From assembly GCA_015709675.1 (NCBI GenBank), contig CP054182.1, positions 3,203,448 to 3,267,447 on the forward strand: a stretch of DNA of 64,000 nt. The letters run 5' to 3'. Below, piece by piece: positions 1-64,000 of this stretch (position 1 is its first letter; each line of letters begins with the position of its first letter). A program made the translations under genes and the position numbers. This DNA comes from Ignavibacteriales bacterium (GTDB lineage Bacteria > Bacteroidota > Ignavibacteria > Ignavibacteriales > Ignavibacteriaceae). The notes under the pieces were generated by a model. That model did not search any database. It was not told where the DNA came from and worked only from the letters and a program-made list of their open reading frames with translations.

Positions 1-764
1 TCAACAAAATGAGTGTGAGAGTTTTCTTCTTTGGCAATGTTATACAGAACTTTTCCGTTGCTGCTTTTTCTTCCGGCAGAAAAGATTATCAGATCATTGG
101 TATTAGCAAAATCTCTCAGCTTCTTTTCACGTCCGGAAACCTGTCCGCAGATCGTATCCTTTGCATGAAACTCGACCGCGGTTTCTTCAATGGTGCCTAT
201 TTCAAGCGACACAACTTTTTCTCTCAGGGCTTTTGCAATACGGTAAAATGTATCCCTGTCCATGGTTGTCTGCGAAAACAGCACAGTTGGTTTTGAAACA
301 TCAACCGCCTCAAGCGCCTCCTCAACCGAGAGAACCACAATTGCTTCATCGTTGGTCACGCCTCTCAGACCGATTACTTCGGCATGATCTTTCTTTCCGA
401 AGATCACAACCTGAAAACTTTTATCCACAAACCGTCTGATTCGCTCCTGCACTTTTGTAACAACAGGACAGGTTGCATCTACCAGTTCAATTCCGTATTC
501 AATTGCCTTCTGATAGGTTGAAGGAGGTTCACCATGAGCACGGATTAAAACTTTACTTCCTCTTGGGATATTCGGAAAATCATCAACCGTAACCGTACTT
601 AATCCTAAATCACCAAGCCGTTTCACTTCAGCCGCGTTATGAATAATATCACCGAGTGAGTATAGAGCCGGAGCAGATTTTAATTCCGCTTCCGCAAAAT
701 CTATCGCTCTTACTACTCCCCAGCAGAAACCTGCATTTTTATCAACCGTTACTACCATATTCAT
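1..764 (-). CDS. ispH: 4-hydroxy-3-methylbut-2-enyl diphosphate reductase, C-terminus beyond window edge
   Basis: Last enzyme of the MEP isoprenoid pathway; it reduces HMBPP to IPP and DMAPP with a [4Fe-4S] cluster in the cytoplasm. Reading from the ATG at 764 (a second ATG lies at 758) gives 254 codons with no stop before the window edge, against roughly 280-300 residues for the family. The three cluster cysteines are visible in NAGFCWGV near the N-terminus, DATCPVV in the middle and DTICGQ near residue 200; IRAHGEPP is also present. It starts 26 bases after the cmk stop on the same strand, a neighbour pair seen in many bacteria, so it is probably cotranscribed with cmk. Identification is by motif and order and is firm. 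Confidence 0.95.
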   Translation of the reverse strand, partial: MNMVVTVDKNAGFCWGVVRAIDFAEAELKSAPALYSLGDIIHNAAEVKRLGDLGLSTVTVDDFPNIPRGSKVLIRAHGEPPSTYQKAIEYGIELVDATCPVVTKVQERIRRFVDKSFQVVIFGKKDHAEVIGLRGVTNDEAIVVLSVEEALEAVDVSKPTVLFSQTTMDRDTFYRIAKALREKVVSLEIGTIEETAVEFHAKDTICGQVSGREKKLRDFANTNDLIIFSAGRKSSNGKVLYNIAKEENSHTHFV

Positions 765-790
765 TCAGATCTTTTTCTTAATAAAACAAA

Positions 791-1471
791 TCAGCTGCTG
801 AATTGTTCCTCTGCACTGCGAATCTTATCAACTATCATCGTAACCTGTTCTTCAAACGTTAAGTTTGAAGTATCAATCTCTATTGCACCGTCAGCTTTTT
901 TTAAAGGGCTGACGCTCCTCCCTGAATCTTTCACATCCCTTTCGGAAAGGTTTTTTCTGATATTCGCTTCATCAACCTTTTCCGTACCTACAACTTCTTT
1001 ATATCTTCTTTTGGTCCTCTCTTCGAGAGAAGCAGTCAGAAAAAATTTCAAATCTGCATGAGGGAATACAACTGTTCCGATATCCCTCCCCTCCATTACA
1101 ACGCCTCCATTTCTCCCGATAGATCTCTGCTTGTGAATCAGTTCTTCCCTGACATCAGGTATTGAACTTATTTCGCTCACATTTTCATTAACATCAAGAG
1201 AACGAAGTCTGGAAGTAATATCCTCACCGTTCCAGAAGATTTTATTTTCACCGCCGGATGCCTCAATAGAAATCTCCGATGACTTAAGCAGTAATGAAAC
1301 CTGAGCATGACTCCCGATGATGTTCTCCCTGAGCGCCATAAATGTTACTGCCCTGTACATTGCACCGGTATCAATATAAACGTAACCGATCCGGGAAGCC
1401 ACCTCCCGGGCAGTCGTACTCTTGCCTGAACCGGCGGGACCGTCGATCGCAATGATTAATTTTTTGGGCAT
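791..1471 (-). CDS. cmk: Cytidylate kinase
   Basis: Phosphorylates CMP and dCMP with ATP in pyrimidine nucleotide metabolism; cytoplasmic. At 226 residues it has the normal length of the family. The P-loop GPAGSGKST lies at residues 11-19, followed by YIDTGAMYRA, the CMP-binding MEGRDIGTVVFP and the lid segment with ERTKRRY and the RD..D.GR pattern before SPLKKADGA. It lies between dnaX (135 bases upstream) and ispH (26 bases downstream), all on the minus strand. I see no clear terminator in the dnaX-cmk gap, so it may be read from the lon promoter or from its own. Confidence 0.96.
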   Translation of the reverse strand: MPKKLIIAIDGPAGSGKSTTAREVASRIGYVYIDTGAMYRAVTFMALRENIIGSHAQVSLLLKSSEISIEASGGENKIFWNGEDITSRLRSLDVNENVSEISSIPDVREELIHKQRSIGRNGGVVMEGRDIGTVVFPHADLKFFLTASLEERTKRRYKEVVGTEKVDEANIRKNLSERDVKDSGRSVSPLKKADGAIEIDTSNLTFEEQVTMIVDKIRSAEEQFSS

Positions 1472-1606
1472 AGTAAGGAAAATTACGGAAAAAAGCGCTA
1501 AATTACAATTCTGCTCCCCGTTCCAGACCCCTTTTAATTACTGATATTTACTGGCCCCTTTTTTCCTTAATTGGCAGCAAAAGTGGTTATAATGCAGAAC
1601 TCCGGC

Positions 1607-3235
1607 TCAGGCAATTCTTTCTCCCCCTAAAATCTCCGTAATTGCCTTTTCGAACGGGTCATTTTTCATCTGCGAAGCGGTTGATTTGGTGATGTAGGAT
1701 TCAATATCTGCCGCTTTTTCTTCTGAGGGTCTTCCGGTGAGACTAAAAATTATCCTGAATTCCCTTCCGGTAATCTTTTCAAATTCGGTTGAAAGCTGGC
1801 CGGCAAGCCCCTGGAGCATTTCTCTGGTGCGGAAATCAGGAACCTGAATATCTATTTCCCCGCGAAATTCAGAACGGATTTTTGCTCCGGAAAGACTGTC
1901 TCCAAAAGCCAGGTGCAGCGATTTATCATAAACCACTTTTTTTCTGATCTGTTCAAAAGCAAAGTTCAGGTCATCAGTTTTTTCAGGCTGAGGCTGTCTG
2001 ACTGCTTCTGGTTTTTCCACTGTTTCCGGTGAAGCTATGACCGGGGATGGAGCAGGTTCGGATTTTTTTTCAGCTAAGGACTTTTTTTTTTCGCCCCCGG
2101 CCGGGGAATCTGACAACTGGCTTATCAGTTCCGAAATCCTTGTAGAGTTTTCAAGAGAGATAAGAAATGACAGAGTCAGTTCAAATTTTATCCGGTGATT
2201 CTGGGAGGATTTCATTTCATACAGAGACCGGGTAATAAATGATATCAGCCGGAGAATGTCCCCCTCACTGAATCGGGTTGCGTAAGTTTTGTAAAGTGAT
2301 TTATATTCATCTGCTGTTTCAAGAAGTGAATCGGAGCCGGTAGCCGTCACGGTCAGCAGATTTCGAAGATGCTCTGTATATCCTTCAAGGTAATCATTAA
2401 AACTCCATCCGTGACGATAGACCTCATCCGAAAGCTCAAATGCCACCTTAAAGTCTTTGTCAAGAATTGCTTTGGTCAGCTTAAAGTATGATTCGTCATC
2501 AATCAGATTCAGCAGCGAGATTACCGTTGAGTAATCCACCTCTTTGCCGCAAAACGCAACAGTCTGGTCAAAGAAACTCTCCGCATCGCGAAGCCCTCCT
2601 TCAGCACGGCGGGCAATCAGCGTAAGTGTTTTGTCATCAATGGTGACCCCTTCGCTGGTTGCTATATATCTGAGCTGATCTTTAATAACATCCACCTTTA
2701 TCCGGCGGAAGTCATACCGCTGGCACCTTGAGACAATGGTAATGGGGACTTTCTGAATTTCCGTGGTAGCAAAGATAAAGATGATATTTGGCGGCGGTTC
2801 TTCGAGAGTTTTAAGGAATGCATTGAAGGATTCCTTCGTGAGCATGTGAACTTCATCAATGATATATACTTTATATTTGCCGTGTGTCGGGGCAAACTTT
2901 ACCGAATCGCGAAGCGTACGGACGTCATCAATACCGCGGTTGGAGGCAGCGTCAATTTCTATAACATCAACATACTGGCTTGTTTTAAAATTTTCACAGC
3001 TTTTGCAAGAGTCGCAGGGTTCAGCCCCCTGGAGATTTTCACAGTTCAGCGTTTTGGCGAGTATTCTTGCCGTTGTGGTTTTTCCAACCCCCCTGGGTCC
3101 CGTAAACAGATAAGCATGAGCTACTCTTCCAAGCGTAATAGCATTCTTCAGTGTGGAGGTGATGTGTTCCTGTCCAACGACTTCGGAAAACTTGAGAGGG
3201 CGGTATTTTCGCGCTGAAACGGTAAAGCTGCTCAT
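1607..3235 (-). CDS. dnaX: DNA polymerase III subunit gamma/tau
   Basis: Clamp-loader ATPase that opens the sliding clamp and, in the tau form, couples polymerase to the replisome. The AAA+ module is complete: Walker A GPRGVGKT at 46-53, four zinc cysteines C65, C74, C77, C80, Walker B IIDEVH at 125-130, sensor FATTE near 155 and the arginine finger in SRC at 169-171. Residues from about 370 are a low-complexity Lys/Pro/Glu linker, then a C-terminal tau-like domain to 542. The linker is encoded across a run of ten A residues where both alternative frames stop at once (see the separate entry). The ATG at 3235 lies 3 bases after the stop of the fRMsr gene, so translation is likely coupled. Confidence 0.97.
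   Translation of the reverse strand: MSSFTVSARKYRPLKFSEVVGQEHITSTLKNAITLGRVAHAYLFTGPRGVGKTTTARILAKTLNCENLQGAEPCDSCKSCENFKTSQYVDVIEIDAASNRGIDDVRTLRDSVKFAPTHGKYKVYIIDEVHMLTKESFNAFLKTLEEPPPNIIFIFATTEIQKVPITIVSRCQRYDFRRIKVDVIKDQLRYIATSEGVTIDDKTLTLIARRAEGGLRDAESFFDQTVAFCGKEVDYSTVISLLNLIDDESYFKLTKAILDKDFKVAFELSDEVYRHGWSFNDYLEGYTEHLRNLLTVTATGSDSLLETADEYKSLYKTYATRFSEGDILRLISFITRSLYEMKSSQNHRIKFELTLSFLISLENSTRISELISQLSDSPAGGEKKKSLAEKKSEPAPSPVIASPETVEKPEAVRQPQPEKTDDLNFAFEQIRKKVVYDKSLHLAFGDSLSGAKIRSEFRGEIDIQVPDFRTREMLQGLAGQLSTEFEKITGREFRIIFSLTGRPSEEKAADIESYITKSTASQMKNDPFEKAITEILGGERIA
2070..2106 (-). promoter_or_regulatory. Candidate dnaX slippage site (A10 run with adjacent hairpin)
   Basis: On the coding strand the linker contains ten consecutive A residues (2091-2082), reading as codons for E382, K, K, K. 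Adding one A (equivalent to a -1 shift) reads three more codons (V L S) into TGA at 2072-2070; removing one A (a +1 shift) reads AGT CCT then TAG at 2076-2074. Either would give a protein of about 387-388 residues holding only the ATPase core, like the gamma form. Just upstream is the self-complementary CCCCGGCCGGGG (2106-2095). Thermus dnaX is known to use transcriptional slippage on an A run; E. coli uses ribosomal -1 shifting. Which applies here is inference. Confidence 0.6.
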
Positions 3236-3238
3236 ATA

Positions 3239-3754
3239 TCAGTTAATGCTTCCTGATGTTCCTGTTAAAACTTTTTTATTGATAAAATCACACAATTCTT
3301 CAAGATATTTCTGATCAGTTTCATTGAATGCGTGATAAAAATAACTGTCAAGATCAAGAACGCCGTAAAGTTCACTCCCCCGGAATACCGGGACCACGAT
3401 TTCACTTCTTGAACCGTCATCGCAGGCTATATGCCCGGGAAATTTCTCCACATCCGGAACGATCTCGGTTTTCCTGTTCTTTGCTGCTGTACCGCAGACT
3501 CCTCTGCCGATGGCAATTGAGGTACAGGCAATCTTTCCCTGAAACGGTCCAAGCCAGAGAGTGTTTTCCCTCAGTATATAAAAGCCGGCCCAGCTGATTT
3601 TTGGAAAACTCTGCTTCAAAGCCGCTGTGATATTGGCCAGAGAAGTCATCACGGGTTCCCCGGGAGTGACGAGCGATTGTATCTGGGGGAGAAGTTCTCT
3701 ATATATCTCCTCATCCTTCAGATTGCTGCCGGAGAATATCAGCTGCTCACTCAT
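3239..3754 (-). CDS. msrC: Free methionine-(R)-sulfoxide reductase (GAF-domain fRMsr)
   Basis: Repairs oxidised free methionine (R epimer), a cytoplasmic antioxidant role. The 171 residues form one GAF domain with the family signature: SWAGFYIL near 54, LGPFQGK at 68-74, GRGVCGTA at 83-90, FPGHIACD at 105-112 and SRSEIVVP. The three redox cysteines C77, C87 and C111 have the same spacing (10 and 24) as in the E. coli enzyme, so activity is expected. It sits between lon (1 base upstream) and dnaX (3 bases downstream), which indicates one transcript. The link to dnaX has no obvious functional meaning; the link to Lon fits protein and oxidative damage control. Confidence 0.92.
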   Translation of the reverse strand: MSEQLIFSGSNLKDEEIYRELLPQIQSLVTPGEPVMTSLANITAALKQSFPKISWAGFYILRENTLWLGPFQGKIACTSIAIGRGVCGTAAKNRKTEIVPDVEKFPGHIACDDGSRSEIVVPVFRGSELYGVLDLDSYFYHAFNETDQKYLEELCDFINKKVLTGTSGSIN

Positions 3755-3755
3755 A

Positions 3756-6164
3756 TCAGCGTTTCTTTCCAGCCGGTTTCTTTTTAAGATTCATGGTAAT
3801 TTCAGGGAGTGTTTCACTCACCGCCTGAGGAATGGTTGAAACAGGAGTTATAATCAATCCCTCAAGAATCGGTTTTGGTATTTCCTGAAGGTCAATCTGA
3901 TTTTCCTTTGGAATAAGAACCTTTTTAATACCATTTTTTCTTGCCGCGAGCAGCTTTTCATTCAGCCCGCCGATGGGAAATACTTCTCCGCGGAGCGTAA
4001 TTTCACCTGTCATTGCGATATCACCCGCGACCGGTTTACCGGTTATGGCTGAGAGCATGGCAATGGTAAGTGTTATACCAGCCGACGGACCGTCTTTGGG
4101 TATGGCTCCGGCAGGAAGGTGGATATGAATTTCCTTCCCCTTAAAATACTCATCTTCAATGCCAAAGAGTGCAGCGTTTGAGCGTATATAACTCAGTGCT
4201 GCATGCGCTGATTCGCGCATCACTTCACCGAGTTGTCCGGTCAGCGTCAGTTTTTCTGCTCCCGGCATAATGGAAACATCCACACTTAATATATCTCCTC
4301 CCACACTCGTCCAGGCAAGTCCAGTCACAGACCCGACTTTAGAGGCAGTAGCATGTTTCTGCTGTTTATATTTGGGGATACCAAGAAACTCCGCAACTTT
4401 TTTCGAGTCAATCACGAATTGCTTTGGCTTCCTGCTCTTTTTTTCTTTACCGCCGTTTTTCTCAAGAATATTCTTTGCAGTCTTCCGGAGAACAGACGCA
4501 ATCTCTCGTTCAAGATTTCTTACACCGGCTTCCCGTGTATAATTATTGATAACCGAAAGAATAGCATCATCCTTAAAGCTGACATGGTAATCCACCAGAC
4601 CATGATTCTCTACCTGCTTTGGTATAATGTGACGCTTGGCTATTTCAAGTTTATCCATTTCAAGATAACTTGAAAGCTCAATAATTTCCATCCTGTCCTG
4701 CAGCGGCAGAGGAATGGTATATCTCACATTCGCCGTGGTAATGAACATGACATTGGAAAGATCATAATCCACTTCAAGATAATGATCCTGGAAGGTATGA
4801 TTCTGCTCAGGATCAAGAACTTCAAGCATGGCTGAAGCCGGATCGCCTCTGAAATCAGATGTCAGTTTATCAATTTCATCCAGCAGGATAACAGGATTAA
4901 CCGTCCCTGCTCTTTTCATTGCCATGATAATCTTACCCGGCATCGAACCGATATATGTTCTTCTGTGTCCGCGGATTTCTGCTTCATCACGGACACCGCC
5001 GAGACTGATCCTTACAAACTCTCTTCCGAGGGCCCGTGCAATTGATCTGCCAAGTGAGGTTTTTCCAACACCGGGAGGACCTACCAGACAGAGTATCTGT
5101 CCCCTCATCTTCTTCACCATATTCAGAACTGCAATATGTTCTGCAATTCTCTCTTTGGGCTTGTCAAGTCCGTAATGATCCTCATTAAGAACCTTCATAA
5201 CGTTATGTATATCAAGACGGTCTTCACTCTTTTTACTCCACGGGAGAGAGATGAGGACATCCAGATAATTTCTTATTACAGTGTATTCCGGAGAGAGTGG
5301 CGGAATTTTCTTTAATTTATTCAGTTCTTCGGTTGCCTTATCAAATGCAACCTGCGGCATACCCGCTTCTTTAATTGCCTCACGGAGTTTCATTACTTCT
5401 GGTGATGAATCTTCATCCTCCCCGAGTTCATCCTGAAGAATTTTTATCTGCTCAGAGATAATAAACTTTCTCTGTGTTTTGGCGATATTCTCCTGAACTT
5501 TGCCGTCAATTTCAATTTCAATCTTCAGAATATCAATCTCGGTATTCAGCATTTTAATCAGCTCAAAATACTGTTCTCTCAGACTGTAAATTGAAAGAAG
5601 ACGCTGTTTATTTTCAATTGACTGGGTGATATTGGCAGCAATGAAAAAGAGTTTTTTCTGCGGGTCATCAATCAGGTCAATTGAGGCAGCTAAATCCTGA
5701 TTGCCCGTTTTGCTCAGTTTCAGATACTCCTTAAAAAGCGTGGTAGACTGCCTGACCAGAGCATCAATTTCGTTGGTATTGGTTACCCCCGGAAGCAGGA
5801 AATCAACGGTTGCCTCAAAAAATTCTTTTCTCTCGGTAAAAGAGACAATTTTTCCCTGTACCAGACCATCAACCAGAACTTTCATCAATCCGTTTGGCAG
5901 ACGTACCATCTGCTGAATCCTGGCAATTGTACCTTCCAGATACAGGTCTTCCTTCGTTGGGTTTTCAACTGAGGAGCGGATTTGCGTGGTAAGGAAAAGT
6001 ATCTTACCTGCTTCCATGGCATGATTTGCAGCGGTGATGGACTGCTCCCTGCCTACCAGCACCGGATAAATCATAAACGGAAAAATTACCATATCCCTGA
6101 GGGGAAGTACCGGCATTACCCGGGGGATTTCTATTTCCCCGGTCTGTTCTGCCTTATTTTTCAT
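3756..6164 (-). CDS. lon: ATP-dependent Lon protease
   Basis: Cytoplasmic AAA+ serine protease that degrades misfolded and some regulatory proteins. At 802 residues it is a standard bacterial LonA: N-terminal substrate domain (about 1-200), coiled helical region, AAA+ module with Walker A GPPGVGKTS near 360 and Walker B ILLDEIDK, then the protease domain. The catalytic dyad is visible as S694 in KDGPSAG and K737 in GGLNEKLLAA, 43 residues apart as in E. coli. First gene of the minus-strand block lon-fRMsr-dnaX(-cmk-ispH); only one base separates its stop from the next start. A Bacteroidota-type -7 element lies about 30 bases upstream. Confidence 0.98.
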   Translation of the reverse strand: MKNKAEQTGEIEIPRVMPVLPLRDMVIFPFMIYPVLVGREQSITAANHAMEAGKILFLTTQIRSSVENPTKEDLYLEGTIARIQQMVRLPNGLMKVLVDGLVQGKIVSFTERKEFFEATVDFLLPGVTNTNEIDALVRQSTTLFKEYLKLSKTGNQDLAASIDLIDDPQKKLFFIAANITQSIENKQRLLSIYSLREQYFELIKMLNTEIDILKIEIEIDGKVQENIAKTQRKFIISEQIKILQDELGEDEDSSPEVMKLREAIKEAGMPQVAFDKATEELNKLKKIPPLSPEYTVIRNYLDVLISLPWSKKSEDRLDIHNVMKVLNEDHYGLDKPKERIAEHIAVLNMVKKMRGQILCLVGPPGVGKTSLGRSIARALGREFVRISLGGVRDEAEIRGHRRTYIGSMPGKIIMAMKRAGTVNPVILLDEIDKLTSDFRGDPASAMLEVLDPEQNHTFQDHYLEVDYDLSNVMFITTANVRYTIPLPLQDRMEIIELSSYLEMDKLEIAKRHIIPKQVENHGLVDYHVSFKDDAILSVINNYTREAGVRNLEREIASVLRKTAKNILEKNGGKEKKSRKPKQFVIDSKKVAEFLGIPKYKQQKHATASKVGSVTGLAWTSVGGDILSVDVSIMPGAEKLTLTGQLGEVMRESAHAALSYIRSNAALFGIEDEYFKGKEIHIHLPAGAIPKDGPSAGITLTIAMLSAITGKPVAGDIAMTGEITLRGEVFPIGGLNEKLLAARKNGIKKVLIPKENQIDLQEIPKPILEGLIITPVSTIPQAVSETLPEITMNLKKKPAGKKR

Positions 6165-6195
6165 AAAGTATCAGCTTTCCAAGTCATCGAAAATT

Positions 6196-6203
6196 CAAAC
6201 CTA
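6196..6203 (-). promoter_or_regulatory. Possible -7 promoter element of the lon operon
   Basis: On the minus strand the sequence reads TAGGTTTG, matching the Bacteroidota TAnnTTTG element, 32 bases before the lon start. I see no TTG at the expected 17-23 base distance upstream, so only half of the promoter is supported. Confidence 0.35.
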
Positions 6204-6302
6204 AAAGTTACCAAAATTCCGCCCGTCCTTCAAGATAAAAGACCTCAGACCCCCTGAATGGCATTGACACTCAGGGTAATATGGCTGGTAAAACTCCCCC
6301 CG

Positions 6303-6335
6303 TTTTGAGATTTAGAAATTTTTTCTGTATGTTTG
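6303..6335 (+). promoter_or_regulatory. Bacteroidota-type promoter of the metal-efflux operon
   Basis: TTTTG at 6303-6307 and TATGTTTG at 6328-6335 are separated by 20 bases, matching the Bacteroidota consensus TTTG-(17-23)-TAnnTTTG. The first start codon of the operon follows at 6340, so the transcript would have almost no leader. I see no dyad for a metal-sensing repressor next to it. Confidence 0.6.
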
Positions 6336-6339
6336 CGAT

Positions 6340-6750
6340 ATGAAAGTCTTACGATTTGCCATTTTAACAATCTATCTGACCGGAGTACTCAATATTCCGG
6401 TACTTGCACATTACTGTGCGATGGAGGAATCGTTTAGTCTTCAGGAGTGCGCAATGTGCTCCGAACCGGAAGAAATTACCTGCTGCTCTGAGTCAGGAGA
6501 GTCACCAGTTAAGGAAAAGTTTGAATCTTCCTTACTGGAATGCTGTTCAACAGAAATTACTGATTCCAATCTTGATAATCAGATCGCAGTTTCACAGAAG
6601 AATTTTCTCACTTCTGAACTTTCTGCTGTTGCTCTGCTGAGCGAAATCCCTGGCAAGGTAATTCTTTCCTACAGTTCCTGTGATTCTGATACTTCTCCCC
6701 CGGACCGGGGAATTCCCATCTACTTATTTCATAATATTCTTCTGATCTGA
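6340..6750 (+). CDS. Small exported Cys-rich protein (HYC_CC_PP-like)
   Basis: A 136-residue protein with an N-terminal signal peptide (residues 1-23, ending in PVLA) followed at once by HYC (24-26), CxxC at 37-40, a CC pair at 48-49, a second CC at 68-69 and a late Cys before SPPDRG. This HYC, CC, PP order fits the small Bacteroidota family named after those motifs, whose function is unknown but which is often found beside heavy-metal efflux genes. Here it is the first gene of a CusABC-like operon, 86 bases before the pump. A role in periplasmic copper or thiophilic-metal binding is inference from cysteine content and position. Confidence 0.65.
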   Translation: MKVLRFAILTIYLTGVLNIPVLAHYCAMEESFSLQECAMCSEPEEITCCSESGESPVKEKFESSLLECCSTEITDSNLDNQIAVSQKNFLTSELSAVALLSEIPGKVILSYSSCDSDTSPPDRGIPIYLFHNILLI

Positions 6751-6836
6751 GAATCTCCAAGGATTAATGTAATTCTGAGAAGGCCTTATTAATTCAGGCT
6801 CTTCTCCGTTATTTTATTAACTTAAGTAGATTCATC

Positions 6837-9800
6837 ATGATTGAAAAAATTATTGACTGGTCGGCTAAAAACCGTTTCCTGGTCATCATCCTTTATATAC
6901 TTCTGACGGCAGCCGGATTGTATTCTCTTTACAATCTGAATATTGACGCCATTCCTGATCTTTCTGAAAATCAGGTAATTGTATATACAGAATGGATGGG
7001 GCGGTCAGCCGAAATTGTTGAGAACCAGCTCACATTCCCTCTTGTTTCAGCATTGCAGGGGCTCTCTGACGTAAAAGATATCAGAGGAAGCTCCATGTTC
7101 GGAATGTCATTCATCTTTGTCATATTTGAAGAAGATGTTGATTTAAAGCGGGCAAGATCTCAGGTTCTCGAAAAACTTTCATCTATCCAATCCTCCCTCC
7201 CCCAGGGAGCAAAACCTGTGCTCGGTCCGGACGGAACCGGTGTTGGGCACATTCTCTGGTACACGCTGCGGAGCGAAAAACACGACCTGGCAGAACTTCG
7301 TTCACTGCAGGACTGGTTTGTTAAACTGCGGCTTTCATCCGTTCCCGGCGTCGCAGAAGTAGCAAGTATCGGAGGATTCGTAAAGCAGTACCAGATTATC
7401 CTGAATCCTGAAAAACTTTCCTATTTTGGTATAGCTCCGGCGTTAGTCACTGATGCACTCAGGAAAAGCAACAGTGAGGCAGGTGGCCGGATTCTGGAAA
7501 TGACTGATACTGAATACTACGTCCGTGGCAAAGGTTATTTCACCAGCCTTGATGACATAGCGAACGTTGTGGTCACCACACTCCCCGGAGGAAGAGCAGT
7601 ATATGTTAAAGATATTGCAGATGTCAGCTTTGGCACCGAACTTCGGCGCGGGCTGCTGGATGCTGATGGTGAGGGGGAGGTTACCGGCGGTATCATCGTC
7701 ATGCAAAATGGTGAAAACGCAAAAGAGGTAATTGACCGGGTCAAAGAAAAAATGGAGGAGATTACGCCCGGACTGCCCGAAGGCGTTTCCATTCATATAG
7801 ATTATGACCGCAGCGAACTGATTGTTGCTGCTGTTTCCACCCTGGAGCGTGCGCTGCTTGAAGCCGCTATAACGGTCTCTCTTATGGTTGCCATATTCCT
7901 CCTCCATTTCAGAAGTATCGTCAGAATTCTGATCGAGATTCCGGTGGCTGTCATTCTTTCCTTTATTCTGATGTATATATTTGACATCACGACCAACATT
8001 ATGAGCCTTGGCGGTATTATCATTGCTATAGGAGTTATTGTTGACTCTTCTATCGTGATGGTGGAAAATGCCTACCGAAATATTGCTGCCAAGATAAAAG
8101 AAAAGGGAGTGCTATCTGATCAGGATTATAAAGAGATTTCCGTTAATTCAGCCAAACAGGTTGGCAGGGCAATCTTTTTCTCCGAACTGATGATCTTCAT
8201 CTCATTTGTACCGGTGTTCTTGCTTACCGGACAGGAAGGAAAACTCTTTACACCGCTGGCGTTTACAAAATCTTTTGTCATGCTAAGTTCAGCGGTCATT
8301 TCCATCTCTCTGATTCCGGTGATGATGACCTTCCTGATGAGGGGTAAATTCCGGTCTGAGTCAGAAAATCCGGTAACCGGATTTTTTATGAAGCTTTATC
8401 AGCCGGTTATCAGATTCGCGCTTAAGTACCGGAAGACCGTACTGGCAGTTAATATCATCGCCCTGCTTGCTGCCGTTCCGGTATATATGAATACCGGCTC
8501 GGAATTTATGCCCTCACTTGATGAAGGCTCACTTCTATTTATGCCTGTAACACTCCCCAACGTATCAATCACCGAGGCAAAAAGAATACTCACCTTGCAG
8601 GATAAAATCATTAAATCGGTACCGGAGGTGTCAACTGTTCTTGGTAAAGCAGGCCGGGGAGAAACAGCAACTGACAATGCTCCCCTTAGCATGATTGAGA
8701 CCATCATCATCCTCAAACCCCATGATCAGTGGAGACCCGGACTCACGAAGAACGATATCATAAATGAACTTGACGCAAAACTGAGAATGCCCGGCGTCAG
8801 AAATGGCTGGACTCAGCCCATTATAAACAGGATAAATATGCTTTCAACCGGAGTACGTTCCGATCTGGGTCTCAAGATCTACGGCACAAATCCTGATACG
8901 CTGGATTTTTATGCTGTTAAAGCAGAGAACCTCCTCAAAAACGTTGAAGGAATCAGCCAGCCATTTGCTGAGAGAAATCTGGGCGGGCTATATGTTGATA
9001 TCAAACTCAAACCCGAAGCAGCTAGGTATGGCTTAACATCAGGTGAACTTAACTTTATAATCGAATCCCTGATCGGAGGAGAAAAAATCTCTGAGGTAAT
9101 AAACGGGAGAGAACGATTCCCGGTAAACGTAAGATATTCCCCTGCATCTCGGGATGATATAGATGCTTTAAGGAATCTGCTCATTCCTGTCTCAGTTGGC
9201 GGCACTGCTTCTTTGCAGCCGCAAGGCGCAGCTGTTTCAGCAGCCTCAGCACCCATGGGAGGGATGAACGGCATGAGTGGCGGTTCTTCAGTCCCTCAGG
9301 CAAAGAATGTGCAGGAAACCGGATCAGATGCATCATCTTTGCTTAATTCCGGTGCATCTTCTCAGTGGGTTACTCTTTCATCCATAGCCGAAATTTCAAT
9401 TGTTCCGGGAGCATCTATGATCAATAGTGAAAACGGATTTTTGCGCTCTATTGTATATACAAACGTCAGCGGCCGCGACCTTGGAAGCACGGTAGAGGAT
9501 GCGGACGAAGTTATCTCTGCCGGGCTAAAACTGCCCCCGGGATATACTTATGAATGGGGCGGACAGTATGAAAACAAGATGAACGCGCAAAAACGGCTTC
9601 AGTATATCGTTCCCCTCGTACTGGTTGTTATTTTTATGCTCCTTTATATAACACTGCGGGATTTCAAGGAGGCATTTGTCGTAATGCTTTCAGTCCCCTT
9701 TGCCCTTATCGGAGGTATTTTCATGATTTATCTGCTCGACTATAACTTCTCCGTTGCTGTCTGGGTCGGCTTTATCGCTCTCTATGGAATAGCGGTAGAA

Positions 9801-10184
9801 ACGGGTGTGGTAATGGTAGTCTACCTGCACGAAGCGCTTGATAAGAGAATTAAGGCAGCCAGAAAGGAAGGGAGAGCCGTTACAAAATCTGATATATATG
9901 AAGCTGCCGTGGAAGGTTCCGTACTCCGGCTTCGCCCGAAGCTCATGACAGTATTTACCAGCATGATAGGGCTTGTTCCTATTATGTGGGCAACCGGTAC
10001 CGGAGCTGATGTGATGAAACCCCTGACCGCCCCGATGATAGGAGGCTTGTTTACATCAGCAGTGCATGTGCTGATTGTTACTCCGGTAATCTTCATTATG
10101 ATGAAGGAATATTTGCTAAAGAAGGACAAACTGACAATTTCAAAAATGCACAGTCAGGAAGGAGATGAGAACGAACATGCGTAA
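6837..10184 (+). CDS. cusA: CusA/CzcA-family heavy-metal RND efflux pump
   Basis: Inner-membrane proton-driven pump of a tripartite system that exports Cu(I)/Ag(I) or divalent metals. At 1115 residues it has the RND layout: a transmembrane helix near 13-33, a large periplasmic loop, a helix bundle, a second periplasmic loop and a second bundle. The proton-relay residues match those of E. coli CusA: D403 in GVIVDSS, E988 in GIAVETGVV and K1035 in RPKLMT. Unusual is a Gly/Ser/Ala-rich insertion of about 55 residues at 788-842 with three methionines in MGGMNGM (807, 810, 813), in the second periplasmic loop. Copper or silver is the likely substrate given the methionines and the YHS/HMBD partners, but the metal is not proven. 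Its end overlaps the channel gene by 20 bases. Confidence 0.93.
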   Translation: MIEKIIDWSAKNRFLVIILYILLTAAGLYSLYNLNIDAIPDLSENQVIVYTEWMGRSAEIVENQLTFPLVSALQGLSDVKDIRGSSMFGMSFIFVIFEEDVDLKRARSQVLEKLSSIQSSLPQGAKPVLGPDGTGVGHILWYTLRSEKHDLAELRSLQDWFVKLRLSSVPGVAEVASIGGFVKQYQIILNPEKLSYFGIAPALVTDALRKSNSEAGGRILEMTDTEYYVRGKGYFTSLDDIANVVVTTLPGGRAVYVKDIADVSFGTELRRGLLDADGEGEVTGGIIVMQNGENAKEVIDRVKEKMEEITPGLPEGVSIHIDYDRSELIVAAVSTLERALLEAAITVSLMVAIFLLHFRSIVRILIEIPVAVILSFILMYIFDITTNIMSLGGIIIAIGVIVDSSIVMVENAYRNIAAKIKEKGVLSDQDYKEISVNSAKQVGRAIFFSELMIFISFVPVFLLTGQEGKLFTPLAFTKSFVMLSSAVISISLIPVMMTFLMRGKFRSESENPVTGFFMKLYQPVIRFALKYRKTVLAVNIIALLAAVPVYMNTGSEFMPSLDEGSLLFMPVTLPNVSITEAKRILTLQDKIIKSVPEVSTVLGKAGRGETATDNAPLSMIETIIILKPHDQWRPGLTKNDIINELDAKLRMPGVRNGWTQPIINRINMLSTGVRSDLGLKIYGTNPDTLDFYAVKAENLLKNVEGISQPFAERNLGGLYVDIKLKPEAARYGLTSGELNFIIESLIGGEKISEVINGRERFPVNVRYSPASRDDIDALRNLLIPVSVGGTASLQPQGAAVSAASAPMGGMNGMSGGSSVPQAKNVQETGSDASSLLNSGASSQWVTLSSIAEISIVPGASMINSENGFLRSIVYTNVSGRDLGSTVEDADEVISAGLKLPPGYTYEWGGQYENKMNAQKRLQYIVPLVLVVIFMLLYITLRDFKEAFVVMLSVPFALIGGIFMIYLLDYNFSVAVWVGFIALYGIAVETGVVMVVYLHEALDKRIKAARKEGRAVTKSDIYEAAVEGSVLRLRPKLMTVFTSMIGLVPIMWATGTGADVMKPLTAPMIGGLFTSAVHVLIVTPVIFIMMKEYLLKKDKLTISKMHSQEGDENEHA

Positions 10185-11472
10185 GTTATTGTTCATATTG
10201 CTTTTACCGGCTTTGCACGTCTATGCTCAGACACTGCCAGAACTGCTGACTCTCACATTCCGTCACAATGATGCCGTAAAATCCTTCGATTTCAGGGCAC
10301 AGGCAGCAGAATCAAAAGCCGGAACTGCAGGCATATATCCTGATCCGCAGATGATGTTCACCATCAATCAGATTCCATGGCCCGGCGGTAATCCTGTCAC
10401 TGAAGCCTATTCACAGGAAATATCCGTCAGCCAGATGATTATGACCGGAGGTAAACTGGGGAGCATGCGGAACGCGGAATTGAAAAGTATTCCGATTATT
10501 GAAGCACAGAAAAAGGAGTATAAGGCCAGATTAGCTTCTCAAATCGCCGGTTCCTATTATAATCTGTGGATCATGGATCAGGAGATTGAACTGCAAAGAC
10601 GCTATCATCATCTGATAACAAAACTCATTAATCTGTTCAGCGCTCAATCTTCATCCGGTTCACGGACCGCGGAACTGATTTCACTCCGTTCTGAGTCCGC
10701 GGTTGCTGAGGTAAATCTGAATAAGATGATTTCTGAAAGAAGGTCAATGGAGCTGATGCTGCTCGGCCAGATGGGTATATCCGATTCACTGCTGAGCGGA
10801 ATAACACCTTCAATTCTGCCATCTGATACTCTTTCTTCACTTGAAACTGTGATGCAAATTCATGGTAATCCTCAGATATCCGTCATGCACGCAATGGAGG
10901 AAATGATAGAAGCGGAAAAAGATGCCCTAAGCCGTGAAATATATCCTGATCTCATGGCTGAACTCATGTTCATGCGGATGCCATTGGGTATGCCGCTGAC
11001 CACCAAGACAGACCCTGACATGATTCATGATCTGGGTAAGGGAGAAACTGAGTACATGTATGGTCTCCGCTTCAGTCTTACACTCCCCTTTCTGCCCGGC
11101 TATTCTGCCAGAGTGAAACACAGTGTGGATGAAAAACATCTGCTTAAGAGCGCTGCTGTGCTTGAAAGAGAAAACATGAAAAGGATGATCGAAAGAGAGT
11201 CCGTTTCGCTCCGTGAGGAGTATCTCACCACAGCAGAAATTATTAAAAAATATAAAAATGAAGTTCTTCCCCTGCTCAGGCAGAACATCGGTCTCCTTGA
11301 GTCCCTCTTCAGCAGCGGACAGGCCGATCTTAATGCCGTTCTGCGTGAAGAAAAAATGTATATCATGAACGAAATGGAGCTCCTCTCTCTCATAAAGAAA
11401 CTGCTTTCTTTAAGAGCGAGGTATATACTTTTCACCGATATTGATAAATTGTCTCAGGAGGGACAGTTATGA
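10165..11472 (+). CDS. cusC: TolC-family outer-membrane efflux channel (CusC/CzcC type)
   Basis: Outer-membrane duct of the tripartite metal efflux system. It has 435 residues, an N-terminal signal peptide ending at VYAQ near 22, then two rounds of long amphipathic helices typical of outer-membrane efflux proteins. A Met-rich segment (LMFMRMPLGMPL, near 265-280) matches methionine-rich stretches often seen in this channel subgroup. The start is uncertain: ATG 10165 has AGGA five bases upstream, ATG 10177 gives a tighter signal peptide MRKLLFILLLP. Both lie inside the cusA end, and the stop overlaps the next start as ATGA, so the three pump genes are translationally coupled. Confidence 0.88.
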   Translation: MRTNMRKLLFILLLPALHVYAQTLPELLTLTFRHNDAVKSFDFRAQAAESKAGTAGIYPDPQMMFTINQIPWPGGNPVTEAYSQEISVSQMIMTGGKLGSMRNAELKSIPIIEAQKKEYKARLASQIAGSYYNLWIMDQEIELQRRYHHLITKLINLFSAQSSSGSRTAELISLRSESAVAEVNLNKMISERRSMELMLLGQMGISDSLLSGITPSILPSDTLSSLETVMQIHGNPQISVMHAMEEMIEAEKDALSREIYPDLMAELMFMRMPLGMPLTTKTDPDMIHDLGKGETEYMYGLRFSLTLPFLPGYSARVKHSVDEKHLLKSAAVLERENMKRMIERESVSLREEYLTTAEIIKKYKNEVLPLLRQNIGLLESLFSSGQADLNAVLREEKMYIMNEMELLSLIKKLLSLRARYILFTDIDKLSQEGQL

Positions 11473-12920
11473 AACTTTTAAGAATTATTTTACCGTTAAT
11501 ACTGCTATCACTTTTCGCCGGATGCGGAGGAGATGAGCCTGCTAACAATACCGCATCTTCTTATTACTGCCCGATGCATCCGGAGGTTACCTCTGACCGG
11601 CCAGGTGCATGCCCCATCTGTCACATGGATCTGGTTCTTACATCAGACACCAAAGGGGCGGAAGAGATGCTTTCAGGAGATTTCAGATTATCTAAAGACG
11701 ATATCATTAAATCAAATATCATAACCGCTGAAGTTTCTGAGGGAAGTATATCCCCTGCTCTCAGTTTCTCAGGCAAGATTGAAATTCCTGAAGAAAATAT
11801 TCGCATTGTATCGGCCCGCTTCTCAGGGAGAGTCGAATCTATGAAAGCCTCAAGCACCGGCCTGATGCTTAATTCCGGTTCAGTTTTGTTCACCAGTTAC
11901 AGTGATGAGATGAGCAGAATATTTGCGGAATACCGATCTGTGCGTAATTCTGGTACCGCAAACGCGGAAATAATAAAATCACTGGAAACTCGCCTGCTGC
12001 TCAAAGGAATGACAACCGAACAGATTTCAGCCTTGAAAAACGGAGCATCAGATATTTTTAATGTCATGTCTCCTTATAAAGGTGTCATACTTGAAAAATA
12101 TATAAGTGAGGGAGAGTACTTCAGTGAAGGCACCCGCCTCTATAAGGTAGCTGACTTGTCATCAGTCTGGGCGGTCGCGGATGTGTATTCTGATGCTCTT
12201 GCTTATATCAGAGAGGGCACAGCCGCGGAAGTAAAAAATGAATCAAACGGATATACTGCCCGTGCCAGAGTTTCTTTTATTTCACCTGTTATGGATAATG
12301 CAAGCAGATCGGTAAAAGTCAGGGTTATTCTCAGTAATACCGGCTCACTAAGAGCAAATGATTTCGTCACCGTGAAGTTTACCGCATCAGAAAAAACAGG
12401 AATCACTGTTCCCGTGAATGCCGTGGTCAGAACCGGAAATGAGGATATTGTCTGGCTGCAGACTGGAGAAGAAACTTTTAAGCCGCGGAAGGTTATTCTT
12501 GGTCAGAGGTCCGGCCAGTTCTATTCTGTTGTTTCGGGGCTTTCAAAAGGAGACCGGATTGTTATAAACGGGGTTTACCTGCTTGATTCTGAATCACGTC
12601 TGAGGAATTTTACCTCCGTTGAAGATCTGACTCAGATACCGGAACCAAAAACAGAGACGAAAACTGTATCATCAGCCCCGGATAAAAACGGTGATGAAAA
12701 AGCAATTTTTCTTGGAAAGACGGACGACGTTCCCTTCAACAAGGTATGTCCTTTGCTCGGTGACGAAGTTGCCAAAAACAGCCCAAAGGTAAAATACAAA
12801 GGCAAGATCTGGGGGTTCTGCTGCCCCGGTTGTGATAAAAAGTTTATGGCTGACCCAGCAAAATATAGCCAGAATGTATCCGCAGACGGAAAAACCTATC
12901 TGGGTATCTATGAAGACTAA
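11469..12920 (+). CDS. cusB: CusB-type periplasmic adaptor with N-terminal HMBD and C-terminal YHS domains
   Basis: Membrane-fusion protein linking pump and channel. A lipoprotein signal with lipobox LFAGC (lipidated C19) anchors it. Residues 32-58 form a heavy-metal-binding domain of the YxCPMHPE...CPICxMDL type, with C34, H37, C48 and C51 visible. The middle (about 75-390) is the adaptor hairpin and barrel region. Residues about 424-475 are a YHS-type domain with VCPLLGDEV and WGFCCPGCDKKF. Having both metal domains on one adaptor suggests it collects metal in the periplasm and hands it to the pump. It overlaps the channel gene by 4 bases and is followed 57 bases later by a free YHS protein with a similar domain. 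Confidence 0.9.
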   Translation: MKLLRIILPLILLSLFAGCGGDEPANNTASSYYCPMHPEVTSDRPGACPICHMDLVLTSDTKGAEEMLSGDFRLSKDDIIKSNIITAEVSEGSISPALSFSGKIEIPEENIRIVSARFSGRVESMKASSTGLMLNSGSVLFTSYSDEMSRIFAEYRSVRNSGTANAEIIKSLETRLLLKGMTTEQISALKNGASDIFNVMSPYKGVILEKYISEGEYFSEGTRLYKVADLSSVWAVADVYSDALAYIREGTAAEVKNESNGYTARARVSFISPVMDNASRSVKVRVILSNTGSLRANDFVTVKFTASEKTGITVPVNAVVRTGNEDIVWLQTGEETFKPRKVILGQRSGQFYSVVSGLSKGDRIVINGVYLLDSESRLRNFTSVEDLTQIPEPKTETKTVSSAPDKNGDEKAIFLGKTDDVPFNKVCPLLGDEVAKNSPKVKYKGKIWGFCCPGCDKKFMADPAKYSQNVSADGKTYLGIYED

Positions 12921-12977
12921 AACTATTTTTGAATTAATCCATCAAATAATCTAAAACCAAAAAAAAAGGAAAAACCT

Positions 12978-13328
12978 ATGCGTTCTTTCATGTTTCTGTT
13001 CGTATTTTTCATCCTTGCCGGCAGCATCGCTTTTGCCCAGGATCACTCAAATCACAATCATAACACACATAAAAATGACAGTGTTACTGTGAAGAGCGAA
13101 AATCCTGAAGTAAAAAAGGAGGAAACTGATTCCACCAAAATCTTTAACACCGTTTGCCCGGTTATGGGAGATGAAGTGGACCCTGAAGTAAAAACCGTTA
13201 CCTATAACGGCAAAGTTTATGGATTCTGCTGCAAAGGCTGCATTAAAAAATTCAGCAATAACCCAGAAAAATATGCGGCTAAGCTTTCTGAAGACGGAAC
13301 AAAACTTATTGAGCCTGAAAAGAAGTAA
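12978..13328 (+). CDS. Exported His-rich YHS-domain protein
   Basis: A 116-residue protein with signal peptide (1-20, ending AFA), a His/Asn-rich segment with H23, H26, H28 and H31, a charged linker, then a YHS-type metal domain with VCPVMGDEV (C60) and YGFCCKGC (C84, C85, C88). The domain closely resembles the C-terminal domain of the adjacent adaptor, so one probably arose by duplication. AGGAAAAACCT precedes the ATG, giving a reasonable ribosome binding site. As last gene of the operon before a strong terminator it is best read as a periplasmic metal carrier; this is inference from residues and position. Confidence 0.8.
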   Translation: MRSFMFLFVFFILAGSIAFAQDHSNHNHNTHKNDSVTVKSENPEVKKEETDSTKIFNTVCPVMGDEVDPEVKTVTYNGKVYGFCCKGCIKKFSNNPEKYAAKLSEDGTKLIEPEKK

Positions 13329-13341
13329 CTCTCTGATTAAT

Positions 13342-13374
13342 AAAGGTGCGGCTGATAAAAATCAGCCGCCCTTT
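13342..13374. terminator. Bidirectional terminator between metal operon and phosphatase gene
   Basis: A hairpin with arms GCGGCTGAT and ATCAGCCGC and loop AAAA (13348-13369), extended by AAAGG pairing with CCTTT. It serves the plus-strand metal operon and overlaps the stop codon of the convergent minus-strand gene. Confidence 0.8.
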
Positions 13375-14569
13375 ATGTTTTAACACAGATCAGCGTAATG
13401 TCATCATCAAACACATCACGCCCGGTGAACCGGTGTAAATCTGATTTAATGGCATTGCAGATAATCTCGGGAGGATTACCCGAGTAATCACTGAATGAGG
13501 TCCTTAGCCTCGCCAGTCCAAACTCCTGCCCCTCCTTGTTTCTTGCCTCAATGATGCCGTCAGTATAGAGAAGGAAATAATCTCCCTGTTCAAATGATAT
13601 GGACTCATGCACATAATTGAAATCCCTCTGCATCCCAAGAGCCAGATTCTGTGTCCGGTAACTTGCTGCAGTTTTTTCTGCAATACGGTAATGAAGAACC
13701 GGATGATGCCCGCCGGTGATCACTTTGGCGGATGATGATGCCGGATTGATATATATACCGGCGGCTGTAACAAAATGAGATTTCTGTGTAATCTGCTGAA
13801 GCGTTCTGTTCATTTTGCTGAATAATTCTGCAGGATTATCAAGCAAATCCCTGTTTGCGTAAAATGCACTTTTTGTCATTGCGGCAATAATTCCGGAGCC
13901 GATACCGTGTCCTGATACATCAGCCGCCAGAACAAAGATATTGCCGTCACCGCAGTCCAGATAATCAAAGAAATCACCTCCGACTTCCTGCGCCGGCATT
14001 GCGATTCCGAATACCTCAGTTCTCCCCGAAACCATTCCTTTGCCGGGATTCAGCGACTCCTGAATTTTCCTTGCTACCTGAAACTCCGTTTCAAGCCGTA
14101 CTCTCTGTTTTCCCTCTCTCTGCAGTGTCACAATGAACATAGTGTACCCTAAAGCAAGAAGAACCACGGAAAAAGTGCCAAGAAGCATTCTTTCATTTTT
14201 TACTTCCTGATACTCTTTTCTGTTCAGCAGGATATGCTGCTCCTGTTCCTTGAACATTTTTGCATCCGTTTTACCGGAAAAATACTGTTCGATATCCAGT
14301 GCATAGATATTACCTGCCATAAACAAAGCGGTCATCAGGATGAGGAGCAGTTTTTTCCTCGCAAAAAGAATGATACTGCCGGAAATTCCCCCTGAGCTAA
14401 TGGTAACAATCAGCACGTGCATTATTGATATATGCTTGAGGGGATCATCCATCAAAATGCTCAGCGGCCCCAGTGTGGAAAAGATCAGGAATACTGAAAC
14501 AGCAAGGAGAATTCTTACCTTCAGGTTCATTTCTTTCCAGATATTATACGCGCGATGATTGTCAGCCAT
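13373..14569 (-). CDS. SpoIIE/RsbU-type PP2C protein phosphatase with membrane N-terminus
   Basis: A 398-residue protein. Hydrophobic segments near 15-36, 46-68, 70-90 and 126-148 anchor it in the membrane, with a periplasmic loop between the third and fourth. Residues about 165-398 are a PP2C-like serine/threonine phosphatase of the SpoIIE group: QESLNPGKG, AQEVGGDFFDYLD, VLAADVSGHGIGSG and YTDGIIEARN carry the metal-binding aspartates. Such phosphatases usually act on an anti-sigma-factor antagonist in partner switching. No kinase or antagonist gene is adjacent, so the target is unknown. Single gene, convergent with the metal operon. Confidence 0.88.
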   Translation of the reverse strand: MADNHRAYNIWKEMNLKVRILLAVSVFLIFSTLGPLSILMDDPLKHISIMHVLIVTISSGGISGSIILFARKKLLLILMTALFMAGNIYALDIEQYFSGKTDAKMFKEQEQHILLNRKEYQEVKNERMLLGTFSVVLLALGYTMFIVTLQREGKQRVRLETEFQVARKIQESLNPGKGMVSGRTEVFGIAMPAQEVGGDFFDYLDCGDGNIFVLAADVSGHGIGSGIIAAMTKSAFYANRDLLDNPAELFSKMNRTLQQITQKSHFVTAAGIYINPASSSAKVITGGHHPVLHYRIAEKTAASYRTQNLALGMQRDFNYVHESISFEQGDYFLLYTDGIIEARNKEGQEFGLARLRTSFSDYSGNPPEIICNAIKSDLHRFTGRDVFDDDITLICVKT

Positions 14570-14654
14570 TACTCTGAATTCGGGATCAAATTACTTATTG
14601 TTTGACAGATGATGAAAGCAAAACAGAATTTCTTAAGGGACAGGAGAAAACAAA

Positions 14655-14677
14655 AGAGGCGGTTATTAGCCGCCTCT
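14655..14677 (-). terminator. Terminator of gltA
   Basis: Hairpin with 8-base arms AGAGGCGG and CCGCCTCT around a 7-base loop; on the minus strand it is followed by TTTTG. It lies 17 bases past the gltA stop. Confidence 0.75.
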
Positions 14678-14693
14678 CTTTAATCAAGAGTAA

Positions 14694-15968
14694 TTATCTC
14701 TTCTCAACCGGGACATATTCCCGATTTGTGTGACCGGTGTAAACCTGGCGCGGACGGTAAATCCTGAGTGCCGGATTATCACGCAGTTCTTTCCAGTGAG
14801 CCAGCCAGCCGGGTAAACGGCCGATTGCAAACATCACGGTGAACATATTGGTCGGAATGCCGAGTGCTTTATAAATGATTCCGCTGTAGAAATCAACATT
14901 CGGGTAGAGCTTTCTTTCAACAAAGTAAGAATCTTCAAGAGCAACTCTTTCAAGATTTTTGGCAACCTCAAGCAGCGGATCATTGATGCCGAGTTCATGA
15001 AGAACGCGGTCGCTTGCACCTTTAAGAATCTGGGCGCGCGGATCAAAGTTTTTATATACCCTGTGTCCGAAGCCCATCAGCTTAAAGCCGCTGTTCTTGT
15101 CTTTTGCCAGGGAAATATATTTCTTATAATCCATATTATCAGCGGCAATATGATCAAGCATTTCGATCACTTCCTGATTGGCGCCGCCGTGCAACGGTCC
15201 CCACAAAGCTGCCACGCCCGCGGAAATGGTTGCATACACATTAGCATGCGAACTTCCAGCCATACGGACAGTTGAGGTGCTGCAATTCTGTTCATGATCT
15301 GCATGCAGAATAAGCAGCTTGTCAAGGGCATCCTCAATTACCGGCGAAATTTCATATTTTTCTGAGGGCACGGCGAACATCATGTGCAGAAGATCACCAG
15401 TGTAGCTCAGATCATTTCTTGGGTATATATAAGGCTGGCCGAGGGATTTTTTGTAGGAGAAAGCTGCGATGGTTTTGATTTTGGAGATGAGGCGGATGAT
15501 ATTGAGGTTTGCTTCCTGTTTATAATCCGTCTCCGGATAAAATGTTGACAGGGATGCCACCATTGAGGAGAGCACGCCCATCGGGTGCGCCGTGGTGGTA
15601 AAGCCCTCGAACATTTTTTTCATGTCTTCCGGCAGAAGGCTGTGATGGGTAAGTTCATGCTTGAACTGATCAAGCTGTTCTTTGCCAGGGAGTTCGCCAT
15701 AAATCAGAAGGTATGCAACTTCAATGAATGAAGATTTATTAGCCAGTTCTTCAATAGGATACCCTCTGTAGCGGAGGATTCCCTTGTCACCGTCAATAAA
15801 GGTGATAGCGCTTTTGCAGGAGCCGGTGTTACCGTAACCGTCATCCAGGGTGATAGCACCTGACTGCGCTCTGAGCTGTGTTATATCTATTGCAACTTCC
15901 TGTTCGCTTCCGACCAGCACCGGCAGGGTATAATCCTTGCCATTGAGAGTTAATTTTGCTGAATCCAT
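14694..15968 (-). CDS. gltA: Citrate synthase (type II)
   Basis: Condenses acetyl-CoA and oxaloacetate at the entry of the TCA cycle. It has 424 residues, the size of the hexameric Gram-negative type. Catalytic residues are all present: His in WGPLHGGAN, His in GFGHRVYKNFDPRA and Asp in NVDFYSGI; HADHEQN is also conserved. It is monocistronic with its own terminator. A divergent MFS gene begins about 110 bases upstream; that spacer is AT-rich and holds no clear TAnnTTTG element on the minus strand. Confidence 0.97.
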   Translation of the reverse strand: MDSAKLTLNGKDYTLPVLVGSEQEVAIDITQLRAQSGAITLDDGYGNTGSCKSAITFIDGDKGILRYRGYPIEELANKSSFIEVAYLLIYGELPGKEQLDQFKHELTHHSLLPEDMKKMFEGFTTTAHPMGVLSSMVASLSTFYPETDYKQEANLNIIRLISKIKTIAAFSYKKSLGQPYIYPRNDLSYTGDLLHMMFAVPSEKYEISPVIEDALDKLLILHADHEQNCSTSTVRMAGSSHANVYATISAGVAALWGPLHGGANQEVIEMLDHIAADNMDYKKYISLAKDKNSGFKLMGFGHRVYKNFDPRAQILKGASDRVLHELGINDPLLEVAKNLERVALEDSYFVERKLYPNVDFYSGIIYKALGIPTNMFTVMFAIGRLPGWLAHWKELRDNPALRIYRPRQVYTGHTNREYVPVEKR

Positions 15969-16079
15969 TTGTTATTCCAATCTGTTAAATTGATTCCAGG
16001 AGTTAATTAGAACGATAATTAGTATATAAACTTATGGAATATCGTGATATTTTACAAGAACAAACGGAAGCGGGATATT

Positions 16080-17330
16080 ATGTATTTTGGCAGATATGAA
16101 AATCAGAATCTCAGCAAAACCACTGCAGGGGTGCCGGTGAGGGAAACCTGGAGGCGCAACCTCACCACGTTATGGCTGACGCAGTTTTTTGCGATGGTCG
16201 GGCTTAGTGCAGTTGTTCCTTTCCTCCCCCTGTTCATCAGGGAGTTGGGTGTGCAGAACCAGCAGGAAGCGGTTACCTGGAGCGGTCTGGTATTCGCAGC
16301 GCCTTTTTTCGTAACAATTTTCATCACTCCTTTCTGGGGTGCCGTTGGGGATAAATACGGAATGCGGATCATGGTGATCCGTGCTGTTATCGGTCTGGGC
16401 ATTGCTCAGATTCTTATGGCGTACGCTCAATCAGTTGAGCAGCTTTTTTTCTTCCGCATCCTTCAGGGCGCATTAAGCGGCTTCTATCCCTCTGCCATGA
16501 CCCTGATTGCCTCCAATACTCCAGAGGAAAAACAGGGATATGCACTCGGAGCCTTTCAGTCAGCCAATACTTCAGGAAATATTTTCGGTCCGGTCATCGG
16601 CGGTTTTCTTTCAGTCATTATTGGATTCCGGTCGGTCTTTGTTGCAAGTGCCATCATCAGTTTCATGATGGCGATTGTGCTCTATTACACTTTGAAAGAG
16701 GAAGTGCGGGTACCGCCCAAAACACCCCGTTTCAAGTACCTTGATTACTGGAAGTTTGCTCTCACCTCCCGGTCGCTTATGCTTCTGCTCACGCTGATAT
16801 TTCTTGCCTCTTTTGGCGTGGCATTCATACGGCCGTTATTCGTTTTTTTTATCGAAACAATGGTCTCGGACAGTAAGACACTACCTGGAACAACCGGCGC
16901 GCTGTATAGTCTGATTGGCATTTTTTCCGCTTTCTCTTCCTTCTGGTTCGGAAAAAGAATTGACACTCATGGCTCCCGGCAGGTGCTCTTTGTCGGGACT
17001 ATCCTGACCGGTACCATGTATATCGCTCATTTCTTTGTGACTTCGGTTTATCTATTGATACCCGTCCGGATACTTCTTGGCCTCGGTTACGGCGTGATTC
17101 TCCCCGCGCTTTTCACAGGGATAAGTCATTCCTCCCCTCCTGAAAAGAAAGGAGGGCTTATGGGTATTGCATCAAGCGCTCAGACTCTGGGGAATATGCT
17201 CGCTCCCCTGCTTTCCGGTGTCATTGCTTCATTGTTCAGTGTGAGGGCCTCCTTTATTTTTGCCGGTGTGGTGTTTCTTCTGATGCTCCCCTTTGCTCAA
17301 ATGCAGGAAAGAATTAAAGAAAACCAATAG
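16080..17330 (+). CDS. MFS efflux transporter (DHA1, MdtG-like)
   Basis: A 416-residue inner-membrane transporter with twelve predicted helices. The motif-A segment WGAVGDKYGMR lies in the first cytoplasmic loop, followed by RILQGALSGFYPSAMTL, typical of drug/proton antiporters near MdtG. I chose the ATG at 16080, preceded by GGAAGCGGG; a GTG at 16044 would add 12 basic residues. The substrate cannot be read from sequence. Divergent from gltA and followed by a VOC gene that has its own short spacer; VOC proteins near exporters sometimes relate to drug resistance, but nothing here proves it. Confidence 0.82.
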   Translation: MYFGRYENQNLSKTTAGVPVRETWRRNLTTLWLTQFFAMVGLSAVVPFLPLFIRELGVQNQQEAVTWSGLVFAAPFFVTIFITPFWGAVGDKYGMRIMVIRAVIGLGIAQILMAYAQSVEQLFFFRILQGALSGFYPSAMTLIASNTPEEKQGYALGAFQSANTSGNIFGPVIGGFLSVIIGFRSVFVASAIISFMMAIVLYYTLKEEVRVPPKTPRFKYLDYWKFALTSRSLMLLLTLIFLASFGVAFIRPLFVFFIETMVSDSKTLPGTTGALYSLIGIFSAFSSFWFGKRIDTHGSRQVLFVGTILTGTMYIAHFFVTSVYLLIPVRILLGLGYGVILPALFTGISHSSPPEKKGGLMGIASSAQTLGNMLAPLLSGVIASLFSVRASFIFAGVVFLLMLPFAQMQERIKENQ

Positions 17331-17399
17331 GTTTGGGCTTTTGTTCTACGCATCTTTTATTGTAATTTTATATACTTTACAAAATTTTTTAGGTTGCCA

Positions 17400-17753
17400 A
17401 TGTCAAATCAGGTAATCGGGCATGTTGAAATTCCCAGCCCGGATTTTTCTGTTTCTTCAGCATTTTATAAAAAAGTATTCGATTGGGAGTTCCGCGAGTT
17501 CGGAAAGGGATATATGCTCTTTAACACTCATAAGGGAATGACCATCGGTCTCAGAAGTGTGGAATCTGTGGTATCAGGAAACACCACGGTATTCCATATC
17601 CATGTGGACGAAGTTGAAAAGTATTGCGATCTTGCGGAAATGGCAGGAGGCAGAGTTTTTAAGTCAAAGTCAACTATCCCCGTTTACGGATGGTATGCTC
17701 TCATTGAAGACCCCCATGGCAATAAAATCGGACTATTCCAGTCCCCCAAATAG
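17400..17753 (+). CDS. VOC-family (glyoxalase-like) protein
   Basis: A 117-residue single-module vicinal-oxygen-chelate protein: IGHVEIPSPDFSVSSAFYKKVFDWEF at the N-terminus is split here only for description; the C-terminal half carries YALIEDPHGNKIGLFQ. Candidate metal ligands are His in GHVEI and Glu/His residues of the second half. VOC folds include glyoxalases, dioxygenases and drug-binding proteins, so the reaction is open. The ATG at 17400 has AGG six bases upstream; a TTG at 17394 is the only other option. A strong terminator follows. Confidence 0.75.
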   Translation: MSNQVIGHVEIPSPDFSVSSAFYKKVFDWEFREFGKGYMLFNTHKGMTIGLRSVESVVSGNTTVFHIHVDEVEKYCDLAEMAGGRVFKSKSTIPVYGWYALIEDPHGNKIGLFQSPK

Positions 17754-17761
17754 TTTTAATT

Positions 17762-17801
17762 CCCGTTTCCGCGGCTTTACCCTGCGGAAACGGGTTTTTT
17801 T
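17762..17801 (+). terminator. Strong intrinsic terminator after the VOC gene
   Basis: Arms CCCGTTTCCGC and GCGGAAACGGG (11 bp) with an 11-base loop, followed by seven T residues. Confidence 0.92.
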
Positions 17802-17918
17802 CTCAGTATCTGACTTGCCCCTTCTTTTTTTCTCTTATCCTGTTTGTAAGAGGCTCCCTGACCTCATATATTTTCATGGCTGAATTTTTGTATTATTCCT
17901 GTTAACGAAAAGACGATT

Positions 17919-19034
17919 ATGACTACTAACGCTCCCATTAAAAAGATTGCCATAAACACCGGCGGCGGCGATGCCCCTGGCCTTAACGCTGTTATTAAAG
18001 CTGCTACAATTTCTGCTCTGAATAAGGGGTGGGAAGTAGTAGGCATCAAAGAAGGCTATAATGGTTTATTCCTTCCTGAAAAGTTTCCGGAAGGCGGACT
18101 GATCAATCTGACCTATGATGTTGTTGCCGATATTACCGGACTCGGCGGTACCATCCTCGGAACCACGAACAGAGGGAACCCGCTCCGCTTCCCTATGAAA
18201 GCTGCAAACGGCACCATCGTGGAGGTTGACCGCTCTGACGAAATTATGGCCGCCTTCAAACGAAACAATATTGATGCACTCATTGCAATTGGCGGAGACG
18301 GCTCACTTAGCATGGCAAATGTTTTTGCTAAGAAAGGCCTGCGGGTGGTAGGTGTTCCAAAAACCATTGATAATGACCTTGATAAAACCGTCATCACCTT
18401 CGGTTTTGACACTGCCCTTTCTTTCTCAACTGAATGTATTGACCGACTTCACTCGACCGCTAAATCTCACAGCAGAATTCTTGTGGTTGAAGTAATGGGA
18501 AGATACGCCGGTTGGATCGGGCTTGAGTCGGGTATCTCCGGCTCTGCGGATGTTATTCTGATACCAGAAATCCCTTATGATATTAATAAGGTGGCGGAAC
18601 ACCTCAACAATAAATTCAGGACAACTGATAAAAACTATGCAATAGTAGTTGTTGCTGAAGGAGCTGTACCGGCAGGCGGATCAGTTTCCGTGCTTGAAAA
18701 AGAGGCAGGGAAAGCTGAACGGCTTGGAGGCGCCGCGGAGCGAATTGCTGCTCAGCTCAAACCCCTTGTTGAAAATGAAATTAGAACGGTAATCCTCGGT
18801 CATCTCCTTCGCGGAGGAAGCCCGACAACATTCGACCGGCTTCTCTCTCTCAGATTCGGCGCTGCGGCAGTCCGCGCGCTCGTTGAAGGACAGAATGGAG
18901 TGATGGTTGCTCTGGCACCACCCAAAGTGAATTATGTCCCTCTGGATGAAATTTCGAATAAAATGAAATTAGTGAGAAAGGATTCTGACATCATTCTGAC
19001 CGCGAGAGATCTGGGTATCTGTTTCGGAGACTGA
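17919..19034 (+). CDS. pfkA: 6-phosphofructokinase
   Basis: Phosphorylates fructose 6-phosphate in glycolysis. It has 371 residues, longer than E. coli PfkA (320) and near the size of the group III or mixed-substrate enzymes. Motifs: NTGGGDAPGLNAVI at 13-26, IGGDGS at 124-129, PKTIDND at 147-153, catalytic D151, and MGRYAGWIG. G128, at the position of E. coli G104, indicates ATP as donor, while K148 at the position of G124 is the residue usual in pyrophosphate-dependent enzymes. Substrate preference is therefore less certain than the family call. Single gene between two terminators. Confidence 0.93.
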   Translation: MTTNAPIKKIAINTGGGDAPGLNAVIKAATISALNKGWEVVGIKEGYNGLFLPEKFPEGGLINLTYDVVADITGLGGTILGTTNRGNPLRFPMKAANGTIVEVDRSDEIMAAFKRNNIDALIAIGGDGSLSMANVFAKKGLRVVGVPKTIDNDLDKTVITFGFDTALSFSTECIDRLHSTAKSHSRILVVEVMGRYAGWIGLESGISGSADVILIPEIPYDINKVAEHLNNKFRTTDKNYAIVVVAEGAVPAGGSVSVLEKEAGKAERLGGAAERIAAQLKPLVENEIRTVILGHLLRGGSPTTFDRLLSLRFGAAAVRALVEGQNGVMVALAPPKVNYVPLDEISNKMKLVRKDSDIILTARDLGICFGD

Positions 19035-19050
19035 TCCTCGCTGATTTGAC

Positions 19051-19084
19051 AAAAAAAAGCGGCTCCTGATGAGCCGCTTTTTTT
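19051..19084. terminator. Bidirectional terminator between pfkA and serine hydrolase gene
   Basis: Arms GCGGCTC and GAGCCGC around CTGAT, flanked by eight A residues on the left and seven T residues on the right, so it works on both strands. It overlaps the stop codon of the minus-strand gene. Confidence 0.92.
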
Positions 19085-19964
19085 ATTTTGCGGTGATATG
19101 TTTATATACTAATTCTGAAATTCTGCCGTACATCTCTTTAGCACTGCTGATATTTTCAATGTTCTTCCCTAGCAATACCAGAGCATACACTCTTCCATCA
19201 GGTAGGAAGACAAGACCTGAGTCATGAGTAACTCCGGTAATTGATCCTGTCTTGTGAGCGACTAAAACATTATCAGGCAGGAATCTGGGAATCTGGTCCC
19301 TGAACTTCTGCTGCTTCAGCACGGATAACATCTCCGTGAATAACACCTCATCGGGGTATTTCCTGATATATATCTGCGTAAAGAGCGCCGCCAGACCGTC
19401 AGCAGTTACTGTATTATTAAGACCCGCACGGAAAGCCGGAATATCCTCAACACCTCTCAGCACCGTTACTCCCTCAACATCCAGTTCGGAAAGAGTTGCC
19501 ATTACCCGCTTTGCATCAATCCTGTCAATAAGAATATTCGTCGCAAGATTTGATGAAACGGTAATCATTTCAAAAACCAGTTCACGGATGGTTTTATACT
19601 GCCCGAGAAATTTATACAGTCCCTCCCCGCTGTCCTCATCTATATCCATGCGGTAAATACTGCCGTCAACAATGCTCTTGAACTCATTCTTAAGCAGGAG
19701 GGTATCTTCAAGAGAGAGCCTTCCTTCTGAGACATCCCTCATAACCTGCACCATAACAGGGGTTTTCATGGTACTTGCAGCATGGAAAATGGTATCTCCG
19801 TTCACTGAAAGTTTATCCCCCGGTTCAGATATATTCAGATAGGAAAGGGCAAACACACCTTTATGAGTTCTGAATTCATCCTCAACAAGGGAACGGAGTC
19901 TGGAAATATCCTGGCTGTTAATCTGCATTACGAATACAAAGAGGAAAAGTGTTCTGAAAATCAT
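19083..19964 (-). CDS. Exported serine hydrolase, class A beta-lactamase fold
   Basis: A 293-residue protein with a signal peptide of about 17 residues. It has the penicillin-recognising set: S64-T-M-K67, S137-S-N139 and K238-T-G240. The class A general-base motif ExxLN is not kept; the matching place reads RAGLN (R179 to N183), so hydrolysis of beta-lactams in the usual way is doubtful. It could be a peptidase or a weak lactamase. The ATG overlaps the stop of the upstream endonuclease gene by 4 bases, so the two are coupled, although their functions do not obviously meet. Confidence 0.78.
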   Translation of the reverse strand: MIFRTLFLFVFVMQINSQDISRLRSLVEDEFRTHKGVFALSYLNISEPGDKLSVNGDTIFHAASTMKTPVMVQVMRDVSEGRLSLEDTLLLKNEFKSIVDGSIYRMDIDEDSGEGLYKFLGQYKTIRELVFEMITVSSNLATNILIDRIDAKRVMATLSELDVEGVTVLRGVEDIPAFRAGLNNTVTADGLAALFTQIYIRKYPDEVLFTEMLSVLKQQKFRDQIPRFLPDNVLVAHKTGSITGVTHDSGLVFLPDGRVYALVLLGKNIENISSAKEMYGRISELVYKHITAK

Positions 19965-21640
19965 TTCATATAGTGGATTGGGAGCGATTCTGACTTCTGC
20001 CCGCTCTGCAGTCTGACAAAATAAATACCGCTCGGCATACCTGACATTTCTATCCGCAGAGTGTGCTCCCCTGCCGTCATCTCTCCCGCAAAGAGATCTT
20101 TCACCTTCTCACCGTTCAGGGTATAGAGTTTTGCTGTTACCTCGCCGGCTGTATATATATGGTACCTGAGCGCGGCACTTCCGTTAAATGGATTCGGGTA
20201 GCTGCCGATTATTTTGAAATCTTTCCCGGCATTCAGTCCGGGTTCTGCGGCACTTCCCGATACAGCAGTTCCCCTTACCGGTACTCTGAAAATACCATCA
20301 TTTGTGGAAATAAGCAGTTCCGTCTGATAATAACCCTGTACGGCAGGAGCGAACACAATAAGAAGAGAATCCACTTCACCGAATCCGACCGTATTATCGT
20401 TTGTATAAACCCGGAATACTTCAGAGTTAAGTGAACTTGTCTGGTATGTAAGCGAGCCTCTTGAAACATTCGCAAGGTAAAGCCACAGAGTTGAACTGTC
20501 TCCCTGTTCTCCAACCCATTCATAACGCAGATGCAGACTGTCAGCGGAAAGCAGCGCAGCCGGTTTCTGAGGTGTGGTAAGCGATGTATTAACGAATGAT
20601 GCAATCCGGTCAATAAACTCAGGGTGATCTATCAGCGGATTACGTTTCCCCTGATACGATGCAATTTTCGTATTTCTTGCTGCTTCCGTTGCCGATACCG
20701 TATCGAACTTGCTCCACTCCTTGAGAACATTTTCCTGCACCGTATCCATATAATTCTGGTAATTCTGATATCGTGTGATGAAGTAAAACATTGCCCGTGC
20801 TGCATCCCCTTTATGAACATCACGGGGTTCAAATACAATCACATTACGGTAATCGAGTCCCCTTTTGCTACCGCCCACCTGCCAGTTTATACCTGAAACC
20901 ACTTTACCAAATGGATAATTGCCTCTTGTGTTATTTGCCGAACTGTTTGTCGGGTAGAGGTGAAAAATATCTGAGCGCATCGGTTCTGCCTGACTGAAAG
21001 TACCCTGAGGCCAGGTATGCTCGGTATCAAAACCCTGATTCTGCGCGATGGTACGAGTGGCTGCCTGAATTTTAATTCCGGTATAAACACACTCTATGGT
21101 ATCACCGGGCTGTTTATCAATATTTTCATACATCCTGTCCCGACCGGTGTTATAGCCAAGCGACGTATGATTAATCACCAGTCCGTTTAGAGCGGTTTTA
21201 AGTGCATTATCCCATTTATCAAATGTTGCAGCATCATACTGAGAAAGCGCACCCCCCTCACCCCGAAGAGTGACCGGTACTGATAGCCCCGTCTCAGCAG
21301 TGGTTATAAAAAGTGTATTACGGTAGCTTATATTTTGTGCCGGACTAAACGTGACCAACACCTGCACTGAATCATAAATACCCAAAAAGAACTCCTCCTG
21401 AGATACAGAAAATCCTGAGCCCTTTCCAAAATTCAGACTAACGGAAACCGGCAGCATGGACATATTTTTAATCTGCACATTTCTTGCGCTTACCGACTTT
21501 ATCTGCACTTTGCCGAAATTCATTGCAGACTGTGATACAATAATTTGTCCGTTCGTTTTTACCCCAAGGAGGGTGATTAAGACGATGATTAATTGGAGGC
21601 TTCTGATTATCTTTTGCGTTTTATTTGTATGTTTTCTCAA
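19961..21640 (-). CDS. T9SS-sorted endonuclease I family nuclease with ASH-like domains
   Basis: A 559-residue secreted protein. After a signal peptide (to about 32) comes an ASH/HYDIN-like beta domain (about 33-125) with FGKVQIKSVSARNVQI, then an endonuclease I domain (about 140-345) with DTEHTWPQG, DIFHLYPTN, NNTRGNYPFG and EPRDVHKGDAARAMFY, then a second ASH-like domain and a C-terminal T9SS sorting domain with SYPNPFN. The nuclease family cuts DNA or RNA non-specifically with a His and a divalent metal. Extracellular placement suggests nucleic-acid scavenging or biofilm remodelling. It starts only 19 bases from the divergent gene at 21660. Confidence 0.85.
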   Translation of the reverse strand: MRKHTNKTQKIIRSLQLIIVLITLLGVKTNGQIIVSQSAMNFGKVQIKSVSARNVQIKNMSMLPVSVSLNFGKGSGFSVSQEEFFLGIYDSVQVLVTFSPAQNISYRNTLFITTAETGLSVPVTLRGEGGALSQYDAATFDKWDNALKTALNGLVINHTSLGYNTGRDRMYENIDKQPGDTIECVYTGIKIQAATRTIAQNQGFDTEHTWPQGTFSQAEPMRSDIFHLYPTNSSANNTRGNYPFGKVVSGINWQVGGSKRGLDYRNVIVFEPRDVHKGDAARAMFYFITRYQNYQNYMDTVQENVLKEWSKFDTVSATEAARNTKIASYQGKRNPLIDHPEFIDRIASFVNTSLTTPQKPAALLSADSLHLRYEWVGEQGDSSTLWLYLANVSRGSLTYQTSSLNSEVFRVYTNDNTVGFGEVDSLLIVFAPAVQGYYQTELLISTNDGIFRVPVRGTAVSGSAAEPGLNAGKDFKIIGSYPNPFNGSAALRYHIYTAGEVTAKLYTLNGEKVKDLFAGEMTAGEHTLRIEMSGMPSGIYFVRLQSGQKSESLPIHYMK

Positions 21641-21659
21641 TCGGAGAGTTTCCTGTTCG

Positions 21660-22094
21660 ATGGTTAAAGTAATGCTTTGCTTGTTTCTGTTTGTTACGGT
21701 TTCAAATTTATTCCCTCAAAAGGAGAATCACAAATGGAAACCGCTGATAATTACAGAATCTCAAAAAGTCTGGATAGACCAGTCACAGACAGATACTATT
21801 TCCTCACCGGTATTTGATGTCTGGGTTTTAGAACTCCATCAGCCCCTTATTACCATAGACGGCATAAAAGGCAAGATTATGAGATCTAAATCACTTTATC
21901 AGGTCAATGTGCTCGAAAAGTGCTATAATCTTAAAGCGGTTGTCTATTACAATGCTGCCAATGTTGAGGTAGCAAGGTTCAGCTACGATCTCTCTCTCAT
22001 GAATGAAAATAACCGCTTCTCTTTCCCCGTTTATGATGATTCAGTCATAGATAAGGTAATTCGCCTGATTTTTATACCAACCGCCGGACAATAG
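21660..22094 (+). CDS. Small exported protein, surface-adhesin-E-like
   Basis: A 144-residue protein with signal peptide MVKVMLCLFLFVTVSNLF (cleavage near residue 19). The mature part has a W near its start, a VWVLEL strand and a C-terminal KCYNLKAVVYYN segment, a layout resembling the surface-adhesin protein E domain; this match is by eye and tentative. The open frame continues upstream, but the ATG at 21660 is the first that gives a signal peptide. It is followed after 3 bases by the SET-domain gene, suggesting cotranscription. Confidence 0.6.
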   Translation: MVKVMLCLFLFVTVSNLFPQKENHKWKPLIITESQKVWIDQSQTDTISSPVFDVWVLELHQPLITIDGIKGKIMRSKSLYQVNVLEKCYNLKAVVYYNAANVEVARFSYDLSLMNENNRFSFPVYDDSVIDKVIRLIFIPTAGQ

Positions 22095-22097
22095 TCC

Positions 22098-22580
22098 ATG
22101 AAACACTACCACCGTCACCTTTTTGTGCAGGAATCACCCATTGAAGGGAAAGGTCTTTATTGTGCTGCATCAGTATTAGAAGACGAAATCATCATGAAAA
22201 TAGAGGGGGAAATCATCTCCGGTGATGAATGTGAACGCCGTGAAAATGAAGAGGACAATGTATATATCTTCTGGAACGGGGATGAATATGTTGACGTTAA
22301 ACATACTGATGATATTAAATACATCAATCATAACTGCGATCCGAACTGCTATGTTGACGCGGATGCAAATGGCAACTTGCTTCTTGTGGCTGCAAGAGAC
22401 ATAAATCCGGGTGAAGAACTGACCATTGATTACGGTTACGATGAAATTTATGATATCTGTTCATGTGACGTCTGTTCAGCGGAAGAAAGCAGCGATGAGG
22501 AGGAGACCGGCGAATCAGATTCTATACCCGGAGCAACAGCAGTTAAAAGCAGTGAGAATGATGATGCTGAGAAGTGTTAA
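22098..22580 (+). CDS. SET-domain protein (putative protein-lysine methyltransferase)
   Basis: A 160-residue cytoplasmic protein. Residues 5-118 form a compact SET domain: GKGLYCA (18-23), YINHNCDPNC (75-84) with the SAM-binding N77-H78, and GEELTIDYGY (105-114) with the catalytic Tyr. A post-SET zinc motif follows, C121-S-C123-D-V-C126, which with C80 can bind one zinc. The tail (127-160) is acidic and Ser/Glu rich. SET proteins transfer methyl groups to lysine; in bacteria their targets are mostly unknown. An intact catalytic and zinc site argues for activity. The partner gene upstream codes for an exported protein and gives no target. Confidence 0.85.
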   Translation: MKHYHRHLFVQESPIEGKGLYCAASVLEDEIIMKIEGEIISGDECERRENEEDNVYIFWNGDEYVDVKHTDDIKYINHNCDPNCYVDADANGNLLLVAARDINPGEELTIDYGYDEIYDICSCDVCSAEESSDEEETGESDSIPGATAVKSSENDDAEKC

Positions 22581-22658
22581 CATGATTCAGAAGACTGCGG
22601 CTGCAAAGGGCGCAGCAAAGTAGAGGACACGTTCTGAGTGAAGGTACGGGGCTCAATC

Positions 22659-22754
22659 ATGGAGATAACGGACATTGCAGAGAACAGGGACCCAAAGAAG
22701 TACTACGCGACTGGGGGTAAAAGAAAGAAAACACCGCCATCATACCGTGGATGA
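22659..22754 (+). CDS. Possible small basic peptide (31 residues)
   Basis: ATG to TGA open frame between the SET gene and aroE encoding a Lys/Arg-rich peptide (ends GGKRKKTPPSYRG). The codons used (AAG, TAC, GCG) differ from the A/T-ending preference around it, and there is only a weak GGTACGGGG upstream. It may be chance. The 195-base spacer 22581-22774 is more G-rich than other spacers here and holds nothing else that I recognise. Confidence 0.2.
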   Translation: MEITDIAENRDPKKYYATGGKRKKTPPSYRG

Positions 22755-22774
22755 TAACGTTTAAAATTCTCTTA

Positions 22775-23647
22775 TCAGGGATTAAGATATTTTAACAGCG
22801 TATCGTAAATCTCATTTACCGGCATCTGTTTCCCCGTCCAGAGCTCAAATGATTTTGCTCCCTGGGCAACCAGCATTTTAATTCCGCCTACCGTAATTGC
22901 TCCCTGACTTTCGGCCATCTGCAGAAATTGCGTATTCACCGGATTATATACCATATCAAACACGATCTGATTATCAGTAAACCCTGCCGCACTGCTCACC
23001 GGTGAATCTTCCGTCAGCGGGGTCATTCCCAGCGTTGTGGTATTGATGATCAGTTTGCAGCTTTTCATGATATTATCAGTGGTAACCGGTTCCTGTTCAT
23101 GCGCGACAATTCCGTCATAATGCATCTGCTGCTTAAAGTGAAGCGCAATCTGCTCTGCACGCTGAATCGTTCTGTTTACGATATGAATAACCGAAGGACG
23201 GTAATGACGGATAAGTGTATATACGGCAGAACGGCTTGCTCCGCCCGCGCCGAAAATCATGACCGGACTTCCGGTAATCTCTTCACGATAGGTATCAAGT
23301 ACGTAATGAACCCCGAACGCATCGGTGTTATATCCGTGCAGAGTTCCTCCGTCATTCACCACACAGTTTACCGCGCCGATAATTACCGCTTCCTCTGAAA
23401 CCGTGTCCAGCAGAGAAAATATTGCTTCTTTGTGGGGTACCGTTACGTTAAAGCCTTTAAATCCGAGCACTTTAAGACCGGCAATACCTTCACTCAGATC
23501 CGCGTGTGATATATCAAACGGGAGATAAAGATAATCAAGATCAAGCAGCTGGGATGCAACATTGTGCATCATGGGGGAAAAAGTGTGTTTTATCGGGTGA
23601 CCGATAAGACCAAGAAGTTCTGTGTGCGTGTGCAGTGCGTTTTTCAT
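22775..23647 (-). CDS. aroE: Shikimate dehydrogenase
   Basis: Reduces 3-dehydroshikimate with NADPH in aromatic amino acid synthesis. It has 290 residues. Visible motifs are the substrate-binding FSPMMHN near 23, NVTVPHKEA with the catalytic Lys, YNTDAFG with the catalytic Asp, the Rossmann GAGGASRSAVY and the C-terminal GIKMLVAQGAKSFELWTG. It lies 24 bases after the TPR gene and is probably the third gene of a sucC-TPR-aroE transcript. Confidence 0.95.
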   Translation of the reverse strand: MKNALHTHTELLGLIGHPIKHTFSPMMHNVASQLLDLDYLYLPFDISHADLSEGIAGLKVLGFKGFNVTVPHKEAIFSLLDTVSEEAVIIGAVNCVVNDGGTLHGYNTDAFGVHYVLDTYREEITGSPVMIFGAGGASRSAVYTLIRHYRPSVIHIVNRTIQRAEQIALHFKQQMHYDGIVAHEQEPVTTDNIMKSCKLIINTTTLGMTPLTEDSPVSSAAGFTDNQIVFDMVYNPVNTQFLQMAESQGAITVGGIKMLVAQGAKSFELWTGKQMPVNEIYDTLLKYLNP

Positions 23648-23671
23648 AAATAACGGTGTTACTGCGGAAAA

Positions 23672-25093
23672 CTATTCCTCATCTCTTACCGCAAGTCCGT
23701 AAAACCATGAGAACCAAAGATCAGGATATCTTTCACGGATGATATTATCAGGTTCCCCTTTTACTTTTGTTTCATACTTACGAAGATAGTTCACTCCCCG
23801 CTTAAAATTACCGAGAAGAATTTCAATCTGAGCGAGATAAAAAAATGAATCCGCTTTAAAACGTGACCGCTCCTTTAGTGTCCGGTAACAAGCCCAGGCC
23901 CTTTTACGGTTTCCTCTTTTTCTGTAACCGAGAAAAAGAATGAGAAGAAAATCACTTTCAAGAAGATGATAATCTTTGAACTTACCGTCAGAACGGGTAA
24001 ACTTTATAAAACTCTCTTCCGGAGCAGAGTGTAGTTCCCTCTTCCTGAGTGAAAATGGTTTTTCAAACACTGTCCGTACTGATGCGGCAAAATAATGTAG
24101 GGCTTTATCCTTTTCACCTGATTTGTGCAGGCAGTAGGCTTTGAGCATTCTTGCTCTCAGACTTTCCGGCATTATTTTAAGCAGGTGCTCTGTTTCACTT
24201 AACGCGGCACGGTACTTTTCCTGATCAAGATATAAGTTAATCAGATTAAGCGGTATCTCTTCCGGGAAATCAGGATCTTCCGGCACTCTTCTGTATGAAA
24301 GATACGCGTTTACATAATCCCCCATCTCAGTATAAGTATGCGCCAGTGATATTGCTGCATCCTGATAACCGGGATAGATTTCAAGTGAACGGAGAAATGA
24401 TTTCACCGCGCTGTTGTATCTCTCATGACGGTGCTGATTAAGCCCGAGCAGATACCAGCCGTATTCATCATCAGGATATTTCACCGTATATGATTTATAT
24501 ACTGCAACGGACTTGCCGCTTTTTTTCATATCTTCGTAGCAGTGGGCAAGGTCTTCGTACAGCTCAATATTATCCGGATGCATCTGAATTGCTTTCCGGT
24601 AATAGACAGCGGCTTTTTCTGGGAATTTAAGTTTACGGTAATAGTAACCAATGCCGGCGAGAACATAATCATCCAGAGAGTTGATTCTGTAAGCCTTCAG
24701 AAGCATCCTTTTTGCATGGTCATACTTCTGATCATGCAGATAGATGCGGGCACGCTCAACAAGCGCTTCAACATGAACAGGGTTCAGTGTAAGAACCCTG
24801 TTCAAAGATGCAATCTGTCCTGTTCTGTTTCCCCGGTGCCCCTGCGCAATACTTCTCTTAAACCATAACTCAGAATCATATCTGAATGTGGAAAGAAGGT
24901 TATTCGCGATAAAAAGCGCGCGGGTGAAATGTGCCGTCTCAAGGCATTCATCCAACAACTCTTCCAGATCATCCTTCATGAGAACAACCTGTCCGGCTTC
25001 GATGATTTCACGGTAACGGTCGAAACGCTTCTTTAAACGTTCCTCATCATGGAAACCGAAGTTATCTGAAGAGCCCTGATTTGATGATTTCAT
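23672..25093 (-). CDS. TPR-repeat protein
   Basis: A 473-residue soluble protein made of tandem tetratricopeptide repeats (about residues 60-330, for example ALVERARIYLHDQKYDHA and AVYYRKAIQMHPDNIELY), a second helical part to the end and no signal peptide or membrane segment. The start was set at ATG 25093 (MKSSNQGSSD), because the longer frame runs into sucC and its extra residues look like antisense translation. TPRs bind partner proteins; nothing identifies the partner. It lies 22 bases downstream of sucC. Confidence 0.8.
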   Translation of the reverse strand: MKSSNQGSSDNFGFHDEERLKKRFDRYREIIEAGQVVLMKDDLEELLDECLETAHFTRALFIANNLLSTFRYDSELWFKRSIAQGHRGNRTGQIASLNRVLTLNPVHVEALVERARIYLHDQKYDHAKRMLLKAYRINSLDDYVLAGIGYYYRKLKFPEKAAVYYRKAIQMHPDNIELYEDLAHCYEDMKKSGKSVAVYKSYTVKYPDDEYGWYLLGLNQHRHERYNSAVKSFLRSLEIYPGYQDAAISLAHTYTEMGDYVNAYLSYRRVPEDPDFPEEIPLNLINLYLDQEKYRAALSETEHLLKIMPESLRARMLKAYCLHKSGEKDKALHYFAASVRTVFEKPFSLRKRELHSAPEESFIKFTRSDGKFKDYHLLESDFLLILFLGYRKRGNRKRAWACYRTLKERSRFKADSFFYLAQIEILLGNFKRGVNYLRKYETKVKGEPDNIIRERYPDLWFSWFYGLAVRDEE

Positions 25094-25115
25094 TATATCT
25101 CTGTTTGTTAAACAA

Positions 25116-26282
25116 TCAGGATGCTTTAAGCACCTTGGTAACTTTTTCTGCGGCTTCATGCAGTGAACCGGCAACCTCAAAGGCCAGGCCTGATTCAGTC
25201 AGCATAATACCGGCTTCTTTTGCGTTGGTGCCTTCCAGGCGGACAACTATCGGCAGCTTTACTTCAATTTCTCTGGCCGCATCAATAACACCCTGAGCAA
25301 CACGGTCACAACGGACAATACCGCCGAATATATTGATCAGAATTGCCTTCACATGCGGATCTGAGAGGATGATCTTAAATCCGTTTGCAACGGTAGTTTT
25401 GTTCGCTCCGCCGCCTACATCAAGGAAGTTTGCCGGCTCACCGCCTGCAAGTTTGATTATATCCATGGTTGCCATTGCAAGTCCGGCGCCGTTGACCATA
25501 CAGCCAACATTACCATCAAGCTTGATATAATTCAGATTGAATTTAGAAGCTTCAATTTCGAGCGGATCTTCTTCATCAAGATCACGGTAGGCTTCAATAT
25601 CCTTATGACGGTACAGAGCATTGTCATCAAAGTTCATCTTCGCGTCAAGCGCGATGACGTTACCTTCTTTGGTCACAACGAGCGGATTGATTTCAGCAAG
25701 TGAAGCATCAGTAGCTTCGTATGCTTTATATAAAGCGATCAGGAATTTGGTGGCGTTAGAAACCTGGGTACCTTTGAGTCCTAATGCAAACGCAAGTTCG
25801 CGTGCCTGATGAGGCTGAAGTCCGATGAACGGATCAACAGCACACTTGATTATTTTTTCAGGAGACTCTTCAGCAACCTTCTCAATTTCCATACCCCCCT
25901 CAGTTGAAACCATCACCACATTTTTTGAGATGGCGCGGTCAAGGGTTATTCCGAGATAGAGTTCGCGGTCTATGTGAACACCCTCTTCAATGAGGAGTTT
26001 TTTCACGAGTCTGCCTTCCGGGCCGGTCTGATGGGTAACGAGTGTCATACCCAGAATTTCAGAAGCGAATTTTCTTACTTCCTGAAGTGATTTCGCAACC
26101 TTCACCCCGCCGCCTTTACCGCGTCCACCGGCATGAATCTGAGCTTTTACCACCCAAACCGGGCCTCCGAGCTCTTCAGCGGCTTTTACGGCTTCTTCGA
26201 CAGAATTTGCTGCAAATCCCCTTGGAACCGGAACATTATATTTTCTGAGAATTTCTTTCCCTTGAAATTCATGAATTTTCAT
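25116..26282 (-). CDS. sucC: Succinyl-CoA ligase (ADP-forming) subunit beta
   Basis: TCA-cycle enzyme making ATP from succinyl-CoA, together with SucD, which is not in the window. At 388 residues it has the full ATP-grasp layout: [15 protein letters not shown] at the start, [16 protein letters not shown] near 45-60, EINPLVV, and the C-terminal CoA-ligase part with [10 protein letters not shown] and [10 protein letters not shown]. No TAnnTTTG element is clear upstream; an AT-rich spacer of 94 bases separates it from pruA. Confidence 0.97.
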
Positions 26283-26376
26283 TGATCTACCTTAAATTTC
26301 AAAAAAAATTAGACATACTTGATTTAATAATACTCAAAATCTTTCAGCAATTAAACTTGATTTTTTGCGAAAAATT

Positions 26377-27927
26377 TTAGAGTATCTTTTCAGAAACCGT
26401 TTTTGCCTGGAGGAACAGGAGCAGATAATCCCTTCCGCCGGCTTTGGAGTCAGTACCTGACATATTAAATCCTCCGAATGGGTGCACACCAACCATGGCA
26501 CCAGTGCATTTCCGGTTCAGGTAGAGGTTTCCGACGTGGAACTCTTTCTTTGCACGGTCCAGTTTTTCGCGGTCATTTGTATAAACAGCTCCGGTCAGTC
26601 CGTAAATGGTATTATTGGCAATCTTGAGCGAATCATCGAATCCTTTGGATTTGATGATTGCCAGAACCGGTCCGAAAATCTCTTCCTGAGAAATTACTGC
26701 CATCGGGTCAATATCATAAAATACGGTTGGTTTAATGTAGAACCCGTTTCCTTCACCAACTTCACCTCCGCAGAGAAGTTTGCCCTCTTTTTTGCCGATC
26801 TCAATGTATTTCATGATGCTCTGGCGGGCAGACTCACTTATCACCGGACCCTGATAGAAATTGTCTTCAGCCTTACCCTGTTTCAGGTTATCCACCAGAT
26901 TCTTTACCTTTGCGACAAACTCCTTATACACTGCTTTGTCAACAATTACGCGTGAACAGGCGGAGCATTTCTGCCCCTGGAAGCCGAATGCTGAAATAAC
27001 GGTACCATACGCTGCAGCATCGAGATCAGTATCCTTATCGACTATGATACTGTCTTTTCCTCCCATTTCAGCCACAACACGCTTCAGCCAGATCTGGCCC
27101 GGCTGAACCTTGGCAGCCAGTTCATTGATATGGCAGCCGACACCTACTGAGCCGGTGAATGAAACAAAACGGGTCAGAGGATGGGCAACCAGCGTATCAC
27201 CGACTTCACCGCCCGAACCGGGGAGGAAATTCAGCACACCCTTGGGGAGCCCTGCTTCCTGCATGATTTCATTAAAAATCTGTCCCATCATCGGAGTTTC
27301 GCTTGATGGTTTTAGCACAACCGTATTGCCGGTAACTATTGCCGCAGTTGACATTCCGACCAGGATTGCAAATGGGAAATTCCATGGAGGTATGATTGCA
27401 CCCACTCCGAGAGGAATATAATTCAGCTCGTTCTTTTCTCCTTTAATCGGAGTTATGGGCTGTTTTCCGCCGTAACGAAGCATCTCACGGGCATAAAAAT
27501 CCATAAAATCAATTGCCTCAGCGGTATCAAGGTCAGCTTCAGCAAAGTTTTTGCCTGCTTCAAGTATCATCCAGGCATTAATTTCAAGTTTTCTTCTTCT
27601 GGCAATATCCGCGGCTTTGAATACGATTGCGGCTCTTTCTTCCGGAGTGGTTTTGCTCCACTTCTGAAAGGTCTGATGAGCGCCTTCAACTGCCTGTTGA
27701 ACCAGTTCTTTGGTTCCTTTGTGAAAGTGGCCGATTACTTCATCTTTATCCGAAGGATTGTACGAGGTAAGCAGATTGCCGGTTTGTACTTTTTTACCTC
27801 CTATGACAAGATCATAGGTCTTTCCGAATTTTTTTCTGACTGCTGCAATAGCATCTTTTTGGGCCTGGAAATTATGTGTTTTAGTGAAATCAGTTGCGGG
27901 TTCATTTTTAAAGGGCTTGAGGGACAT
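26377..27927 (-). CDS. pruA: L-glutamate gamma-semialdehyde (1-pyrroline-5-carboxylate) dehydrogenase
   Basis: Oxidises glutamate semialdehyde to glutamate with NAD in proline and arginine breakdown. It has 516 residues. The catalytic residues are in AEMGGKDSIIV (Glu) and GFQGQKCSACSR (Cys), and the P5CDH subgroup hallmarks PFKNEP at the N-terminus, KPSSETP and NRKCTGAMVGVHPFGGFNMSG are present. There is no PRODH domain fused and no putA neighbour. It has its own well-formed promoter (27958-27988). Confidence 0.95.
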   Translation of the reverse strand: MSLKPFKNEPATDFTKTHNFQAQKDAIAAVRKKFGKTYDLVIGGKKVQTGNLLTSYNPSDKDEVIGHFHKGTKELVQQAVEGAHQTFQKWSKTTPEERAAIVFKAADIARRRKLEINAWMILEAGKNFAEADLDTAEAIDFMDFYAREMLRYGGKQPITPIKGEKNELNYIPLGVGAIIPPWNFPFAILVGMSTAAIVTGNTVVLKPSSETPMMGQIFNEIMQEAGLPKGVLNFLPGSGGEVGDTLVAHPLTRFVSFTGSVGVGCHINELAAKVQPGQIWLKRVVAEMGGKDSIIVDKDTDLDAAAYGTVISAFGFQGQKCSACSRVIVDKAVYKEFVAKVKNLVDNLKQGKAEDNFYQGPVISESARQSIMKYIEIGKKEGKLLCGGEVGEGNGFYIKPTVFYDIDPMAVISQEEIFGPVLAIIKSKGFDDSLKIANNTIYGLTGAVYTNDREKLDRAKKEFHVGNLYLNRKCTGAMVGVHPFGGFNMSGTDSKAGGRDYLLLFLQAKTVSEKIL

Positions 27928-27957
27928 GTTTTCTCCGGAATTATAAAATCATAATAT

Positions 27958-27988
27958 CAAAATTAACTCTTTCGGGGGTCAATTACAA
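27958..27988 (-). promoter_or_regulatory. Bacteroidota-type promoter of pruA
   Basis: On the minus strand TTG (27988-27986), a 20-base spacer and TAATTTTG (27965-27958), matching TTG-(17-23)-TAnnTTTG. The pruA ATG follows 30 bases later. Confidence 0.6.
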
Positions 27989-28055
27989 TTAAAGGCGGCA
28001 ATCATGTTTTACGTAAACTTTATATATTGTTTTCTGATTTTTAGCTTTCTGCCCA

Positions 28056-31000
28056 GTGAAATTTAAAGAAGACGCCCTGCGTTTGCAGGGAGAAATACAT
28101 AATCTAAGACAGCTCCTTATGGAGGGAGATTCTGCCACCTTCCGGCAGGATATGCTCAACCATTTGGAGAGCATGACCATGCTGCTTGCCTCCCTCTCAG
28201 AGGAAAATGATAATCTGAGAGTGCTGGTTACCACTTCCCATGATGTTATTTTCCGGCTTTCACCAACCGGAAAACTCACTTATGCTTCCCCTTCCGTAAC
28301 AATGCTCCTGGGGTACAGTAATGAAGAGGTTCTCGGGAAGTCATTTATAGATTTTGTCATGGAAAGTGACCGGAGGAGAGCACTGGTTGCGGTCTCCAGA
28401 TTCTTTAAAGATAAATCCATTTCCAACTTTATTACTCACCTTCTCAGAAAAGACAACTCTTCCGTACCCGTCGAAATCAACGGTCTTATGCTTCAGGAGG
28501 GGGAAAAGTACGTCGGGCAGGGTACAATCCGCGATATAAGTGAGAGAATAAGGGCTGAACACGAAATCAGCAAGGTTGAATACACCTTCCGTGAGGTATG
28601 GGAAAGCTCAAACGATGGTATGCGTCTGACTGATGAAAACGGAGTCGTTATCATGTGCAACGGAGCATACGCGGAAATGATGCACTCGGCGGCATCCGAA
28701 ATTGAAGGAAAACTCTTTACCAGAGTTTACGCTGAGGAAATCCGCCAACGGGTTCTGGAGAGCTATCTGGATAATTTCAGTAAAAAAACTCTCCGGCCTA
28801 AGTTTGAGACGGCGATGACTATCTGGGACGGTACCATAAAGCATCTTGAAATTTCAGCCTCTTTCATTGGTTCTGAATCTGCCAGCAGAACCCTTATCCT
28901 TTCGGTCTTCAGGGATATTACCCAGAGAAAGAAGCAGGAAGAACTGCTTAAAAGAAGGGACTCTCTGCTCGAAGGGGTAGCGTCAGCAACTGCAGTTCTG
29001 CTTTCTGAAAGAAATATTGAGATCGCTCTTTCGGCGGCGCTGGAAATTCTCGGAAATTCTGCCCAGGCGGACCGAGTCTATCTTTTCAGAAATTTTACCG
29101 ATAACTCAGGTGATTTGCGGGCAGAAGAAATTTTTGAATGGACTGCCGCCAATATCCCCTCCCAGCTTGCTTCTCTCCGGAATTATGGTATAAGTTATAC
29201 TCATTTTGAACCGCTTGGGCTGCTTGATGCATTGCTGAAAAATGAAATTGTGCATCACAATGTGAATGAGCTTCCAACTGAAAAAGCTCACCTCTTTCTT
29301 GACAGTTCCATACAATCCGTTCTGCTAGCACCGGTATATATCGGCAGCACACTCTGGGGCTTTCTGGGCTTTGACACCTGTTTCAGCCCGAGAAGATGGG
29401 ATGATGCTGACTATTCGGTAATCAGGACCGTTGCCAACTCCATCGGCGCTGTTTTTCAGAGGAAGGAATTTAATGATGAACTTCAGGATAAAAACCGTGA
29501 ACTTGATAAAGCTTTAGAACAGGCAAACCAGGCAGCACGCGCGAAGAGTGAGTTCCTTGCCATGATGAGTCATGAAATTCGGACTCCCATGAATGGCGTT
29601 ATCGGCATGACAGGCCTGCTGCTGGATTCAAATATGACCCGTGAACAGCGTGATTATGTTGATACCATCCGGCTGAGCGGTGAACAGCTGCTGGTGATCA
29701 TTAATGACATTCTTGATTACTCCAAGATTGAATCAGACCGGCTGGAAATCGAAAAAATTCCTTTTGATCTGAGAGACTGTATTGAAGAAACCCTTGATTT
29801 GATGGCCGCAAAAGCAGGTGAAAAAGGCATTGATCTGCTTTACCTGATGGAAGATGCTGTCCCCCACACGGTTATTACTGATGTCACCCGCCTCAGGCAG
29901 ATTTTAACCAATCTGATTGGCAATGCTCTTAAGTTCACTGAGAAGGGTGAAGTGCTGATAAAGGTTTCCAGGAATTCCGTTAACCACAATCTGAATGAAC
30001 TCCTTTTTATTGTTCAGGACAGCGGCATTGGCATTCCGCAAGATAAGATGGATAAACTTTTTAAACCGTTCAGCCAGGTTGATTCATCCACTACTCGTAT
30101 ATATGGCGGTACGGGACTCGGGCTGGTAATAAGCAAAAAACTTATAGAAATCCTGGGCGGCAAAATCTGGGTGGAAAGTGAAGAAAATAAAGGCACCACG
30201 TTTTATTTTACTCTGCCGGCCGAGTCTGCAGCCTCCAAACCCAAAATATTTTCACACGGCATTCTGCCTGCCATCGAAGGGAAACGGGTTCTGATAGTTG
30301 ATGACAATCTGACGAACAGAAAAATCCTTCGCATCCAGACAACCCGTTGGGGTATGAAAACCGAGGAAGCGGAATCAACAGATAAAGCGCTCGAAATTAT
30401 ACGCTCCGGAAAGAAATTTGACCTTGGTATATTTGATTATCAAATGCCGGCAACCGATGGGATTGGACTTACCGAAAAGATCCGGGAGTTTCATAACGGC
30501 CGCTTTCCGGTTATCATCCTTACTTCAATCGGCAGAAGAGAACCTTCGGATATTCTGAACCGGCTCCATATAACCAGGTTCTTAAACAAACCGATTAAAC
30601 AGTCGCAGCTTTACGAAAGCATTCTGCACTCGCTGACCGGAAGCATAATTCCGCCCGAGAAGAAGCAGCGGGGCAGCATTCTTGACAGAGAAATGGCTGA
30701 CAAATACCCTCTGCGTATTTTGCTTGCTGAGGACAATCTGGTGAATCAGAAAGTTGCAATAAAGATTTTTGAAAAACTTGGCTATAGGGTTGAAATCGCG
30801 TCAAACGGTCTTGAGGTTCTCTCTGCCCTGCAGATGACCGATTATGATATTATCTTTATGGATGTGCACATGCCTGAGTTAGATGGTCTTGAGGCAACAC
30901 GGGCCATTAGAAGCAACGGTACTGCAGCTCATCAGCCGGTCATTATAGCAATGACAGCTAACGCAATGCAGGGAGATCGTGAAATCTGTCTTGCAGCAGG

Positions 31001-31490
31001 AATGGATGATTACGTAAGCAAACCGGTACGTATAGATGAACTTCAGATACTCATCATGAGATGGAGTGAGCAGATTCAGAAGCATCCGCAGCCAGCAAAA
31101 GAGACTGAGCCCCAGCCGGTGCAGAGGGAACCAGTGGTAAATGAGTTTGAAATGCCCGTGCTTCAGGATATTGAATCAGAAGAAGATCAGGCATTCGTTT
31201 CCGAACTGCTTGAAGTTTACCTGAATGAAACCCCCCGCATGCTTGCCAATCTGAGGGTGTCTTTCAGCAATGAAGATTTTAAGGCAATTGCCTTTTACTG
31301 TCATAAACTCAGAGGCAGCAGCGCAAGTCTCGGAATTGCAAAAATTGCGGCAATCAGTGAAGAGATTGAGATATCGGCCAAGAAAAGAGACCTGATCTCA
31401 GTGAAAACAGAGCTAAGCATCCTGGAGAAAACATTCCTTTCTGCCCAGACTGATCTGCTTAACATCAAAGCCCGGCTGGACAACCGCTAA
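28056..31490 (+). CDS. Hybrid sensor histidine kinase (PAS-PAS-GAF-HisKA-HATPase-REC-REC-Hpt)
   Basis: A 1144-residue soluble phosphorelay protein of BarA-like order. An N-terminal coiled coil (1-60) leads into PAS domains at about 63-180 and 185-300, a GAF domain at about 305-460, then HisKA with H506 in [12 protein letters not shown], HATPase with SGIGIPQDK and [11 protein letters not shown], a first receiver with D794 in FDYQMP, a second receiver with D936 in MDVHMP, and an Hpt domain with H1083 in YCHKLRGSS. All phosphoryl residues are present. It begins with GTG at 28056 (in-frame stop just upstream; next ATG 28122). No membrane segment, so it senses a cytosolic signal. No cognate regulator is adjacent. 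Confidence 0.93.
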
Positions 31491-31825
31491 AGCACCTCAA
31501 AAAACACCGGGTGACTCCTTCCGCATTGTGATGCCGGAGGGCAAAAACTACATTTTCTTACAAAGTGTATCATATTGAGATTTACTTTTATTATGTATTA
31601 TTTCTGTACACATTCACATTCTCAGAATGCTTTTTTTACCCCAATAACCCAATTTTTTTCTGGCCTGGTATTTGTTGGGTCATAGGCAGAGAGAAACTTT
31701 CATTTTGCAGGTTTTGTTATATTAAATGTTAATTATTCATTCATTTTACTGCATTTTTAAGAGTTTTTCACTTTAACAGGCGTCCGGCAGAGCCGGGCAG
31801 ATTTTGATAATTTTTACCGGATTTC
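31491..31825 (+). other. 335-base spacer with a short GC hairpin before the pilin-like genes
   Basis: AT-rich spacer with no gene. An imperfect hairpin around CCGCAT/ATGCCGG (about 31519-31537) lies after the kinase but lacks a T tract, so it is a weak terminator candidate. At 31784-31796 CCGGC-AGA-GCCGG forms a five-pair arm with a three-base loop, placed 29 bases before the next start codon; it could shape the leader of the pilin-like operon. Confidence 0.4.
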
Positions 31826-32311
31826 ATGGGTTACACACAACTGATTCTGTTATTAGGTTCGCTGGTTCTTTTAGGATTGCTCGGACTGACGCAGACAAAT
31901 TCTCTGACCAGAAACACAGAGAATAATATGTATAATCAGGCGCTTTTCACCGGCACCGGCATTGCCCAGTCTTTGCTGGAGCAGGTACTCAGCCGTGATT
32001 TTGACGAGGTTACCATAACCCGGATGCTCACCCTTCCGGACTCCCTTACCGCACCCGGATCACTCGGCAAAGAAAGCGGTGAGACGCTTGTTACCCAGTT
32101 TGATGATGTGGATGACTATCACAATTATACAAGAACTGAGAGTCTGGACGTATTCGGCAATTTCAACATGAAGGTTTCAGTCCATTATATTGTCTCCATG
32201 AATCCGGAGCAAAAAAGCGCCAGCAGAACGTTCATGAAGAGAATTAATGTAAGTCTTTATAACCAGTATATAGGCGATACGGTAACAGTCAACGGAATAA
32301 AGGCGTATTAA
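31826..32311 (+). CDS. Pilin-like membrane-anchored protein A
   Basis: A 161-residue protein that begins with MGYTQL and runs directly into a hydrophobic helix (residues 5-22) followed by an amphipathic helix (TRNTENNMYNQALFTGTGIAQSL is summarised here: helix to about 55) and a small C-terminal beta-rich part. This is the lollipop layout of type IV pilin-like proteins. It has no positively charged leader and no Glu at position 5 after a Gly cleavage site, so it does not fit the canonical prepilin motif. First of three similar genes with spacings of 3 and 12 bases. I do not recognise a named family; the pilin comparison is by architecture. Confidence 0.6.
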   Translation: MGYTQLILLLGSLVLLGLLGLTQTNSLTRNTENNMYNQALFTGTGIAQSLLEQVLSRDFDEVTITRMLTLPDSLTAPGSLGKESGETLVTQFDDVDDYHNYTRTESLDVFGNFNMKVSVHYIVSMNPEQKSASRTFMKRINVSLYNQYIGDTVTVNGIKAY

Positions 32312-32314
32312 GAT

Positions 32315-32884
32315 ATGGATCAGTTAATTACCCTGCTCGGAACATATTTCATCGGAGGATATATTACTCTTTCGATCCTGGTAATGAATTATACCATGAG
32401 CACACGGATATCTGAATTAGTTATTGATAAATACAGCCAGGAAAGCGCGATTACCACCGCCCAGATTCTTGAGTCTGATCTTTATAAGGCTGGATACCGT
32501 TCGGCAGGCAATTCTATTCTGCTTGCGGACTCTTCACAACTCAGGTACATTTCAGATATTGACAATAACGGTACAACTGATACTGTTTATTATTACCGCG
32601 GAACCGTAAATGATATGAGTTCAACAAAAAATCCGGCTGATTTCCGGATTCTGCGCAGAATTAATTCTACAACACCATTAACCATCGGATTTGCAACACG
32701 TTTTGTTTTCTCTTATCAGGCAGAGAACACATCAAATATTAATTTAAATACGCTTAACAGTCAGGCAAACAGGAACACGATTCGTTTTATAACAGTCTAT
32801 GTACGGACCGAATCACCGGACTCAGTTAATTTCGGATACTCCCCCGTTGAGTGGAGAAAACAAATCCGTCCAAAGAATTTATAA
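32315..32884 (+). CDS. Pilin-like membrane-anchored protein B (PilW-like)
   Basis: A 189-residue protein starting MDQLITLLG with one N-terminal hydrophobic helix (about 4-26), then an amphipathic stretch with IDKYSQESAITTAQILESDL, and a globular part containing DIDNNGTTDTVYYYRG, a Ca-binding-like Asp/Asn loop. Size and profile resemble PilW-type minor pilins, but the cleavable leader and Glu5 are missing. It sits in the middle of the trio and ends 12 bases before the next gene, so the three are probably made together as one assembly. Confidence 0.55.
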   Translation: MDQLITLLGTYFIGGYITLSILVMNYTMSTRISELVIDKYSQESAITTAQILESDLYKAGYRSAGNSILLADSSQLRYISDIDNNGTTDTVYYYRGTVNDMSSTKNPADFRILRRINSTTPLTIGFATRFVFSYQAENTSNINLNTLNSQANRNTIRFITVYVRTESPDSVNFGYSPVEWRKQIRPKNL

Positions 32885-32896
32885 GAGAGATAGTTT

Positions 32897-34030
32897 ATGG
32901 GTTATTCAACAATTATTTACATAACCGGTTCAATAATGCTGTTTGGCATTATGTCCCTGAACATTAATTCCGTTATTGGCGATCAGCTTACTCAGTCCGT
33001 AAGCTACTATGAAGATGTTCAGGTAAGAAATATGTGTAACTCGGTCACGGAAATGCTCGCCTCTTCCATTTCCTCCAACACCGGATACCGGGCAAAAACC
33101 TATTCAAAACTATCCATATTCGATGGTTCTGTGTATTACAGGGTTGTGGATACCGTGATTGCCGCCGACTCTCTGGTTAAAATTGAAGTTATTGGTTATT
33201 TTGGCGAGACACCAAGAGTTACTACTGCATATTTTTCCGTGCAGCCCGGTGAGGTTGATCTTCCTGATTTTATGAAAAGCGCTGCAACTTCAAGCGGAAA
33301 ACTCTCACTCTCAGGAAATTCAAAAATAATTGATGCCGGAGACCCGACGCTCAATACTGATATTTATGTCAAGGATGTTGAATTATCCAATAACTCAGTA
33401 ATTGAGGGATTCGTGAATTATTCCTCTTCCTTTACCGGAAAGACAAGTTCGGTAAAACCTAATTCGAATCCTTCCGGATTGCCGACAACAAATAAAATCA
33501 GTGATATACCTGATGTTCCGGATTTCAAGGCGGAAGATTTTAAATCAAAAGCCACGGTCAAGTATGCTTCAAATCTTACGATTAAAAATAGTTCGATTGC
33601 TCTCGGTACAAAAAGCAAGCCGGTTATCGTCTATGTAGAGGGTAATCTTTATATACAGGCAAACGCCAAAATTAACGGCTATGGTGTTTTTATTGTTAAA
33701 GGCAATGTTGAGATGAGCGGAAACGCAACGTTCGGATCTAATGACCCGGATAAAAGCAGTATCGGTTTTTATGCGGAGGGCAATATCAGCACAAGCGGAA
33801 ATGCCACCTACTATGGACAGATGTTCGCGAAAGGGAATATGGAAATGAGCGGTAATTCAAGTATCATAGGAAATGTTGCTGCCAGAGGGAATATTAATAT
33901 GTCAGGAAATAATCAAATTTCATACAGACGTGCGGCAACAAGCCTTACAGAAGAAATCTGGGATGCTTCAAGCGGAGGAGGAGGCGGAGCCGCATCACAG
34001 CGTGCAGCACAACGACTCTATTACGAATAA
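32897..34030 (+). CDS. Pilin-like protein C with beta-solenoid domain (PilX/DUF7305-like)
   Basis: A 377-residue protein. It starts MGYSTIIY with a hydrophobic helix (3-23), then a pilin-like amphipathic helix with RNMCNSVTEMLASS. From about residue 130 to 345 there are repeated short beta-strand units around NGYGVFIVKGNVEMSGNA and YAEGNISTSGNA, spaced about 20 residues, consistent with a beta-solenoid as seen in PilX-like tip proteins. The C-terminus is a Gly run followed by an Ala/Arg-rich tail. The first residues resemble protein A (both MGY), pointing to a shared anchoring mode. A strong terminator follows. Confidence 0.6.
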   Translation: MGYSTIIYITGSIMLFGIMSLNINSVIGDQLTQSVSYYEDVQVRNMCNSVTEMLASSISSNTGYRAKTYSKLSIFDGSVYYRVVDTVIAADSLVKIEVIGYFGETPRVTTAYFSVQPGEVDLPDFMKSAATSSGKLSLSGNSKIIDAGDPTLNTDIYVKDVELSNNSVIEGFVNYSSSFTGKTSSVKPNSNPSGLPTTNKISDIPDVPDFKAEDFKSKATVKYASNLTIKNSSIALGTKSKPVIVYVEGNLYIQANAKINGYGVFIVKGNVEMSGNATFGSNDPDKSSIGFYAEGNISTSGNATYYGQMFAKGNMEMSGNSSIIGNVAARGNINMSGNNQISYRRAATSLTEEIWDASSGGGGGAASQRAAQRLYYE

Positions 34031-34042
34031 GAATCATTGATC

Positions 34043-34074
34043 AAAAAAGCCGTCCCTTTCCGGACGGCTTTTTT
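34043..34074 (+). terminator. Intrinsic terminator after the pilin-like trio
   Basis: Arms AAGCCGTCC and GGACGGCTT with a 6-base loop, preceded by A residues and followed by a T run; it can also act on the minus strand. Confidence 0.92.
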
Positions 34075-34111
34075 CATTTTAAAGGCGGTAATACCGTTTT
34101 TAATTATTTGG

Positions 34112-34119
34112 TATATTTG
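34112..34119 (+). promoter_or_regulatory. Possible -7 element of the gene at 34141
   Basis: TATATTTG matches TAnnTTTG and lies 21 bases before the start codon. No TTG is present at the normal upstream distance, so support is partial. Confidence 0.3.
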
Positions 34120-34140
34120 ATGAGATAATCCGGATAAATA

Positions 34141-36240
34141 ATGAAATCTGTTTTTATACTACTTTTGCTGCATTCGGTCCTCATGGCGCAGTCATTACCT
34201 CTCCCCCCGAGGCCTGCTAACGCCCCAACCGGTAGCCAGATGGTCACAATACTTACTCCTCTGACTTTGGAATTGCGCGAAAACGAAATCTACAACCAGA
34301 TACTCAGCGGTAATGTGCCGGATTTTATGAGAAATCTTGTGCCGGTAATTACCACAGTCAGCGGTAATTCCGTTACCTATTTTGTGATTCCTGAATATCT
34401 TGCTCTGGGCTCCAATGATGATTATTTTCTGATTCCGATGACTCCCCTGCTGGCACAGAAAATAGCAAACGCGATAAACTGCGTTCTGCCAACCAAACGG
34501 ATGGTTGACCAGATATATACATCATCTGCTTGCAAACTCCGGCCTCAACCGATTCCCCCCAGCGGACAAATGACCACCGTACCCGTTTTCAGCCAGCATA
34601 ATGATTCGGTTAAATCACTGCGTCTCCCCCTGCTCGGGCAGTACCCGCTCGGCACTCTTGTAGGCGGTACCAAAAAAGACGTAATCATTTCCAACAGGAT
34701 ATATACCAACCTGAATCCGAATACCCCGAAGCCGGTTGTAATTTATGGATGGCATCAGTTAAACGGAAGCCCGATCCAGCCGGTATATAACGGCCACGGT
34801 GAAACCTATGCTGACTACAGTCACGGAATACGGCTGGTGCTCGACTCTTTTGTGGTTAACAGCAGTTACAAAAAATATGCTGCTCTGCTCGCAGATCCTG
34901 TGTTGTCAGTTGTTATCAGTGATGAAGGCGTTATCAGCAAACCGTATTATACCCTCTCCGGATCAACCACTCCGCAGCCGCAGATATTTGCCGTCAGGGC
35001 TTCCTCAGCATCACAGATAACAGTAAAAGCACAGTTTACCCCTGCTTCCATTTATAAGGCCTTCTACGGCACCTCACCCGCAGCTTTTAACGACTCAACA
35101 GACACTTTCACTGATTCGATAATGATCACCGGACTCACTGAAGGTCTGATATATTATGTCCGAATCCGTGCAATGGGGCAGGCGGGTTATTCTCCTTTTA
35201 GTGAGGTGCTTGCTGCAGTTCCTTCTGCCGAACCTAATCAGATGATTATAGTCAATGGTTTTGACAGAGCGGTAACCGGTAATACCAACGATTTTGTAAA
35301 AAGACACGGTCCCGCTTTTCTTCAGGCAGGACTCCGCTTTGATGCCTGCACCAACGAAGCGGTAATAACAGGCCTTCTCTCACTCAAATCATACAAGATA
35401 GCTGATTACATCCTCGGCACGGAGAGCACGGCAAATGAAACTTTCAGCAGTGATGAACAATCGAAGGTTATTGAGTTTCTTAAAGGAGGAGGATATCTTT
35501 TTGCATCCGGTTCGGAAATTGCCTGGGATCTTGACAACCGGGGCAGCGCATCAGATAAGGATTTCATCCGCCTCTATCTCAAAACACAGTATATAAACGA
35601 TGCTCCCGGCGGACTCGCTAATACCTATTATACCGCATCGGGTTTCCCGGGTGAAGTATTCAGCGGTGTTAATTCCATCACGTTTGATAACGGAAATTTC
35701 GGGACATATAATGTCGGCTATCCCGATGTTATTCAGGCAATTAACGGCAGCACCAATGTCATGCAGTATAGCACCGTCGGAGGGATTGCGGCAATTGCCT
35801 ATGCAGGGCTTTTTCCGGCAGGGACGGCTCAGGGGAGACTGATTGTCATGGGATTCCCTTTTGAGACGATTTATCCTGAAGCCAAACGGAATGAAGTCGC
35901 TCAGAAAATAGCTGCATTTTTTGGAAGTTCGACAGATATTTTCTCCGATGAATCATCAGACCCACCCTCCGGATATGCAATCAGTTCTTATCCGAATCCG
36001 TTTAATCCAATAGTTACCATAAATGTAAAAGTTGATGAGGGAGGATATTACGCAGTTACGATATATACCATGCTCGGAGAGGTGGCTGTCCTGCTCTATG
36101 ATGGATTTCTGCTGGCAGGTAATTATTCCTTTCAATGGACTCCATATAACGGCACAACCAGATCACCTTCAGGAGTTTACATAGCCACATTGAGCGGAAA
36201 TGGTATACTGAAAACAAAAAAAATGGCTTTAATAAAGTAA
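34141..36240 (+). CDS. Large T9SS-sorted secreted protein with FN3-like domain ('xanthan lyase'-annotated family)
   Basis: A 699-residue protein with signal peptide (1-17). Residues about 30-270 form an unnamed domain with LPTKRMVDQIY, TVPVFSQHNDSV and HGETYADYSHGIRLV; proteins with this pattern are often labelled xanthan lyase in Bacteroidota, but I see no lyase catalytic set. A fibronectin type III-like segment follows (about 285-365), then a flavodoxin or amidase-like alpha/beta region with FLKGGGYLFASGSEIAWDL, and a T9SS sorting domain with SYPNPFNP. It follows the pilin-like trio across a terminator. Function is open; a glycan- or peptidoglycan-linked surface role is inference. Confidence 0.65.
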   Translation: MKSVFILLLLHSVLMAQSLPLPPRPANAPTGSQMVTILTPLTLELRENEIYNQILSGNVPDFMRNLVPVITTVSGNSVTYFVIPEYLALGSNDDYFLIPMTPLLAQKIANAINCVLPTKRMVDQIYTSSACKLRPQPIPPSGQMTTVPVFSQHNDSVKSLRLPLLGQYPLGTLVGGTKKDVIISNRIYTNLNPNTPKPVVIYGWHQLNGSPIQPVYNGHGETYADYSHGIRLVLDSFVVNSSYKKYAALLADPVLSVVISDEGVISKPYYTLSGSTTPQPQIFAVRASSASQITVKAQFTPASIYKAFYGTSPAAFNDSTDTFTDSIMITGLTEGLIYYVRIRAMGQAGYSPFSEVLAAVPSAEPNQMIIVNGFDRAVTGNTNDFVKRHGPAFLQAGLRFDACTNEAVITGLLSLKSYKIADYILGTESTANETFSSDEQSKVIEFLKGGGYLFASGSEIAWDLDNRGSASDKDFIRLYLKTQYINDAPGGLANTYYTASGFPGEVFSGVNSITFDNGNFGTYNVGYPDVIQAINGSTNVMQYSTVGGIAAIAYAGLFPAGTAQGRLIVMGFPFETIYPEAKRNEVAQKIAAFFGSSTDIFSDESSDPPSGYAISSYPNPFNPIVTINVKVDEGGYYAVTIYTMLGEVAVLLYDGFLLAGNYSFQWTPYNGTTRSPSGVYIATLSGNGILKTKKMALIK

Positions 36241-36288
36241 ATTATCCCTTTCTGAAAAATCTGACCGGACCATTTTCATCCAGCCAGC

Positions 36289-36431
36289 GAATCCTCAGGA
36301 TTCAAATTTAATTTTTTTTGCACATTCGATCTCTGACAACCTGTGATTCCTCCGGATTCATATTCATTTTTTGCACATTCGTATACTTCCAACCTGTAAA
36401 TCCTCCTGTATTAAATTCATTTTCACTATCG
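36289..36431. repeat. Degenerate tandem repeat, about 54-base period
   Basis: Two full copies and a partial third. Shared blocks are GGATTCA (36298, 36354), GCACATTCG (36320, 36373), CAACCTGT (36337, 36390) and ATCCTCC-like starts (36291, 36346, 36400). Copy one begins with the hairpin GAATCC-TCA-GGATTC. It lies in the 363-base spacer 36241-36603, which holds no gene. Confidence 0.65.
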
Positions 36432-36523
36432 TTTCTGCGTTTTTAGCCCGCATTCACCGATTTTAAGGATTCAGTCAGATTTTGGCAAAAGCTAAAAAGC
36501 AGGACTTACGTTCATCTTCGGAA

Positions 36524-36555
36524 ATTCATACTTCATACTTCATAATTCATAATTC
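36524..36555. repeat. TTCATAC/TTCATAA short-unit array
   Basis: Four to five units of a 7-8 base sequence (ATTCATAC, TTCATAC, TTCATAA, TTCATAA). Closely related arrays occur at 43523-43559 and 48922-48955, always between genes. Confidence 0.6.
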
Positions 36556-36603
36556 TTTTCGCTATTTTTGGGTTGTGTCCTTTTCAATTAAAGGAGGTGC
36601 CCT

Positions 36604-37350
36604 GTGAAAGCTGTTATTACCGGTATGAGCGGGACTGTAGCCCCGGCTCTTTCGAATTATCTTGTTTCAAAGAATGCAGTTGTGGTCCGCTGGGATCGTA
36701 ATATCATTCCGCCGGAAAATCAGAAGGCCTGTTTTGATTTCCTTGCCGGTGTTCAGCCCGATTATCTATTTCATTGCGCAACCGGATCTCCTGCCTGGGC
36801 AGAACTCATTTCGCGCCTGTGCCACCGCCTTGGCATTAAAGTTATATATACAAGCTCCGTCTCCATTTATTCCGGTTCGCAGCGGGGCCCGTTTACCATT
36901 CATGACCGCCCCAGCCCTGATGATAATTACGGAGTTTATAAATTAGAATGTGAACAAAGGATGCTCTCCTTTAATCCTGATGCAGTAGTAGCACGGCTTG
37001 GATGGCAGATAGGTACCGAACCCGGTAAAAACCATATGGTAAGCCATCTTGATTCGGTCTTTGGGAATGAAGGAAAGATTACAGCAAGCACCAGGTGGAT
37101 GCAGGCATGCTCATTCCTAGAGGATACCGCATCCTGCCTTGCGGATACCCTCACTTCCAAACCCGGCGGTATTTATCACGTTGATTCAAACGACGGTCTT
37201 AATTTCTTTCAGATTGTCACAGGGCTAAGAACAATACTTGGCAGAGACTGGGTGATTGAGGAGGGAGATTTTCCCGATTTGAATAATCTTATGCCTGATG
37301 AAAGGATTGCCATAAAAAAGCTTTCTGCCCGGTTGGGAATAAAGCTCTGA
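36604..37350 (+). CDS. RmlD-like NAD(P)-dependent sugar-nucleotide reductase/epimerase
   Basis: A 248-residue short-chain (extended) dehydrogenase. The N-terminus ITGMSGTVAPALSNYL gives the nucleotide-binding Gly motif (7-11), YTSSVSIY supplies the catalytic Ser region and NYGVYKLECEQ the YxxxK pair. It most resembles dTDP-4-dehydrorhamnose reductase (RmlD) but is about 40 residues shorter than RmlD, and no rml genes are nearby, so the substrate is open. It starts with GTG, set by an excellent ribosome binding site AAAGGAGGTG six bases upstream, one of the few strong ones in this window. Confidence 0.75.
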   Translation: MKAVITGMSGTVAPALSNYLVSKNAVVVRWDRNIIPPENQKACFDFLAGVQPDYLFHCATGSPAWAELISRLCHRLGIKVIYTSSVSIYSGSQRGPFTIHDRPSPDDNYGVYKLECEQRMLSFNPDAVVARLGWQIGTEPGKNHMVSHLDSVFGNEGKITASTRWMQACSFLEDTASCLADTLTSKPGGIYHVDSNDGLNFFQIVTGLRTILGRDWVIEEGDFPDLNNLMPDERIAIKKLSARLGIKL

Positions 37351-37405
37351 TTTACGAAAAATTGATCCTCACCGGCAAAACGGTGACTGAATTTTCGTAA
37401 ATTTG
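37351..37405 (+). promoter_or_regulatory. Inverted repeat overlapping a TAnnTTTG promoter element
   Basis: TTTACGAAAA (37351-37360) and TTTTCGTAAA (37392-37401) are exact inverted repeats; inside them CACCG (37370-37374) pairs with CGGTG (37381-37385). The right arm overlaps TAAATTTG (37398-37405), which ends 3 bases before the ATG at 37409. It could be a terminator-like hairpin for the upstream gene or an operator over a leaderless promoter. Confidence 0.45.
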
Positions 37406-37408
37406 GGT

Positions 37409-38008
37409 ATGAAAAGAACTTTTTCACTTCTCTTTCTTTTCGTTTTTATTCTGCTTAGTATTCCGGTTACGGGGCAGAAACAACCGCCGTCTGATAAGGC
37501 ACGGGGCATTTTTTTCGCTATCGGGCTGGGTCCGAGGCTTCCGGTCGGGGATTTTGGAAAGGTCTCCTTCCTCGGGTACGGATACAATATGGAGCTTTCC
37601 TATACTGATAATGAATATCTCCCCCTTTTTCTTTTCGGCAAAATCGGGTTTGAGCAATACTCTGCTTCCCAGGATTATTATCAGGCATCTGAATATTCAC
37701 ATTTTTCAACAAATATGCTTCCCCTCACAATAGGAGTGCGCCACTTTTTCTCCCCATTTATGGAGCGGGTTGTTATTTTTATGCCGGTTCTTGAAGTTTC
37801 TTCTACCCTGCTGATTTATCAGAATTACCACCGCTTCAGGACGAACCGCCCTGGATATATAGAGGAAGGAACAAAACTGGGGTTCTCAGCAGGTCTGGGA
37901 GCATCCATGTTTTTGCTGGACATCATGACCAACTATCACTACTTCCCCAATAATCAGTTTATTTCATTCGATCTTAAAATCCGAATTCCTTTAGTCGCAA
38001 CCATCTGA
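37409..38008 (+). CDS. Small outer-membrane beta-barrel protein
   Basis: A 199-residue protein with signal peptide (about 1-22, ending VTGQ), then alternating hydrophobic strands with aromatic ends (FFAIGLGPRLPVGDF, YNMELSYTD, FLFGKIGFEQY, SAGLGASMFLL) and a final strand ending in IRIPLVATI, which fits an eight-stranded barrel. No closer family is recognised. The start is ATG 37409; a TTG at 37403 is less likely. It is separated from the next gene by 7 bases, so it may share a transcript with the enoyl-CoA hydratase, although their roles do not obviously connect. Confidence 0.6.
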   Translation: MKRTFSLLFLFVFILLSIPVTGQKQPPSDKARGIFFAIGLGPRLPVGDFGKVSFLGYGYNMELSYTDNEYLPLFLFGKIGFEQYSASQDYYQASEYSHFSTNMLPLTIGVRHFFSPFMERVVIFMPVLEVSSTLLIYQNYHRFRTNRPGYIEEGTKLGFSAGLGASMFLLDIMTNYHYFPNNQFISFDLKIRIPLVATI

Positions 38009-38015
38009 GTTAACC

Positions 38016-38798
38016 ATGAAATTTGAAACCATTCTTTTTACTTCCGAAAACCACATCGCAAAAATCACCATTAACCGGCCCGATAAGCTGAATGCGCTGA
38101 ATGCCACGGTTATGAAAGAACTCTCAGAAGTTTTTGATTTCCTCTCGAAAGATGACAACAGCCGGGTGGTGATTATAACCGGTGCAGGACCAAAGGCATT
38201 TGTTGCCGGTGCGGATATTTCTGAAATCAACAAACTTGACACCATTACGGGAAAGTCATTCGCGGAGCTTGGGCAGGAGGTTTTTAATAAAATTGAGAAG
38301 CTCTCTAAACCCGTGATTGCCATGGTTAACGGCTTTGCTCTTGGCGGCGGATCTGAACTTGCCTGGTCATGCCATATGCGTTTTGCATCAGCGAACGCTA
38401 AATTTGGCCAGCCGGAAATTAACCTCGGCATTATTCCCGGATATGGCGGCACACAGCGGCTTCCCCGGCTGCTTAATCAGGGATTCGGCTATTACTATAT
38501 TCTGACCGGGGACAATATAGATGCTGAAACAGCTCTTAAACTCGGGCTGGTGCAGGGAGTTTTCAGCTCTGAAGAGCTTGAAGCCTCCGTAATGAAGATT
38601 GCTGCAGCAATTGCTTCAAAACCGGCTGACATTGTTTCCTTTGCAATGAAAGCGGTTCATGCGAGCGGTGATTTCGGCCTGAAGGAAGGGCTTGCCTATG
38701 AAGCATCGCTTTTTGGGCTTTGCTGCGGAACTGATAACTTTAAGGAAGGAACCAGCGCATTTCTCGAAAAAAGAAAAGCAGAGTTTAATAAAAAATAG
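38016..38798 (+). CDS. Enoyl-CoA hydratase (crotonase family)
   Basis: Hydrates trans-2-enoyl-CoA in fatty-acid or branched amino-acid breakdown; cytoplasmic. It has 260 residues. The oxyanion-hole segments are AFVAGADISE (61-70) and ALGGGSELA (108-116), and both catalytic glutamates are kept: E114 in GGGSEL and E134 in GQPEINLG, 20 apart as in the rat enzyme. The C-terminal helix ends in FLEKRKAEF. No other beta-oxidation genes are adjacent. The next gene is in the same reading frame, separated only by the TAG stop and a short untranslated stretch. Confidence 0.92.
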   Translation: MKFETILFTSENHIAKITINRPDKLNALNATVMKELSEVFDFLSKDDNSRVVIITGAGPKAFVAGADISEINKLDTITGKSFAELGQEVFNKIEKLSKPVIAMVNGFALGGGSELAWSCHMRFASANAKFGQPEINLGIIPGYGGTQRLPRLLNQGFGYYYILTGDNIDAETALKLGLVQGVFSSEELEASVMKIAAAIASKPADIVSFAMKAVHASGDFGLKEGLAYEASLFGLCCGTDNFKEGTSAFLEKRKAEFNKK

Positions 38799-38852
38799 TC
38801 CTTCAGAAAATTTGAAAGCTCAGGTTCATTTAATTCTCCCGGAAGGCGTCCT

Positions 38853-39869
38853 CTGGCATTAAAAAAAGTTCTCGTATTTGTTTTACTGCTTAATCTTGCG
38901 CTTTTTCTGGTGCTTGTCTTCTCCGGAGGTGAATCATCATCCATCCGGAATGATTCCTCATCCCGTAGCCATGCCAGTGCCGACTCCCTGTTCAAGTTTC
39001 ATCTTTCTTTTTACAATATCCCCGATTCGCTGATCTCAAAATCTCAAAAGCGGACTTCCAGGAATGACACCACTGCAACGCTGCTTCATCTGACTCTGCC
39101 CGGAGATGTAATATATCCCGAATTTGTGAAGCGGTTAAACGGTCTGCTTGCCGGGGCAGGTATGATTTCTGAATCGCAGCTGACCGGAGAATATTCCTAT
39201 GAACTGGGAATTTACCGCGTCAGAGATAAGGTGCTTTCCGTAAAAATCACCAGAATGCCGCAAATTCAGAGGAGAGAAGGAAGTCTGGCGGTTTTTATAC
39301 TTATCCGTGATTCTGACAATTTTAACCTCACTGAACTTGATCATCTCCCGACCGGTTTCTATCCGCTGGTTTATGCTGAAAAAATAAATCCCGCTAAGCT
39401 CAGAACTATAACTCTGGGGAACAACAACTATGGAATACTGCTGGACGGGGGTATAAAAGAAGTGGATTTTAAACTGGATTTTTCTTTCTCTGAATCCCGG
39501 ATAAACGGAGCTTTGAATAATATTTTCTCCTATTTTACGGGGGTAAATCTTCTGCTGCTTTCACACAAGGCGAATTTCTATCTCCCATCTTCTATCGGGA
39601 GAATCGTAAAAAAATCAGCAGAAAAAGGGATACCCGTCATAGGAACAGGTCTGGTGGTGGATTTAAGAGACACTGATTCCAGAACATCCCTGACCGAGAT
39701 CAGGTTATTCGTTTCGCGCCTGCGCTCAGAGGAAGCAGGATTTATCCTGCTCGATGCTCAGGCATATCTCGAGATAAAAAAAGAACTTTTCACCCTGAAA
39801 GAACAGGGTATTACAATGCTGGGTATGCCAGAAATTGTAAAAAAAGCCGGTCTGGGCACTGCACGCTAA
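38853..39869 (+). CDS. Divergent polysaccharide deacetylase-like exported protein, CTG start
   Basis: About 338 residues. The first ATG/GTG-type start (GTG 38910) would cut through a clean hydrophobic signal anchor (ALKKVLVFVLLLNLALFLVL) that is open upstream. A CTG at 38853 lies exactly six bases after GGAAGG and restores the whole anchor, so I place the start there. The mature part contains VIYPEFVKRLNGLL, YGILLDGGIKEV, NNIFSYFTGVNLLLLSHK and a final LDAQAYLEIKKEL segment, a pattern like the divergent polysaccharide deacetylase family (NodB-like barrel), but the metal ligands are not obvious. The family call is tentative. Confidence 0.55.
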   Translation: MALKKVLVFVLLLNLALFLVLVFSGGESSSIRNDSSSRSHASADSLFKFHLSFYNIPDSLISKSQKRTSRNDTTATLLHLTLPGDVIYPEFVKRLNGLLAGAGMISESQLTGEYSYELGIYRVRDKVLSVKITRMPQIQRREGSLAVFILIRDSDNFNLTELDHLPTGFYPLVYAEKINPAKLRTITLGNNNYGILLDGGIKEVDFKLDFSFSESRINGALNNIFSYFTGVNLLLLSHKANFYLPSSIGRIVKKSAEKGIPVIGTGLVVDLRDTDSRTSLTEIRLFVSRLRSEEAGFILLDAQAYLEIKKELFTLKEQGITMLGMPEIVKKAGLGTAR

Positions 39870-39905
39870 AACCGGACCAAAATTAATAATTTGATAACAG
39901 AGTCC

Positions 39906-39927
39906 TTATCCCCTCGTAAAGGGATAA
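39906..39927 (+). promoter_or_regulatory. Stem-loop in the leader region of the TonB receptor gene
   Basis: TTATCCC (39906-39912) pairs with GGGATAA (39921-39927) around an 8-base loop. No T tract follows, so it is more likely a leader structure or weak terminator. The rest of the 39870-40071 spacer shows nothing else clear. Confidence 0.3.
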
Positions 39928-40071
39928 TTAGTTAATTACCGGACTGAAATAAAATTCTTCAGCCATCGGCAAGGGTGCTGTATGGCCGGATAAACAAGGT
40001 TTTTTTTGCCGTGCAGGCGGCGGAAAATAGTTCCCGAAAAACTAACTACTAAACAACTTGGAGTCGTCGTT

Positions 40072-43000
40072 ATGAAAAAACTTCTACAAACAGCCCTCTG
40101 TTTGTTTTTGCTGTTAAGCATAGCTCCGCTTTCCCTTATCAATGCACAGGTAATTACCACCGCAAGTATCAGCGGTGTGATTACTGATGATAAAGGCGAA
40201 GCGCTGCCGGCAGCAAACGTCATTGCCGTTCACGTTCCTTCAGGTACCCAGTACGGTATCTCAAGCAGAGCTGACGGTAAATACAACATCCCCGGTATGC
40301 GTGTCGGCGGACCTTACAAAATCACTTTCTCATTCGTGGGATTTGTCTCCCAGACGATTGAGAATATTTATCTCGAGCTGGGGCAGAACCTTGCTGTAAA
40401 CGTAAAACTGTCCACACAGGCAGTTCAGCTTGGCGATATCGCAGTGTATGGTGAAAAAGATGCTATCATCCGCGGAGACCGCACCGGTACCGAAACCTCT
40501 ATTAAAAGAGAAGGTATCGAGAGCATCCCGACCATCAGCAGAAGACTGGAAGATATAACCAAACTGACCCCGCAGTCTGGCAGAAACTCTTCTTTTGGCG
40601 GTGTTGATAACCGTCTTAATAATATCACCATTGACGGTTCATATTTCAACAACTCATTTGGTCTGGCAGGACTTCCCGGTGACAGAACCGGTGTTGCTCC
40701 TATTTCACTGGATGCTATCGAGCAGATTCAGGTTAACGTATCACCATTTGACGTTCGTCAGGGTAACTTTGTAGGAGCAGGAATCAACTCTATTACCCGC
40801 AGCGGTACAAACGAATTCTCAGGTTCTGTATATTATCAGTTCCGTAATAACGACTTCGTTGGCAGCAAAGCAGGTGATGCAGAATTCCAGTCAGGCACAT
40901 TTGATTTCAATCAGATTGGCGTACGCCTTGGCGGTCCGATTATCCAGAATAAACTCTTCTTCTTCGCAAACTTTGAATCTGATAACCTCATTCAGCCTGG
41001 TACCACCTATCTTGCTAATGACGGTACTCAGGCAGTAGCAGGCCAGGTGACCAGAGTTCGCAAAACAGCACTCGACTCACTGAGCAATTTCCTGAAGAGC
41101 AATTTCGGATACGAAACAGGACCATATCAGGGTTACGATCACGAAACACCATCAACCAGGTTCCTCGTGAAATTCGACTACAACCTTGATAACTCAAACA
41201 AACTCAGCTTACGTTATACCCACCTTGATTCTTTCACTGATGTTCTCCTTTCAAACTCAAGTTCACTCGGTTTTGGTACCAGAAGATCAAACCTTAACGG
41301 TCTGAACTTCCAGAACTCAAACTACAAGATTCTTGAAAACATCAGATCAGTCATCGGTGAGTGGAACGCAATCTTCTCAAACAATCTGACCAACAACTTC
41401 ATCGTTGGTTATACCTTTAACGATGAAAGCCGCGAGTCCCGCGGAACTTTCTTCCCGATGGTTGACATTCTTGAAGGCGGTTCAGTATATACCACTTTCG
41501 GTTATGAACCCTTCACTCCGAACAATGAACTGCGCTACAACAGCTTCCAGATTCAGAACAACCTGAGCTGGTACCTTGATGATCACAGCCTTACCTTCGG
41601 TGTAAGCTTAGAGCGTTATGAATCAGAGAACGTTTTCTTCCCTGGTTCACAGAGTGCGTATGTATATAACTCACTTAATGATTTTTATACCGACGCAAAC
41701 GCTTATCTCGCCAACCCTACCAGAGACTCCACCACCATCAGCCTGAGAAGATTCCAGGTTCGCTGGTCTAACATCCCTGGTCAGGAAAAACCGATCCAGC
41801 CTCTTGAAGTATGGTACTCCAGCTTATATGCACAGGATCAGTGGAAAGTCAACAATAACCTGAACGTTATTGCAGGTATCAGATTTGACCTTCCTATGTT
41901 TGAAGAAACCGGATACAAAAATCCTCAGATGGATACCCTGTTCTTCAAGGATGAGACCGGAGCAACCAAACAGTATAAGACTGAGAAACTCCCTGATGCA
42001 AATATCCTTTTCTCACCCAGAGTTGGCGTGAACTGGGATGTATTTGGTGATAAAATGACACAGGTACGCGGCGGAACAGGTATCTTTACCGGTAAACCGG
42101 CTTATGTGTGGATTTCAAATCAGATAGGCAATAACGGTATGCTCACTGGTTTTGCCCGTCTTGATAATACGAACAAACGTCCGTTTGATCCGAATCCAAA
42201 CAGATATAAACCAACCAGCGTATCCGGAGCTCCTGCTTCAGCTTACGAACTTGCTTTAACCGATCCTGACTTCAAATTCCCGCAGATGTGGAGAACCAAT
42301 GTGGGTGTTGATCAGGTACTTCCATACGGATTCATCGGTACAGCAGAATTCCTCTATAGCCAGGATGTGAATGGTGTTTATTACATCAACGCAAACCTGA
42401 AAGATCCGAATACTGCATTTGTTGGTCCTGATAACCGTCCGCGCTGGACAACAGGCAACAAGATCAATGCTAACATTGATAATGCAATTGTTCTTAAGAA
42501 CCAGGATCAGGGATATTACTATAATATCTCAGCAGCTCTTGAAAAACCATTTGCTGACAACTGGTATCTGAAAGCCGGTTACAACTATGGCGTAGCAAAA
42601 AATACCGTTGACGCAGGTTCAATTGCATTCGGTTCATGGAACGGAAACCAGCATTCAGGCAACCCGAATAATCCTGGTGCATCATTCTCAGCAAACAATC
42701 CGGGCCACCGCCTGTTTGTTGCTGCTTCCTATTCTCTTGATTACTTCAATTTCGGTAAGACAACCTTCTCATTGTTCCTTGACGGATACAATCAGGCAGT
42801 TGTTAACGGATTTGTTCAGGGTGTTGCAAGCTATACCTTCTCCGGCGACCTCAATGGTGACGGCGGTACAGCTAACGACCTGATATATATTCCAAAAGAT
42901 CAGAGCGAAATGAACTTTGTTGATATTACCTCAACCAGCGGAGGCGTTACTACCACGCTCTTCACCGCTGCTCAGCAGGCAGACGCTTTCGAAAAGTTCA

Positions 43001-43374
43001 TTCAGCAGGATGATTACCTGAGCGAAAACAGAGGAAAGTATGCTGAAAGAAACGGTGTGAGAATGCCGATGATGTTCAGAACTGACCTCAGCATTGTTCA
43101 GGAATTCTATACCAATTTCATGAATAAGAAGAACACCCTCCAGGTTCGTCTGGATATTCTCAACTTCCTGAATCTTATTAATGAGAGCTGGGGAGTAGGC
43201 GATCAGATGGTTACCACCACCCCGCTTATTTCTCAGGGTGCTGATGCTGCTGGTAAAGCACGTTATCAGCTTCAGAGAGTTGGCGGTGCGCTTATTGATA
43301 AATCATTTATCAAATCAGCTACCGTTAACGATGTTTACAGAATTCAGTTAGGTGTACGTTACATCTTCAACTAA
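40072..43374 (+). CDS. Oar-like TonB-dependent outer-membrane receptor
   Basis: An 1100-residue outer-membrane transporter. The start is ATG 40072 (MKKLLQTALCLFLLL..., signal peptide to about residue 26), with GGAG eight bases upstream; the frame extends further but without sense. Residues about 30-115 are a carboxypeptidase-regulatory-like domain (ASISGVITDDKGEALPAAN), about 125-240 a plug domain with VDNRLNNITIDGSYFNNSFG, and the rest a long beta-barrel ending in a strand with terminal aromatic (VRYIFN). Oar-type receptors take up large substrates, sometimes peptides or glycans. No SusD partner is adjacent. A strong terminator follows. Confidence 0.92.
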   Translation: MKKLLQTALCLFLLLSIAPLSLINAQVITTASISGVITDDKGEALPAANVIAVHVPSGTQYGISSRADGKYNIPGMRVGGPYKITFSFVGFVSQTIENIYLELGQNLAVNVKLSTQAVQLGDIAVYGEKDAIIRGDRTGTETSIKREGIESIPTISRRLEDITKLTPQSGRNSSFGGVDNRLNNITIDGSYFNNSFGLAGLPGDRTGVAPISLDAIEQIQVNVSPFDVRQGNFVGAGINSITRSGTNEFSGSVYYQFRNNDFVGSKAGDAEFQSGTFDFNQIGVRLGGPIIQNKLFFFANFESDNLIQPGTTYLANDGTQAVAGQVTRVRKTALDSLSNFLKSNFGYETGPYQGYDHETPSTRFLVKFDYNLDNSNKLSLRYTHLDSFTDVLLSNSSSLGFGTRRSNLNGLNFQNSNYKILENIRSVIGEWNAIFSNNLTNNFIVGYTFNDESRESRGTFFPMVDILEGGSVYTTFGYEPFTPNNELRYNSFQIQNNLSWYLDDHSLTFGVSLERYESENVFFPGSQSAYVYNSLNDFYTDANAYLANPTRDSTTISLRRFQVRWSNIPGQEKPIQPLEVWYSSLYAQDQWKVNNNLNVIAGIRFDLPMFEETGYKNPQMDTLFFKDETGATKQYKTEKLPDANILFSPRVGVNWDVFGDKMTQVRGGTGIFTGKPAYVWISNQIGNNGMLTGFARLDNTNKRPFDPNPNRYKPTSVSGAPASAYELALTDPDFKFPQMWRTNVGVDQVLPYGFIGTAEFLYSQDVNGVYYINANLKDPNTAFVGPDNRPRWTTGNKINANIDNAIVLKNQDQGYYYNISAALEKPFADNWYLKAGYNYGVAKNTVDAGSIAFGSWNGNQHSGNPNNPGASFSANNPGHRLFVAASYSLDYFNFGKTTFSLFLDGYNQAVVNGFVQGVASYTFSGDLNGDGGTANDLIYIPKDQSEMNFVDITSTSGGVTTTLFTAAQQADAFEKFIQQDDYLSENRGKYAERNGVRMPMMFRTDLSIVQEFYTNFMNKKNTLQVRLDILNFLNLINESWGVGDQMVTTTPLISQGADAAGKARYQLQRVGGALIDKSFIKSATVNDVYRIQLGVRYIFN

Positions 43375-43393
43375 TCTGAAAACAGATTAAAAC

Positions 43394-43433
43394 AAAAAAG
43401 CCGCCGGAGGATATAATCTCCGGCGGCTTTTTT
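43394..43433 (+). terminator. Strong intrinsic terminator after the TonB receptor gene
   Basis: Ten-pair hairpin GCCGCCGGAG / CTCCGGCGGC with 8-base spacer, flanked by A residues on the left and six or more T residues on the right. Confidence 0.95.
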
Positions 43434-43481
43434 ATTATATAACTTTATTTTTTTTGCGGGCAGTTTTTGCAGCTACTGGTA

Positions 43482-43559
43482 AAAGGACATTAACGACTTA
43501 AAGGACATAAACGACGTCTCTGAATTCACAATTCACCATTCACCATTCACAATTATTCA
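43482..43559. repeat. Two short tandem arrays before the lepB stop
   Basis: First an 18-base unit twice, AAAGGACATTAACGACTT (43482-43499) and AAAGGACATAAACGACGT (43500-43517). Then ATTCACA/ATTCACC units (43523-43559), the same type as the arrays at 36524 and 48922. The second array runs over the lepB stop codon. Confidence 0.6.
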
Positions 43560-44494
43560 AGTACCATCATAATTCTCTCAAGCCTGACAGAGCCAAGCAG
43601 CTTGAAAATATTAAAGAATGGTATTTCTCTGTCCCACGAAAACAGTACCAGAAATGCTGAACCAACCACTGCATCACGGGAAACCGGCCCCCAGAATCTG
43701 CTGTCATAACTGTCATTGCGGTTATCTCCGATCATAAAGTAATAATCTTTCTGCACAGTATAAGAGTTAACCGGCTTACCTTTTATGGTCACAGTACCTC
43801 CTTTCAATTCTACCACCCTTTCGCCATGTTCGCGGTCAATAAAAGTTCTCCACTGCATATAATTTTCCGGCGTAAGTGTAATTTTCATTCCTGCTTTCGG
43901 CACCACATAGGGGCCGTAATTATCTTCATTCCACGGTGCGCCTGCCGGATAAATATAATCTTCCCCTCTGTCAGCAGGTTTTGAGTAAGGAAGTGCATAA
44001 TGAACATACGGAGGCACCGGGAACTCCTTTCCATTGATATAAGCAACACGGTTAATGATTTGCAGTGTATCACCCGGCATACCAATGAGGCGTTTTACAT
44101 AGTTTACATTGAGTTCCTTTGGCACCAGATCTTCGCGGTCACCAGGGAATTCAAAAACCACAATATCCCCTGCTTCAGGTTCACGGATACCCGGGATAGT
44201 GAAATACGGGAGCGCAATTTCGGTAAAAGGTATATATCTCGGAGAAGATGAGCCGTAGATGAACTTATTCACTATCACAAAATCACCCACCAGAATAGTA
44301 TTCTCCATTGAACCAGTGGGGATTCTGGTGTTCTGAATAAAGAATGTTATAATGAAAAGTGCGGCGATTAGAGCAAAACCCAGTGATTTAAAAAATTCTA
44401 TGACTTTTTCTTTTGGAGTTTTTTTTGCCTGTGCGGCAAGTTCTTCGTCTGTGCGGATCCCCAGAATTTTTCTTCCGATTTCCTTAAAATTCAA
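43553..44494 (-). CDS. lepB: Signal peptidase I
   Basis: Inner-membrane serine protease that removes Sec signal peptides. It has 313 residues. A transmembrane helix lies near 37-52, after a basic N-terminus. The catalytic Ser is S62 in PTGSMENT and the catalytic Lys is in NYVKRLIGMPGD; the later box GDNRNDSYDSRFWGPV is intact. Compared with E. coli-type enzymes it has an insertion of about 60 residues between boxes C and D (around 165-225), as is common in Bacteroidota. It serves the many exported proteins of this window. Confidence 0.96.
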   Translation of the reverse strand: MNFKEIGRKILGIRTDEELAAQAKKTPKEKVIEFFKSLGFALIAALFIITFFIQNTRIPTGSMENTILVGDFVIVNKFIYGSSSPRYIPFTEIALPYFTIPGIREPEAGDIVVFEFPGDREDLVPKELNVNYVKRLIGMPGDTLQIINRVAYINGKEFPVPPYVHYALPYSKPADRGEDYIYPAGAPWNEDNYGPYVVPKAGMKITLTPENYMQWRTFIDREHGERVVELKGGTVTIKGKPVNSYTVQKDYYFMIGDNRNDSYDSRFWGPVSRDAVVGSAFLVLFSWDREIPFFNIFKLLGSVRLERIMMVLE

Positions 44495-44547
44495 TGTTGT
44501 TCCTTAATATATAATTTTCTTTTATAAAACGTTGTTGTTAACCGGTC

Positions 44548-44614
44548 ACCCGCTGCGCGGGTTCACAGATCAGAACAAATCTGATTTGCTATTAATTGGT
44601 CACCGCTACGCGGT
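44548..44614. repeat. Pair of related triloop hairpins in the lepB upstream spacer
   Basis: ACCCGC-TGC-GCGGGT (44548-44562) and ACCGC-TAC-GCGGT (44602-44614), both framed by GGTC on the left and TCA on the right. Arm sequence and length differ but pairing is kept. Between them lies a looser CAGAT...ATCTG hairpin. Confidence 0.65.
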
Positions 44615-44653
44615 TCAGTAATGCCTGATAAATTTTGAATCCTCAGCATATAA

Positions 44654-44738
44654 ATCAATCCCAGAGGGATTGCAGATTGGTAGAAAACGCAATCAAACAA
44701 AAACCAACCCGACTCCGGAGGAGTCGTATATTGTCGGC
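44654..44738. repeat. 85-base intergenic repeat, copy 1
   Basis: Near-identical to 44808-44892. It carries two triloop hairpins, CAATCCC-AGA-GGGATTG (44656-44672) and CGACTCC-GGA-GGAGTCG (44710-44726). No open frame or target-site duplication is visible. Confidence 0.8.
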
Positions 44739-44749
44739 CGTTCTCATCA

Positions 44750-44769
44750 GGACAGGTCGCGACCTGTCC
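44750..44769. repeat. Perfect 20-base palindrome
   Basis: GGACAGGT-CGCG-ACCTGTCC lies between the two 85-base repeat copies in the spacer 44495-44910, which contains no gene. Confidence 0.75.
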
Positions 44770-44807
44770 CTACGGTGTTATGTCAACCCGAAATCATCCG
44801 GATTTAT

Positions 44808-44892
44808 ATCAATCCCGAAGGGATTGCAGATTGGTAGAAAACGCGATCAAACAAAAACCAACCCGACTCCGGAGGAGTCGTATATTGTCGGC
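44808..44892. repeat. 85-base intergenic repeat, copy 2
   Basis: Second copy of 44654-44738. Its first hairpin has a changed loop and arm edge (CAATCCC-GAA-GGGATTG, 44810-44826), the second is identical (44864-44880). The copy ends about 20 bases before the gatB stop. Confidence 0.8.
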
Positions 44893-44910
44893 GGATTGTC
44901 GAACGGTTTT

Positions 44911-46353
44911 TTATCCGTTAAGCAGCATTTCCTTTAATAATTCATTTACCATTGCCGGATTTGCCTTTCCTTTGCTTTGCTTCATAACCTGACCGACAAA
45001 ATATCCGAAAACCTTTTCCTTGCCGCTTCTGTATTCCTCTGCTTGCGAGGGTGCTGCTTCAATTACGGAGCGGATAATCTTTTTAATTTCTTCCGGGTCG
45101 GAAACCTGAATCAGGTTCTTTTCCTTAATGATTGCCAGCGGTTCTTTGCCAGTCTCAACCATATCAGCGAATACCTCTTTGGCAATCTTGCTGCTGATGG
45201 TGCCTTTGCCAATCTCGTTTATCAGGTCAGCCAATGACTGCGAAGAAACGGGAGACTCTTCCGCACCCGCTTTCCGTTCATTCAGCACCTTCATCAGGTC
45301 AACCATTACCCAGTTAGACGCCAGTTTGTATTCTTTTGTGCGGGCGGTTACCTGCTCAAAATAATCAGCGATGGATTTTGACTGCGTCAGCACTCCGGCA
45401 TCATACGCAGGAATCTGGTACTCCTCCATGAACCTCTCCCTCCTTTTTTCCGGCAGTTCAGGGAGGTTTGAACGGACTTCATTTATATACTCCTCTGAGA
45501 GCACGACCGGTATCAGATCAGGATCCGGGAAATAGCGGTAGTCATGCGAATCTTCCTTGGTACGCATCGGATGCGCGGTGTTGGTATCAGCATTCCAGAG
45601 AAGGGTTTGCTGGATAATTTCTTTCCCATCCTCGAGCAGATCAATCTGCCGTGCAATTTCATATTCAATAGCACGTTCCACACTGCGGAAGGAGTTCATA
45701 TTCTTCACTTCTGTTTTAGTGCCGAGCTTTGTCTCCCCTTTCTGCCGGACGGATATATTGGCATCACAACGCAGCGACCCCTCCTCCATATTGCCGTCAC
45801 AGATTCCCAGATACTGCACAATCTGGCGGATAGCCGAAAGATAGAGCACCGCTTCCTCAGCCGTGCGTATATCCGGCTCGCTTACAATTTCAATGAGGGG
45901 GACACCGGTGCGGTTGAGGTCAACTAATGTCGCGCTGCCACGGTCGTGAATTGATTTACCTGCGTCTTCCTCAAGATGAATCCGGGTAATTCCGATGGTT
46001 TTTTCTTCGCCGGACTGCGGATATACCTTAATATATCCTCCGGTGCAGAGAGGCTCGTCATATTGCGAGATCTGATACCCTTTCGGGAGGTCAGGATAAA
46101 AATAATTCTTTCGGGCAAACACTGATTTTTCAGCGATATGGCAGTTGACCGCAAGCCCCATTTTTACAGCATATTCAACGGCTCTTTTATTTAAGACCGG
46201 AAGCACACCGGGATGCCCGAGGCAGACCGGACAGACATTGCTGTTTGGTTCATTGCCAAAATCAGTACTGCAGCCGCAAAAGATTTTGGTCCGGGTGGAA
46301 AGCTGAGCGTGCACTTCCAGCCCGATAACCGCTTCATAATTTCCGTATAACAA
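44911..46353 (-). CDS. gatB: Asp-tRNA(Asn)/Glu-tRNA(Gln) amidotransferase subunit B
   Basis: Part of GatCAB, which amidates mischarged Glu-tRNA(Gln) or Asp-tRNA(Asn). At 480 residues it is full length: YEAVIGLEVHAQLST at the start, FCGCSTDFG and NVCPVCLGHPGVLPVLN with the zinc cysteines, FYPDLPKGYQISQYD, HLEEDAGKS, DLNRTGVPLIEIVSEPD, and a C-terminal tail domain ending NPAMVNELLKEML. Its presence implies that glutaminyl- or asparaginyl-tRNA is made by the indirect route. The GH13 gene ends 14 bases upstream, so the two share a transcript. Confidence 0.97.
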   Translation of the reverse strand: MLYGNYEAVIGLEVHAQLSTRTKIFCGCSTDFGNEPNSNVCPVCLGHPGVLPVLNKRAVEYAVKMGLAVNCHIAEKSVFARKNYFYPDLPKGYQISQYDEPLCTGGYIKVYPQSGEEKTIGITRIHLEEDAGKSIHDRGSATLVDLNRTGVPLIEIVSEPDIRTAEEAVLYLSAIRQIVQYLGICDGNMEEGSLRCDANISVRQKGETKLGTKTEVKNMNSFRSVERAIEYEIARQIDLLEDGKEIIQQTLLWNADTNTAHPMRTKEDSHDYRYFPDPDLIPVVLSEEYINEVRSNLPELPEKRRERFMEEYQIPAYDAGVLTQSKSIADYFEQVTARTKEYKLASNWVMVDLMKVLNERKAGAEESPVSSQSLADLINEIGKGTISSKIAKEVFADMVETGKEPLAIIKEKNLIQVSDPEEIKKIIRSVIEAAPSQAEEYRSGKEKVFGYFVGQVMKQSKGKANPAMVNELLKEMLLNG

Positions 46354-46367
46354 GATTTCAGCAGTCC

Positions 46368-47738
46368 TTACTTCTTATCAGCTTTGCTGAATGCATAAAC
46401 ACGGTGCTCACCGGGCTGAAGTGTTACAGAAGCTTCTTTGGCAAGAGCGATTTTTGCACCACTGAATATATCCGTCATCTCAGGAAGTCCTTTTACTGAT
46501 TTTATAACGGTTGTCTGCGGAGATGAAGTCACATTAACCACAACCAGAACTGCATCAGAGCCGTTTCTTCTGAGATAGGTAATCAGCTTTCCGTTGCTGT
46601 GCTTTATTGGTTCCATGGAACCGCTCTTTACACTGTGGTGGAGTGCTGAGTTATCCCGCTTGAGCATATTAAGTTTCTTAAAAAAATCAGTTCGGCTTAA
46701 GTCGCTCCAGTCAACAGGATCTTTTTCAAAAAATGCCAGCCGTTTTTTATTGCCGGCTTCCTGACCAGTATATATCAGGTGCATACCGGGCAGGGTGGCC
46801 GCAAGTACGCTGTAAGCAAGGGCTGCATCGCCAAAGAGTTCAAACTCGGTGCCGTTCCAGGAGTTTTCATCATGGTTGGAAGTGAATCTCATCCTGATAC
46901 CCTGCGGCGGATAAGGGCTGTCCTGTTTCTTAACTTTTTTCAGGAAATCTTCCGGTTTTTCCTTCCCCTTTGCCATATCCTTCATCAGGTTAAAGGTATC
47001 CCATGCATAGCTCATGTGGAATGCATTTTTATGAAGAGCAACTTCGTGAGCTTCCGCCAGCATAAAGACCGGTTTAATGGCTGAAAGTTTTTTATACACA
47101 CTTTCCCAGAAATCAGTCGGGACCATAGCGGCCACATCGCATCGGTAACCGTCAACATCGAACTCCCGCACCCAGTATTCCAGAGCATCGGTCATGGCAA
47201 GGCGCATTTCCTTATTGCTGTAATCAAGCTGAATTACATCCGACCAGTCAGTCCCTCTTGGAGGTGTGAATTTTCCTTCTTTATCCTTAACATAAAACTC
47301 AGGATTGGATTTTGACCAGGGATTATCCCACGCGGTGTGGTTTGCCACCCAGTCGAGGATGATGTACATTCCCATCGAGTGAATCTCTTTCACCAGTTCG
47401 CGGAATTCCTCCTTTGTGCCGTAAGCCGGATCTACTCCCTTGTAATCCTGTACTGAATAGTAGCTGCCCAGAGTGCCCTTCCGGTTTTCCGCTCCGACCG
47501 GATGAATAGGCATGAACCAGAGAATTCCGACCCCCATCTCCTTCAGGCGGGGCAGATGTTCTCTGAATTCCTTTATGCTGCCGCCCGGGCTGAACTGGCG
47601 CAGATTAACCTCATAAATGGTCTTATTATGACTCCAGTCCGGCGGTTTGATGTTGGAGTAAGGCTTGGCGAAAAAAGAGAACTGAAACAGTCCCGAAAAA
47701 AACAGGGCCAAAATGGTAAAAACCTTGAAATTCAGCAT
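46368..47738 (-). CDS. Secreted GH13 alpha-amylase-family enzyme
   Basis: A 456-residue glycoside hydrolase with a signal peptide (about 1-24). The GH13 catalytic triad is visible: nucleophile D201 in VDGYRCDVA, acid/base E229 in MLAEAHE and D290 in TSNHDEN. N-terminal YEVNLRQFSPGGSIKEF and WFMPIHPVG are typical of the maltogenic or neopullulanase-like branch. The C-terminal part (about 370-456) is a short beta domain. There is no T9SS tail, so it probably stays periplasmic. It likely cuts starch-derived oligosaccharides and may work with the GH57 protein at 51186. Cotranscription with gatB looks incidental. Confidence 0.9.
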   Translation of the reverse strand: MLNFKVFTILALFFSGLFQFSFFAKPYSNIKPPDWSHNKTIYEVNLRQFSPGGSIKEFREHLPRLKEMGVGILWFMPIHPVGAENRKGTLGSYYSVQDYKGVDPAYGTKEEFRELVKEIHSMGMYIILDWVANHTAWDNPWSKSNPEFYVKDKEGKFTPPRGTDWSDVIQLDYSNKEMRLAMTDALEYWVREFDVDGYRCDVAAMVPTDFWESVYKKLSAIKPVFMLAEAHEVALHKNAFHMSYAWDTFNLMKDMAKGKEKPEDFLKKVKKQDSPYPPQGIRMRFTSNHDENSWNGTEFELFGDAALAYSVLAATLPGMHLIYTGQEAGNKKRLAFFEKDPVDWSDLSRTDFFKKLNMLKRDNSALHHSVKSGSMEPIKHSNGKLITYLRRNGSDAVLVVVNVTSSPQTTVIKSVKGLPEMTDIFSGAKIALAKEASVTLQPGEHRVYAFSKADKK

Positions 47739-47861
47739 GAAAAACGGCTTTATTTTGATAAATTACTTAAATTCAGGAGCAGAAATATACTGAAAAGAGG
47801 AGTAAGAATTTATTATTTTGGTATAGTGTTCCAGGAGTTTTCCTGTGAAGCGCAGTTTCAC

Positions 47862-47869
47862 TAAATTTG
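47862..47869 (+). promoter_or_regulatory. Possible -7 element of gldC
   Basis: TAAATTTG matches TAnnTTTG, 31 bases before the gldC start. No TTG at the expected distance, so support is partial. Confidence 0.3.
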
Positions 47870-47900
47870 TATAAATGTAATAATGGAGTCAGCCACCGAT

Positions 47901-48266
47901 ATGGCGCAGCAGTCTGAGATAAAATTCCGTATCACCTTAGATGAATCAAAAATTCCGGAAAAATTAGAGTGGAGTGCCACCGATTCGGAAAACGAAGATT
48001 TTTCGGAATGCAAAACCATGATGCTCACTCTCTGGGACGCAAAAGAGCGGGCAACCATGAGCATTGACCTCTGGACAAAAGATATGATGATTGACGATAT
48101 GAATATCCTTTTTCATCAGACTCTCCTGAAACTCGGGGATACCTACAACCGCGCAACGAACAATTTTGAAATCAGTGAAATGTTCAGAAAGTTTGCTGAT
48201 GAATTCGCGGTTAAACTTGAACTGCTCCCGAACTCCCCTGTTAAAACCACTGAGAAAGATTTATAG
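47901..48266 (+). CDS. gldC: Gliding-motility-associated protein GldC
   Basis: A 121-residue cytoplasmic protein recognised from the GldC pattern: QQSEIKFRITLDE at the start, WSATDSENEDFSECK in the middle and SIDLWTKDMMIDDMN, followed by a C-terminal helix. The start ATG 47901 gives the usual M-A-x-x-SEIKF beginning; an ATG at 47883 would add six residues. GldC is linked to gliding and the T9SS in Bacteroidota, though its exact role is unclear. GldB, its common neighbour, is absent. A small exported protein follows after 11 bases. The many T9SS tails in this window agree with a working T9SS. Confidence 0.82.
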   Translation: MAQQSEIKFRITLDESKIPEKLEWSATDSENEDFSECKTMMLTLWDAKERATMSIDLWTKDMMIDDMNILFHQTLLKLGDTYNRATNNFEISEMFRKFADEFAVKLELLPNSPVKTTEKDL

Positions 48267-48277
48267 AAGGTTACAAA

Positions 48278-48808
48278 ATGAAGGCAAAACTTTTATTCAT
48301 CCTCTTTTTCGTTTCCGTTTTCGCTCAGGCGCAGAATCCTGTAATCAATTTTAAAAAGCTGCAGACATTTTTGCCTGAGATGGTGATTACCGATTTCACC
48401 CGCTCAAAACCGGAGGGGATGACCCAGACAGCAATGGGAATTTCAACCTCTGAAGCATCCGTTGTATATAACTCAGATAAGCCGGATTCTGCCGGAAATA
48501 CCATTTCCGTGGAAGTAACCATATCTGACAACATTTTTAACCCATATGTGGTCATGCAGTTTACCATGCTCGGGGAAAATTATGAATCAGAGTCCGAGGA
48601 TGGTTACGAAAAATTCACAAAAATTGCAGGCAAATATCCCGGAAAAATCTCTGTTACCTCCACTGACTTCAAAAGCTGCCAGCTTGATTTTGCCGTTGGA
48701 ACCAGAATTTTAGTGAGTCTCCGCTGCAACGGTTCAGATGACATTGCCATTCTGAACAAATTAGTTGACTCAATGAAGTTAGACGAACTGGCAGTGCTGC
48801 AGCCGTAA
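48278..48808 (+). CDS. Small exported protein of unknown function
   Basis: A 176-residue protein with a clear signal peptide (1-18, ending VFAQAQ). The mature part has no cysteine motif apart from two single cysteines (FKSCQLDF and LRCNGSDD), an FLPEMVITDFTRSKPEG segment and a final helix (AILNKLVDSMKLDEL). The layout resembles small periplasmic proteins that estimate or bind a ligand, but I do not recognise a family. It is in one transcript with gldC, which may hint at a role in envelope or motility functions, and it ends before a strong terminator. Confidence 0.65.
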   Translation: MKAKLLFILFFVSVFAQAQNPVINFKKLQTFLPEMVITDFTRSKPEGMTQTAMGISTSEASVVYNSDKPDSAGNTISVEVTISDNIFNPYVVMQFTMLGENYESESEDGYEKFTKIAGKYPGKISVTSTDFKSCQLDFAVGTRILVSLRCNGSDDIAILNKLVDSMKLDELAVLQP

Positions 48809-48828
48809 CAAAAAATTTTACATAGTAA

Positions 48829-48863
48829 TAAAAAAAGGGAGCAAATGATTTGCTCCCTTTTTA
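48829..48863 (+). terminator. Terminator of the gldC transcript
   Basis: Nine-pair hairpin GGGAGCAAA-TGA-TTTGCTCCC with A residues before and T residues after. Confidence 0.92.
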
Positions 48864-48921
48864 GTTTTAAGACCGTATAGCTATCAACCAAAGAACAATT
48901 AGGAAAGCAACAACCTGCTCG

Positions 48922-48955
48922 AATTCATAATTCATACTTCATACTTCATAATTAT
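48922..48955. repeat. TTCATAC/TTCATAA short-unit array
   Basis: Array of ATTCATAA, TTCATAC, TTCATAC and TTCATAA units, nearly the same order as at 36524. It abuts the decayed sorting-domain tail at 48952. Confidence 0.6.
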
Positions 48956-50336
48956 TTCAAGAGGGTCATCTTCCTCGTAATACTCTGCTCCTTACCTTCG
49001 CCCTATTGCGATGTATGCCTTTCTGTTGTTATAGCCAACTGCCACTATTGTGTTTTTATAAATTTTACACTTGTAAAAACTGCCATTTTGAAATCCCATT
49101 TCATCAATGAAGTTTTTCCATTTTAAACCATTAAAGTGAACTATTTCTGTAAATGATCCGCTCACTACTACATCATTAAAGTCTTGAGCATCTACAGATT
49201 CGCTGTAATATCTTGCAATTGAGCCAGTTGGAAACTTTATCCAAGACTCTTTTTGATTAAAAATATCCGATTTAGTGAATATTCCATCACCAACCACATA
49301 ATATTTTAATCCATTTATACTCGCAATATCATCCGCTCCGGATCTTAAACCACCAATACTAAGTTCGGCTACCTTATCCTGTTCACTTACATGATAAATT
49401 TTCGGGCTAACCGTCTGATAAGCTAATGAAGCAATCCTGAAGATATCTGTACGCTTATGTCGTAAATTGTTGACAATTGTCATATCCTGAATCCTCAGAT
49501 CGGTATCTCTGGTAAAATCTTTCCAGACTTTACCTTCCCTTTTCAGTAATGTACCTCTGCTTCCATAAACATATAAACTGCTATCGTTTTTAACGAAATC
49601 CCAAATATTTCTCCAACTAATATTCCAGCAACACTACAATCAATTTGAACGTCATTCCCATTATAAACTCCTAAAAATTTCCATTGGTAAAGTATATTTT
49701 CTGCCCTGATCTGGTAGCGCCAGCGTTTAGGTAAGCAGATTGAGCCGGTTCACAATCTGAAAAAGTGTTAAATCTTTTCTGTTCCCATTCTTGTCCATTC
49801 CAGTGAACAGCGTTAAAGAGATTGTACGAATAAACTGAAGAGTCCTCAAATTTAATTTCTCCAAAAGCCCAAATATTATTCTCGTCAATTATCTCCACAT
49901 CATATAAAGTGCTGGTACCTACCTCCCCGAAAGACCAGGTTTGCCAGGTAAAGTTCTGGCTGGTTTCTTTTAGTGTTGTTATCTGAGCTTGGTTGGAACC
50001 TTTGACAGCTTCATCTTTTTCGTTGAGAATAAATGTCTGAAAGGATAATGACTGTTCTGGTTGGAAGCCACTTAGCAAAAGAAGAGTGTCGTTTTTTGCC
50101 TTTATGATTGTTTTAATTTTAACACCATTTTGCCGAATTTCAACATTTGCCGGCTGGATAAGATTGCTGAACTTAAGCTCAAGCCATACCTCGGTGCAAG
50201 AGGCATCTAATGCTTCAATAGTAATTTCCGTCTGCCCATACGGGCTGGCGGGTTCTGAGCAGGAGTAAGAACTTAGGGTGATAAACCCCATAGCCGCCCA
50301 GAAGAGCAGTTTGGTATGTATAACACGAACGGGCAT
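48952..50336 (-). pseudogene. Decayed gene for an exported beta-propeller-like protein with T9SS remnant
   Basis: The 5' part (50336-49671) encodes a signal/lipoprotein start (SSYSCSEP) and a body with SFGEVGTSTLYDVEIIDENN and AVHWNGQEWEQKRF, then stops. Downstream the same protein continues in two other frames: LGVYNGNDVQIDCSV just after the stop, then WDFVKNDSSLYVYGSRG and on into 49483-48992 with KYYVVGDGIFTK and VVHFNGLKWKNF. At the end, after GRR and a stop, another frame reads SITRKMTLLK and stops at 48952, which looks like a T9SS tail. At least two frameshifts are needed to restore one protein. Sequencing error cannot be excluded, but several in one gene makes decay more likely. Confidence 0.65.
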
Positions 50337-50702
50337 TGTTGCCTCATTTCTGTTTGTGAATAGAAACTTTTTGTGCCAAAACAGTTAGTTTCAGCTACAT
50401 AAATACATCAAAAACCGCTAAAAAATGCAGTTTTGCAGTATTCTTAAAAATCTTGGCTAAGAAATTAAAAGGAATGAACCCGGTCCCTTGTTCCTCACCC
50501 ATCACTTCCCAAAAGGTATTTCATTTACCCAGAAAAATGAAATTGGCAAAGATTTTCTTGATGCCGGAACAAAATTAGGCAGAATCTAATTGATTGTCAA
50601 AAAAAAATGATTTTTTTGTAATGCACGGTTAAACGGATAATGCCTCTCTAACACAGAGAATTTATTTGTGTGGTGGTTTTTATTAGTTAGAGCTGTTATA
50701 TA

Positions 50703-50773
50703 CGATTCCTCCGGAATCGGAGTGGTGGTTGGGTGGTTTTGTTTTCAACCAAGATGTGAACCCACCGGGTTCA
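50703..50773. repeat. Two triloop hairpins in the 50.3-51.2 kb spacer
   Basis: CGATTCC-TCC-GGAATCG (50703-50719) and TGAACCC-ACC-GGGTTCA (50757-50773), seven-pair arms and three-base loops, of the same design as those near 44.6 kb. The part 50337-50700 before them is AT-rich and shows nothing else. Confidence 0.65.
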
Positions 50774-50779
50774 GATAAG

Positions 50780-50893
50780 ATTCCGATCCGTATATATCCG
50801 TGCTGCTTTGCATCCGTATTTTCCGCGTGCCATTGGCGAAGAATGAGTCTATGCCGGAAAAGACAGATTGTTATCTGTCTGTACGAATCAATT
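50780..50893. repeat. About 114-base intergenic repeat, copy 1
   Basis: Shares ATTCCGATCC, GCTGCTTTGCATCCGTAT, CGTGCCATTGGCGAAGAATG and TTGTTATCTGTCTGTACGAA with 50904-51019. It contains the eight-pair hairpin AGACAGAT-TGTT-ATCTGTCT (50861-50880). Confidence 0.75.
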
Positions 50894-50903
50894 GAGCTTT
50901 CTC

Positions 50904-51019
50904 ATTCCGATCCATAGATATCAGAGCTGCTTTGCATCCGTATCATCGGCGTGCCATTGGCGAAGAATGAATCTATGTCGGCGAAGAATGATTGTTATCT
51001 GTCTGTACGAAATTCAATT
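50904..51019. repeat. About 116-base intergenic repeat, copy 2
   Basis: Second, somewhat diverged copy of 50780-50893. A third, poorer match to the AGACAGAT/TGTCTGT part is seen at about 51063-51088. No coding frame is conserved between the copies. Confidence 0.75.
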
Positions 51020-51106
51020 CTTTACGGCTTAGTGGTTTTGCGCGAGGTTGCATTCAGGAGTTTAAGACAGATTGTAGTATGTCTGTGCGGGCAATATTGG
51101 AATAAC

Positions 51107-51135
51107 AAAAGCTCCGGCTGTTAACCGGAGCTTTT
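51107..51135 (-). terminator. Terminator of the GH57 transcript
   Basis: Hairpin AAAAGCTCCGG / CCGGAGCTTTT with 7-base loop, about 50 bases past the GH57 stop; T residues follow on the minus strand. Confidence 0.82.
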
Positions 51136-51185
51136 CAAATTTAAAATCAAGAAAAAAATAATTATTCATTCCGCCGCGGCGGATC

Positions 51186-54100
51186 TTATTTCAAGTACAT
51201 CATTTTTCTGCTGAGTAATGAGTTCCCTGCACGCAGAGTGTATATATACAACCCTGATGAAAGTTTAGGCTGCGCGGGGTTAAACTCCGCAGTGTGATAG
51301 CCCGTGGTTTTATATCCGTCCGCAAGAACTGCAACCTGATTGCCGAGCACATCATATATAAGCAGACTTACCTCACCCGGCTCCGGAATAAAATAGCTAA
51401 TCACTGTTGCAGGATTAAAGGGATTCGGATAATTCTGCGAGAGTTCTGCTTTAACAGGGTTGTTCATTTCTTCTTTTACTGAAGAAAGAACAAAATCAAA
51501 AACGAAATACTCTCCTGCTTCAATATCACCGTTGCTGTTTCCTGACGGTACCTGCCCTTGCAGCGCACCCTGGTCAGCGGTTTGATACTGTCCCACGGCA
51601 ATTTTCACTGTGGCAGGAATAAAACCAAACTCCTGCTGCAGGTTGATGCTGCCTTCCAGAATCTGCCCTGCTGCTTTAAGTGTTGCACCAGATGCATCAC
51701 CCCAGGTCACATAATTATTGGTACTCTCATTTGCAAGATATGCTGAGTAACCGCCAACCTGCCCGCTTTTCGCCCATGGTGCTGAAACCATTCCGCGGAC
51801 TGAATCTGCAACAAAGATAAATACATCCTTCCCCTGTGACTGAGCGCTCTGTGTTGCAACATAGAGGTCGCTGCCGTTCCAGCCAAGATACAGGTTGACA
51901 CCGTTGTTGGTTGCAACAATCTGTGCTGTCGCGTCAGGCTGTCCGTCCATCACAAAAGCTGCACCTCCCCCGCCGCCGCCTGAACCGAGCGTAATGAGGA
52001 AGTCCTGTCCGTTGTTATTATTCCAAGTATTGTCATTGTAGTGAATAACGAAATTGATTCTGTCAACATTCTGCACCGGATTATTAAACGGTCCTATCTT
52101 TATGGTAAGAGTTCCTGATGTATCAGGACCCTGGAATGGTGATTCAACCGCGGGTCCACTCCCATTAAATTTAACCGTTCCTGCAGGCCAGTAGGAGGTG
52201 TCCGGGGTTGTCCAGGTATTGCCGACATTGTTCACTCCCCAATGAAGTTTTGCTCCCTGCGATGCATTGGTAACTTTTATCGTAATGGTATCATTCTTTG
52301 TAAGTGCAGTCGGAGTCCATGAAACAACGGTACCACCGGTACCGCCGCCTCCGCCGGTGTTAGCGCCGATCCAGACCTGCTTAATTGGTGACATATATAT
52401 ATTACCGTTATTATCCTTTGCTTCGATGTAATAGTCCACCAGTTTATCATTCAGGCCGGAAATGGCTGCGGAGAACTCCTGTGCCTTAATCACCGGTGCC
52501 GGAATAGTCTGCGAAGGGATGGTCTTTCCGGTCATTACAATTTCCTGCCATGCACCCACTTCATCACCGCCGGCATAGGTTTCATTCTGAATACTGATCA
52601 TCGGATTCTGTCCGTCAAGATCAAGACGGTATTTCAGTTTTACATATTCAAGCCCTGATTTGTCATATACATAACTCCAGACCTTCATGTTGTTGGTCTG
52701 TGCAATTCCCCACTCAGTCCCGCCAGGATTATATGGCTCACGCTGAGGAATAAATACCGTTGGAGGTGTAAGATCAGTTCCGGTCACCTGCTGTGCAAAG
52801 TTATATGCCTGATTCGCTGCACGGGTCGGATGAGAGTCCCAGATGCCGCCAAGAGATCCGTCCCAGTACCAGTAATCACTTGCTTCACCGACAAGCAGAT
52901 ACTTAAATGCATTGATGGTATTCGAATTGTTTGGGTCAATCTGATTCGCGGTATGCACCCAGTTCTTTACTGCTGTGAGAACTCCCCAGCTGTTATGATC
53001 GTGGCTGTAACCAGTTGCATCAGGATCGCCGAGCCACTTTTTGAATTCAGGATCGCCGTTATCAGCACCGCTCCATGAGCCGTCTTCAATATGGATGACA
53101 TCATTGGGATCGGGCGGATACATTTCAAGATAATCCTGAATGGTGGTACAGACAAATCGGGAAGGATTTGCCTGCAGCCAGTTTACAAAGTTCTGGAAAT
53201 TACTTCCGTAATAGCTGTCGGTTCCCCCGCCATAGTTATCACCATCATGGTGAAGCACTATCAAAATCGGATGCTGCGGATCAGTGTTATACTGCTCAAG
53301 CTGGCTCATGACCGCTTCATAATTGAGTGCCCCAAAACCGCCGCGGCCGTCTTCGTTCCCCATATATCTGTCTGCCGGGACTGCAATAATCTTTGTTTTT
53401 TGTCCGGTCTGCGGATCAACATACTCTACATAATGGGGCTGTCTTCCCCAGCGTGCTGAGTTGCGTGTGGGAGCCCAGAGTCCGTTCAGCTGTACCCAGT
53501 CATTGGGATTGGGATTAAGCTGATCAGCCTTGTTTGGTTCATATATATTACCGCTTGTGTTAAAGGGATAGCCCTGGGCAGCACGGTCAAAATGAACATT
53601 ATCAACCAGAATCCACTCGATACCCTCTGCCGCAAGTGAAGGAATCATCCTTGGAGTGAAAGCATTCTCCGGCGGAAACATACCCTTTGAATAGGGGCCG
53701 GGGAAGTTCTGTGAAAAAATCTGCTTATGCATCTGAATCTGCTTCCGTATATCCAGATCATCAATCAGCCCCATCAGCGGATGGAAATATCCGAAGGCAA
53801 CCATATCCATTCTCGGGTTGCCAAGTGTGGTATTCTGGTTCTTACTGAAATTCCAGTGAGACTTCCAGTTAATAAAGTTGCCGTTGCCGTTTACCTCAAG
53901 AGCATTAAGATTTTCAATGAGCGTTCCGGAAAAACTAACCTGGGCGCCGAAATGAGGCATATTCGCGTTTACCCCCTTCTGCACCGCGTTTTTCGGCCAG
54001 CTGGTGTAGGGTCCTGTGCGGGAGTTATGAATGTCTATCACATTAAAGGGATAGCGGTTATTCTGCTGCGTCTGGATAATGCTTTCATACGGCCAGTAAA

Positions 54101-54269
54101 TCGGCTGATGCATGTGCCAGAGGAACGCAATATATATAGGCGGATTGTTTTTTATTTCATGCTTTGTTTTTCCGTCCTCACCGGTGAAGCCGGTTGAAAG
54201 GAACCAGAAAGTCATCATCGTGATAATGGTCAGGGCATATTTCATCCCTGCCTTCAGGGTCTGTTTCAT
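51186..54269 (-). CDS. T9SS-sorted GH57 amylase/amylopullulanase-like enzyme
   Basis: A 1027-residue secreted enzyme. After a signal peptide (about 1-30), residues 40-500 are a GH57 catalytic domain: FLWHMHQPIYWP at 49-60, likely nucleophile E201 in GMFPPENAFT and acidic residues D342 and D344 in LHHDGDN. A Gly hinge leads to a carbohydrate-binding-like domain (about 640-755) and, after a second Gly run, a CBM9/DOMON-like domain (about 765-925) with LYLGWNGSDLYVAT. The end is a T9SS sorting domain with SQNYPNPFNPATVI. It probably cuts alpha-glucans at the cell surface. It follows the amidohydrolase gene after 20 bases. Confidence 0.88.
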   Translation of the reverse strand: MKQTLKAGMKYALTIITMMTFWFLSTGFTGEDGKTKHEIKNNPPIYIAFLWHMHQPIYWPYESIIQTQQNNRYPFNVIDIHNSRTGPYTSWPKNAVQKGVNANMPHFGAQVSFSGTLIENLNALEVNGNGNFINWKSHWNFSKNQNTTLGNPRMDMVAFGYFHPLMGLIDDLDIRKQIQMHKQIFSQNFPGPYSKGMFPPENAFTPRMIPSLAAEGIEWILVDNVHFDRAAQGYPFNTSGNIYEPNKADQLNPNPNDWVQLNGLWAPTRNSARWGRQPHYVEYVDPQTGQKTKIIAVPADRYMGNEDGRGGFGALNYEAVMSQLEQYNTDPQHPILIVLHHDGDNYGGGTDSYYGSNFQNFVNWLQANPSRFVCTTIQDYLEMYPPDPNDVIHIEDGSWSGADNGDPEFKKWLGDPDATGYSHDHNSWGVLTAVKNWVHTANQIDPNNSNTINAFKYLLVGEASDYWYWDGSLGGIWDSHPTRAANQAYNFAQQVTGTDLTPPTVFIPQREPYNPGGTEWGIAQTNNMKVWSYVYDKSGLEYVKLKYRLDLDGQNPMISIQNETYAGGDEVGAWQEIVMTGKTIPSQTIPAPVIKAQEFSAAISGLNDKLVDYYIEAKDNNGNIYMSPIKQVWIGANTGGGGGTGGTVVSWTPTALTKNDTITIKVTNASQGAKLHWGVNNVGNTWTTPDTSYWPAGTVKFNGSGPAVESPFQGPDTSGTLTIKIGPFNNPVQNVDRINFVIHYNDNTWNNNNGQDFLITLGSGGGGGGAAFVMDGQPDATAQIVATNNGVNLYLGWNGSDLYVATQSAQSQGKDVFIFVADSVRGMVSAPWAKSGQVGGYSAYLANESTNNYVTWGDASGATLKAAGQILEGSINLQQEFGFIPATVKIAVGQYQTADQGALQGQVPSGNSNGDIEAGEYFVFDFVLSSVKEEMNNPVKAELSQNYPNPFNPATVISYFIPEPGEVSLLIYDVLGNQVAVLADGYKTTGYHTAEFNPAQPKLSSGLYIYTLRAGNSLLSRKMMYLK

Positions 54270-54289
54270 CGTATCGTATCCTGTTATAG

Positions 54290-55951
54290 TTATTTCTTAT
54301 ATATTGTGGCTCCGTCAAACACGGTCATTGCCACCTCAACATCCTTGATGGTCTCGGGAGCAATGGTAAAAATATCTTTTTCAAGAATCACAAAATCTGC
54401 GAACTTACCCGGCTCAATTGAACCTTTCACCTTCTCTTCAAAAGCGGCATAAGCATTCGTTATAGTATAACTGAGCACTGCTTCTTCTACTGAAATTTTC
54501 TGATTCGGTATCCATCCGTCCGGATTAAGTCCGTCAAGTGTAGCCCGGGTAACTGCTGCATGAATGCCAAGAATCGGGCTTAACGGCGCAACCGTCCAGT
54601 CACTTCCGAATGCCAGATGCACTCCTCCGTCAAGATAGCTTCTGAAGGGGTAGGTGTACTGAATCCGTCGTTTGCCGATCCGCTTTTCTGCCCAGCATCC
54701 GTCGTCTATTGCATGATACGGCTGAACCGAAGCTATTACGCCAAGGCGCTTAAACTGGGGGATTTCTTCAAACCGGACATGCTGAGCGTGTTCAATGCGG
54801 AAACGGCGGTCCCATTTTGGATTAACACTGGTAATTTCTTCAAACAGGTCAAGTATATATTTATTTGCTTTGTCTCCGATCGCATGCACTGAAAGCTGCA
54901 GAAGGTTTTTATCCGCATCAATTGCCCACTCTTTCAGGCGGCCGTCAATCACATAGTCATTCGGAAGACCGCTCGTGGTGGTATCCTGGTCGTAGGGTTC
55001 AAAAAACCATGCGGTGCTGCTGCCGAGAGAGCCGTCAGCAAATACTTTCAGCGAGCCCAGTTTCAGCAGATCACTGCCAAAGCCATAGGTAATTCCTGCA
55101 TTAACCAGATTCTTATATTCATACACCGGAAGGCGTGTATATACCCGGCAGGTGAGTTTCCCCTGCTTTTCAAATCGCTGATAGGCAAGCAGATCGTTTC
55201 TGTAGGTGATGTCCTGAATACTGGTAACTCCAAGCTTTTTTGCATGCGCAAGTGCAAGTTCAAGCGCGCGGTCATATTCTGAAGGGGAGTGATCCGGAAT
55301 CAGCGTATATACAAGACCCATTGCGTTATCCTTCAGCATGCCGGTCGGCTCTCCTGTGACGGGATCTTTTACGATCAGTCCTCCTTCAGGACTTGGTGTA
55401 TCTTTAGTAATACCTGCAAGCTTGAGCGCGTAGGAATTAACCAGAGCCATGTGTCCGTCAAAGCGGTCAATCATCACCGGCTGATTTGGTGTGAACTCGT
55501 CAATCCATTCTTTTCTGGGTAGGTCCTTTACTTCCCATGCTTCATGATCCCAGTTGCCGCCTGTTATCCATCCGTCGGGATGTTTCTTTACGTACTCTCT
55601 GATGATATTCTTAAACTCTGTTGTGCTTTTAGCACCGCGCAGATCAAGTCCGTCAAGATAGAATCCGCCTGAAAGGAAATGGGTGTGATTATCAATAAAT
55701 CCCGGCAGCATCAGTTTCCCCTTCAGGTCAATCACCTCTGTGGACTTATCGGTGAATGCTGCTGCATCCTTTTCCTTTCCGGCAAAAACAATCCTGTTGC
55801 CGTGGGTTACCACTGCCTCCACCCACTTGTTTTTAAGGTCAGAGGTAAAAATCTTTCCGTTTTTATAAAGCTTTTTTGCTGTAACGGGGGTGTTTGAGGC
55901 AAACACATTCATGATGAAAAGTCCTACCAGAAGGAGTATGAAGGTCTTCAT
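54290..55951 (-). CDS. Exported amidohydrolase (YtcJ-like)
   Basis: A 553-residue metal-dependent hydrolase with signal peptide (1-18, ending VFAS). Motifs: LPGFIDNHTHFLSGG with the metal His pair, GGNWDHEAW, ADGSLGSSTAWFFEPY, SVHAIGDKANKYILD, IEHAQHV, FGSDWTVAPLSP (catalytic Asp) and the final GSIEPGKFADFVILEKD. This is the YtcJ/imidazolonepropionase-like branch, whose substrates are amides or N-acyl compounds, mostly unknown. Cotranscribed with the GH57 gene, which suggests nutrient scavenging but not a defined pathway. Confidence 0.88.
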   Translation of the reverse strand: MKTFILLLVGLFIMNVFASNTPVTAKKLYKNGKIFTSDLKNKWVEAVVTHGNRIVFAGKEKDAAAFTDKSTEVIDLKGKLMLPGFIDNHTHFLSGGFYLDGLDLRGAKSTTEFKNIIREYVKKHPDGWITGGNWDHEAWEVKDLPRKEWIDEFTPNQPVMIDRFDGHMALVNSYALKLAGITKDTPSPEGGLIVKDPVTGEPTGMLKDNAMGLVYTLIPDHSPSEYDRALELALAHAKKLGVTSIQDITYRNDLLAYQRFEKQGKLTCRVYTRLPVYEYKNLVNAGITYGFGSDLLKLGSLKVFADGSLGSSTAWFFEPYDQDTTTSGLPNDYVIDGRLKEWAIDADKNLLQLSVHAIGDKANKYILDLFEEITSVNPKWDRRFRIEHAQHVRFEEIPQFKRLGVIASVQPYHAIDDGCWAEKRIGKRRIQYTYPFRSYLDGGVHLAFGSDWTVAPLSPILGIHAAVTRATLDGLNPDGWIPNQKISVEEAVLSYTITNAYAAFEEKVKGSIEPGKFADFVILEKDIFTIAPETIKDVEVAMTVFDGATIYKK

Positions 55952-56050
55952 TACGGTTATTCCTGAATTGTCCGGATTGAGAACAAGTTTGTTTACGAAA
56001 ATTCCCCCAGCCGGATGACAATTTACGAAAGCGGAGAATTCATTTAAAAT

Positions 56051-56084
56051 AAAAAACCCGGAGCATTTTCATACTCCGGGTTTA
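56051..56084 (-). terminator. Terminator after the 945-residue T9SS protein gene
   Basis: Hairpin AAACCCGGAG / CTCCGGGTTT with 10-base loop; on the minus strand it is followed by a T-rich run. It isolates this gene from the amidohydrolase. Confidence 0.9.
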
Positions 56085-56112
56085 AGAATTCTGAGGAACT
56101 CAGAAACGAATC

Positions 56113-58950
56113 TTACTTGGTAAGAATCATCTTCTTAGTTTCAGCGAATGTTGAACCGTCAACACCGTTAGCTTCAATCTTGTAGAAGTAAACGCCGCTG
56201 CTCAGTTTTGAAGCATCAAAGCTGAGTGAGTGAACGCCGGCTTCTCTGTTCTCGCTGATCAGGAGCATTACTTCCTGGCCGAGAGTGTTGAAGATTTTGA
56301 GCGATACGCGTGATTCAACTCTTAAACCGAACTTAATGGTGGTTGAAGGGTTAAACGGGTTCGGATAGTTCTGGCTGAGTGAGAATTCAGCAGGAGCTGT
56401 AACATCAACTTCAACTTCAGGACTATAGGAGAAAGTACCGTCATGGTCAACCTGTTTCAGTCTGTAGATATAGGTACCGGCAGGAACTGAGTTATCGGCG
56501 AATGAATATACTTTTGGTTCGCTGGTGGTTCCGTAACCAGGTTTGAATCCGATATTCTGGAAAGTACCGTTCTGGCTCTTTCTTTCGATTTCAAATCCTG
56601 CGTTGTTAACTTCAGTAGCAGTTGTCCACTCAAGACGAACAACACCGTCTGTTACTGAGCCCTTGAATGAGGTCAGTTCAACAGGAATGGTTCCGTCTGT
56701 ATCAAGATACTGGAAAGCGCCATCCAGGAAACGTCCGATTGGTGAACCGCCAGGACCATCAATCGCAGGACGGAGTGACTCAAGGTCAACACCAAAAGTT
56801 ACGATTGTATAGGTAGCTCCGACTTTTCCGATTGCATTAGTTGCACCATCGCCTCTGAACTTATAGAGGTCATGAGTGGTATTAGGATCAAAACGTGAAA
56901 TAACATCAGGCCATGAACCAACAGTACTGTCAGGGATATTGAAGTTGATATGTGAACCAACTAAGCCCTGGTTTGCACCTGAAGCCGGTCTGTCAAGAAC
57001 AAAGTTCCAGCCAAGCCAGTTGTTAACGAAATCAAGATCATAATAGGTAGAAGCAGATCTGCCATAGTTATAACCGATATCTTCAGAGAAGATAGCGGCT
57101 CGAGATCTCTGACCCTGAGGCGGATTTGAAAGATATGCTTTAAGTGAATCTTTCTGTCTTATAGACATTGATGAAGTTCCTTCACCGATGAAGAGCACCT
57201 TTTTATATCCTCTGAAAGAGATTGCATTTGTGGAAGTGTTTGTACCTCTGTTGAAGAGGTCAAAGGAGATACCCCTTCCGCTAAGCCATGCAGAAACTGA
57301 ATCTTTTGATGCACGGCATGCAACACTGGATGAGTCATATGCAATAAGCACATCGCCCTTACCCTGTCTCTTGAAGGTAATGTTAAATACATCGGTGGAG
57401 CGGAGAGAATCGAGGCCGTTATATGCCCAGACTGCCCACTGACCGCTGATGGAGTCACCAGGATTAACACCGAGAGTTCCGAGAACAGCGTCAAGCTGAT
57501 TATTAATCACTGTAAGAGCGGTATCATATCCGCCGCCATTTGCAGGAAGAGTAAGTACTACTGCATTTACTCCCTTTAATCCGGTTCCGAATTTCCATTT
57601 GTAAGTAACACCGTCTCCTGATTTTCTCCAGTTAATATTAACAGGTGTGCCGTTAAATACTGAAGTAACCACGGTTGAGTTATTTGCAGGATTGGAAAGT
57701 GCAAATGGAGTAAGAGCCGGGAGAGCTCTCTGCAGAGTTATTGCTCTCGGGCCGTTTGCAGCTTTCAGTGAATCGTTGTCAGGTAAATTGCCTCTGAATG
57801 CCCACACGTCCCACTGGCCTACAACGCTTCCTCCCGGAGGAACGCCATTTTCAGCAAGCAGCTGGTCAATCTGACCAAGTGTGAGAGTTAAAGAGTTAGA
57901 ACCTGCAGGGAAAGTAAGAAGTCTTGGAGGAACGGTAGGACTTCCGAAAATCCATTTATATGAAGCACCGGCTCTTGAAGTATCCCAGGTAATGGTTACC
58001 GGGGTAGTTGAGTTAGGTACGGAGGTTACAACTGTACCGGCAGCAGGAGCGGTAAGGTTAAATGGCTGAAGAACACCGGCATCAAGGGTCAGAAGTTCAT
58101 AAGCAAACAGTCTGTCAGGAACACCCTGGAGAACACCGCCAAGAACAAGTTTACCGGCAACGAAATCAGTTGAAAGGAAAAGTCCGCCTCCAATTGCTCC
58201 TGCGTTACCTAAACCAACATCAGTAAGAACATCGTGCTGAACACCAGTTGGCTGCCCTGTAGCAATGCTAATCTGGATTATGTTTTGCGGAGTGTTTGCT
58301 CCCGCACCCTGGCTCCAAACCCAAAGGTAAGGACCACCCGGTGATCTGCCGTCCCAGGTAAGACCATAGGTTCCTGTAATAGCAGTATTATTTATCTGCG
58401 TGAGCAGAGCACCTGTTCTGCTGACAAGATAATAATTGAGATTGCCGGCATTCCAGTTACCCATCCAGAAACCGCCATTTCCGCCGTCAGCGGTAGGATC
58501 GAAGCTTACGAAACGACCGGTAACCGTAGATGGAGTTGTAATGGTAGCCACTGTTGCTCTGGTAGCCGGATCAATTTTTCTGATAGCTGCAGTGTTAGCA
58601 ACTGCATAAACAAATTCACCATCCCAGGTAAGACCGCGTGTACCGGTAAATCCTGAAGTGACAAATGAGTCAACTGCCGTTCCGGCAGCATTGAAAACTA
58701 TGATTGAACCAGAGGCCCAGCGGGAAACCCAAAACTGCTGTAATGTAGGAATCCAGACAACTCCGGCATGTCCTAATGCTCCGCCTGTTGCAGCCTGGAT
58801 ATTTACATCAAATACAACATCCCACATTGCCTCAGTGGGGTTGCTCTGAGTAAATCCTCTCAGTTCAGGAGATATTTCTCTGCTATCCTGAGCCATAAGG
58901 TTCATTGAAAGCAGGAGAAGAATGAAAAATGGTAAAAAGGTTCTTTTCAT
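56113..58950 (-). CDS. T9SS-sorted surface protein with beta-propeller-like N-terminus
   Basis: A 945-residue secreted protein with signal peptide (1-20). Residues about 40-300 have repeated GLTWDGEFVYAVAN / GLTWDGRSPGGPYLWVW strands, like a propeller that reports on a route or event. Residues about 305-530 hold two repeats with TPVTITWDTSRAGASYKW and TPVNINWRKSGDGVTYKW, each ending in an AxAG-like Q-W-x-V-W-A strand. A flavodoxin-like part follows (about 535-745) and then the shared module from VELTSFKGSV to the T9SS domain with SQNYPNPFNPSTTI. No enzyme site is evident. Single transcript. Confidence 0.75.
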   Translation of the reverse strand: MKRTFLPFFILLLLSMNLMAQDSREISPELRGFTQSNPTEAMWDVVFDVNIQAATGGALGHAGVVWIPTLQQFWVSRWASGSIIVFNAAGTAVDSFVTSGFTGTRGLTWDGEFVYAVANTAAIRKIDPATRATVATITTPSTVTGRFVSFDPTADGGNGGFWMGNWNAGNLNYYLVSRTGALLTQINNTAITGTYGLTWDGRSPGGPYLWVWSQGAGANTPQNIIQISIATGQPTGVQHDVLTDVGLGNAGAIGGGLFLSTDFVAGKLVLGGVLQGVPDRLFAYELLTLDAGVLQPFNLTAPAAGTVVTSVPNSTTPVTITWDTSRAGASYKWIFGSPTVPPRLLTFPAGSNSLTLTLGQIDQLLAENGVPPGGSVVGQWDVWAFRGNLPDNDSLKAANGPRAITLQRALPALTPFALSNPANNSTVVTSVFNGTPVNINWRKSGDGVTYKWKFGTGLKGVNAVVLTLPANGGGYDTALTVINNQLDAVLGTLGVNPGDSISGQWAVWAYNGLDSLRSTDVFNITFKRQGKGDVLIAYDSSSVACRASKDSVSAWLSGRGISFDLFNRGTNTSTNAISFRGYKKVLFIGEGTSSMSIRQKDSLKAYLSNPPQGQRSRAAIFSEDIGYNYGRSASTYYDLDFVNNWLGWNFVLDRPASGANQGLVGSHINFNIPDSTVGSWPDVISRFDPNTTHDLYKFRGDGATNAIGKVGATYTIVTFGVDLESLRPAIDGPGGSPIGRFLDGAFQYLDTDGTIPVELTSFKGSVTDGVVRLEWTTATEVNNAGFEIERKSQNGTFQNIGFKPGYGTTSEPKVYSFADNSVPAGTYIYRLKQVDHDGTFSYSPEVEVDVTAPAEFSLSQNYPNPFNPSTTIKFGLRVESRVSLKIFNTLGQEVMLLISENREAGVHSLSFDASKLSSGVYFYKIEANGVDGSTFAETKKMILTK

Positions 58951-59095
58951 TGAATCCTTCCTTTAATTAATTATTGATGAGTTGTAAATTTCAAAGGCCA
59001 TTGAACCGCATCATCTGCAGTTTATATCCGTTAAAATCTTTTTTAGAACACAAGTTTTATGACCCCTGTTCACAGGGTCAGTATCAGAAAATGGA

Positions 59096-59125
59096 AAACC
59101 CTCCGGAAATATTTCCGGAGGGTTT
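59096..59125 (-). terminator. Terminator after the 441-residue T9SS protein gene
   Basis: A perfect 30-base palindrome with arms AAACCCTCCGGAAAT and its complement, followed on the minus strand by TTTTCC and further T residues. A second weaker stem TGACC...GGTCA lies at 59060-59080. Confidence 0.85.
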
Positions 59126-59134
59126 CCGGAAAAA

Positions 59135-60460
59135 TTATTTATTAAGGGTCATTTTAATTGCTGCGCGGGAGATTTTTCCAGCGGCATCAACTGCTTCAAT
59201 CTGGGCAATATATATACCTGAAGGAAGTGAAGAAGCGTTAAATTCAGCGCTGTGGCTGCCTGCCTGCATTGAGCCGTTCACCAGAACAGCGACCTGCTGG
59301 CCGAGTGCATTATAAACAGCAAGCTTTACTTTTGAATCAGATTCCAGTCCGAAATTGATAACCGTTGACGGGTTGAACGGATTAGGATAGTTCTGGCTGA
59401 GTTCAAATACTGCCGGAGCTGAAACTTCAGTTTCAATAGCTGCTGAGTATTCAAATCTTCCGTCATAATCAACCTGTTTCAGGCGATAGCTGTAGCTGCC
59501 TTCAACAACATTTTTATCAGCATAGAGGTATTCTCTTACTTCGGTGGTTGTTCCGTTGCCGGCAACAAAAGCGATGCTCTGGAATGAACCATCAGCAGAT
59601 TTTCTCTGAACTTCGAATCCTCTGTTATTAACTTCAGAAGCGGTTGTCCATTTCAGTTCAACGGTTGAACCGATGACAGATGCTGCGAATGAGGTGAGTT
59701 CAACAGGAACGATGTTGTCTGAGCCATATACAATGAACGGAGCGCCGTTGGCGGAAGTAGTTCCATTGAGAGCAGCAGTCCAGCCGTTCGGGCCTTTCTG
59801 CTGAGCGTTACCGGTAACTGCCTGACCAGGGATGGTAACAGGAGGTACCCAAGGACCAGAGGCTAATGTGCCTGTAAGGCCCCACTGTACCCAATAGGTA
59901 CCAGGAGGGAGAATAGCGTTACATGTAGCAATAACTTCCATTACTCTTCTGTCACAATTTGTTGGAGTAGTTGACTGAGCTCTGTAGATGTTGGAAAGTC
60001 TTGCAACGGCCAGTCTGTTTGTAACTGTGTCACCCCAAACTACTGAACCGCCTGCTGAGGGATTTCCTGACCAGATCTGAACATAAACACCGTTAATGGT
60101 AACGGCTGTTGCACCTGTCTGATAGGTAAAAAACTTAAGAGAATCCAGTGTCCAGAGCTGTGTATTGGTAAAATCATCAGCCATATAAAAGTTTGCATTA
60201 CGGTTTGCTCCCCATCCGTAAAGGGTGTGACCGCCGACTGTGCCGTCTAAAATACTTGCGTCACCGCCTGAGCAGCCGCCTGCCGGGAGAGAAACAAGAG
60301 GACCATTATCGAATAAAAGACCTTCTGTTGATTCAGTAAGAGGAGCACTTATCTGATTCAGTTTAATGCTTGGAATTCCAATGACAGCCTGGTCATTCTG
60401 GGCATGGAGAACTGATATGCTAAAAACTGTGCAGATAAAAAACAGTAACATTCTTCTCAT
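59135..60460 (-). CDS. T9SS-sorted surface protein, function unknown
   Basis: A 441-residue secreted protein. Signal peptide (1-20, ending LHAQ), then a beta-rich domain of about 210 residues with GWGANRNANFYMADDF, QIWSGNPSAGGSVVWGD and PPGTYWVQWGLTG, similar to the cell-surface domains that follow a GEVT/VNGVYVQIWSG pattern in other Bacteroidota cargo. From VELTSFAASV (about residue 250) it carries the module shared with its two neighbours, including EVNNRGFEVQRK and LKQVDYDGRFEYS, then a T9SS domain with SQNYPNPFNPSTVI. No catalytic residues are apparent. Confidence 0.7.
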   Translation of the reverse strand: MRRMLLFFICTVFSISVLHAQNDQAVIGIPSIKLNQISAPLTESTEGLLFDNGPLVSLPAGGCSGGDASILDGTVGGHTLYGWGANRNANFYMADDFTNTQLWTLDSLKFFTYQTGATAVTINGVYVQIWSGNPSAGGSVVWGDTVTNRLAVARLSNIYRAQSTTPTNCDRRVMEVIATCNAILPPGTYWVQWGLTGTLASGPWVPPVTIPGQAVTGNAQQKGPNGWTAALNGTTSANGAPFIVYGSDNIVPVELTSFAASVIGSTVELKWTTASEVNNRGFEVQRKSADGSFQSIAFVAGNGTTTEVREYLYADKNVVEGSYSYRLKQVDYDGRFEYSAAIETEVSAPAVFELSQNYPNPFNPSTVINFGLESDSKVKLAVYNALGQQVAVLVNGSMQAGSHSAEFNASSLPSGIYIAQIEAVDAAGKISRAAIKMTLNK

Positions 60461-60538
60461 AAAACCTATCCTTATAAAAAAATTAATTTAAAGTTTACCA
60501 GAACAAATGAACGGGAAACGGTTAGAACCGTCAACACA

Positions 60539-60546
60539 CAAATATA
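60539..60546 (-). promoter_or_regulatory. Possible -7 element of the gene at 60460
   Basis: TATATTTG on the minus strand, 78 bases before the start codon; no matching -33 element seen. Confidence 0.25.
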
Positions 60547-60630
60547 AGATTGGAAGAGCTGATCTGACTAAAAGAACTCTAGCCGAAGTTTCAGACCAGA
60601 AAAAAAACACAAAAAATTAAGAACAAAGGA

Positions 60631-60656
60631 GCGCTCTCCGCAAAAGCAGAGAGCGC
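60631..60656 (-). terminator. Probable terminator after the 418-residue T9SS protein gene
   Basis: Eight-pair hairpin GCGCTCTC / GAGAGCGC with a 10-base loop, 15 bases past the stop; the following minus-strand sequence is T-rich but not a clean T run. Confidence 0.65.
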
Positions 60657-60671
60657 CGGAAAATAGGAAAA

Positions 60672-61928
60672 TTATTTATTAAGAGTCATCTTAATGAATG
60701 AAGTAAAGTTCTTTCCGTTGGTTCCAACAGCTTCAATTTTAGCCATATAGATACCTGAGGTAAGATTCTTTGCGTCAAAAGTAACTGAATGATTGCCAGC
60801 GGTCATGAATCCGTTTGCAAGCACTGCAACCTGCTGACCGAGAATATTGAATACGCTCAGCTTAACCTGTGCATCTGTTTCCAGACCAAAGTTAATTTTG
60901 GTTGAAGGGTTGAATGGATTAGGATAGTTCTGGCTGAGTTCGAATTTAGCAGGAGCTTCGATATCAACATTAACTGCTGATGAATATTCAAAACGGCCGT
61001 CAAAATCAACCTGTTTCAGGCGATAGCTGTATGAACCAACAGATACGTTTTTGTCAACAAACGAATATTCTTTTCTGTCTGTTGTTGTTCCGTTGCCGCC
61101 TACATAGCCAACGCTCACGAAATCACCGTTAGAGGTTTTTCTCTGAACTTCAAATCCTCTGTTGTTTACTTCTGTTGCAGTTGCCCAGTTAAGCTGAACA
61201 TCGTTGCCAACAGCAGCTGCTTTGAATGAGGTTAATTCCACCGGAACAACCATACCGCAGTAAAACTCGTCAACCATGAGAGCATCACCGTCGTTAAAGT
61301 TATCAGCAACTCTTTCGCGGAGAGCAACATAGATGCTTGAGTTAGCCGGTACTAAGCTGCCGATATCGTAGGTTTTTAACATCCAGCCGGTATCCGCTGC
61401 AGCAAAAGCTATAGTAGCAACGTTGATCGTGAAGTTAGTGGTTGCTGTGTTTCCTGTTGTGGAAATTTTCACATCAAGGTTATCAGCATAGTTGGAGAAT
61501 TTTCTGACTGCGAATGAAATCTGATAGCCAGGCCCTACATTGGTAATCTGAGGGGTAATTAACCACTGATCATTAGAGGTAGCGCCGCCTGTATTCCAGG
61601 TAACATAAGCCATACCAACGCCGCTGGTAGCTGAAAATGGTGTTGCAGTACCGCCATTCCATCCCGGAAGAGGTGTTGTTCCAACAGTAATACGGGTCCA
61701 GCCTGTACCGCCGTCAGGTGAAAGTTTGGTCCATCCTGCCGGAGGGAAAGTAGCGCCTTCAAATGATTCAGAAACAGCACTCAACGGAGTACTGAGACCA
61801 GGACCATTAACAATGTTTACCTGGCCGTTGGCTGACGGCTTAGGACCAGTCTTCTGATATTCACCTGCATTGATAACCACTGCCGATGAAACAAACAGAA
61901 CAAAAAGTGTAAAGAAAAACTTCTTCAT
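60672..61928 (-). CDS. T9SS-sorted protein with choice-of-anchor J domain
   Basis: A 418-residue secreted protein. Signal peptide (1-21), then a choice-of-anchor J (cleaved-adhesin-like) domain at about 50-225: ESFEGATFPPAGWTKLS, GMAYVTWNTGG, DQWLITPQI and the closing DEFYCG are typical. The shared C-terminal module follows (VELTSFKAAAV, EVNNRGFEVQRK, LKQVDFDGRFEYS), then the T9SS domain with SQNYPNPFNPSTKI. Such domains bind glycans or other surface partners. It heads the minus-strand row of T9SS cargo genes. Confidence 0.82.
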   Translation of the reverse strand: MKKFFFTLFVLFVSSAVVINAGEYQKTGPKPSANGQVNIVNGPGLSTPLSAVSESFEGATFPPAGWTKLSPDGGTGWTRITVGTTPLPGWNGGTATPFSATSGVGMAYVTWNTGGATSNDQWLITPQITNVGPGYQISFAVRKFSNYADNLDVKISTTGNTATTNFTINVATIAFAAADTGWMLKTYDIGSLVPANSSIYVALRERVADNFNDGDALMVDEFYCGMVVPVELTSFKAAAVGNDVQLNWATATEVNNRGFEVQRKTSNGDFVSVGYVGGNGTTTDRKEYSFVDKNVSVGSYSYRLKQVDFDGRFEYSSAVNVDIEAPAKFELSQNYPNPFNPSTKINFGLETDAQVKLSVFNILGQQVAVLANGFMTAGNHSVTFDAKNLTSGIYMAKIEAVGTNGKNFTSFIKMTLNK

Positions 61929-62260
61929 CGAGTTCCTTCTTTTAAGTTAAATGAATAATGCTGCATTTTGGAATTATTTATCCAATTATTCAATGTTAGG
62001 AAAAATCGTGAATCTTCACAAGTGTTTTTTTTAGTTTTTTACTTTTTTTCTGCTCATACACTCCACGCTTCTTTTACCGAACTGTTAATATTATGGCATG
62101 AAAAGTGATGTTACTAACGGAAGAATTGACTTAAAAATATTTCAGTACTTGAAATACCTTCGGATTTTTACAATCATTTATTGTTTCTCAGAAATTCCCG
62201 TTATATTTAAGGTCTTTTTATTTTTGAGTTACAAGATATCTCTCACCCCGGATTTACAGA
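61929..62260. other. 332-base AT-rich divergent spacer
   Basis: No gene. TATTTTTG at 62219-62226 on the plus strand matches TAnnTTTG and lies 35 bases before the CDF start; no -33 element is seen at the right distance. On the minus strand I find no clear promoter for the T9SS gene. Confidence 0.35.
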
Positions 62261-63280
62261 ATGAAGCAAAATAAGGCAACCAGAAATGCCGCGCTTGCCG
62301 CTCTGATTACCGGCTTCCTGATGCTTGCCGGCAAAATGAGCGCATACCTGATTACCAATTCAGCTGCTATATATTCCGATGCACTCGAATCAGTAGTTCA
62401 CATTTTTGCCTCTGGGATTGCTTTTATCAGCATCATTATCAGTTCACGCCCGGAAGATGAAAGCCACCCCTACGGCCATGGCAACATTGAATTCTTTTCC
62501 GCCGGTTTTGAAGGGCTGCTCATTATTGTTGCCGCAATCGCTATCATGTATGCCGCGATTCACGATCTGATCTTTGGAATAGCAATTAAAAAACTTGATA
62601 TCGGTTTATATATCGTTATCGCTGCAGCAGTCATCAACGTTTTCCTGGGCTGGTATCTTATTCACACAGGAAAAAAATATAATTCGATTACGCTGATTGC
62701 CGACGGCAAACACGTACTTACCGATTCCTGGACCAGTCTCGGTGTGGTGGTGGGCATCGGCCTGGTGATGCTGACCGGATATACAATACTTGATCCTATT
62801 TTTGCAATTCTGGTTGCCACGAATATTATTTTTACGGGCTCGAAATTGGTACGGGATTCTTTTAACGGACTTATGGATGCTTCGGACCCGGAGATGTTAA
62901 AACGCATTTGTGATAAGATTGCTTCCATAAAAAAAGATTTCTGGATTGATATACACCAGCTCAGGGTTCGAAGATCGGGGAATAAATTATTTCTGGATTT
63001 TCATCTGGTTGTCCCCTATTACTTCACGATAAAGCAGACACATTCCGAGGAGATAGCCATTCTTAAGGAAGTGAACGCTCTGCATAATCCGACTGAAATA
63101 AAGATTCATCTTGATCACTGTGATCATACCATGTGCCGCTTTTGTTCCTTTGCGGCATGCACGGAAAGAAAAAACGATCAGACAGTTTTCCTTACCTTTA
63201 ATGATAAGAAAATCATCGGGGGCCCTCAGCAGGAGCATCCTGATGAAGAAGTAGCCGCTATCTCTTCAAAGGTTGAGTAA
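62261..63280 (+). CDS. Cation diffusion facilitator (CDF) metal transporter
   Basis: A 339-residue inner-membrane transporter that exports divalent cations such as Zn, Fe or Mn in exchange for protons. Six hydrophobic segments lie between about 12 and 195. Metal-site residues are in YSDALES (Asp and Glu, third segment) and [10 protein letters not shown] (His and Asp, 4 apart). The cytoplasmic domain (about 205-300) has the usual alpha-beta fold and ends with a Cys-rich tail, [19 protein letters not shown], which may bind metal. The metal cannot be assigned from sequence. Its 3' end overlaps the convergent purE by 15 bases. Confidence 0.92.
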
Positions 63281-63766
63281 AAAATTCTTCTGCGCTGACT
63301 CGTGGTGCAGATTCTTTTTATAGACCGCGAGTTTTTCAGCCAGCACCTCATCACCAAGCGCAAGAATCTGAACTGCCAGCAGGCCCGCGTTCTTTGCCTG
63401 ATTAATCGCAACCGCTGCAACAGGCACTCCCCCCGGCATCTGTACAATGGAAAGAAGTGAATCAAGACCGTCAAGAGACTTCCCTTTTACCGGCACTCCG
63501 ATTACCGGAAGTGTTGTATAGGCAGCAGTCATACCGGGCAGATGGGCAGCGCCTCCTGCCCCGGCAATAATCACCTTAATCCCCCGGTCTCTTGCCTTCA
63601 AAGCATAATCAGCCATCAGGTCGGGTGTGCGGTGAGCGGAGACAATTTTCACCTCATAGGAAACTTTAAACTCATTGAGTACTTCAGCTGCCTCATTCAT
63701 CACGGGAAGGTCTGAATCACTTCCCATTATTATTCCGACAACGGGATTTTTCATTTCTGCTTTCAT
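63266..63766 (-). CDS. purE: 5-(carboxyamino)imidazole ribonucleotide mutase
   Basis: Converts N5-CAIR to CAIR in purine synthesis, following PurK. It has 166 residues. The class I signature [11 protein letters not shown] is at 11-21, with SAHRTPD near 44-50, [11 protein letters not shown] near 69-79 and [28 protein letters not shown] after it. Its ATG overlaps the purK stop by 4 bases (ATGA), the standard purK-purE coupling. The C-terminal codons overlap the end of the convergent CDF gene. Confidence 0.97.
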
Positions 63767-64000
63767 ATATCGGTCTCCTTTTCAATTGCTGATGCCCGCT
63801 GATATATATCATCCGAGCTTCCTGTTAATGTGATATGCCCCATTTTTCTTCCCGGACGTGATTCCTCTTTTCCGTACACGTGCAGTTTAACATCTTTATC
63901 ATGCAGAGGCAGTTGATAGTTACCCGGAAAACCCGGACCGTTTCTTCTGCCCAGCAGATTAACCATAATCACGTGTGATTTAAGAAGTTCAGGTGAACCT
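63763..64000 (-). CDS. purK: 5-(carboxyamino)imidazole ribonucleotide synthase, C-terminal part
   Basis: Only the last 78 codons are in the window; the frame is open to the right edge. The residues ([14 protein letters not shown], then [19 protein letters not shown]) are the typical end of PurK, the ATP-grasp enzyme that makes N5-CAIR from AIR and bicarbonate. RPGRKMGHI is the conserved C-terminal motif. The start lies outside the window. Coupled to purE by a 4-base overlap. Confidence 0.93.

Follow-up and report, generated by a model that had tools for sequence, protein, structure and literature searches.

The short triloop hairpins that lie between genes in the analysed stretch of an Ignavibacteriales genome (64,000 nucleotides of contig CP054182.1; hereafter the window) are very likely REP-like elements of a Y1/HUH transposase branch, TnpA-Y1 subclass 1.2, which is related to IS200/IS605. 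At the sequence level they form a genuine multicopy family that is nearly always intergenic and in many cases tandem, faces inward as inverted copies at transposase genes and carries a tag that tracks transposase clade. The repeats are presumably mobilised by their cognate transposase. A preliminary description of these hairpins knew no named element of this design, which holds in part: this transposase branch has been recorded without a REP, whereas REPs with a Y1 HUH transposase are known as a kind.

Hairpins and repeat units in the window

All ten hairpins listed in the preliminary description are present (10/10), and its observation of a hairpin family holds for nine of them, the exception being 31784. 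Hairpins were counted if they had arms of 6 bp or more, three or more G/C in the inner six positions and a 3-nt loop, and were compared with 500 shuffles. The 31 spacers of the window (6850 bp) contained 9 such hairpins against a shuffled mean of 0.50, with 0/500 shuffles as high, so that the comparison with shuffled controls proposed earlier places the spacers above chance. These nine comprise eight from the earlier list and an unlisted one at 56089; 31784 and 44602 have 5-bp arms and thus fall outside the count. The coding part also contained 9, against 7.25 expected in shuffles, so the claim that the hairpins are absent from coding regions should read that their number there does not exceed chance. 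Spacers were also enriched in hairpins of other loop lengths, less strongly except for loop 2 (5 vs. 0.55, 0/500; loop 4, 3 vs. 0.51, 9/500; loop 6, 3 vs. 0.32, 2/500).

The hairpins are not bare: as a rule, 8 nt and a 3' tag, TAG[A/C]AA, follow on the same strand. The general unit comprises a 5-7 bp stem, a 3-4 nt loop, as a rule 8 nt, and the tag. It had been proposed that the fold and not the sequence is kept; the most constant part is instead the sequence of this tag, which keeps a set distance 3' of the hairpin, and loop variation is limited too. Read on the proper strand, the hairpins at 44656, 44810 and 50757 have a ATTGGTAGAAAAC-like tag, with TAG beginning 8 nt past the 7-nt arm, while the tag has decayed at 44710, 44864 and 50703. 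Units in the window are in tandem with a period of about 54 nt.

The listed hairpins do not form a single family, as two are mixed: a GG-tag family (44656, 44710, 44810, 44864, 50703, 50757 and the decayed 36289) and a sister TTAATAG-tag family (44548 and 44602, both on the minus strand). Hairpin 31784 matched in neither family's search and has only a tag-like stretch with 3 mismatches at a different offset. The 36289 site holds not one copy but two on the minus strand, with perhaps a third. The units are given below; "model row" marks those among the rows that built the covariance model R1.

36271..36308, minus: GG family, copy with decayed tag containing the 36289 hairpin; R1 E 2.7e-5, a match partly by construction as it is one of the 46 rows used to build R1
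36327..36364, minus: GG family, decayed hairpin and tag copy; R1 E 9.3e-7, model row
36380..36411, minus: possible third decayed copy, one period on; by eye, no model match
44535..44564, minus: TTAATAG-tag family, ACCCGC-GCA-GCGGGT + GACCGGTTAAC; pattern match with 3 mismatches; sister copies flank the transposase gene L009
44589..44616, minus: TTAATAG-tag family, GAACCGC-GTA-GCGGTGACCAATTAATAG; direct reading, no match to the family pattern; similar units at loci L025/L059
44652..44689, plus: GG family, CAATCCC-AGA-GGGATTG + CAGATTGGTAGAAAAC; tag with 0 mismatches; R1 E 4.0e-10, model row
44706..44743, plus: CGACTCC-GGA-GGAGTCG, second unit of the tandem pair, decayed tag TATATTGTCGG; R1 E 1.9e-6, model row
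44806..44843, plus: GG family, CAATCCC-GAA-GGGATTG + CAGATTGGTAGAAAAC; tag with 0 mismatches; R1 E 4.1e-9, model row
44860..44897, plus: CGACTCC-GGA-GGAGTCG, second unit, decayed tag; R1 E 1.3e-6, model row
50686..50723, minus: CGATTCC-GGA-GGAATCG, second unit, decayed tag; weak R1 match at 50694-50723 (E 0.0029), model row
50740..50777, minus: GG family, TGAACCC-GGT-GGGTTCA + CATCTTGGTTGAAAAC; R1 E 4.1e-8, model row

Copies across the source genome

A covariance model over copies had been suggested as a check, and R1 found 103 copies in 36 clusters of the source genome, including up to 46 rows that built the model. This number is a lower bound, given that 150 of 1389 candidates were scored. 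Clustering in spacers was borne out, as 99/103 copies lie outside ORFs of at least 120 aa and 4 lie inside, compared with 70% of random points. REPs in the broad sense are recognised by many intergenic palindromic copies, which is what these 103 represent. Close neighbours are mostly on the same strand and spaced 53-56 nt, and the linkers are alike within several arrays, which argues against a CRISPR array. No lagging-strand or replication-strand preference of the copies was apparent by eye (dnaA at 1.200 Mb).

Pairing was assessed from the tag, at sites not selected for pairing. At least six of seven pairs were found directly upstream at 22/31 tag sites, and sliding by 1-3 nt left 0/31 sites paired. 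The 22 sites have 12 different arms, in agreement with the earlier view that arms vary while pairing is retained. Arm covariation was 0.517 vs. 0.205 shuffled (0/500) in the source genome and 0.803 vs. 0.256 shuffled (0/500) across genomes, both scores being inflated because the rows were chosen for pairing.

Y1 transposase genes of the source genome

The TTAATAG-tag family (61 pattern matches vs. 0 with a reversed-pattern control) has its TAG at offset 9, not 8, and its arrays lie in inverted orientation on both sides of the Y1 transposase gene L009. The term REPtron denotes a Y1 gene that has members of its own repeat family, in inverted orientation, on either side; L009 is thus the REPtron of the family to which 44548 and 44602 belong. 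The Y---Q--HH motif is exact in L009, L010 and L011, while L012 has RH. The four genes are not identical copies but diverge, with 34-59% identity to L009. Within 1.2 kb of L010 and L011 no tagged hairpin was found. All four proteins have Tyr at the site where a GG tag goes with His. For the GG-tag family, no cognate transposase is predicted in the source genome, so mobilisation of this family may at present be weak or absent.

Tagged hairpins at related transposase loci

The search for a linked transposase, also proposed earlier, succeeded: in other genomes, tagged hairpins occur within 1.2 kb of related transposase genes with the subclass 1.2 motif at 58/80 loci (shuffled mean 1.3; far flanks 3/80; other Y1 genes 0/20), with none in that range at 22/80. 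A further 24 subclass 1.2 loci gave 6 with a tagged hairpin within 1.2 kb and 18 without. At the 80 loci, TAGNA falls at offset 8 in 156 cases and at any other offset in at most 14. The density of loop-3 hairpins was 0.760/kb near the genes, 0.140 in far flanks and 0.071 in shuffles; loops 2 and 4 were also raised near genes, and loops 5-8 were not. The nearest copy faces the gene at 36/44 loci upstream and 36/39 downstream, at median distances of 78 and 79 nt, respectively. Tagged hairpins also reach some Planctomycetes and Acidobacteria (L072, L141, L109).

The Y---Q--HH motif of subclass 1.2 is present in 79/80 proteins, and the HUH motif (by a regular expression wider than DH[IV]H) and WQ in 80/80 each. 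The 20 control Y1 loci (class-2 motif Y...NP in 16; no motif found in 4) had 17 triloop hairpins, or 0.429/kb, and it is the tag alone that sets subclass 1.2 apart. Hairpin density by itself was rejected as a specific marker, given that other Y1 loci have some hairpins too.

For the genome survey, the tetraloop rows of a first mixed alignment were out of register, so a second model, R2, was built from triloop rows only (36/50 rows used, 14 tetraloop rows dropped). R2 is insensitive at phylum level, with 27 candidates scored per genome, and it matched in 27/247 genomes while the gene was present in 111/247, a gap due to weak sensitivity or true absence. The gene was present in 25/26 R2-match genomes vs. 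85/220 others (Fisher p 5.5e-9, uncorrected for descent); G224 has four R2 matches yet lacks a subclass 1.2 gene at E 1e-10. The count of 111 refers to E 1e-10, where some genes of IS200 type may be included as well, and a by-eye count at 1e-40 gave 76/247.

It could be argued that the units descend from ordinary IS200/IS605 elements as defective ends (MITEs), and would then be IS debris rather than REPs of a separate branch. The profile matched eight PDB sequences, every one a transposase, including ISHp608 (2a6m) and with 2xm3 as the best, and a hairpin with a 3' site resembles an IS right end. This origin is nevertheless improbable in view of the subclass 1.2 motif in nearly all proteins, the divergence of the four source-genome genes, and the finding of no offset-8 tag at 5 loci, a small sample, whose Y1 proteins lack the motif.

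Relation to known systems

The repeats resemble the REPs of TnpA-REP/RAYT (class 2; E. coli, Stenotrophomonas) in being short intergenic palindromes with many copies in clusters, and class 2 REPtrons in that a transposase gene is flanked by copies of its own family and coevolves with it. However, the class 2 transposase has Y...NP where Y...Q..HH is found here, neighbours here are mainly direct repeats, and the tag lies on the 3' side, 8 nt past the stem, with no conserved 5' guide. Over the 15 positions 5' of the 7-nt arm, base frequencies in 144 distinct units never rose above 0.46, and the GT[AG]G that PMC6006769 places 0-2 nt 5' of the hairpin in canonical REPs was not found.

The IS200/IS605 elements (IS608, ISDra2) likewise have an HUH Y1 transposase acting on hairpins, with a site some 10 nt to the 3' side of the hairpin, and the position of the tag is presumably like that of the right cleavage site of IS608. 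Unlike those ends, the present repeats occur both dispersed and as tandem arrays, and they lack a conserved 5' guide.

The proteins share the signature motifs of TnpA-Y1 subclass 1.2 (Quentin et al. 2018; PMC6006769), and most, judged by record titles, are from Bacteroidota. The table in that paper enters subclass 1.2 with REP "no", and the automatic REP search described there required a 5' GTAG or GTGG. The partner hairpins at 58 of the 80 loci contradict this "no", while the membership of the proteins is unaffected. The same paper describes REP-like hairpins without a GTAG guide near Y1 genes of class 3 and subclass 2.6; as described there, class 3 is set apart by a 5' CnGA foot and subclass 2.6 by proteins with Y...NP. 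In the later literature on subclass 1.2 or Bacteroidota REPs, searched with preprints and most subscription journals outside its scope, no title described the repeat. Genes of the subclass 1.2 type are common in the phylum, yet they have been described without a DNA partner. If the hairpin is their substrate, unexplained intergenic repeats would gain a mechanism, and natural protein-tag pairs would amount to a code for the specificity of a single-strand DNA endonuclease, open to direct testing in vitro.

Tag type and transposase type

On the transposase tree, the tag dinucleotide changes 17 times vs. 38.5 in shuffles (0/200). His at the site ending QI[H] accompanies the GG tag in 17/18 rows and in 0/48 others. 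This link may reflect descent, because changes of tag and residue are few and the independent-pairs test of His vs. GG had one independent pair on supported branches, too few changes for significance. A third mode of REP-transposase recognition can be put forward tentatively, at somewhat less than even chances, in which stem sequence is free, the protein reads the loop and the 3' tag placed exactly 8 nt away, and a single residue, His vs. Tyr/Phe (QI[H/Y/F]), switches the tag between GG and AA/TA/TT. If true, recognition by such a code would be spread over Bacteroidota, reaching some Planctomycetes and Acidobacteria.

The relation between tag and clade also bears on whether the hairpins are RNA elements selected in transcripts (terminators, mRNA 3' protectors or attenuators), their link with transposases being incidental. 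Such a role would fit strong, intergenic hairpins, and host RNA use could coexist with a REP-like nature. As a replacement for it, this explanation is improbable, marginally more so than an origin in IS debris: no T run follows the hairpins by eye, as noted earlier, and instead there is TAG[A/C]AA at a fixed offset; at the transposase genes of many genomes, copies face inward at a distance of about 78 nt; the tag tracks transposase clade; and Rfam gave no match on the hairpins in window positions 31000-51500, with sub-threshold matches elsewhere only.

Proposed mechanism and turnover of copies

For REP-like elements of subclass 1.2, the unit would fold when the DNA is single-stranded, and the transposase would bind the stem shape, the loop and the tag, not the arm sequence. 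Cleavage would take place at or near the tag, and the cleaved copies could be joined elsewhere or into existing arrays. Because binding of this kind reads no arm sequence, the arms would be free to drift while pairing holds, with loop and tag kept. Short palindromes are known to self-correct during replication, and such quasipalindrome correction by template switching may be the route of arm drift within a family; that it produced the arm covariation with no fold-requiring protein is the least probable explanation, since it accounts for arm pairing but leaves unexplained the tag and its offset, the restricted loop, the tandem spacing and the flanking of transposase genes.

Between genus mates, orthologous spacers vary in how many copies they contain and in the arm type of these. 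In the genus mate G247, the 44706..44743 unit is missing at the orthologous site, the 50686..50723 unit has identical arms and loop, and the site orthologous to 50740..50777 has the same arms with a different loop.

Hairpins in the window spacers

The hairpins are best read as REP-like elements that belong with Y1 transposases of subclass 1.2, the branch of the TnpA-Y1 family published without REPs. All ten intergenic triloop hairpins listed in the preliminary description (31784, 36289, 44548, 44602, 44656, 44710, 44810, 44864, 50703 and 50757) are present in the window sequence. Using 6-bp arms with at least three G/C and a 3-nt loop, nine hairpins were counted in the window outside a chosen set of ORFs (31 spacers of 40 bp or more, 6850 bp in total), eight of them among the ten above. 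Over 500 dinucleotide shuffles the average was 0.50 and the count never exceeded 3. Loop 2 was also raised in window spacers, and loops 4 and 6 more weakly. The coding part, which as far as it was read had been said to lack such hairpins, contained nine by the same criteria against 7.25 expected. A perfect 14-bp hairpin with a 3-nt loop and a T-rich 3' arm lies between convergent ORFs at 48832-48862, and is probably an ordinary terminator and not a family member.

A conserved 3' tag linked to the fold

Three hairpins of the main window family (GG-tag family) are followed on the same strand by a short tag containing TAG:

44656 and 44810, proper strand: hairpins followed by CAGATTGGTAGAAAAC, 0 mismatches
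50757, minus strand: hairpin followed by CATCTTGGTTGAAAAC

Searching the whole genome for the tag only, with no hairpin required, found 31 sites (at most 2 mismatches); the reversed control gave 2. At 22 of the 31, the 17 nt just before the tag can form at least 6 of 7 pairs flanking a 3-nt loop, and these sites have 12 different 7-nt arms; none of the 31 reaches 6 pairs when the pairing window is shifted by 1, 2 or 3 nt. Fold and tag are therefore linked, and the arms vary with pairing kept. The earlier view that arm sequences differ under maintained pairing holds, but the fold is not the only thing conserved: a tag at a set distance on its 3' side is conserved as well. The other nine sites comprise two tag duplicates inside an array, one decayed copy and six elsewhere without a hairpin. 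Pair counting gave a covariation score of 0.517 for 46 own-genome units (0.205 shuffled, 0/500 as high; at most about 0.10 slid) and 0.803 against 0.256 for a 36-row alignment across genomes; most of the 46 rows, and likewise the 36-row alignment, were found partly via pairing, so the tag-first search is the fairer test.

The covariance model over copies proposed in the preliminary description (R1, 38 positions) found at least 103 copies at E ≤0.001 in the 4.21-Mb genome, up to 46 of which are rows used in building it; the count is a lower bound because 150 of 1389 candidates were scored. The copies form 36 clusters, 13 of them singletons. Neighbours within 130 nt lie on the same strand in 54 cases and on opposite strands in 7; for 37 of the same-strand pairs the spacing is 53-56 nt. 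Only 4 of the 103 copies fall inside an ORF of at least 120 aa, whereas random points drawn from those stretches do so in 70% of cases. The window holds seven copies plus an eighth match over 50703 (E 0.0029), all eight belonging to R1's own alignment. A second family, GAACCCGC-NNN-GCGGGTGACCCGTTAATAG, which includes the 44548 hairpin, gave 61 matches (at most 3 mismatches), whereas its control gave none. One large array of this TTAATAG-tag family (G000:C1:459082-461096) has several spacings of 113-114 nt or about twice that.

Association with subclass 1.2 transposases

In this genome the Y1 transposase family is matched four times (L009-L012). The search for a linked transposase was answered at L009, whose gene is bordered on the left by a second-family tandem array and on the right by another in opposite orientation; here TAG stands at offset 9. 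All four proteins bear the signature Y---Q--HH with WQ (RH in L012), listed for subclass 1.2 by Quentin et al. (2018; PMC6006769). The table there enters REP 'no' for this subclass, and the automatic search described demanded GTAG or GTGG 0-2 nt 5' of the stem (Quentin et al., 2018). The tagged hairpins differ from the REPs sought in that description in having no 5' GTAG/GTGG.

Public genomes were scanned with three of the four proteins, and the best 80 of at least 505 confirmed stretches were analysed. Record titles assign most of these to Bacteroidota; the others include some Ignavibacteria, two Planctomycetes of the anammox group (Jettenia, Brocadia) and a single Acidobacterium. Y---Q--HH occurs in 79 of the 80 proteins. 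Short-loop hairpins are concentrated near the gene, with no rise within 1 kb for loops of 5-8 nt.

Hairpins per kb at the 80 loci (within 1 kb of the gene; farther out; shuffled)
Loop 3: 0.760; 0.140; 0.071
Loop 4: 0.350; 0.106; 0.087
Loop 2: 0.229; 0.064; 0.113

TAGNA follows the hairpin at offset 8 in 156 cases and at any other offset in at most 14. Of these best 80 loci, 58 have a tagged hairpin (arms of at least 5, loop 3 or 4, TAGNA downstream) within 1.2 kb with the tag at offset 8 or 9, in 57 of them mainly 8. Ten shuffles averaged 1.3 such loci; far flanks gave 3/80, and loci of other Y1 genes gave 0/20 (class-2 motif Y...NP in 16, 4 unclassified). Another 24 subclass 1.2 loci, picked for their best Pfam scores, include only six with a tagged hairpin; several of the 24 have palindromes with loops of 2-4 nt in its place, so the subclass is heterogeneous. 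Seven subclass 1.2 genes (L010, L152, L159, L163, L164, L167, L168) are flanked by perfect palindromes with TTAA/TTCA/TGAA-type centres, such as TATAGCCCCAGGC-TTAA-GCCTGGGGCTATA at L164; these may be a second REP type of the subclass.

Upstream, the nearest tagged hairpin is oriented toward the gene in 36 of 44 cases (median distance 78 nt); downstream, this is so in 36 of 39 (median 79 nt). The 144 distinct units comprise 63 arms, with 5 perfect pairs in 103, 6 in 29 and at least 7 in 12. The innermost arm base is C in all 144 (G or C had been required) and the next is C in 90%; the commonest loops are GTA, GAA, GTTA, AGA, AGC, ATA and GTCA. After the 7-nt arm, A at +1 (99%) and T at +2 (83%) were not imposed, as TAGNA was, and no base exceeds 0.46 in the 15 nt 5' of the arm. 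Several loci carry a second, untagged hairpin type between tagged hairpin and gene. Six (L128, L111, L098, L115, L117, L124) show two flanking types, tagged A and B (TTGCCCC-NNN-GGGGCAA plus AACAAA-like), ordered A-B gene B'-A' at L128, resembling left and right ends.

By homology to IS200/IS605 and TnpA-REP enzymes (PDB matches 2xm3 and 2a6m), the unit would fold in single-stranded DNA; the transposase would recognise stem, loop and tag and cleave near the tag, and the cleaved unit would be re-joined.

Coevolution of tag and transposase

The two bases preceding TAG vary by locus (AA, GG, TA, TG, TT and others). A quick maximum-likelihood tree was made for the 66 proteins with tagged hairpins among 109 loci (43 without were omitted). 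On it this dinucleotide changes 17 times against 38.5 when shuffled (0/200 as low). The 17 GG rows are all contained in one 23-row branch (support 99), inside which a four-member group has Tyr replacing His at QI[H] and an AA or CA tag, not GG. His accompanies GG in 17 of 18 rows (GT in the other), and GG occurs in 0/48 rows without His. Each character changes three times, with one independent pair on supported branches; the link is a lead and not statistical proof because changes are few. We take the QI[H] site to lie in beta-1 of the transposase fold. For E. coli TnpA-REP, Corneloup et al. (2021; PMC8266576) report that the GTAG guide is contacted by residues in regions that take in beta-1 and the surroundings of beta-4, which fits the QI[H]-tag association.

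The main window family carries the GG tag, and the accompanying His is present in 0/4 own Y1 proteins. The family may be an orphan in its own genome, or may be served by L011, a Y1 gene with no tagged hairpin within 1.2 kb.

Distribution and turnover

Across 247 genomes of this phylum, a related protein occurs in 111 (E 1e-10), and the cross-genome model (R2, triloop rows) is matched in 27 (E 0.001). With the own genome excluded, the gene occurs in 25 of 26 R2-positive and 85 of 220 other genomes (Fisher p 5.5e-9, uncorrected for shared descent or genome size), G224 being the R2-positive exception. A strict bound of 1e-40 on the protein, counted by eye, gives 19/26 against 56/220 (p 2.6e-6, likewise uncorrected).

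In the genus mate (G247; a draft genome, 88% complete) 28 copies were found. At its counterpart of the window's 44.6 kb site the first hairpin of the pair is present and the second (CGACTCC) missing in both repeats, the second repeat being at a contig end; at the 50.7 kb site both hairpins are retained, with identical arms, one altered loop and a diverged linker. One spacer whose left and right flanks both match holds six copies (mostly CGACTCC-armed) in the own genome, and one TGAATCC-armed and one decayed copy in the genus mate. Such differences between orthologous spacers show that turnover is fast, but not how it happens.

Other repeats

A canonical GTAG-type REP, GTAGGGACAGGTCGCGACCTGTCC, lies inside the array at 44750-44773 (minus strand); no class-2 gene was found for it, since the four Y1 matches in the genome all have a class-1 type motif. 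A similar GTAGAGACACGCCGCGGCGTGTCTCTAC occurs in the genus mate's L218, with imperfect versions in L059 and L009. The spacer at 36519-36556 has runs of ATTCATACTT/ATTCATAATT-type short repeats, the same kind standing beside the array in L049 and L213. At 50780-51010 there are two copies of a dispersed repeat ending in GACAGATTGTTATCTGTCTGTACGAA or similar, which matches several contigs of the genus mate.
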